Shown here one piece after another: positions 1 to 23,946 of a stretch of DNA of 23,946 nucleotides. A program made the position numbers and the translations under genes. Origin of the DNA: a virus. The notes beneath the pieces were generated by a model that searched no databases, had not been told where the DNA came from, and was given only the letters and a program-made list of their open reading frames with translations. The stretch spans positions 1-23,946 of the IMG/VR virus record IMGVR_UViG_3300006929_000120; one strand, 5' to 3'. Position 1 is the stretch's first letter; each line of letters begins with the position of its first letter.

Positions 1-1
1 C

Positions 2-1312
2 GGTGGTGATGAAGGTGAGTGTGCCAAAGCCACGGTGGGTAATGCCGAAGGCGAAGGTTCTGATAAGGAAGACAGCACGTCAGGTTCTTCATCGGAACTA
101 AATCAGAAAGCCGAGGTCTACGATGACACGGTTAAGGAAATCCCCGCTGGCGCTGAAGACGGCGGCGGTGGATATGGTAAGGGGGCTACCTCAACAGCCG
201 AAGCCAAAGAGGTAGAGAAGGTCGTCGATGTAGAACAGTACGATCCTAATATGTCGGTCGGCTTGAAACATATGATTAAGGAAGACGAGCGAGAAGCAAC
301 CAGCAAGACGGTGACATCGGGTTGGAAACCTTGGTCAACAAAATACGATGCTGTCATCGAGAGCACCCACCCTTGGCTTGACGGATCACCAAACGTGTAC
401 AAGAAGCTCGTCAAAGAGATGAGCGGTAAAGTCAACGCCATGCAGCGCAAGCTCGAAGCTGGGCTATCCGCAAAACTCGACGTGGACTGGGAGACCGAAA
501 AGTTACAGGGCCGTCTTGATACGCGTCGTCTGGTCAACGCCTTTAACTGTAAGCCAGACGTCTACAAGACGCGAGCACCTGCGCCAGATATGGATACGGC
601 GGTGACGCTGCTCGTCGATATGTCTGGCTCGATGAGCGGGCACAGACGTGGACGCAAGCGCAAAAAGACGAAGATAGAACTTGCGCGTGAAGTCTGCATC
701 GCGCTCCTCGAAACGTGCGAACGCCTCGGCACCGCGACCGAGGTGGTTGGCTTCACCCAATATGGCCTTACAAGCCAGATTATGCAGCCTGATAGAAGTT
801 ATCGGACTATGTCTGAGGAGGAGTACATAGATATGCGTGGCATCGGTAAGAGTTATGATCGGACGGGGCCACTCTGCCATTTCATTTTCAAAGGATACAA
901 TCAGCGCCTCTCTGACACGCGACACACTTTCAGTCAGATGACTGTTCAGCGGATGTGGCAAAACGCGGATGGTGACAGCATAGACTTTGCCAGACGAAGA
1001 CTTGAGCGTCGTTCGGAGAGACGGAAAATTATGATGGTATTGTCGGATGGCTGGCCAGCGGCAGATGGGGATGGTGATGACAGACAACATCTTCGTGATG
1101 CGGTCGAACGTTGTTCAAAAGCTGACATTGATACCATCGGGATCGGCATAAACTCTGATGCGGTCGGCCATTTCTATCCACGCTACGCCGTCTGCACAAA
1201 AATCGAAGACCTGCCCAACTCTGTTTGCTCGGAGATCGGCAAGCTACTAATCGACGACCGTTACAAAGCAAGCAATGCAGACCTGATGAAGGCCAGCTCT
1301 CGTGCCGCGTAA
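2..1312 (+). CDS. CobT-like VWA-domain protein, 5' end outside the window
   Basis: The frame is open from the first bases of the window; a GTG at 35 is only an internal candidate, so the gene almost certainly starts upstream. The visible N-terminal part is an acidic, Gly/Ser-rich low-complexity linker (to about nt 230), as found before the C-terminal domain of CobT. A von Willebrand A domain follows with a MIDAS motif D-M-S-G-S-M-S at nt 617-637 and a later IMMVLSDGWP strand near nt 1030-1060, matching the layout of the cobaltochelatase CobT C-terminus. In the cell CobT pairs with the AAA+ protein CobS to drive cobalt insertion in aerobic B12 synthesis. Phage copies of CobS/CobT are known, and whether they chelate metal or act as a MoxR/VWA-type chaperone pair is not settled. 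No CobS or CobN is visible here; CobS would be expected upstream. The family call is fairly sure, the function in the phage is not. Confidence 0.8.
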   Translation, partial: GGDEGECAKATVGNAEGEGSDKEDSTSGSSSELNQKAEVYDDTVKEIPAGAEDGGGGYGKGATSTAEAKEVEKVVDVEQYDPNMSVGLKHMIKEDEREATSKTVTSGWKPWSTKYDAVIESTHPWLDGSPNVYKKLVKEMSGKVNAMQRKLEAGLSAKLDVDWETEKLQGRLDTRRLVNAFNCKPDVYKTRAPAPDMDTAVTLLVDMSGSMSGHRRGRKRKKTKIELAREVCIALLETCERLGTATEVVGFTQYGLTSQIMQPDRSYRTMSEEEYIDMRGIGKSYDRTGPLCHFIFKGYNQRLSDTRHTFSQMTVQRMWQNADGDSIDFARRRLERRSERRKIMMVLSDGWPAADGDGDDRQHLRDAVERCSKADIDTIGIGINSDAVGHFYPRYAVCTKIEDLPNSVCSEIGKLLIDDRYKASNADLMKASSRAA

Positions 1313-1346
1313 CATCTTAAAGAAATCACCCCCAGCCGTTCACACG

Positions 1347-1386
1347 CATTGGTTCCCGCTTTGTCCGGGTATGCCAATGGCTTTTT
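1347..1386 (+). terminator. possible Rho-independent terminator after the CobT-like gene
   Basis: CATTGG (1347-1352) and CCCG (1355-1358) can pair with CGGG (1366-1369) and CCAATG (1374-1379), giving a 10-bp stem with a small internal loop and a 7-nt apical loop. A run of five T follows at 1382-1386. The T tract is short and the stem interrupted, so this is a weak candidate. It sits in the 183-nt gap between the CobT-like stop and the next gene, where I see nothing else convincing. Confidence 0.35.
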
Positions 1387-1495
1387 GGGCGGCGGTTGGA
1401 CAGGAAGTACGGTCCAGGGGGATCAAATCGACAGACCACAAGCGCGTAAGGCGGGTTTGTCACTCAGTGAAATGCGTATGGAACAGGAGATAATC

Positions 1496-1948
1496 ATGGA
1501 TACACTATCAGAAAAACTAGGTAATCAAGCGCTCGAAAGTTACGGCGTTAAGACCACTAAACCGGAAGTCAAAGTGGTGAGAAAACACACACGTCAGGCG
1601 ACGTCTGACACGAGTTTCGATCTGCCGTCAGACCCTCTCGCTATACCAAAATTTCTACAGCGCGAGCACCCGATGACCTACAAGAACGTTAGCCCACGAT
1701 TGGAAGAGATCGGGAAGAGCGTGGTCGTTACTGATAAGTTCGCGTTCATTGAAAGCGATGCGTTCACAGAGTTGGTCGATGTCTTACATCGAACCCTAGG
1801 TGATACGATGGAAAAAGCAGGCGTTGTGTGGTCGTCTGATAGTTCGGTATCGGCCAAGACATTTCTCGCAGACATGATCGAGGAGAGCATGTACTTCGAT
1901 GGCGGTCGTTGTGTTCCCATCTCGATTGGGACACCCGCGAATGACTAG
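1496..1948 (+). CDS. hypothetical protein, 150 aa
   Basis: I do not recognise this protein. The frame is open further upstream, but ATG 1496 is preceded by AGGAG six bases away, which decides the start. The product begins MDTLSEKLGNQ, has a basic stretch (KVVRKHTRQ) near residue 25-35 and is otherwise mixed and soluble, with no membrane segment or cysteine motif. It ends 8 nt inside the following gene (ATGACTAG), so the two are probably translated together. Its position behind the CobT-like gene suggests the same transcript unless the hairpin at 1347-1386 acts. Confidence 0.65.
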   Translation: MDTLSEKLGNQALESYGVKTTKPEVKVVRKHTRQATSDTSFDLPSDPLAIPKFLQREHPMTYKNVSPRLEEIGKSVVVTDKFAFIESDAFTELVDVLHRTLGDTMEKAGVVWSSDSSVSAKTFLADMIEESMYFDGGRCVPISIGTPAND

Positions 1949-2420
1949 CCAGATCGATCTTGTGATGACGTTGGTCGACGTGATGTCGCCGGAGGAGAGA
2001 GGCGAACTCTTCCGGCGGCTCGCCGTCAGTCTGGAGTACCCCGACATTGTCGTGGGTAAGTTGGCTGATGCCGAAGAAATTTTTGAGACGTCCACGTCTG
2101 CCGCAATTCCAAAAGCTGTGGCCAAGAGTAAGAGGAAGCAGCCTCTCTGGTATCACAGCGTCGTCGGCGTTAATGAAACGAAGAAAGGTATGGACGCAAT
2201 TGAGGGGGAATGGATCAGCGCGATGACCGACGTGGCAGAAGGTGAAGTCGCTCTCGTGGGAAGTCGCTGGCCGACAAAAAAATACGCGCTAGTCAAGCGT
2301 CACACTGGGTGTGATGACACCCTCGATGACCACATTATAAAGAACGGCAGCTTGATTGGATCGGAAATAGAGAAGTTTAAGGAAGTAATCGAAAGTGTCA
2401 AAAAGATACTTGACGTTTAA
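1941..2420 (+). CDS. hypothetical protein, 159 aa
   Basis: Unknown function. ATG 1941 overlaps the previous stop (ATGACTAG), which suggests translational coupling; an earlier in-frame ATG at 1899 would lie well inside the previous gene. The N-terminus (MTSQIDLVMTLVDVMSPEERGEL) looks helical. A lysine-rich segment KSKRKQP lies near residue 60, and the C-terminus ends in a charged helix (EKFKEVIESVKKILDV). No catalytic motif, signal peptide or transmembrane segment is seen. The stop codon lies within the candidate promoter of the LuxR-integrase unit. Confidence 0.6.
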   Translation: MTSQIDLVMTLVDVMSPEERGELFRRLAVSLEYPDIVVGKLADAEEIFETSTSAAIPKAVAKSKRKQPLWYHSVVGVNETKKGMDAIEGEWISAMTDVAEGEVALVGSRWPTKKYALVKRHTGCDDTLDDHIIKNGSLIGSEIEKFKEVIESVKKILDV

Positions 2421-2438
2421 AACCTGTATAGTTATTTA
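2410..2438 (+). promoter_or_regulatory. candidate promoter for the LuxR-integrase unit
   Basis: TTGACG (2410-2415), a 17-nt spacer and TATTTA (2433-2438) resemble a sigma70 promoter with a good -35 and a poor -10. It lies in the AT-rich 61-nt gap before the LuxR-type gene and overlaps the end of the gene at 1941-2420. Confidence 0.35.
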
Positions 2439-2481
2439 GACTTATTATTTATTAGCTGACTTTTAATTTTAGGGTAGGATT

Positions 2482-2907
2482 ATGAATGATGAATTAACCA
2501 CAACCTTATCAAGGCTTGAGAATAAGATCGATTTAATTCTCTCGGAAATGTTAAAAAAGCCGGGCAATGGATCGGCCATCGACACCAAGACGGACGAGAC
2601 TGCGTTTCGCAGCTTGACAACCAAGCAACATGCGGTTTGCCAGTTGCTTCTCCACAATCTTAGCAACAAAGAGATGGCTGACGTTCTGGGCCTCCAAGAG
2701 CCGAGCGTGAAAGTTCATGTTAGAGGGGCCAATAAAAAGTTTGGGGTCAACCGACGGTCTCAAACAAAAATCGCCTACGCCAACATTTTTGCGGAGACGG
2801 ATGACGATAAATATCTTTTATATAGCGGCGGTCTTCCAAAAGATTGGTATCCCGAACACCTAGATGACACAGGCGCCGTGGCGCTTCTGAAAGTGAGGGG
2901 TAACTGA
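2482..2907 (+). CDS. orphan LuxR/GerE-type HTH regulator, 141 aa
   Basis: Residues about 43-95 form a LuxR-type helix-turn-helix: LTTKQHAVCQLLLHNLSNKEMADVLGL followed by the recognition-helix region EPSVKVHVRGANKKFGVNRR is the GerE pattern, including the NKEMA and SVKVHV elements. Unlike classical LuxR or response regulators there is no autoinducer-binding or receiver domain. The first 40 residues are a charged helix (possible dimerisation) and the last 40 are unrecognised. The ATG follows GGGTAGGA. The stop TGA overlaps the integrase start (TGATG at 2905-2909), so the two are co-expressed. By context it may control integration, excision or the lysogeny decision; that is inference. Confidence 0.8.
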   Translation: MNDELTTTLSRLENKIDLILSEMLKKPGNGSAIDTKTDETAFRSLTTKQHAVCQLLLHNLSNKEMADVLGLQEPSVKVHVRGANKKFGVNRRSQTKIAYANIFAETDDDKYLLYSGGLPKDWYPEHLDDTGAVALLKVRGN

Positions 2908-4283
2908 TGGCGAAACACACGTTAAGGCCGTACAAGCGCGAGGGTTACTGGCACATTAGAGGGTTAGTAAAACTCGACGATGGTGGAAGAGTTAAAGTAA
3001 GGAAAGGCACAGGTTTACCTGAGACAGTCTCCGAGGGTGAAGTGTGGAAGATCGTCGAAAACATCTTTCAAGAGACCGTCACCAACGGTCCAGCCACGAA
3101 AGAAACTATCGGCGACATTATGAAAACATTTGTTTCGGATTTTCGACCGAACAAAAACGAATTAAATGTTATCAATCAGATGATAAATAAACACGGAAAC
3201 AAGAAGTCCGACGAGTTTACGGCCAGAGATTTTTCCGACTGGGCCTACGAGGATGTGCGCGGTGCGCGACATGTCCTTCGTGGCGCGTACATAGCCTCGA
3301 AGATAAAACTAATTCAAAAAATATTAAGGCGAGCCAAAAAGCTCGGGTCAAAAATCAACGAAGCGCTACTGGATATCGATAGGCCAAGGGTCAGTAATAT
3401 AAAGACCAGCTACTTCGAGGCCGAAGAACGAGATCGGTTCATAGACGAGATGCCAGGTAGTTACAGACGTTTCACCCAAATGTTGTTTGGTGCTGGCGGA
3501 AGGTTTTCGGAAACTCGACGACTGCGACGGCGACATCTCACAAAAGAAAATAACACAGTCCTATGTACGTTTAAGAACCGAAAAAATTCTGCCGGTGAAT
3601 GGAAAGAACGGACTGTTCCTCTGAGCCAGATCGCAGTCGATGCCCTACCTGTGGGCTGGGAAGCGATGGACCGAGATGATTATCTCTATACATACAACGG
3701 TGAGCCGGTGGACTACGGATGTTACAACTACCGTTGGAACCAAACGAAGCACTTGTTGAAAATCGACAACCAAGAACTCACGCCTCACACGGCCAGACAC
3801 ACGTTCGCAACTTTGCTACTTGTCGACAAAGGATTGGATATTGCGTACATCGCTTTTCTCATCGGAGACACGGTAGCGATGTGCGAAAAACGATACCTCC
3901 ATATCAGGCCAGAGAAGGCCGCTCGTGCAATGTCGCGTGTCCAAGTGCTTGGGGTCCATAAGCCCATTCTTGCCCCTCCTACCCCTACACATGACATCTT
4001 TGACACTCCTCAGACGTCAAAGGTACATACAACACTATGCATCTCCGGCAAAAAAGATACGGATGTCAAAGGTGTAGGGTATGTCTTTGGCACAAAAAAG
4101 GCACAAAATAAAATTGTGTCTCAAGGAGGGGTCGAATTACTCAATGATTTCAATAGGTTGGTGCGCCCGGCAGGATTTGAACCTGCGACCAAGATGTCAA
4201 AAGAGTATTCCAGACGTCAAAAGAGACCCACTCAGACGAACACTACACAACTTTCCGACACTCAAACTCGGAAAAAGGGCTAG
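2907..4283 (+). CDS. int: tyrosine recombinase (phage integrase) reading through attP
   Basis: Site-specific recombinase of the phage integrase family, expected to recombine attP with a host tRNA gene. Catalytic positions visible: R199 (GGRFSETRRLRRRHL, box I), H294-x-x-R297 (TPHTARHTF, box II) and Tyr330 (CEKRYLHI). The usual His of the LGH motif is replaced: the sequence reads FLIGDTVAM, with Asp321 there. An SAM-like core-binding domain precedes the catalytic domain. The conserved fold should end near residue 350, yet the frame runs 458 codons. The last ~110 residues read through the attP region, including the translated tRNA remnant (VRPAGFEPAT, a familiar artefact of frames crossing tRNA 3' ends). 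Integration at this core would therefore change the integrase C-terminus. The gene is coupled to the LuxR-type gene by a TGATG overlap. Confidence 0.93.
   Translation: MAKHTLRPYKREGYWHIRGLVKLDDGGRVKVRKGTGLPETVSEGEVWKIVENIFQETVTNGPATKETIGDIMKTFVSDFRPNKNELNVINQMINKHGNKKSDEFTARDFSDWAYEDVRGARHVLRGAYIASKIKLIQKILRRAKKLGSKINEALLDIDRPRVSNIKTSYFEAEERDRFIDEMPGSYRRFTQMLFGAGGRFSETRRLRRRHLTKENNTVLCTFKNRKNSAGEWKERTVPLSQIAVDALPVGWEAMDRDDYLYTYNGEPVDYGCYNYRWNQTKHLLKIDNQELTPHTARHTFATLLLVDKGLDIAYIAFLIGDTVAMCEKRYLHIRPEKAARAMSRVQVLGVHKPILAPPTPTHDIFDTPQTSKVHTTLCISGKKDTDVKGVGYVFGTKKAQNKIVSQGGVELLNDFNRLVRPAGFEPATKMSKEYSRRQKRPTQTNTTQLSDTQTRKKG
4013..4223 (+). repeat. four direct GAYGTCAAARG repeats flanking the att core (possible arm-type sites)
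   Basis: Copies at 4013-4023 (GACGTCAAAGG), 4062-4072 (GATGTCAAAGG), 4193-4203 (GATGTCAAAAG) and 4213-4223 (GACGTCAAAAG), all in the same orientation, two on each side of the tRNA-like core at 4159-4190. This arrangement matches arm-type integrase-binding sites of lambda-like attP regions. Function is inferred from placement; a weaker copy (CACGTCAAAAA) may lie near 4362. Confidence 0.55.
4159..4190 (-). other. attP: attP core: tRNA 3'-end remnant (attachment site)
   Basis: Read on the minus strand this is the 3' end of a tRNA: variable-loop end GGTC, T-stem GCAGG/CCTGC with loop TTCAAAT, acceptor strand CGGGCGC, discriminator A and CCA (TGG at 4159-4161 on plus). There is no D-arm, anticodon arm or 5' acceptor strand further along, so this is not a working tRNA gene. 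Such remnants restore the host tRNA after integration. The acceptor sequence fits alphaproteobacterial tRNA-Arg, which is a guess at identity. Phage-like genes on both sides suggest an unintegrated attP rather than attL or attR. Confidence 0.85.
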
Positions 4284-4295
4284 ATTTGGACGTGT

Positions 4296-4325
4296 TTGTA
4301 GTATATAAGATACATATCGTATTAT
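4296..4325 (+). promoter_or_regulatory. weak candidate promoter for the small-gene unit at 4341
   Basis: TTGTAG (4296-4301), an 18-nt spacer and TATTAT (4320-4325) lie in an AT-rich gap directly before the gene starting at 4341. The -10 is fair and the -35 poor. The sequence around it (ATAC/GTAT arms near 4311-4323) could also carry an operator. Confidence 0.3.
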
Positions 4326-4340
4326 AAGGGAGAAAAAAAG

Positions 4341-4520
4341 ATGCCAGATATTAATAAACTTCACGTCAAAAAAATAGAAATCGAGCACATTTTAGACACA
4401 CTGGAAATTGTGCGCCAAAGTGTCCAAACAACTGATCCGACCAGCGCGTCTATGCTTTCGTCGACAATAGACGATGTGGTCGACATCAAGATCGATCTGG
4501 AACATGCAAGTGGGAAGTAA
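4341..4520 (+). CDS. small hypothetical protein, 59 aa
   Basis: ATG 4341 follows AAGGGAG at good distance. The product (MPDINKLHVKKIEIEHILDT... ending LEHASGK) is a small acidic helical protein with no recognised motif. It overlaps the next gene by 17 nt. First gene after the attachment site and probably head of a short early-type operon running to 4942. Confidence 0.6.
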   Translation: MPDINKLHVKKIEIEHILDTLEIVRQSVQTTDPTSASMLSSTIDDVVDIKIDLEHASGK

Positions 4521-4665
4521 TCCCTTCGCCTTCCGTATCCATCTGATCGATGAAGCCGGTCAGCCCTACCCCATGATCTGTGTGATCGACCAAACGGGGG
4601 TCAAACACGTCGACCCCGAACGCTATCAAATTGAAAACTTAAAGGAGACTATGCCAGATGAGTGA
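4504..4665 (+). CDS. small hypothetical protein, 53 aa
   Basis: Chosen start ATG 4504 lies inside the end of the previous gene, with only a weak TGGA upstream; an upstream in-frame ATG at 4474 is less likely. The product (MQVGSNPFAFRIHLIDEAGQ...) looks like a short beta-rich domain. A strong AAAGGAG at 4641-4647 near its 3' end serves the next gene, whose ATG overlaps this stop by 8 nt. Confidence 0.5.
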   Translation: MQVGSNPFAFRIHLIDEAGQPYPMICVIDQTGVKHVDPERYQIENLKETMPDE

Positions 4666-4942
4666 AGTCGTCGAAGAGCAGGTGGAAGCGCCTGAACAAA
4701 AGCCTGAAGAACCTAACATTGTCGAAGTCGCCAAGATGTATCTCATTGCACAGCCAGACGGCCAGATACTTGGCGTGGACTGGGCCTGGTCAGACCACAT
4801 CAATGCCCCCGAACATGGCATTATTGCGATCCAGAACCTAAAGAACGCAGTCAACGATGTCGGCTGGTCGACGCGGGTCATCATGGCGTGTGGTCAGAAA
4901 CCCGAAGAAAAAACAGAGGAGCCAGTAGACGAAGTCGAATAA
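4658..4942 (+). CDS. hypothetical acidic protein, 94 aa
   Basis: Unknown function. The ends are strongly acidic (EEQVEAPEQKPEEP and EEKTEEPVDEVE) and flank a central segment with WAWSDH and GWSTRVIMACG, perhaps a small folded core between disordered tails. AAAGGAG at 4641-4647 serves this ATG with a 10-nt spacer; a closer ATG at 4651 opens only four codons. It overlaps the preceding stop. No signal peptide or membrane helix is seen. Confidence 0.6.
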   Translation: MSEVVEEQVEAPEQKPEEPNIVEVAKMYLIAQPDGQILGVDWAWSDHINAPEHGIIAIQNLKNAVNDVGWSTRVIMACGQKPEEKTEEPVDEVE

Positions 4943-5001
4943 AAGTATATCCTCAGTTTTTAAAGGGTCATTATTAATCGCAAGTAGTACAAGGAAAACC
5001 A

Positions 5002-5715
5002 ATGGTAGAAACACAGAAAATTTTTCAATTAACTAAACACCCACCTGTTGGGATATACAAGCGCGTAAGTCTCCATGACCCAAAGCTCAAACAAATGTAT
5101 CAAGCTCGCGTCGAAGAAATTCAGACAAACAAATCTGATACAAAAACCAATGCATTTGCGCCTACGTTTAAGTGGGTAGAGGCCGAAAAATATCGGCGGG
5201 AAATGCACAACACGACACGCAATCGTCTAGAAGCCTTGCGGTTTGACCGAGCGCATGGATCGTCTGGTTTTAAAGTCTGGTCGGGTAACAACAGCCCATT
5301 AGAAATGAAGTACATCATCATGTCTCATTTTTATGAGGACAGGCCCACTCGCAAACAAGGGCTGATTAATTCCCTGTTCACCAGCGAGCGTCAGACCCAA
5401 CGTATTATCCGAATGGCCGAAGAAAGCGAACAGATCGTGGTGTCAAAGGGCAAAGCTGGAGCAAGGAACACGACAATTATACAGCCGTCTACTAGAATGG
5501 TCTTCGAATATGAAGAGCACCTTGAACAATATTACTTGCGGGCCAAAGAGCAGGTTAAAGACAGTAAAGAACGCCAAATTTACACGCGGTGGGAAACCAT
5601 ACTCAAAGAGTACGGTGCCTTCAAAGAACTGCGAGATGAAAAATTACCGGCGACCATTCTCAAAAATATTAACACAACATCTAACGTGAAGTTTCATGTT
5701 TTCAAGGCGAACTAA
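5002..5715 (+). CDS. winged-helix-like DNA-binding protein, 237 aa
   Basis: ATG 5002 follows AAGGAAAACC. The middle of the protein (residues about 105-170) has the layout of a MarR-like winged helix: a helical segment LEMKYIIMSHFYED, then KQGLINSLFTSERQTQRIIRMAEES as helix-turn-helix, and IVVSKGKAGARNTTIIQPSTRMVFEYEEHL as wing and following helix. N- and C-terminal parts are charged and unassigned. The 14-bp repeat array starts 7 nt after the stop codon. That placement suggests this protein is either a replication initiator with downstream iterons or a repressor with downstream operators; I cannot choose between them. A 59-nt AT-rich gap before the gene could hold its promoter. Confidence 0.65.
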   Translation: MVETQKIFQLTKHPPVGIYKRVSLHDPKLKQMYQARVEEIQTNKSDTKTNAFAPTFKWVEAEKYRREMHNTTRNRLEALRFDRAHGSSGFKVWSGNNSPLEMKYIIMSHFYEDRPTRKQGLINSLFTSERQTQRIIRMAEESEQIVVSKGKAGARNTTIIQPSTRMVFEYEEHLEQYYLRAKEQVKDSKERQIYTRWETILKEYGAFKELRDEKLPATILKNINTTSNVKFHVFKAN

Positions 5716-5721
5716 TCGTCG

Positions 5722-5775
5722 GACATTTTGTCTCAGACATTTTGTCTAGGACATTTTGTCTAGGACAAATTGGCT
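5722..5775 (+). repeat. 14-bp tandem dyad repeats (iterons or operators)
   Basis: The 12-mer GACATTTTGTCT is present exactly at 5722-5733, 5736-5747 and 5750-5761, and a degenerate copy GACAAATTGGCT at 5764-5775, with a strict 14-bp period. Each unit is a dyad (GACA-TTT-TGTC). An AT-rich tract (about 5776-5803) follows. The array lies between the winged-helix gene and the small gene at 5840. Confidence 0.8.
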
Positions 5776-5839
5776 GTATGTTTTAGTGGAAATTATTTTT
5801 TACTTGGGGTTGACTGGCAGTCCGAACGAGAGGACGAAA

Positions 5840-6103
5840 ATGAAAATGAAGTTTAATGATACCCACACTGAAAACTTTTCACCAGCCTTCGCCAAGCGCC
5901 TGATCAATGCCAAGCTGAGTTATCTTTTGGAGCTAAAGCGCATTAGGGAATTCGGCCTGTTCCGAGAAGATCAATGGATTAAGGATAATGTTGATGACGA
6001 GTGCGCTCAGTTATCAGATGATATCCAACGACTTGAAGAGAGTTTGTGCGAGCCAAGTCAACCGTTTTTCAAAATCGATTTGGTCGACGCAAAAATTAAT
6101 TAA
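5840..6103 (+). CDS. hypothetical protein, 87 aa
   Basis: Start ATG 5840 is preceded by GAGAGGAC; the longer frame from 5756 would run through the repeat array and is rejected. The product (MKMKFNDTHTENFS...) is largely helical and charged: AKRLINAKLSYLLELKRIREFG, then DDECAQLSDDIQRLEESLCEP, suggesting a short coiled-coil or helical bundle. Function unknown. Its TAA lies in a TTAATTAA palindrome (6096-6103) shared with the stop of the convergent gene. It may be controlled from the repeat array. Confidence 0.6.
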   Translation: MKMKFNDTHTENFSPAFAKRLINAKLSYLLELKRIREFGLFREDQWIKDNVDDECAQLSDDIQRLEESLCEPSQPFFKIDLVDAKIN

Positions 6104-6362
6104 GACAGCCCACCTCGAACATGAAGTCGACGGGCTTGTATTGTGTCGTCTCATCGGCTGTTAAGATTTCACACTGAAAAATTTCTGCCTCGATGTGGGC
6201 CGACCAAAATTTAATAAATTTTTTAACGCGCGGCATCTCCGGCGGGACATCATCTGTTTGCCAGACGAACTGCTGGATGATGTCTTCATAATCAGGCATG
6301 CGATAATAGATATTGACCGTCACAACCTGCGGCACAATCATTTGCATGCGCTGGGCGACCAT
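6096..6362 (-). CDS. hypothetical protein, 88 aa
   Basis: Last gene of the minus-strand operon. ATG 6362 lies 25 nt inside the preceding gene; alternative ATGs are at residues 6 and 8 (MVAQRMQM), and no clear ribosome-binding site chooses among them. The product has beta-strand-like stretches (VPQVVTVNIYYRM, AEIFQCEIL) and acidic segments (MPDYEDIIQQF), with no recognised domain. Its stop shares TTAATTAA with the convergent gene's stop. Confidence 0.55.
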   Translation of the reverse strand: MVAQRMQMIVPQVVTVNIYYRMPDYEDIIQQFVWQTDDVPPEMPRVKKFIKFWSAHIEAEIFQCEILTADETTQYKPVDFMFEVGCLN

Positions 6363-6571
6363 TTGTGAATGCGTCGGAAGTCATCGCAAAGACGACGAAG
6401 AAGCTGAGTATTGCCAGACTTCTTTGCATTCTCGATTTGTATGACAGCGATCTGCTGTGAGTTGGCGCTAACCATCTTGACCTGCGCGTAACGCTTGTCC
6501 ATTGCGACCACCCCACCACCAACTGCTGTGATAAGACCGATGACGGCTGCCGCTTGAACCACTGTTTTCAT
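6338..6571 (-). CDS. small membrane-anchored protein, 77 aa
   Basis: ATG overlaps the upstream stop (ATGA). Residues about 5-24 (VQAAAVIGLITAVGGGVVAM) form one hydrophobic segment, followed by a polar helical tail with LLRRLCDDFRRIHKW. This N-in membrane anchor with a charged outside tail would fit an i-spanin-like or other small phage envelope protein, but there is no specific motif and no o-spanin lipobox partner nearby. Function is open. Confidence 0.6.
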   Translation of the reverse strand: MKTVVQAAAVIGLITAVGGGVVAMDKRYAQVKMVSANSQQIAVIQIENAKKSGNTQLLRRLCDDFRRIHKWSPSACK

Positions 6572-6774
6572 CGTCTTCGACGTCTGCTGCGGCCAAGTGC
6601 TTTTCCGAATGCCTTTGCGCCAGTGTTTGATGGCCTCTGTAACGCGAGGTTTAGGCCAAAGGTCGAAGGACCGAGGCCGATCCCCTCACCCATTTGACGC
6701 AGACGCATCTGCGGCGTGGCACCCTGCCGAGGATTTCCAAAAACAAAGCCACGAGTTTTTGAAATACGCCTCAC
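6568..6774 (-). CDS. small basic protein, 68 aa (GTG start)
   Basis: GTG at 6774 is preceded by GAGG with an 8-nt spacer, and the upstream gene stops 3 nt before it. The product is Gly/Arg-rich and very basic, ending SRRRRR, with no membrane segment; it might bind nucleic acid or be a small virion protein. Its TGA overlaps the next ATG. Short length and low complexity keep confidence moderate. Confidence 0.5.
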   Translation of the reverse strand: MRRISKTRGFVFGNPRQGATPQMRLRQMGEGIGLGPSTFGLNLALQRPSNTGAKAFGKALGRSRRRRR

Positions 6775-6777
6775 TTC

Positions 6778-7146
6778 TTAGACCTCGATGATTTCGAACC
6801 CTTCCCGCACCATTTCCGTTTCTTCCGCAACGAAGAACTTTTTACCTTCTTGTACACGACCTTGCTCCTCACTTGTTTCAGGAAGTTTATCGTCTGCGCC
6901 TTGGTTTTTCGTCCCCTTGGTGGCAATGTATTCGTAGCAGTCCTCGTTTATTTTTCTTTGGACCAGCGAGATGCCACTTGGTGGTGTGTGAGCGGCGTGA
7001 AGAGCCGCTTCACAAATCCGACCAGCTTCCGTGCGCCACATGCGACCACGTTGTTTTGCCAGATACCCAATGAAATAAATGACTGAGCGTTCCTGCTTGT
7101 TCTCAAGGAACTCTTGCCAGTCTGTGATTGTGTGAACATGTCTCAT
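6778..7146 (-). CDS. hypothetical protein, 122 aa
   Basis: Start ATG 7146 overlaps the oxygenase stop (ATGA), with GGGAG ten bases upstream; a longer frame to 7200 is less likely. The first half is helical (WQEFLENKQERSVIYFIGYLAKQRG, EAGRICEAALHAAH), then comes SLVQRKINEDCYEYIATK and an acidic tail rich in E and K. The pattern recalls small unassigned phage proteins, but I cannot name a family. Confidence 0.6.
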   Translation of the reverse strand: MRHVHTITDWQEFLENKQERSVIYFIGYLAKQRGRMWRTEAGRICEAALHAAHTPPSGISLVQRKINEDCYEYIATKGTKNQGADDKLPETSEEQGRVQEGKKFFVAEETEMVREGFEIIEV

Positions 7147-7667
7147 GAAAAAGGAACTCCCGTCGCCCAGAACACGAGGGAACGTCGTCTGCCCCTCCAA
7201 ACTGGACGTACTCGATGTGGCAAATAGGATGGGAAGACCGTGATGTGGCCGATCTCACGGCTCACATTTCCTCTCCACGTCTCCAGACGACCGCCCCAAT
7301 ATTTTGATGGAGGCGTTAAATTAACCGAGGCACTGAGTTTTCGATTTTTAATTGCACCGGAGCCAAGGTCTATGTGTTTTGAATAATGTCCGAAAATTCC
7401 ATACTCAGTGAATTGCGCCGTATTCAGAGCATCGAAAGAGATATTCCAGTTCTCTTTATTTATACGGTCGATGGCGGAAAAAACCTTCCTGTATACATCA
7501 GTTATTTCCATTGGGTTTAGCCAGACGACGTCGCAACGTCGGATAAGGTTATTCGATTTGGATTGGAAGAGTGCTCCCCTGGCAGGCCGAGGTTTCTTTT
7601 TTGCAGCGCGGATCACGTCTGCAACGTCTGTGAGAGTAAGGCAAGGTGATGAAACCGAGCTATCCAT
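7143..7667 (-). CDS. 2-oxoglutarate/Fe(II)-dependent oxygenase, 174 aa
   Basis: The C-terminal two thirds carry the jelly-roll signature of prolyl-hydroxylase-like 2OG-Fe(II) oxygenases: iron ligands H98-x-D100 (HYSKHIDL), the GGRL strand turn (YWGGRLETW, W124-L128), the distal His151 in FPSYLPHRVRPV and the 2-oxoglutarate-binding Arg at 161/162 (RRRSLVFW). The family hydroxylates protein side chains or other small or nucleic substrates; the substrate here is unknown. The order 2OG-oxygenase next to likely virion or accessory genes is common in marine phages (family knowledge). Start ATG 7667 follows the upstream stop by 2 nt. Length is near the usual single-domain size, and no key residue is missing. 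Confidence 0.85.
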   Translation of the reverse strand: MDSSVSSPCLTLTDVADVIRAAKKKPRPARGALFQSKSNNLIRRCDVVWLNPMEITDVYRKVFSAIDRINKENWNISFDALNTAQFTEYGIFGHYSKHIDLGSGAIKNRKLSASVNLTPPSKYWGGRLETWRGNVSREIGHITVFPSYLPHRVRPVWRGRRRSLVFWATGVPFS

Positions 7668-7669
7668 TC

Positions 7670-8047
7670 TTAAAACGGCATCTTCATCCGGGTCATAAAC
7701 CCTCGTCTCTCAGGATCGAACGGGTGCATGACATCAACACTAAAGCGCGAGCCTCCGGGGGTCTGGAGATATGCATCAAGTTTTTGAAGATCAATTCCGC
7801 GTGAGTTATAACTGCGATCCGGTATGTTGAGTGGCATTTCCTCTTTGCTTTTCCACCAGCTACCTGTTCCCCCCAGACCGATGAGGTAATCTTCGATCAG
7901 AGCCTCTAGTCCGGCACGACCGCCAATGCCGCCAGACGTTATGTTGCTTCGTTGAATACCGTGTTCCGGCCCAAAGTCGTAGTTCCTTTTGTTAGAACCC
8001 ATCGAGCCGCCCATATTTAAAAGGAGATTAAGTTTTTCACTAAACAT
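7670..8047 (-). CDS. hypothetical glycine-rich protein, 125 aa
   Basis: ATG 8047 overlaps the upstream stop in TGATG. Residues 12-60 are rich in Gly and Ser (NMGGSMGSNKRNYDFG, ITSGGIGGRAGLEAL), followed by a more structured half with IDLQKLDAYLQTPGGSRFS and DVMHPFDPERRG. A tail or other minor virion role is possible but there is no diagnostic motif. Confidence 0.55.
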   Translation of the reverse strand: MFSEKLNLLLNMGGSMGSNKRNYDFGPEHGIQRSNITSGGIGGRAGLEALIEDYLIGLGGTGSWWKSKEEMPLNIPDRSYNSRGIDLQKLDAYLQTPGGSRFSVDVMHPFDPERRGFMTRMKMPF

Positions 8048-8415
8048 CAGAACGGCACCACAAAGTGAATAATAAAAGACTTCTCGTCTGTGTTCGGCTC
8101 CAGCCTGACATGTGCGCCTTTCCTTTTAATAGGCTTTTCCACCAACCAGTTGTCTGCGCCGAGGAAGTGAACGCAAGACATGCCGTTGACATGTGCCGTG
8201 TAGATCGCAAAAGCCTTGTCATTTTTATACATACCCGCCAGCATTTGAGTGCCGATTGTCCCCATCCAGAACTCTTCCAGCCCAGCTTTTTCCAGCCAGC
8301 CACGTATTTCATCGACGTGACCACAGACGGGCTCGTTAACGACAACGGTCTCGTCTGCACGAGCTGGCCCCAACAGGGCCAGTGAGAGCAGAAGTATGAA
8401 AAATGCTCTAAGCAT
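8047..8415 (-). CDS. secreted protein with signal peptide, 122 aa
   Basis: The frame is open to 8526, but ATG 8415 gives a classical signal peptide: MLRAFFILLLSLALLGPARA followed by DE, with an A-x-A cleavage site. The mature part has two cysteines (EPVCGHVDEI and GMSCVHFLG) that could form a disulfide in the periplasm. AAAGGA lies about 15 nt upstream, at the end of the HNH gene, further than ideal. Exported phage proteins of this kind may act in superinfection exclusion, lysis or lysogenic conversion; nothing here decides which. Confidence 0.7.
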   Translation of the reverse strand: MLRAFFILLLSLALLGPARADETVVVNEPVCGHVDEIRGWLEKAGLEEFWMGTIGTQMLAGMYKNDKAFAIYTAHVNGMSCVHFLGADNWLVEKPIKRKGAHVRLEPNTDEKSFIIHFVVPF

Positions 8416-8426
8416 GTGTTCATTAT

Positions 8427-8888
8427 CTAATTTCCTTTTGCGACGGTCGTCCCGATGACGAGCTTGCACCAACGAATAAAGTCTTCGTCGGTTAGTTTTC
8501 CGCGCATAGTGTTCGCTCGTCTGCAAACCAGCCGGATGTTGTCACGCGTATAGCCCCTGTCATTATCCATCCGATCCACCGAAGCGTTGGTATCTACCTC
8601 GCCCTTACCCCACGTTGTTGTAAGTTCGAGGCCAGTGAGAACGCACTTGTGGTTTTGTTTTTCCATTAACCCCAGCATAAAGTCTGAGTTAATGTCGGGA
8701 CCGACAGGACGGCGTCGTTTAAGTTGAGAAATATTTTTTGCGAAAAACGCTTTGGGCGTAAGGGTCTTGACCCGCTGGCAGTCGTGACAAGTCTTCGCGT
8801 AGTATTTTCCCTTACGCAGACGGAAGTTCTGCATTGGTTTCCACGTCTGACAAACGTCACACTGTTTGTTATTCGGATAAACACTCAT
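8427..8888 (-). CDS. HNH endonuclease with zinc ribbon, 153 aa
   Basis: The N-terminus has a zinc-ribbon pair (C10-x2-C13 and C34-x2-C37) and the C-terminal half an HNH nuclease core: HKCVLTGLEL, then NASVDRMDNDRGYTRDNIRLVCRRAN, the typical beta-beta-alpha-metal region of free-standing phage HNH enzymes. It ends with KLTDEDFIRWC. Such enzymes nick or cut DNA and often behave as homing endonucleases, or assist packaging when beside terminase genes; no terminase is near here. It overlaps the preceding gene by 20 nt, so it is part of the operon. Confidence 0.85.
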   Translation of the reverse strand: MSVYPNNKQCDVCQTWKPMQNFRLRKGKYYAKTCHDCQRVKTLTPKAFFAKNISQLKRRRPVGPDINSDFMLGLMEKQNHKCVLTGLELTTTWGKGEVDTNASVDRMDNDRGYTRDNIRLVCRRANTMRGKLTDEDFIRWCKLVIGTTVAKGN

Positions 8889-9165
8889 CCTTTATCCTGT
8901 CTTTGAGCAGGTCCAACCCTGCAAGAATGAGGTGTATGTCGTCTGCAACAGACGGCGTGAATAAGGAGCCGGTAGACTTTTTGTCGGCAGCTATTGTCAC
9001 CGCTGCAAATCCACTAATTTCTTTTTTAGACACAGCACTAGCGAGATGTGCCAGGAAAGCCAGCATCTCGGTGATCTCTTCGTCGTCCACTAGATCAACC
9101 TCGGCAATGTCTTGGCCGTACTTTTTTTTCGCATTATCGACGACGAGCTTAATCTTTTTTCCCAT
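8869..9165 (-). CDS. hypothetical protein, 98 aa
   Basis: ATG 9165 has a strong GGAGGGAT directly upstream and lies 17 nt inside the end of the nuclease gene. The product is helical and charged (EEITEMLAFLAHLASAVSKKE, DDIHLILAGLDLLKDRIKDE) without a known motif. An inverted pair of the window's frequent hexamer (CGTCTG-CAA-CAGACG, 8940-8954) lies inside it. Confidence 0.6.
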   Translation of the reverse strand: MGKKIKLVVDNAKKKYGQDIAEVDLVDDEEITEMLAFLAHLASAVSKKEISGFAAVTIAADKKSTGSLFTPSVADDIHLILAGLDLLKDRIKDECLSE

Positions 9166-9526
9166 ATCCCTCCGCTTTCAGATAGGCATTGTACAGACGG
9201 AGCAGATCATCCAGACGAAGAAGGCACAGACTTTCCCCGGTTTTCATTCTGCTGCGGCGGTTGATAACGACCGTGATCTCTTCTTCTAAATTTGAACGTG
9301 TTCGGTTTGCTTCGGCTTGGGCCAGTGCTGCATGGAAGTTCAGTTTTTCCACGCGCTTTGCTTCAACAAACATCTGTGGTGTGCCAGTCAAGTCGGCGGT
9401 AGGCGTTAAGCCTACCCGCCCCCCACCGCTGAGTGGAGTGCGATAACATGAAAGCCCACAGTTTGAGTTAAAGTAATCGGCAAGCTCTCTTTCATAACCG
9501 TCACCCTTTCTCTTCTGTCTACTCAT
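9149..9526 (-). CDS. PD-(D/E)XK nuclease, Holliday-junction-resolvase-like, 125 aa
   Basis: Begins MSRQKRKGDGYERELADYFN, the N-terminal helix with the conserved Glu of Hjc-like and related phage nucleases. It is followed by SCYRTPLSGGG, then the catalytic Asp in ADLTGTP (D45) and E55-x-K57 in MFVEAKRVEKLNF. The pattern D...ExK after RTPLSGGG is typical of small archaeal-type Holliday junction resolvase-like phage proteins. ATG 9526 overlaps the stop of the HTH/zinc gene; the frame open to 9649 is not used. Likely role: resolving branched DNA in replication or recombination, together with the cassette at 12278-14390. Confidence 0.75.
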   Translation of the reverse strand: MSRQKRKGDGYERELADYFNSNCGLSCYRTPLSGGGRVGLTPTADLTGTPQMFVEAKRVEKLNFHAALAQAEANRTRSNLEEEITVVINRRSRMKTGESLCLLRLDDLLRLYNAYLKAEGYGKKD

Positions 9527-9818
9527 CGATATCCCAGCCTTGTTTGTGTCGACAAGATTTGCAGAAATACCAGCCCTTTGGCCTTCGGGTGGTCGCGCCG
9601 CACTTAATGCATGCTCGTTCCCATTGAGGAACATCATTATCACGAGCAAGTTGATATTTCGCGCCGTCGAACTCGCGCAGTCCTTCCCTGACCAAGATGC
9701 GTTTTAAAGTGTCGACGTTTACGTGTAGTTTTCTGGCCATCTCGGCGTAGGTCGTTCTGGCGTGGTGAGTGTGAAGCCAGTGCATGTTATCCCGTGTGAC
9801 AAATACTCGCTTGGGCAT
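9519..9818 (-). CDS. HTH and zinc-ribbon DNA-binding protein, 99 aa
   Basis: First gene of the long minus-strand operon. Residues about 20-48 form a helix-turn-helix (TYAEMARKLHVNVDTLKRILVREGL), and residues 70-89 a four-cysteine zinc ribbon (C70-x2-C73 ... C86-x2-C89; CIKCGATTRR, WYFCKSCR). It may regulate its own operon or bind DNA structurally. Its upstream region contains the palindrome shared with the 12.2-kb control region, so it may be under that regulator. Confidence 0.7.
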   Translation of the reverse strand: MPKRVFVTRDNMHWLHTHHARTTYAEMARKLHVNVDTLKRILVREGLREFDGAKYQLARDNDVPQWERACIKCGATTRRPKGWYFCKSCRHKQGWDIDE

Positions 9819-9831
9819 GCCCTTATGATAG

Positions 9832-9860
9832 ATGAAAAGATGTGTAATGTATAGTATACA
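9832..9860 (+). promoter_or_regulatory. operator/promoter with shared bipartite element, copy 1
   Basis: AAGATGTGT (9837-9845), 3 nt, GTATAGTATAC (9849-9859, within the 13-bp palindrome TGTATAGTATACA at 9848-9860). Aligned with the second copy near 12.2 kb, the plus strand gives a weak -35 ATGAAA (9832-9837), 17-nt spacer and -10 TATACA (9855-9860), which would transcribe the structured element and the gene at 9988. The palindrome also lies in the upstream region of the minus-strand gene starting at 9818. Confidence 0.55.
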
Positions 9861-9881
9861 CTTGACGTCTTTTTAAAATTA

Positions 9882-9975
9882 TGATACACGCTATGCGTGA
9901 CGTAGCGAGTTAGCGAAGTCGCTCACATGCACTACGTGCTGTGAGCAGTTAAAGCGCAAGTTAAAGCGTGTATCA
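9882..9975 (+). other. structured element: nested inverted and direct repeats (ncRNA, leader or origin candidate)
   Basis: Outer perfect 11-bp inverted repeat TGATACACGCT (9882-9892) and AGCGTGTATCA (9965-9975). Inside is a strong hairpin: GCTCACA (9921-9927) with TGTGAGC (9940-9946), continued by GCAC/GTGC around a TAC loop with one bulged T. An alternative arm pairs ACGTAG (9900-9905) with CTACGT (9932-9937). AGTTAAAGCG occurs at 9947-9956 and again at 9959-9968. There is no long reading frame across it and no T tract after the main hairpin, so a plain terminator is unlikely. Confidence 0.7.
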
Positions 9976-9987
9976 CTTTTTAGACCA

Positions 9988-10158
9988 ATGAAAAAAAACG
10001 AAGCAGCCCAAAAAAATCGGGAGAAATATCCCGAAGTTGCCCGCGTTATTGATCTGGTTCGTGAATATTTTCCGGGCGCCAAGGTTGTTTATTTTGGGCC
10101 AAAGAGACCCTCAGACGGACAACCAAGAACGGATAGTTCTAACAGGTCGACCAAGTAG
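9988..10158 (+). CDS. small hypothetical protein, 56 aa
   Basis: ATG 9988 opens a 57-codon frame (MKKNEAAQKNREKYPEVARV..., then FPGAKVVYFGPKRPSD). The amphipathic helix followed by a VVYFGPKRP strand looks like real protein. No clear Shine-Dalgarno sequence precedes it (TAGACC), which may relate to the structured leader just upstream. Its last 48 nt are antisense to the 3' end of the prim-pol/helicase gene. Function unknown. Confidence 0.5.
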   Translation: MKKNEAAQKNREKYPEVARVIDLVREYFPGAKVVYFGPKRPSDGQPRTDSSNRSTK

Positions 10159-11997
10159 ATCAGCGATCTCAATTTCTGTTAAGCCGTCAAGAGACAAGTC
10201 CTTGGCTCTTTGTTTCGTGGACATGCTGCTGACGACCTGCCGCATATCAGACGACAAGCATTCGGCCAAACCAAACCATTGGACTCGGTCATGCAGGTCT
10301 GTCCATTCCCTCACCTTCCCGTATCGAATTTCCATACACATGTATAGGCGCCAGTCTTCTGGCAGCTTTGCAGATAGCGCTGGGAAAACTGGGCTTGGAT
10401 AATTACCGTCAAAAAGAGCAGCATTATTATTAGCAGTATCCTCATCGTCATACACCTGCGTTACTCTTATCTGTGTTTCCAGTGTCGTTAGCTGGTTCGT
10501 TGAACCAGCTTCTCTGCCCAGTCCGTTGTCACCCGGCTTGTTCGAATGGTGAACCAAGACGACAGCGATCCCGGCGTTTCTGATTTTGACAGCCAGGGAG
10601 TTGATCTTTGCCCACTCGTCTGCGGAATTTTCCAGCAGCCCCGGCCAGGCGGTTCGGATCGTGTCGATCACGACGACGTCTGGCCTAGAATATTCTATCC
10701 ACCCTTGAAGTTCTTGGAGACCGTCCGGCTTGTGAAAATTCATCTCGATGTCGTCGTCCACAAACGGCGTCCATATCTGGAGCCTGTCCTCTGTGTCGCC
10801 ATGTATCTGCTTCATTTCGGCCAGACGTCTGGCAATGGTCGAGCGGCCCATTTCAAAGTCAAGATAGAGAACTCTGGCCGGACCCATCACCTCGAAGGGG
10901 CCGATGTGTCTCTTCCCAGACGCAAGGGCTGCCATGCAGTGTGCAACAAACATGGACTTTCCGTGACCTGAATAGCCGTGGACCTGCGTTACACTGCCCG
11001 CTTGCAACCAAGGTTCGATCAGGAATTTTGTTGACGACGCAGCCGCTTCGAGATCGGCAATATCTTTCATTTCAATCAGGCGCCGTTCGCGCCCGTTCCT
11101 TTTAATATCCGGTCTGTCTGGATGATTGAAACAATATTCACCCTTCTCATTAAACCGTTCGGGGTGGTTCCTTTTTTCCGATTGCTCCATCGAACTAACA
11201 GTTGCTTCGAACTCTCTTTCGTCCAGAGGGTCCACAAAAAATTCGTTCGTGAACGAATGGCATCTCACCCTTAGTTCCGCGCCAAAGTATCCCTCCATGA
11301 TGCACTCAGACGCATAACGCATGACGCGCTCATTCCGTCCGTTGCCCAAACCGCTCGGAATTTTTCCATCTTTAAAATGTTCAGACGCAAATTTTTTGGT
11401 GCGTTCCCACTCGCTAACAAATTGACGAGCTGGTGTTATGTCTGAGAGATCGAGCGTAGAAAAATCAAAGGTTTCTTTTTTTAGACCGGGCCGCCAGTCT
11501 TTCCAGACGGGGGTATCTTCATCCATGTCCAGACCAAGCGGAATTTCCCAAGCATAGTTCGTTGACGGCGGGACCAAGACGTAAGACCCGTCACCTCGGA
11601 AATCCAGACCGTTAATGCGTGGCCAGTCCTGACCTCGACTGTTGACGCCTGCCCTCGGACCTCGCTCGATGCCGTCTTTTGGATGCTTGAAATAAAGGTG
11701 ATACCCGCGCTTCGTCTTTACTCGAATTGGACTTTGCATTCCAGAATTGATAGCCGCGTCGAGCGCGTCTGGATTATCGCAGTCAACGACCACATAGCCA
11801 GAGAGCTTTCCGGTTATCATAGCTATTTCATCGTCTGGATAATCAACCCACCAATCCATTACCTCTTGTTCAGTCGGGAGGCGTGATTGGTAAGCCCTCC
11901 ACTTTACACGTGGTTTTTTGGTGCTGCTTCTAATCGGTATGACCGGAAAACCTTTATCAAGATATTCCAGTGCTTGATCTAACCTCATGCTTGTCAT
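10111..11997 (-). CDS. bifunctional primase-polymerase / RepA-like helicase, 628 aa
   Basis: The N-terminal domain is a prim-pol of the AEP superfamily: FPVIPIRSSTKKPRVKW, catalytic D72-C-D74 (VVVDCDNPDA), KRGYHLYF and GLDFRGDGSYVLVPPS. The C-terminal domain is a RecA-like RepA/AAA_25 helicase: Walker A GYSGHGKS (341-348), LDFEMG, Walker B VVVIDT (D445) and VLVHHSNK (H483/H484). A final helix-turn-helix (TEIEIADLLGRPVRTIRSW) closes the protein. It should prime and unwind DNA at the phage origin. Start: ATG 11997 with AGG ten bases upstream, or TTG 12003; both overlap the Cro-like gene by about 40 nt. No DNA polymerase is seen, so the host enzyme or a gene outside the window is needed. Confidence 0.9.
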   Translation of the reverse strand: MTSMRLDQALEYLDKGFPVIPIRSSTKKPRVKWRAYQSRLPTEQEVMDWWVDYPDDEIAMITGKLSGYVVVDCDNPDALDAAINSGMQSPIRVKTKRGYHLYFKHPKDGIERGPRAGVNSRGQDWPRINGLDFRGDGSYVLVPPSTNYAWEIPLGLDMDEDTPVWKDWRPGLKKETFDFSTLDLSDITPARQFVSEWERTKKFASEHFKDGKIPSGLGNGRNERVMRYASECIMEGYFGAELRVRCHSFTNEFFVDPLDEREFEATVSSMEQSEKRNHPERFNEKGEYCFNHPDRPDIKRNGRERRLIEMKDIADLEAAASSTKFLIEPWLQAGSVTQVHGYSGHGKSMFVAHCMAALASGKRHIGPFEVMGPARVLYLDFEMGRSTIARRLAEMKQIHGDTEDRLQIWTPFVDDDIEMNFHKPDGLQELQGWIEYSRPDVVVIDTIRTAWPGLLENSADEWAKINSLAVKIRNAGIAVVLVHHSNKPGDNGLGREAGSTNQLTTLETQIRVTQVYDDEDTANNNAALFDGNYPSPVFPALSAKLPEDWRLYMCMEIRYGKVREWTDLHDRVQWFGLAECLSSDMRQVVSSMSTKQRAKDLSLDGLTEIEIADLLGRPVRTIRSWLSV

Positions 11998-12178
11998 GCT
12001 CAAAGTACCTATCTATGTCGAAATTATGATCGTGCTGTTTTAATTTTTCTAAGATGCGGCTGCTCACATATCGACGCTTGACCCAGCCGTAAGGTGCGGT
12101 TCGCACCGAGCCTGTTATCCGTGCAATCGCCGTCGCTCCTCCGAAATCAGAAACAATCTGTTGGATATTAAGTTTCAA
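11957..12178 (-). CDS. Cro/YdaS-like HTH repressor, 73 aa
   Basis: Short single-domain DNA-binding protein. FGGATAIARITGSVRTAPYGWVKRRYVSSRILEKL (in pieces: GGATAIARITG as the first helices, VRTAPYGWVKRR as recognition region, SSRILEKLK as the following helix) matches phage Cro-like regulators of the type found before replication genes. It is divergent to the Sak4-SSB operon and overlaps the prim-pol gene. It probably binds the palindromic element GTATAGTATAC in the adjacent control region and the copy near 9.85 kb; that is inference from placement. Confidence 0.75.
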   Translation of the reverse strand: MKLNIQQIVSDFGGATAIARITGSVRTAPYGWVKRRYVSSRILEKLKQHDHNFDIDRYFEHDKHEVRSSTGIS

Positions 12179-12196
12179 AACTCACTCACTTTCCTC

Positions 12197-12240
12197 TTGT
12201 AAGATATCATCTGTATAGTATACTACACACATCTTATCAA
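12197..12240. promoter_or_regulatory. divergent promoters with shared bipartite operator, copy 2
   Basis: Minus strand: TTGATA (12240-12235), 17 nt, TATACA (12217-12212) would drive the Cro-like gene and prim-pol. Plus strand: TTGTAA (12197-12202), 16 nt, TATACT (12219-12224) would drive the Sak4-SSB-nuclease operon. Both -10 boxes lie in GTATAGTATAC (12213-12223), and on the minus strand AAGATGTGT (12235-12227) precedes it by 3 nt, exactly as in copy 1 at 9837-9859. A protein bound here would block both directions. Confidence 0.65.
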
Positions 12241-12277
12241 TAATAAAGCGTCACTTTTAACACAAATAGGAGGACAA

Positions 12278-13057
12278 ATGCCCTTTAACGCAAAGAACAC
12301 CAAGTCTCTCACCAAGGGAGGGATGACCAAGACACTGCTCTACTCCCATCACGGCTGGGGCAAGACGTACCAGTGCCGTCATTATCAACGAACTTACGGC
12401 AAAGGTCTGATTATCTCTGGAGAAGCTGGTCTCAAGAGTATCGAAGACGTCGAGATTGATTATCTCCCATTTAATTCATGGGACGGGCCAGTTGATGAAG
12501 AGAAAGGTATCTACAGCTACCGTCATATTTGGAAGATGGTCATGTCTCCTGAGTTCAGGAAGGAGGGATATAAATGGATTTGCATCGACAGCTTAACCGA
12601 GCTTGCCGAACGGATGATCGAGCATTTCGAAAAAGAGTACGAAGACAGCGGCAATGGTTTTCAACTTTGGGGTGACTATGCTCGTGCGATGACCAGTGTG
12701 CTCAAAAGTATTCGAGACCTGCCCTTTCACGTTTATATCACGTGCCTCGCCAAAGAAGAAAAAACTCCAAACGACACTATAGAATATTGGCCGCACGTCC
12801 CAGGTCAGGCTGTCGGTAAAAAAATTCCGGCCTTGTTCGACCACGTTCTGTGCGGTGTCCGCGTCACCGAGAAGGATGACAAGGGTATTCCTAAAGTAAA
12901 GCGATACATAGCAACGGACGAAGTCTCAGGCTGGCACGGTAAGACGAGAGACCCCCGACAACGCCTTCAGGCATACGAAGAATGTGATGACGTGACTGCG
13001 CTTTTGAGCCGGATCGCCATGACCGACGAAGAGTTTAAACAGCAAAAAGGTAAGTAA
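12278..13057 (+). CDS. Sak4-like RecA-fold ATPase (recombinase), 259 aa
   Basis: Single RecA-like ATPase domain with Walker A in LLYSHHGWGKT (K29, T30) and Walker B WICIDSLTEL (D104), followed by a helical region (MIEHFEKEYEDSGNGFQLWGDY) and a core strand VYITCLAKEEK. This is the layout of phage Sak4/AAA_24 single-strand annealing or RAD51-like proteins, which act with SSB. Length fits the family (about 230-260 aa). AGGAGG before ATG 12278 is strong. The SSB gene follows by 1 nt and a Cas4-like exonuclease comes third, giving a complete phage recombination module. Confidence 0.85.
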   Translation: MPFNAKNTKSLTKGGMTKTLLYSHHGWGKTYQCRHYQRTYGKGLIISGEAGLKSIEDVEIDYLPFNSWDGPVDEEKGIYSYRHIWKMVMSPEFRKEGYKWICIDSLTELAERMIEHFEKEYEDSGNGFQLWGDYARAMTSVLKSIRDLPFHVYITCLAKEEKTPNDTIEYWPHVPGQAVGKKIPALFDHVLCGVRVTEKDDKGIPKVKRYIATDEVSGWHGKTRDPRQRLQAYEECDDVTALLSRIAMTDEEFKQQKGK

Positions 13058-13058
13058 C

Positions 13059-13547
13059 ATGAATGATTGGAATGGTTTTGAAGACCTCGACTTAACAGAC
13101 GTTGGAACATTAACCAGTGCTCGACTAGAGCAGGGTAATTTTGACGTCGAAGTTACAGACGCGGAAATAACAACTTTTTCCGGTACCGATGGAAGTGTTG
13201 GAAACAAGCGGGTCGAGGTTCGGTTTAAAGATTTGGAAGGTAGTGGTGACATTTTGCACTACTTCAACCTTCACTTCCCTACTGCTCCTCAAGCCGAAGA
13301 AATCGGAAAAGCAACTTTTAAGCGCTTTCTGATGGCGTCTGAGCACCCTACCCCCGACGCGCCGAAAGACATAAAAAGTCTGAACGGCTTGAAATGCGGG
13401 ATCATTGTCGGTCAGGGGAAAGCCTATGTGAAAGACGGCGTACAGAAACAGCGCTCAGAGATTAAAGTTTTCCGCGCAGCAGGTAGTGGTCCCGCCAAAC
13501 CAGCGTCTCCTGCTGTGCAAAAACTCGATGACGAAATCCCGTTTTAG
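13059..13547 (+). CDS. ssb: single-stranded DNA-binding protein, 162 aa
   Basis: The decisive mark is the C-terminal tip LDDEIPF, the acidic-hydrophobic tail by which SSBs recruit partner proteins. It follows a flexible Pro/Ala linker (SGPAKPASPAVQ). The body (FDVEVTDAEITTFSGTDG, KRVEVRFKDLEGSGDILHYFNLHFP) looks like a beta-rich OB-type domain of the DUF669-like phage SSB group rather than the bacterial Ssb sequence. It starts 1 nt after the Sak4-like stop. Sak4 proteins are known to work with such SSBs. Confidence 0.8.
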   Translation: MNDWNGFEDLDLTDVGTLTSARLEQGNFDVEVTDAEITTFSGTDGSVGNKRVEVRFKDLEGSGDILHYFNLHFPTAPQAEEIGKATFKRFLMASEHPTPDAPKDIKSLNGLKCGIIVGQGKAYVKDGVQKQRSEIKVFRAAGSGPAKPASPAVQKLDDEIPF

Positions 13548-13556
13548 CCTCCTGGG

Positions 13557-14390
13557 ATGAACATCGAGAAGGAGCAGGAGCGGAGTGATCCGGTAGCCGA
13601 TCAAATTGATCTCGGCTATTCATCACGCCCTCGTGAAGACACAGCCCGACAATACATCGGTGCCTCGAATGTGGGGAATGACTGCGAGGCCAATCTCGCC
13701 TTCTCACTTCGCGGCTACCCGGACACCCCGCCCTCTCCGATCCTTCAAAGAATTTTTAACATGGGCCATATTATCGAAGACGTCGTTGTTAAAGATTTAA
13801 AAGAACGAGCTGACATCCGCGTCTGGGAAAAGGATGGGCTGACAGGACGTCAACACGCATACGATTTGTATGGCGGCCATGTGTCGTGTCACCTCGATGG
13901 CCATATTGAGATGGACGACGACGAGGTGGGTATCCTCGAAGTCAAATCGATGAACCAAAGTCTGTTCAATAGATGCAAAAAACATGGCGTTATAAAATCT
14001 CATCCAAAATATTACGATCAGATGCAATTAATGATGGGCATGAGCGGCATGCGGAAGTCTCTGTTCGTGAGTTATTGCAAGAACACTTCACGCTATCTAT
14101 CTGAAATTGTTGAATATGATGACTTTCATTACCAAGGTTTATTGGGAAAAATTGAAATCGTAATGATGAACGAGGCAACCAAGGTAGCGTCTGATCCGAC
14201 TGACTGGCGCTGCAAAGGATGTTTCAAGCGCGAGGTTTGTTGGGAAAACAAACCTGTTCCGCGAGAGTGTAGCTCTTGCAGCTTTGCGATTGCGGACGAA
14301 AGCGGGGTTTGGTGGTGCCTCAAACATGAAGATGAAGCGCGTAAAGTTTGTGCAGATTACGAACTGTACATGCCAAAGGAAAAAACATGA
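13557..14390 (+). CDS. Cas4/RecB-like PD-(D/E)XK exonuclease, 277 aa
   Basis: Catalytic motif: D114 in CHLDGHIEM and E128-V-K130 in ILEVKSMN, with the following YYDQMQLMM helix (Y152/Q155) and the H71 region (MGHIIEDVV) as in RecB/Cas4-type nucleases. C43 together with C219, C222 and C228 (WRCKGCFKREVC) fits the 4Fe-4S cluster ligands of Cas4-like enzymes. A second cluster, C238, C241, C254 and C265, looks like an added zinc finger. Expected role: end resection for the Sak4-SSB annealing system. ATG 13557 has only a weak TGGG upstream; it is 9 nt after the SSB stop. No CRISPR array or cas gene is present, so this is a phage recombination nuclease, not an adaptation gene. Confidence 0.85.
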   Translation: MNIEKEQERSDPVADQIDLGYSSRPREDTARQYIGASNVGNDCEANLAFSLRGYPDTPPSPILQRIFNMGHIIEDVVVKDLKERADIRVWEKDGLTGRQHAYDLYGGHVSCHLDGHIEMDDDEVGILEVKSMNQSLFNRCKKHGVIKSHPKYYDQMQLMMGMSGMRKSLFVSYCKNTSRYLSEIVEYDDFHYQGLLGKIEIVMMNEATKVASDPTDWRCKGCFKREVCWENKPVPRECSSCSFAIADESGVWWCLKHEDEARKVCADYELYMPKEKT

Positions 14391-14614
14391 CAAGATTAAA
14401 GGAGTTGATCGAACGAAAGTTTACTCTGAAGAGCCAGTTAGCAGAGATCGAAAATGATATTCTTAGCATTAACGAACATCTCGAAGACACGAACGAAGGC
14501 GATGACAGACGCGCTTTAGACAAGCGACGTCATCTTCGGAACGACCTTATTTTGAAGAAGAAAGAAATGCTTGAGTGTGAGTGCGACTTGGAGCTGACAA
14601 AGGAACAAGGATGA
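14387..14614 (+). CDS. small coiled-coil protein, 75 aa
   Basis: ATG 14387 overlaps the exonuclease stop (ATGA) and follows AAAGGAA. The product is one long charged helix with heptad character (LKELIERKFTLKSQLAEIENDILSINEHL in pieces, then RRHLRNDLILKKKEMLECECDLEL), so a homodimeric coiled coil or small adaptor is likely. No known family. Its end overlaps the next small gene by 4 nt. Confidence 0.65.
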   Translation: MTRLKELIERKFTLKSQLAEIENDILSINEHLEDTNEGDDRRALDKRRHLRNDLILKKKEMLECECDLELTKEQG

Positions 14615-14760
14615 AGTGTTATCACTGTCAGAGCGACCTTATATGGGGTGGGGACCATGAAACAGAAGAAGAAGACACTGACCACAGTATTGTAACCAAT
14701 CTATCATGCCCTGAGTGTGAAGCCTATGTTGAGGTGTATTGGGGAAAGAAAGAACAATGA
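14611..14760 (+). CDS. small zinc-ribbon protein, 49 aa
   Basis: ATG 14611 with AAGGAACAAGG directly upstream, overlapping the previous stop (ATGA). Two CxxC pairs, C3-x2-C6 (MKCYHCQSD) and C33-x2-C36 (LSCPECEAY), form a probable zinc ribbon. Proteins of this size and pattern are common in phage early operons; the role is unknown. Confidence 0.65.
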   Translation: MKCYHCQSDLIWGGDHETEEEDTDHSIVTNLSCPECEAYVEVYWGKKEQ

Positions 14761-14797
14761 TATTAGAACCCTAACTTAGCCAGAAAGGGACAAGGGT

Positions 14798-15163
14798 ATG
14801 AAGCCAAGAAATGTTTATATCGACCAGGCAAAGGCTCTGATTAACGAAGACCGGGCTTCTCAATATGGGGACGCGCATGAAAACCATCAGCGCATTGCCG
14901 ATATTTGGAGTGTGGTTCTGGGCAAACCTGTCTCAGCCGGACAAGTCGTTGCCTGCATGATCGGCGTAAAACTTGCACGTCTGGCGCATAAGATCGACAA
15001 CGATGATAGCTGGGTTGATATCATCGGCTATGCCGCCCTTGGTGGCGAAATTACTTCTTCATCTGAGGAGCACGATCACCAAACCACCAAGCAATCGCCA
15101 TTCCCGTTAAATACACAACCTGATGAGCAACCTCGATGGCTGTCGCCGGGGGGTACCATATGA
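14798..15163 (+). CDS. DUF6378-like protein, 121 aa
   Basis: The pattern AKALINEDRASQYGDAHENHQRIADIW (in pieces: residues 10-22 and 23-36) and VKLARLAHKIDNDDSWVDIIGYAALGGE (residues 57-84) matches the DUF6378 family of phage proteins of unknown function. The family usually ends soon after GYAAL. The remaining ~35 residues (HDHQTTKQSPFPLN...) are polar, look unlike the core, and are antisense to the holin-like gene. AAGGGACAAGGG precedes ATG 14798. Last gene of the plus-strand recombination operon. Confidence 0.75.
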   Translation: MKPRNVYIDQAKALINEDRASQYGDAHENHQRIADIWSVVLGKPVSAGQVVACMIGVKLARLAHKIDNDDSWVDIIGYAALGGEITSSSEEHDHQTTKQSPFPLNTQPDEQPRWLSPGGTI

Positions 15164-15503
15164 CAATGCTGCCGGTGATTGTAATCAACATCAGCGTCAG
15201 GACCGGACGCACCAGACGAAGAACCGAGATAACCCATCGGTAAGGACGGCCACCGGCCATATCGTGCTGATAGCTTGCGGTCCTAATATCTCCGGCTACT
15301 TTCTGTTCAACAATTTTACTTTCGGCTTCAAGCTCGTCTGCGCGGATACGACCTTGCGCTTCCATCACGCGAAGTTCATGGGTGAACTCCATCTCCATAT
15401 TCTTCCGCTTCTCACGGGTTTCAAGCCAACCAAAAACCCGACCAACTAAAGAGCCAACAAGACCTGTTGTCCCCCCGAATAGCGCCGACATTATAAATTC
15501 CAT
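15051..15503 (-). CDS. holin-like membrane protein (GTA_holin_3TM-like), 150 aa
   Basis: N-terminal hydrophobic segment (FIMSALFGGTTGLVGSLVG), then a long charged helix (RVFGWLETREKRKNMEMEF ... ADELEAESKIVEQK), and two C-terminal membrane segments (VLTLMLITITGSIVIWY and AHQVVYLTGMAIAWWFG). This is the layout of the 3-TM holin family first described in gene transfer agents. ATG 15503 has AGGAG six bases upstream and is preferred to GTG 15506. It follows the M15 peptidase and the DUF7220-like protein in one lysis block. Its 3' end overlaps the convergent DUF6378-like gene by 113 nt. Confidence 0.75.
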   Translation of the reverse strand: MEFIMSALFGGTTGLVGSLVGRVFGWLETREKRKNMEMEFTHELRVMEAQGRIRADELEAESKIVEQKVAGDIRTASYQHDMAGGRPYRWVISVLRLVRPVLTLMLITITGSIVIWYPPATAIEVAHQVVYLTGMAIAWWFGDRAPQMKK

Positions 15504-15709
15504 CACGATCTCCTGTTAAAGCATCGTCTCAAGACGTAAGAGCGAGCAAACGAAAGGGCGAAATAACTCGCTGTGATCCACGTTGCCTGCCACGGGTTTG
15601 GTTCAATTCCGAAAAGAGGCAGACCCCAATATGTAAATACCCAACTAACGGCCAGACCAACGATTGCGTTCGTCTGAGCCTCTATCACGCTCATTCTTTT
15701 TGACTGCAA
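15503..15709 (-). CDS. DUF7220-like small membrane protein, 68 aa (TTG start)
   Basis: Start TTG 15709 is decided by AGGAG five bases upstream and by the N-terminus MQSKRMSVIEAQTNAIVG, typical of the small DUF7220-type phage membrane proteins. Two hydrophobic segments (IVGLAVSWVFTYWGLPLFG and WITASYFALSFARSY) are followed by a basic end (VLRRCFNRRS). Probably part of the lysis system (holin or pinholin partner) beside the 3-TM protein and the peptidase; the exact role is inferred. Confidence 0.7.
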   Translation of the reverse strand: MQSKRMSVIEAQTNAIVGLAVSWVFTYWGLPLFGIEPNPWQATWITASYFALSFARSYVLRRCFNRRS

Positions 15710-15733
15710 AATATCTCCTGTGGTTAACGCCTT

Positions 15734-16132
15734 CTAACGGCCACCCCACCTCGCCCGACGACCTCTGTCGTCGACATGAATAAATGATTTGTAAGTTCCA
15801 ATGCCACCAAAGCCGACGACTTCAGCCGCCTTTGCGATGGCGTCCAGACTGACCCGGCTTGATTTCACGTCAAATGCTGTTGATTTCCGGTGCTCAGTAC
15901 ACCGATGCTCACTGTTCACTACGCCGCCCACACGTGCATTGTGAACGGGGCATCGTGCCGCTGACAGGATTGTCAGTGGTGCGTCGAGCACAAGACGTAG
16001 GTTCTGGAGCTTGTCTAGCGCTGCATCGGCAACGTTTGCTATTGGTTGGTTGTTTTGACTGAACGCGCATGATCCGTCACACCCCTTGCAAGAAAGTTCT
16101 GACCACTTGAAATTTGGTCTGGCAAAAATCAT
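15734..16132 (-). CDS. M15-family peptidase (endolysin), 132 aa
   Basis: Zinc-dependent D,D/L,D-type peptidase of the M15 (Peptidase_M15_3-like) group, expected to cut peptidoglycan peptides at lysis. Visible: FKWSELSC start, the S-x-H motif with H76 (VNSEHRC), D88 in STAFDV, and H119-V-D121 near the C-terminus (SFIHVDD); these are the likely zinc ligands and catalytic region. The N-terminal C-x2-C-x3-C cluster (SCKGCDGSC) is known in phage members. No signal peptide is present, so a holin would be needed for release, and two candidates follow in the same block. ATG overlaps the giant gene's stop (TGATG). Confidence 0.85.
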   Translation of the reverse strand: MIFARPNFKWSELSCKGCDGSCAFSQNNQPIANVADAALDKLQNLRLVLDAPLTILSAARCPVHNARVGGVVNSEHRCTEHRKSTAFDVKSSRVSLDAIAKAAEVVGFGGIGTYKSFIHVDDRGRRARWGGR

Positions 16133-19100
16133 CAGTATTGTCTTTTAAATAAATCAGGAAATAAGTTGTCTGATTTTGACTTTGGCTCAAAAGCACCATC
16201 GACTATCGCTTCTCGAACCGAAGATATTCCGCCGACAACAGGCACACGTCTGGCCGCTTCTCGAACAGCCATTCTCTCCTGGCCTCGTCCGTCTGTATCG
16301 CCGTCTGTTAGAGCATCAAAACCGCCTGCTGCAATATCAAACCCGCTCATTGCCAGTCCGAAACTGGGACCAAGAACTGTCCCCGCCAGCCTCATTTTTC
16401 CGTAAGCCCCATTGTCCCGTTGTTGAACGGCGGCATGCATGAGATCGCCTATCAGTCCAAGGCCGCCCATCAAAAGCATCCCTTCAGCGTACCAAGAAAG
16501 ATACTTATCGAAGTCACCGTGATACTTTTCGTCGTATCCAAGCAGCTTCATCAGGCTGTCATCGCGGTTCCTTGGTTTGTGTTCACGGTTTTCTTCACCA
16601 CCTCTTCCCTGCACGATATCTTTTGCTGTCAATGCTCCGTACCCGGCGGCTGGTCCAAGTGTAAGAAAATAAGCAGCGCGTGTTGGGTCTCCCTTGCCTC
16701 GAACGGCTTCGGGATTTTTTAGCGTCCTGATGCCAGTGTCATGCAAATACAGACGTATGTCGTTATAGAGAACTTCCTTGCCCATTCTTCCGATCATTAA
16801 CGGAAACGTCTTGAGCTGCATGATGAGGCTTCCCCACGGCCCTTGTCCCCAATGGGGAACGTCGTCTGCGTTCGGCGTAAAGATTGCTTCGTTTGAAAAT
16901 TTGATAAGAGCTTCCTGAACCAGAGGCTCTTTCAAAGCGTCATCAAAATCGAGGCTCTCTTTCCGAGGTCCATTTGGCGCAAAATCTTCTAGCCCGTACA
17001 TCTTGAGAAACCGCCACGCTTGTTTGAACTGTCGCGGTTGTTCCTCCAGCGGAACGTTGGGAACAAAGTGCCTCTGGGCTTTTGCCTGCTCCGCGATAAA
17101 AGCCTGATGACCTACAGACGCACAAATTTTTCGCTGCGTATCCGTCCACGGCGTCAGCAACGTGCCATTGAAGAAGGCTTGACTGATCTTACTGTCGTTG
17201 CCGCCATACCCGTGGATCATCCGCTCATGCATAATGTTCTCGATAGCAACGCCAGTATTGCGGATTGCCTTTCGATATTCCGGGTCTGTCATCTTAGACC
17301 AACCCTTAATTGCACTGCCTATGCGTCCAGCCCGAATGATCGGAAGAACAATGTCACCCAGTGATGTCAAAGTTGTGAAGGAAAGGAGCGAAACATTATT
17401 AACTGTTCTCAGTCCCCGACTAAATTTTATTTCTTCAGGGGTTCCAATCGGGCGCTTGTTATAAACGTCCATCATCCGGTGGACATGATCGTACTCGTGA
17501 CTTGCCTGACGATTAAACTTGTGAGAACCGTCATCCATTTTGCCGTCGTCCAGTGCGTTTAATATGCCTTCCATCCGACGTTCATAGACCTGTGGTATTC
17601 CACCCCCCTTGCGGTTTTCGGGAGAAACCATTCTCAAAAGTTGTTCCGCTGCCGGACGACCATGCTCCGCATGGGTCTTCATTAGCAATGTTGCAAATGG
17701 GTCTGCATCACCAGGCGCGTGTTCGTATGGCATGTGAGCGGTATTAACGAGGGTATATTCCGCGTAACCATCCTCACCACCTTTAGCTTTCTTTGCTCGT
17801 CTGGATACTTTTGGTGTGGTGAGGAGGTATATTATTCCTTCCTTACCCTTCTCCATAACCCGCATGTAGTCATCGATGCCGTGATTATTAACGCCGAATT
17901 TTTCGGTCATCATTATTTTTCGTGTCGATGCCTCGAAATACTTTGTGAGGATGAAGTCCATATCATCCTGAAGAAAAGGCTCTAGCCCTTTCAGGGCTTC
18001 CGGGTGTTTGTCGAGTTCAATCATTCGGGCAAAGTCGATATTCTCAGACCCCGCACTGACGTTGCGAGCTTCGTCTGGGAAGGTGATGCCGTCGTTTTCA
18101 CCGTCTGCAAGAGTGCGGTAAATTTTATTTACCATTTCTTTGAAGTCATTGGTTTCTTGCATCTTGCTGATGTCATCTTCCGACATACCTGTTGCGCGAC
18201 GTTCCGCTACAAAGTAGTCAGCTAGGGCTAGTCGAAAGTCAGCTCCATTCTTGGTAATGTGTTTTGCATCCCAGACTTGAGGGAAGTAATCATCGCCACG
18301 GTTCCCCATGTAAACGCCCGCGTTTACAAGGTCTTGCCGTTCTTGCCGAAATGCCGTGAAAATGCTGTTGGCTACCTTCTTCTCTTCTTTGGATAGGAGG
18401 TTAAAGGCTTCGCTGTCTGTCCCTCGCCGCATTGCTCTGGCAATTCTTGACCACGATTTCGGTTGTTCGGAAACCCGGCTACTGATCGGAGCCATGACTT
18501 TGTTAGTCCAGCTTTTTAGAGCACTGGGTCCGTCTGGAAGCCCAGTAAGAAGGTCTTTAAGAGCAAAATATTTCTGACTGAAACGACGATGATGAGCGGG
18601 GTGGTAATCTTTAAACCATTGCCCGATGGTTTTAAAACCAACTTGTATCATTCTCGATGAGTTTGTCTGAAGTTGAACGTTGTTAGCTTTCTGAAGCGCC
18701 TCGATCTCTGGGACATCTAGTTGTTTGCCAGCTTCAATTTTTCCCATGCCAGACGCAACGCCGGGTGGCACACCTTCTTTTAAATGAAGGACAATATCCT
18801 CGGTTTCATTGTCATTCATCTTAGCTAAAGCGTGACGTCCGATTTCTATATTTACCGGAGCCTGAAAATCACTGTGGTACAACCGATCATCTGCTTCATT
18901 GAATACATCTGCATCGACGTGCTTTACCTTGTTATTATCGAAAACAACCATCGAAGGAGAAAAGGTTGCGACATTATCTTGACCACGGGTGAAGTGCATG
19001 ACCCGAAGACTGTCGTAACCCATATCCTCAAGCGCATTGGTTATATGGTCGACGGCGACTTCTCGGCTAAGACCTCGATCTTCAATCAGCGTTTTTAAAA

Positions 19101-22100
19101 GATGACCATATAAAGCACGGCCAGTCCGTTCTTCGGGGATCAGATCATTGTACTCTTTGAAAAAGTTAAATAAGGAGCCATCATCAACGGCCTGCGATTT
19201 TTGCAATCGATCCGCCAATCCGACTACAAAACCGTCGTCTGGTTCGTAACGTGTATTATCAAACCTAGCTGTATGCTTGGCTCTCACCACAACCGGCATG
19301 ACCAAGGGCTGCATATCCAGCTTGTGATCTTTGACTAAGTTTTCCGCGATTACCATTAGCGTAGACTTTTGCCCCGCCAACTCTATTTCGAGGTCACTTA
19401 TCTTGCTTTCGTTTAGTGTTTTATTAATGTCAGCTTGATCGCCAAGAAAACTATCATTCATGCCAGCCCGAAGGTCTGCAATCTCAGCCTCCAAGTTCCA
19501 AATGTCTCGTTGGACACCGACATACTGCTGGGCAGAGCTAAGAGCCTCTAGTTCTTTTTCTTTAGAAAGACCCTTACTTTCAATTTGACTTTGCCAGCTT
19601 TCATAAGTGGGCATTTTTGAATAATAGTCGCTCTCGTTCGGATCGAGTGCTAAGTATGTTCCTCGTCCGAAAACACCGCCACGCCCAGGTGTTCCCCGCA
19701 GAACGACGTCTGGATAAATATTTCTATCAAAGTGCTGCCCCCACGGCGTACCGTGATAAAAAATAATTGGCTCGCCGTTTTGGCTTGTTAGATCGTTGCC
19801 AGTATCTACAAATCGCTTTCTGGATTGTCTTCTGTTTTCCGGCGAATACCTTAGAACGGCGTTTGAATATTTTGCCGCGTCGGTTCGAGGTACACCTACA
19901 CTGTTTCTGTAGAGATCGAGGATTGGGTTGGTGGGTTTTTCAAAAACATCCCCATAAAACATCATCCGTCTGTATGTCTGCTTCACATCATTCCGGCCAA
20001 TTAGTCCGTTTGTGACATACACCACATATTCAACAAGCCGGTCGATTGCACGATCCAAGCTGCCGCGCAATTTAATGCCTTCTATCTCTCCTTGTTCAGA
20101 CATCTTGAACGCGTCATTTTTGCTTACCCGTTTTGCAAGGTACTGTGAGAACCCTTCAACGAACCATTCTTCCGCAGCGATCTCTTTAATCTGAGCATCG
20201 TTTTCACCGGGATAGTTCTTGCGGGCTCTTGCAAAAGCCCTCTCCTTCAACAGACCGTCTGCAACATCAAAGGCATCGACGATGGATTTTCTTTCAGCTT
20301 CGGGGAAGCCAGCAGAGCGAAGCACTGCATGGGAGACTTCGTGCATCACCTCGATTGGTGTGACCTCTCCTTTGTTAAGGCCAACTGCCATACGTCTTAG
20401 GTCGCTTCGCAACTTGCTGTAGTTCTCTCCTCGGAAATCGGAAAACACCGCATTGGGAGACCCCTCCGGGCGCGTGTTGGCCAGACGTGCCACCTGATCG
20501 ACGGTTAGCACATTAACTTCGTCCATTTTGTCAGTCGCATTACCGGCAAGGTTTAACATGCGATAAAGCATAGTTCTTGCTGTCGTCTGAATTTCGGGAT
20601 CGCGGTGTGTGATTGGAGCAATAAAGGATTTTATCCTTGCCGGGGCTTGTGCCGGAATACCTTCATCGTAACTAACGCCAACGTTTGCCTCGATCTCGTT
20701 ATCGATAGCGCGAGCGACGTCTGTTTCGCTAAGTTTCAGTACGACAGACGATATTTTTTGGTCTTTATTTTTCTTGTTGTGAATGCGCCGACTGACCTCA
20801 TAAGCAACTTGTTCTTCAAGTTCAAAGTCGCCGGTTTTCCACGCCTCCATATATAAAGTCTTGAGTTCCTCGACACGTGCAGACATAACCCGCTTTGGCA
20901 CTGGAATTGTCTGCTCCAAAACCGGGTAAGTTTTCATCTTCTCGTAAAGAACAGCGCCGATTTGGTCGCCGCGTGGCGTCCCTTCGTGCTTTACAAACTC
21001 GTCTGCCAACTGTTCCTGTGACATGCCTCGTACTGAAGCTGCCGTAGTTTCATCGACATCAGGTGTATTAAGCTGTCTTGTTTGGCGTTTTCGTCTAGGC
21101 GTTGTCGCGTTTTCGGCGGCCCGTTTGGCGCCAGACTTTCGTTGCCTCTGTTGGCTACTCAACTTTTTGGGCTTGCCGATGCCTCTTTGTCGGACGCGAA
21201 CCTGATTTCTAGCGATGCTGTCAGGGATTTCCTGTAAAGGAGTTCCTTCGGCCAAGTGGTAAGAGGCATTAATATCCTCACGAAGAATTTTAAAAGCATG
21301 AGACAGGTTGGTGTAGCCAGCCTCGATTGATTTTTCCTTAACGTTTCCTGTCGGAGGCTTCCATGCACCATCGTATAGCTCTGCTAATAGCGGATAAACG
21401 CGATCCCGATCTGTTGTAGAAACGACAGTGTCCCAGTCGTTCATCGCACCTGTCGTATACATATTGTTTAAATCTGCAAATTCTTCGCGAACCTCTCTTG
21501 AAATAGCGTCATCGCCAAGAACATCGCCCATCCAGGCGTTTGTGTTGCCCTCATATTGTTCGGGTACAATCCCCTCATTGACAAATCTTTGGGCATCCCT
21601 GCTATCTATTGGGCTATGGGATAGGATTTGATTTAGATCGAGCAACCGATGGCGAAGGATTTTCCAATGGCCCGGTTTTATTCCCTTATAAAAATTCCGA
21701 CCGTGCTTGAATGCCGGATCATCCTTGTTGTACGCAAACCGTCCCGCTAGCCAGTCGCGCATCATGGAAGCAGCGTCAAAAGCCCAGTCGGCACTATCTG
21801 CCCGAAATGCTTTTTGTATTTGACCTTCCAAGAGTTCCAATTGGTCGAAATGAAACTTATGCATTTTACCGGCATCTGTTTGCGGATCGCCGAACCCATG
21901 CTTGAATTTCATTCGTTCGTTTTCGGGAAGTATTTTTGCGAATAATGGCTCTAATTCTGGATCAATCGTGGACTTCGCAAAGTATCGGTCAAAAATTGCT
22001 TGTACATATCCTCGGACTTTTTCCCAGTAGCCGGGGGTTTTCCATACACCGTTAGAAGTTCCCTGCATCGTCCATGCAGAAAACTGATCGGCGAAATATT

Positions 22101-23946
22101 CTTGGGGGCTAACAAGGCCGTACCCTAAAGACCCTCTTGAGGTGTTAAGTGGTATTGTTCGATTTTGAATTGCGTCAATATCAAGGCCATCAGTGTAATA
22201 CTGGCGCTGCATCGCATCCCAAAACTCAAGACGATCTTGTGGTGTCAGAATGTTTTCGTAAGCCCAATGCCCAACTTCGTGGTACATATTTGCCAAATGT
22301 GGTCGCCCACCAACGGGTCTATCGGGTCCGCCTATACTGACTTCAGATTTAGTATTTAGGCTTGTATTCCTAGCGTAGTGCCAATCGTTTCCTTCTTTTA
22401 GGATGGGGCCGTATGACTTGTTGCCGCCTAACCGACTAATAAAGGAACGCGCTTCGGCTGCTGTTTCTGGATCACTTCTTTCAAAAATCCGACCGATTTT
22501 TTCCACGGCATCGAAGCGGTCAGCAACGGGCAACAAATCGCCTTGAGGCGCAGCCTGCGCCATTCTGTTGTAAATAAGTGTGATGGCTTCAATATGCTCA
22601 CCCATATCGTCATAGGCTGGCCATTGCGCGCTTTCTAGTTTAGAGGCTAAAGATTTAAAGTATCTATAAGAAGGGGGAGTAACGTCTGCGGCATCAAAAG
22701 GAACTTTTAAGTTAATACCTGCACGTCTTGCGACGTTATTGAGTAATGTTGCCTCTTGCTCGTTTATGTCGGCAACCTTAATTTTGTCTGCTTGATCGGT
22801 CGTAAGATCGATAGGCTCACCATAGCCGGAAACATTTCCGTATGGCCCAATTGGTGCAGCGTCAGGATCGGCCCCTTCCGGCATTGCGTCCGCTTCTTCA
22901 AACGCATTTTGAATTGCTTTTTCTCTTTGAGGCGTTTCACGGGGAACATAACGAACCTCCCAGTTTTTAATGTCTCCTTTGGGTCCGCCTTGTTGCCCGA
23001 TAATTTTTTTGACCGTGTGTCCTTTATCAGCCTGACTTTTGCCCATCATGCGGTAAGTCGTATCCCCGGTTTCAGGATCAATAAATTTTGCAGCGGCAAT
23101 CTTTTCACCAGACGCGCCTGATGGTGTTACGTCTGGTTCGGCGGGTGCCGCCCTTTGGGGCGCCTTTAACTTTTCAATTTCCTCCAGCATTTTGACTGGA
23201 TCGTTTTGATGTTTCTCGATGATCGAGCGAACTTCGTCTGTCGTTGGCGATCTACTTGGTTCTGGAGTTGGCTCTTTTTTGTCCACACGATGCCCATAGC
23301 CACGGGCTGCCAGCGCTGCTTCCTCTGAAGCAAAAGCCCGGTTTTGCATACTGTCCCAAAATGCGTCCTGTCCGCGTTTTGCAATCGTTACAGGTCCGCC
23401 ACCCTTGTTAATAAGGCGCTCACCTTCGTCTGCCGAATACCGAATAATCGTCTGAGATTGTTCGAGTGTTTTGATGTCCTCATCAAAGCGGCGTTGGGCT
23501 TCAGCATTAAGCTCGGCTTTTCCCATCCTGACTTTGTTTGCTTTGTTTTCCGCACGTATAGTTTTCTTAATTCTTGCGATCTCACCACCGGCATCCTCCT
23601 GATACCTGCGAAGAATAATTCCCCTCTCTTTGGCAACGTTTACTGCTTCTGCTCGACCTATGTATCTTGCCGGATCGACACTCTCTGTTTTTCGATCAAC
23701 GCCTTCTCCTGTCACAGAGCGCGTCACGCGCCACTGCCCACTGGCATCTTTCTCGAATTGAGTAGGTTTACCCTTTACAAGAATGGTTTGAATGCGGCCT
23801 GTGGTCGGACTACGTCCGGCACCTTCTAAATTTTTGGCGTCTACGACCCTTTGCCCGGTTCCAAAACGTCGTTGCTGACGCTCTGCAAATGAACGTCCTT
23901 CCTCTGTCGTGACAGACCTTGCCAACGTCCCGGCATCTTCATAGGA
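16132..23946 (-). CDS. giant polyvalent-type virion protein (two metallopeptidase motifs, ART domain), 5' end outside the window
   Basis: The frame is open to the window edge; TTG 23925 is only internal, so more than 2,600 residues are encoded. Numbered from 23925: a first zincin motif HEVGH (549-553) in NMYHEVGHWAYENI with PQEYFADQFSAW after it; a basic linker near 945-975 (RRKRQTRQ); a second motif HEVSH (1195-1199) with a downstream EEWFVEGFSQYL; an ADP-ribosyltransferase-like domain starting FYHGTPWG (1391) with FGRGTYLAL, a coiled-coil insert and the ending NVATFSPSMVVFDNNKVKHV; then about 900 mostly helical residues. The C-terminus (PHWGQGPWGSLIMQLKTFPL, then a Gly-rich hydrophobic segment) resembles LPD38-type regions. 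This is the architecture of polyvalent proteins thought to enter the host with phage DNA. Only one cysteine (2268) is present. It heads the endolysin-holin block. Confidence 0.85.
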   Translation of the reverse strand, partial: SYEDAGTLARSVTTEEGRSFAERQQRRFGTGQRVVDAKNLEGAGRSPTTGRIQTILVKGKPTQFEKDASGQWRVTRSVTGEGVDRKTESVDPARYIGRAEAVNVAKERGIILRRYQEDAGGEIARIKKTIRAENKANKVRMGKAELNAEAQRRFDEDIKTLEQSQTIIRYSADEGERLINKGGGPVTIAKRGQDAFWDSMQNRAFASEEAALAARGYGHRVDKKEPTPEPSRSPTTDEVRSIIEKHQNDPVKMLEEIEKLKAPQRAAPAEPDVTPSGASGEKIAAAKFIDPETGDTTYRMMGKSQADKGHTVKKIIGQQGGPKGDIKNWEVRYVPRETPQREKAIQNAFEEADAMPEGADPDAAPIGPYGNVSGYGEPIDLTTDQADKIKVADINEQEATLLNNVARRAGINLKVPFDAADVTPPSYRYFKSLASKLESAQWPAYDDMGEHIEAITLIYNRMAQAAPQGDLLPVADRFDAVEKIGRIFERSDPETAAEARSFISRLGGNKSYGPILKEGNDWHYARNTSLNTKSEVSIGGPDRPVGGRPHLANMYHEVGHWAYENILTPQDRLEFWDAMQRQYYTDGLDIDAIQNRTIPLNTSRGSLGYGLVSPQEYFADQFSAWTMQGTSNGVWKTPGYWEKVRGYVQAIFDRYFAKSTIDPELEPLFAKILPENERMKFKHGFGDPQTDAGKMHKFHFDQLELLEGQIQKAFRADSADWAFDAASMMRDWLAGRFAYNKDDPAFKHGRNFYKGIKPGHWKILRHRLLDLNQILSHSPIDSRDAQRFVNEGIVPEQYEGNTNAWMGDVLGDDAISREVREEFADLNNMYTTGAMNDWDTVVSTTDRDRVYPLLAELYDGAWKPPTGNVKEKSIEAGYTNLSHAFKILREDINASYHLAEGTPLQEIPDSIARNQVRVRQRGIGKPKKLSSQQRQRKSGAKRAAENATTPRRKRQTRQLNTPDVDETTAASVRGMSQEQLADEFVKHEGTPRGDQIGAVLYEKMKTYPVLEQTIPVPKRVMSARVEELKTLYMEAWKTGDFELEEQVAYEVSRRIHNKKNKDQKISSVVLKLSETDVARAIDNEIEANVGVSYDEGIPAQAPARIKSFIAPITHRDPEIQTTARTMLYRMLNLAGNATDKMDEVNVLTVDQVARLANTRPEGSPNAVFSDFRGENYSKLRSDLRRMAVGLNKGEVTPIEVMHEVSHAVLRSAGFPEAERKSIVDAFDVADGLLKERAFARARKNYPGENDAQIKEIAAEEWFVEGFSQYLAKRVSKNDAFKMSEQGEIEGIKLRGSLDRAIDRLVEYVVYVTNGLIGRNDVKQTYRRMMFYGDVFEKPTNPILDLYRNSVGVPRTDAAKYSNAVLRYSPENRRQSRKRFVDTGNDLTSQNGEPIIFYHGTPWGQHFDRNIYPDVVLRGTPGRGGVFGRGTYLALDPNESDYYSKMPTYESWQSQIESKGLSKEKELEALSSAQQYVGVQRDIWNLEAEIADLRAGMNDSFLGDQADINKTLNESKISDLEIELAGQKSTLMVIAENLVKDHKLDMQPLVMPVVVRAKHTARFDNTRYEPDDGFVVGLADRLQKSQAVDDGSLFNFFKEYNDLIPEERTGRALYGHLLKTLIEDRGLSREVAVDHITNALEDMGYDSLRVMHFTRGQDNVATFSPSMVVFDNNKVKHVDADVFNEADDRLYHSDFQAPVNIEIGRHALAKMNDNETEDIVLHLKEGVPPGVASGMGKIEAGKQLDVPEIEALQKANNVQLQTNSSRMIQVGFKTIGQWFKDYHPAHHRRFSQKYFALKDLLTGLPDGPSALKSWTNKVMAPISSRVSEQPKSWSRIARAMRRGTDSEAFNLLSKEEKKVANSIFTAFRQERQDLVNAGVYMGNRGDDYFPQVWDAKHITKNGADFRLALADYFVAERRATGMSEDDISKMQETNDFKEMVNKIYRTLADGENDGITFPDEARNVSAGSENIDFARMIELDKHPEALKGLEPFLQDDMDFILTKYFEASTRKIMMTEKFGVNNHGIDDYMRVMEKGKEGIIYLLTTPKVSRRAKKAKGGEDGYAEYTLVNTAHMPYEHAPGDADPFATLLMKTHAEHGRPAAEQLLRMVSPENRKGGGIPQVYERRMEGILNALDDGKMDDGSHKFNRQASHEYDHVHRMMDVYNKRPIGTPEEIKFSRGLRTVNNVSLLSFTTLTSLGDIVLPIIRAGRIGSAIKGWSKMTDPEYRKAIRNTGVAIENIMHERMIHGYGGNDSKISQAFFNGTLLTPWTDTQRKICASVGHQAFIAEQAKAQRHFVPNVPLEEQPRQFKQAWRFLKMYGLEDFAPNGPRKESLDFDDALKEPLVQEALIKFSNEAIFTPNADDVPHWGQGPWGSLIMQLKTFPLMIGRMGKEVLYNDIRLYLHDTGIRTLKNPEAVRGKGDPTRAAYFLTLGPAAGYGALTAKDIVQGRGGEENREHKPRNRDDSLMKLLGYDEKYHGDFDKYLSWYAEGMLLMGGLGLIGDLMHAAVQQRDNGAYGKMRLAGTVLGPSFGLAMSGFDIAAGGFDALTDGDTDGRGQERMAVREAARRVPVVGGISSVREAIVDGAFEPKSKSDNLFPDLFKRQY

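Follow-up and report, generated by a model that had tools for sequence, protein, structure and literature searches.

The stretch of DNA analyzed here (the window) comprised 23,946 bases of a virus record. As judged by sequence comparison, it comes from a CRP-810-type phage, whose capsid, portal, and terminase genes lie outside this 24-kb fragment. The nearest annotated phage was Roseobacter phage CRP-810, to which the window PrimPol showed 59% identity across 99% of the query and the CobT-like protein matched at 37%. Clustering gave the same gene order as in CRP-810, and the core module (Prim-Pol, AAA ATPase, and PD-(D/E)XK nuclease) was present in the CRP-810 synteny. CRP-810 is the founder of a family of marine phages to which numerous uncultured phages belong (PMC11288001).

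The window encodes a CobT-like VWA protein (1–1312), a LuxR-type regulator (2482–2907), a tyrosine integrase (2907–4283), a 2OG-Fe(II) oxygenase (7143–7667), and an M15 peptidase. A RusA-like resolvase/PDDEXK_15 endonuclease (9149–9649; PHROG 244 and Pfam PF24608) and the PrimPol-helicase (10111–12003; Pfam Prim-Pol and AAA_25, with ORF904 as the PDB sequence match) are on the minus strand. On the plus strand are a Sak4-like annealing ATPase of the PrimPol module (12278–13057; PHROG 124 and Pfam AAA_24), a probable single-strand binding protein (SSB) of a DUF669-like family (13059–13547), and a YqaJ/Cas4-type exonuclease (13557–14390; PHROG 1990 and Pfam YqaJ). The SSB was assigned by its CRP-810 homologue, which carries an acidic DDxIPF tip at its end and gave matches to DUF669 and SSB PHROGs. 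Positions 16132–23946 are occupied by an open frame of 2604 codons or more that extends beyond the end of the window; it encodes part of a very large virion protein, and the portion sequenced here matched PHROGs for virion structural proteins, with an internal virion protein/endolysin segment.

Abundance and distribution of CAGACG in the window

By exact search, CAGACG/CGTCTG was found 82 times between positions 527 and 23454. Its plus-strand CAGACG copies, 35 rather than the 34 counted in an earlier sequence-only reading, start at 555, 643, 991, 3464, 4011, 4211, 4233, 4755, 6262, 6700, 7284, 7522, 7933, 8324, 8817, 8949, 9194, 9212, 10112, 10248, 10822, 10917, 11307, 11382, 11504, 13096, 13156, 14506, 15213, 16750, 17115, 18750, 20482, 20745, and 23109; the remaining 47 sites are CGTCTG on the plus strand, as that reading had counted. 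The hexamer pair was the commonest in the window (runner-up, 54) and ranked first by the second-order Markov score (82 against 18.3 expected, z = 14.9).

The sevenfold excess claimed in the sequence-only reading held against base or dinucleotide composition (11.9 expected) and came down to about fourfold against codon-preserving shuffles. CAGACG was also the top hexamer under such shuffling (21.0 ± 3.2 in 120 shuffles); 300 codon-preserving shuffles gave 20.4 ± 4.3 with a maximum of 37, and a shuffle that also kept the codon-junction dinucleotide gave 26.4 ± 4.4 with a maximum of 40. The maximal-order Markov expectation for the window (60) is circular because the hexamer itself lifts CAGAC and AGACG. 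One-mismatch neighbors were near expectation (AAGACG 25 against 18.2; CAGACA 18 against 15.8); neither the codon-aware shuffling nor the comparison with CAGACA, both of which the reading had suggested against its own observation, removed the excess. The word is about four times commoner than the genes of the phages can explain, and codon or amino-acid preference is insufficient, as had been argued.

The density was even from gene to gene (dispersion of 1.02), and enrichment was present in both gene orientations, every frame, and every region of the window. The remark that the copies fall in several frames and both orientations extended to six pooled genomes, where all six orientation-frame classes, sense and antisense, were enriched 2.0 to 5.9 times. 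CAGACG was enriched on both strands in most 8-kb segments with no replichore switch of the skew, which contradicts a polarity-type signal. The 22:7 bias toward CGTCTG at 15–24 kb was counted exactly but is not a signal of its own; it is a by-product of coding direction, because the codon-shuffle expectation at 16–24 kb was already 5.3 on the minus and 0.9 on the plus strand (observed, 20 and 6).

As had been noted, the core has almost no extension in either the window or the pooled set; it is graded, with AGAC most constant. The mild preference for a preceding C was seen in the window (31 of 82) and not in the pooled family set. Regular spacing was looked for and not found: the gaps were Poisson-like, and long gaps were without clear suppression. 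One overlapping motif pair forms the perfect palindrome CAGACGTCTG at 10822–10831. A palindromic dimer site as the rule was rejected, as CAGACGTCTG occurred just 12 times among 1297 pooled sites, against 1 in one shuffle.

Phage ownership, conservation, and dialects

CAGACG was the first-ranked hexamer of CRP-810 (160 against 60 by the Markov model and 67.6 by codon shuffling) and of about half the IMG/VR contigs retrieved by their PrimPol (43 sequences, counting the window and two halves of CRP-810 as entries). An enrichment of at least twofold was found in 86 of 96 contigs fetched through PrimPol, some of them closely related to each other, and the pooled family contigs held 2771 copies against 913 expected. 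On each strand, a density of one copy per 0.5–0.9 kb was reached in CRP-810, G005, G007, and the window, and most of the strongly enriched phages carried 2.7–5 copies per kb. Four loci (L035, L038, L079, and L153) showed no strong excess; the SSB gene seemed to be missing from L035, but this was an error of gene calling. No viral relatives turned up in scans with Sak4 or with the PrimPol of L085.

Across 247 genomes from the family to which the host of the Poseidonocella prophage belongs, CAGACG occurred at about 0.16–0.93 per kb, much as the reversed control did. FZCC0198, the strain of CRP-810, is also infected by an unrelated phage with similar G+C, CRP-811, which had 15 copies against 15.7 expected, and the word was near expectation in CRP-821, CRP-804, and CRP-113. 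Since neither these genomes nor phages such as CRP-811 were enriched, the signal, which the sequence-only reading had left between phage and host, belongs to the phage lineage.

Among aligned relatives at 75–85% nucleotide identity, 57% of the CAGACG sites were kept, compared with 33% of all hexamers and 37.5% of the one-mismatch neighbors; at 85–92% identity, the values were 77%, 52%, and 56%, respectively. The aligned pairs are not independent, and the contrast is large. As existing sites are better conserved than other hexamers, they are probably held by selection. Conversion from one donor neighbor was rejected, as no one-mismatch donor was depleted.

Other clades use other words. TAGACG was used by the clade L009–L011 (97 against 29 in the full record G003), AAGTCT and CAGACT were additional in L074, L076, and L080, CAAGAC and AGACGC were used by L078 and L083, AGACAG by L167 (64 against 20), and ACGACA by the outgroup L128–L130 (53 against 12.5 in L128 and 63 against 13.4 in L129). 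The Poseidonocella prophage L084 used CACGC[T/G]C (CACGCTC, 40 against 6; CACGCGC, 49 against 13), while its host avoids CACGCGC (72 against 115) and mildly favors CACGCTC (72 against 39). A distant Bermanella prophage, L085, had AGCCAGA 22 times against 3.8.

On balance, we favor the view that temperate phages own a genome-wide word whose reader would be a replication or recombination protein of the phage. Selection would keep the word at hundreds of sites, and a shift in the specificity of its reader would lead to its wholesale replacement; it would be a phage-owned counterpart of Chi and uptake sequences with the dialects CAGACG, TAGACG, AAGTCT, AGACAG, ACGACA, and CACGC[T/G]C. As far as our partial searches of the literature go, a phage-lineage-specific genome-wide word with dialects was not described before. 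Such a motif was not mentioned in the CRP-810 family paper on text search (PMC11288001).

Two further words were depleted, and one was enriched, in this set of phages. GANTC, the methylation site of the alphaproteobacterial CcrM, had a single site in the window (10282), compared with 60 in codon shuffles; it was absent from several related contigs and CRP-821 and occurred twice in CRP-811. GCAGC/GCTGC occurred once in 57.7 kb of CRP-810 (L001–L002) against 133 expected from composition, whereas CRP-811, a phage of that host strain too, showed no depletion of it. CRP-804 (L134), an autographivirus whose host is a related CHUG strain, had its own strongly over-represented hexamer, CCGCAG (78 against 22 in codon shuffles), with AGAC as its top 4-mer.

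Chi, uptake sequences, and the FtsK-orienting sequences (KOPS) are known maintained genome-wide words, and to our knowledge words maintained by selection in this way are known mostly from cells. CAGACG resembles Chi in being a short asymmetric word, over-represented genome-wide and with lineage dialects; unlike Chi, it is phage-owned, it shows no skew beyond coding, and no helicase-nuclease reader was found. The Neisseria DUS, which contains CGTCTG, and the Haemophilus USS are likewise selected repeated words with dialects. CAGACG, however, lies in alphaproteobacterial phage genomes and has no uptake role; it lacks a GCCGTCTGAA-type extension, which contradicts the uptake-like signal proposed earlier, and no strong extension to the neisserial ten- to twelve-base word around GTCTGAA was found in the window or the pooled set. 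KOPS are also dispersed short words, but they are strongly polar along the replichores, whereas CAGACG is enriched on both strands everywhere. HIP1 (GCGATCGC) of cyanobacteria is another iterated word, kept throughout the genome for reasons that are unsettled; it differs in being a palindromic octamer of cellular genomes associated with orphan methylases (PMC4390886), while CAGACG is an asymmetric hexamer of phages mostly without detected DNA methylases.

Candidate readers of the word

The observation made in the sequence-only reading is thus confirmed, and its interpretation is partly supported. A word on both strands, without regular spacing or replichore polarity and with a graded, barely extended core, fits an asymmetric site that a phage protein would recognize at many positions, and of the roles that had been listed, what remains is recognition by a protein with which the phage binds or replicates DNA. 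Our best explanation, offered tentatively, is that CAGACG/CGTCTG may be a single-strand template site where the phage PrimPol-helicase starts primers on both strands. The loci share a common module of PrimPol-helicase, Sak4, SSB, and YqaJ exonuclease, and the PrimPol-helicase, through which the loci were found, was present at every locus.

The PrimPol-helicase consists of a Prim-Pol domain, a helical bundle (about 196–280), a RepA-like hexameric helicase domain, and a C-terminal HTH; the archaeo-eukaryotic primase (AEP) residues D73, D75, H101, and D133 were invariant, and the bundle sits between the primase and helicase domains in the predicted structure. Foldseek and model matches were RepA and the pRN1 primase, and the PDB sequence search returned ORF904. 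The VIA-align rows mainly cover the helicase domain, so the evidence for the primase match comes from Foldseek, Pfam, and the PDB sequence search. The helical bundle of pRN1 ORF904 recognizes the priming site GTG, and the primases of NrS-1 and phage 1706 each have their own priming sites (PMC8718748 and PMC12205980). The sites of these AEP PrimPols (GTG for pRN1 ORF904; GTG and TTTGGTTA for NrS-1; CCAAC for 1706 GP55) and (G/T)GGTC of T7 are likewise short asymmetric words, read by primases on the template, and the window likewise encodes an AEP PrimPol with a helical bundle and a helicase. T7 mildly enriches the core of its primase site (GGTC, 1.25-fold over the codon expectation and second of all 4-mers by z). 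In contrast to these sites, CAGACG is longer and is enriched about 2–5 times; neither GTG in NrS-1 (1.02) nor CCAAC in phage 1706 (93 against 82) was enriched. Pelagiphage HTVC023P was rejected as a second case, as its GGTGG excess, found together with an AEP primase, was one-stranded and disappeared under codon shuffling.

Without selection, a hexamer would be expected about every 2–4 kb on each strand, which is rarer than one per Okazaki fragment, and therefore a primase preferring six bases would impose selection for extra sites. Such selection could have raised the word to about one per 0.5–0.9 kb in CRP-810, G005, G007, and the window. One site per 0.5–0.9 kb per strand is about the scale of Okazaki fragments. 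If the recognition domain drifts, the sites of the genome would follow, as in the clades with TAGACG, AGACAG, ACGACA, and CACGC[T/G]C.

Several results speak against a priming site. L035 and L038 were not enriched, although their PrimPols shared 83% and 89% identity with the PrimPols of enriched relatives, and the bundle of the L038 PrimPol is nearly identical to that of an enriched relative. The gaps were Poisson-like, although the density fits the Okazaki scale. Motif distance correlated with PrimPol distance (r = 0.57 overall), and other module genes tracked it about as well; no single gene stood out in a Mantel-type comparison of the module genes.

The strongest rival is another reader within the PrimPol module, which we consider rather unlikely: the word would regulate or position phage recombination or repair through the YqaJ exonuclease, Sak4, or the resolvase, as a phage-owned Chi analogue. 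The genes of these proteins adjoin PrimPol in most loci, the even two-strand density and the conservation fit, and some of them correlate with motif distance as well as or better than PrimPol. Chi, however, works via a helicase-nuclease, while the phage YqaJ is without a helicase part by Pfam, and the word has no strand polarity. It is unlikely that the word is bound by a nucleoid-like or silencing protein of the phage, such as a prophage-coating repressor. These phages are temperate (PMC11288001), a small YdaS-like HTH gene adjoins PrimPol, and the core of the motif is graded; the site is nevertheless short and asymmetric, without spacing or clustering, and the proteins are putative binders.

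An origin in the host, through host Chi (AddAB/RecBCD) or another factor favoring word-rich phages, is quite improbable. Clades differing in their word may infect different hosts, and a change of host could account for L035 and L038. The Chi-like host signal raised earlier is nevertheless disfavored, as neither the 247 genomes from the family of the Poseidonocella host nor CRP-811 of CRP-810's strain was enriched, and the Poseidonocella host avoids one word of its prophage and mildly favors the other. DNA modification or biased repair, by which a methylase or Vsr-like enzyme would accumulate the word as proposed for HIP1, is highly improbable: the CRP-810 family carries sporadic methylases (PMC11288001) and orphan methylases are linked to HIP1 (PMC4390886), but of the two methylase families searched in 13 family records, N6_N4_Mtase was found in 1 and DNA_methylase in none, and no one-mismatch donor was depleted. 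A codon-pair or compositional artefact is scarcely credible, since composition explains part of the raw excess (the expectation rises from 12 to 20–26 under codon-aware models), but the strictest shuffle never exceeded 40 against 82, all six orientation-frame classes were enriched, and CRP-811, with the same strain and similar G+C, was not.

If true, a phage-specific word would reveal, without biochemistry, the sequence that the phage replisome or recombinase reads; from the genome alone, priming sites or a phage Chi could be predicted, and the evolution of such specificity would be directly testable by clade comparison; the dialects span a globally distributed marine phage family.

A small protein without a Pfam or PHROG match and without a detected homologue in the window, bearing an apparent HTH and a zinc ribbon (CxxC...CxxC), is encoded directly downstream of PrimPol in L128 (12251–12535, plus strand), and it and its homologues follow PrimPol in about half of the loci.
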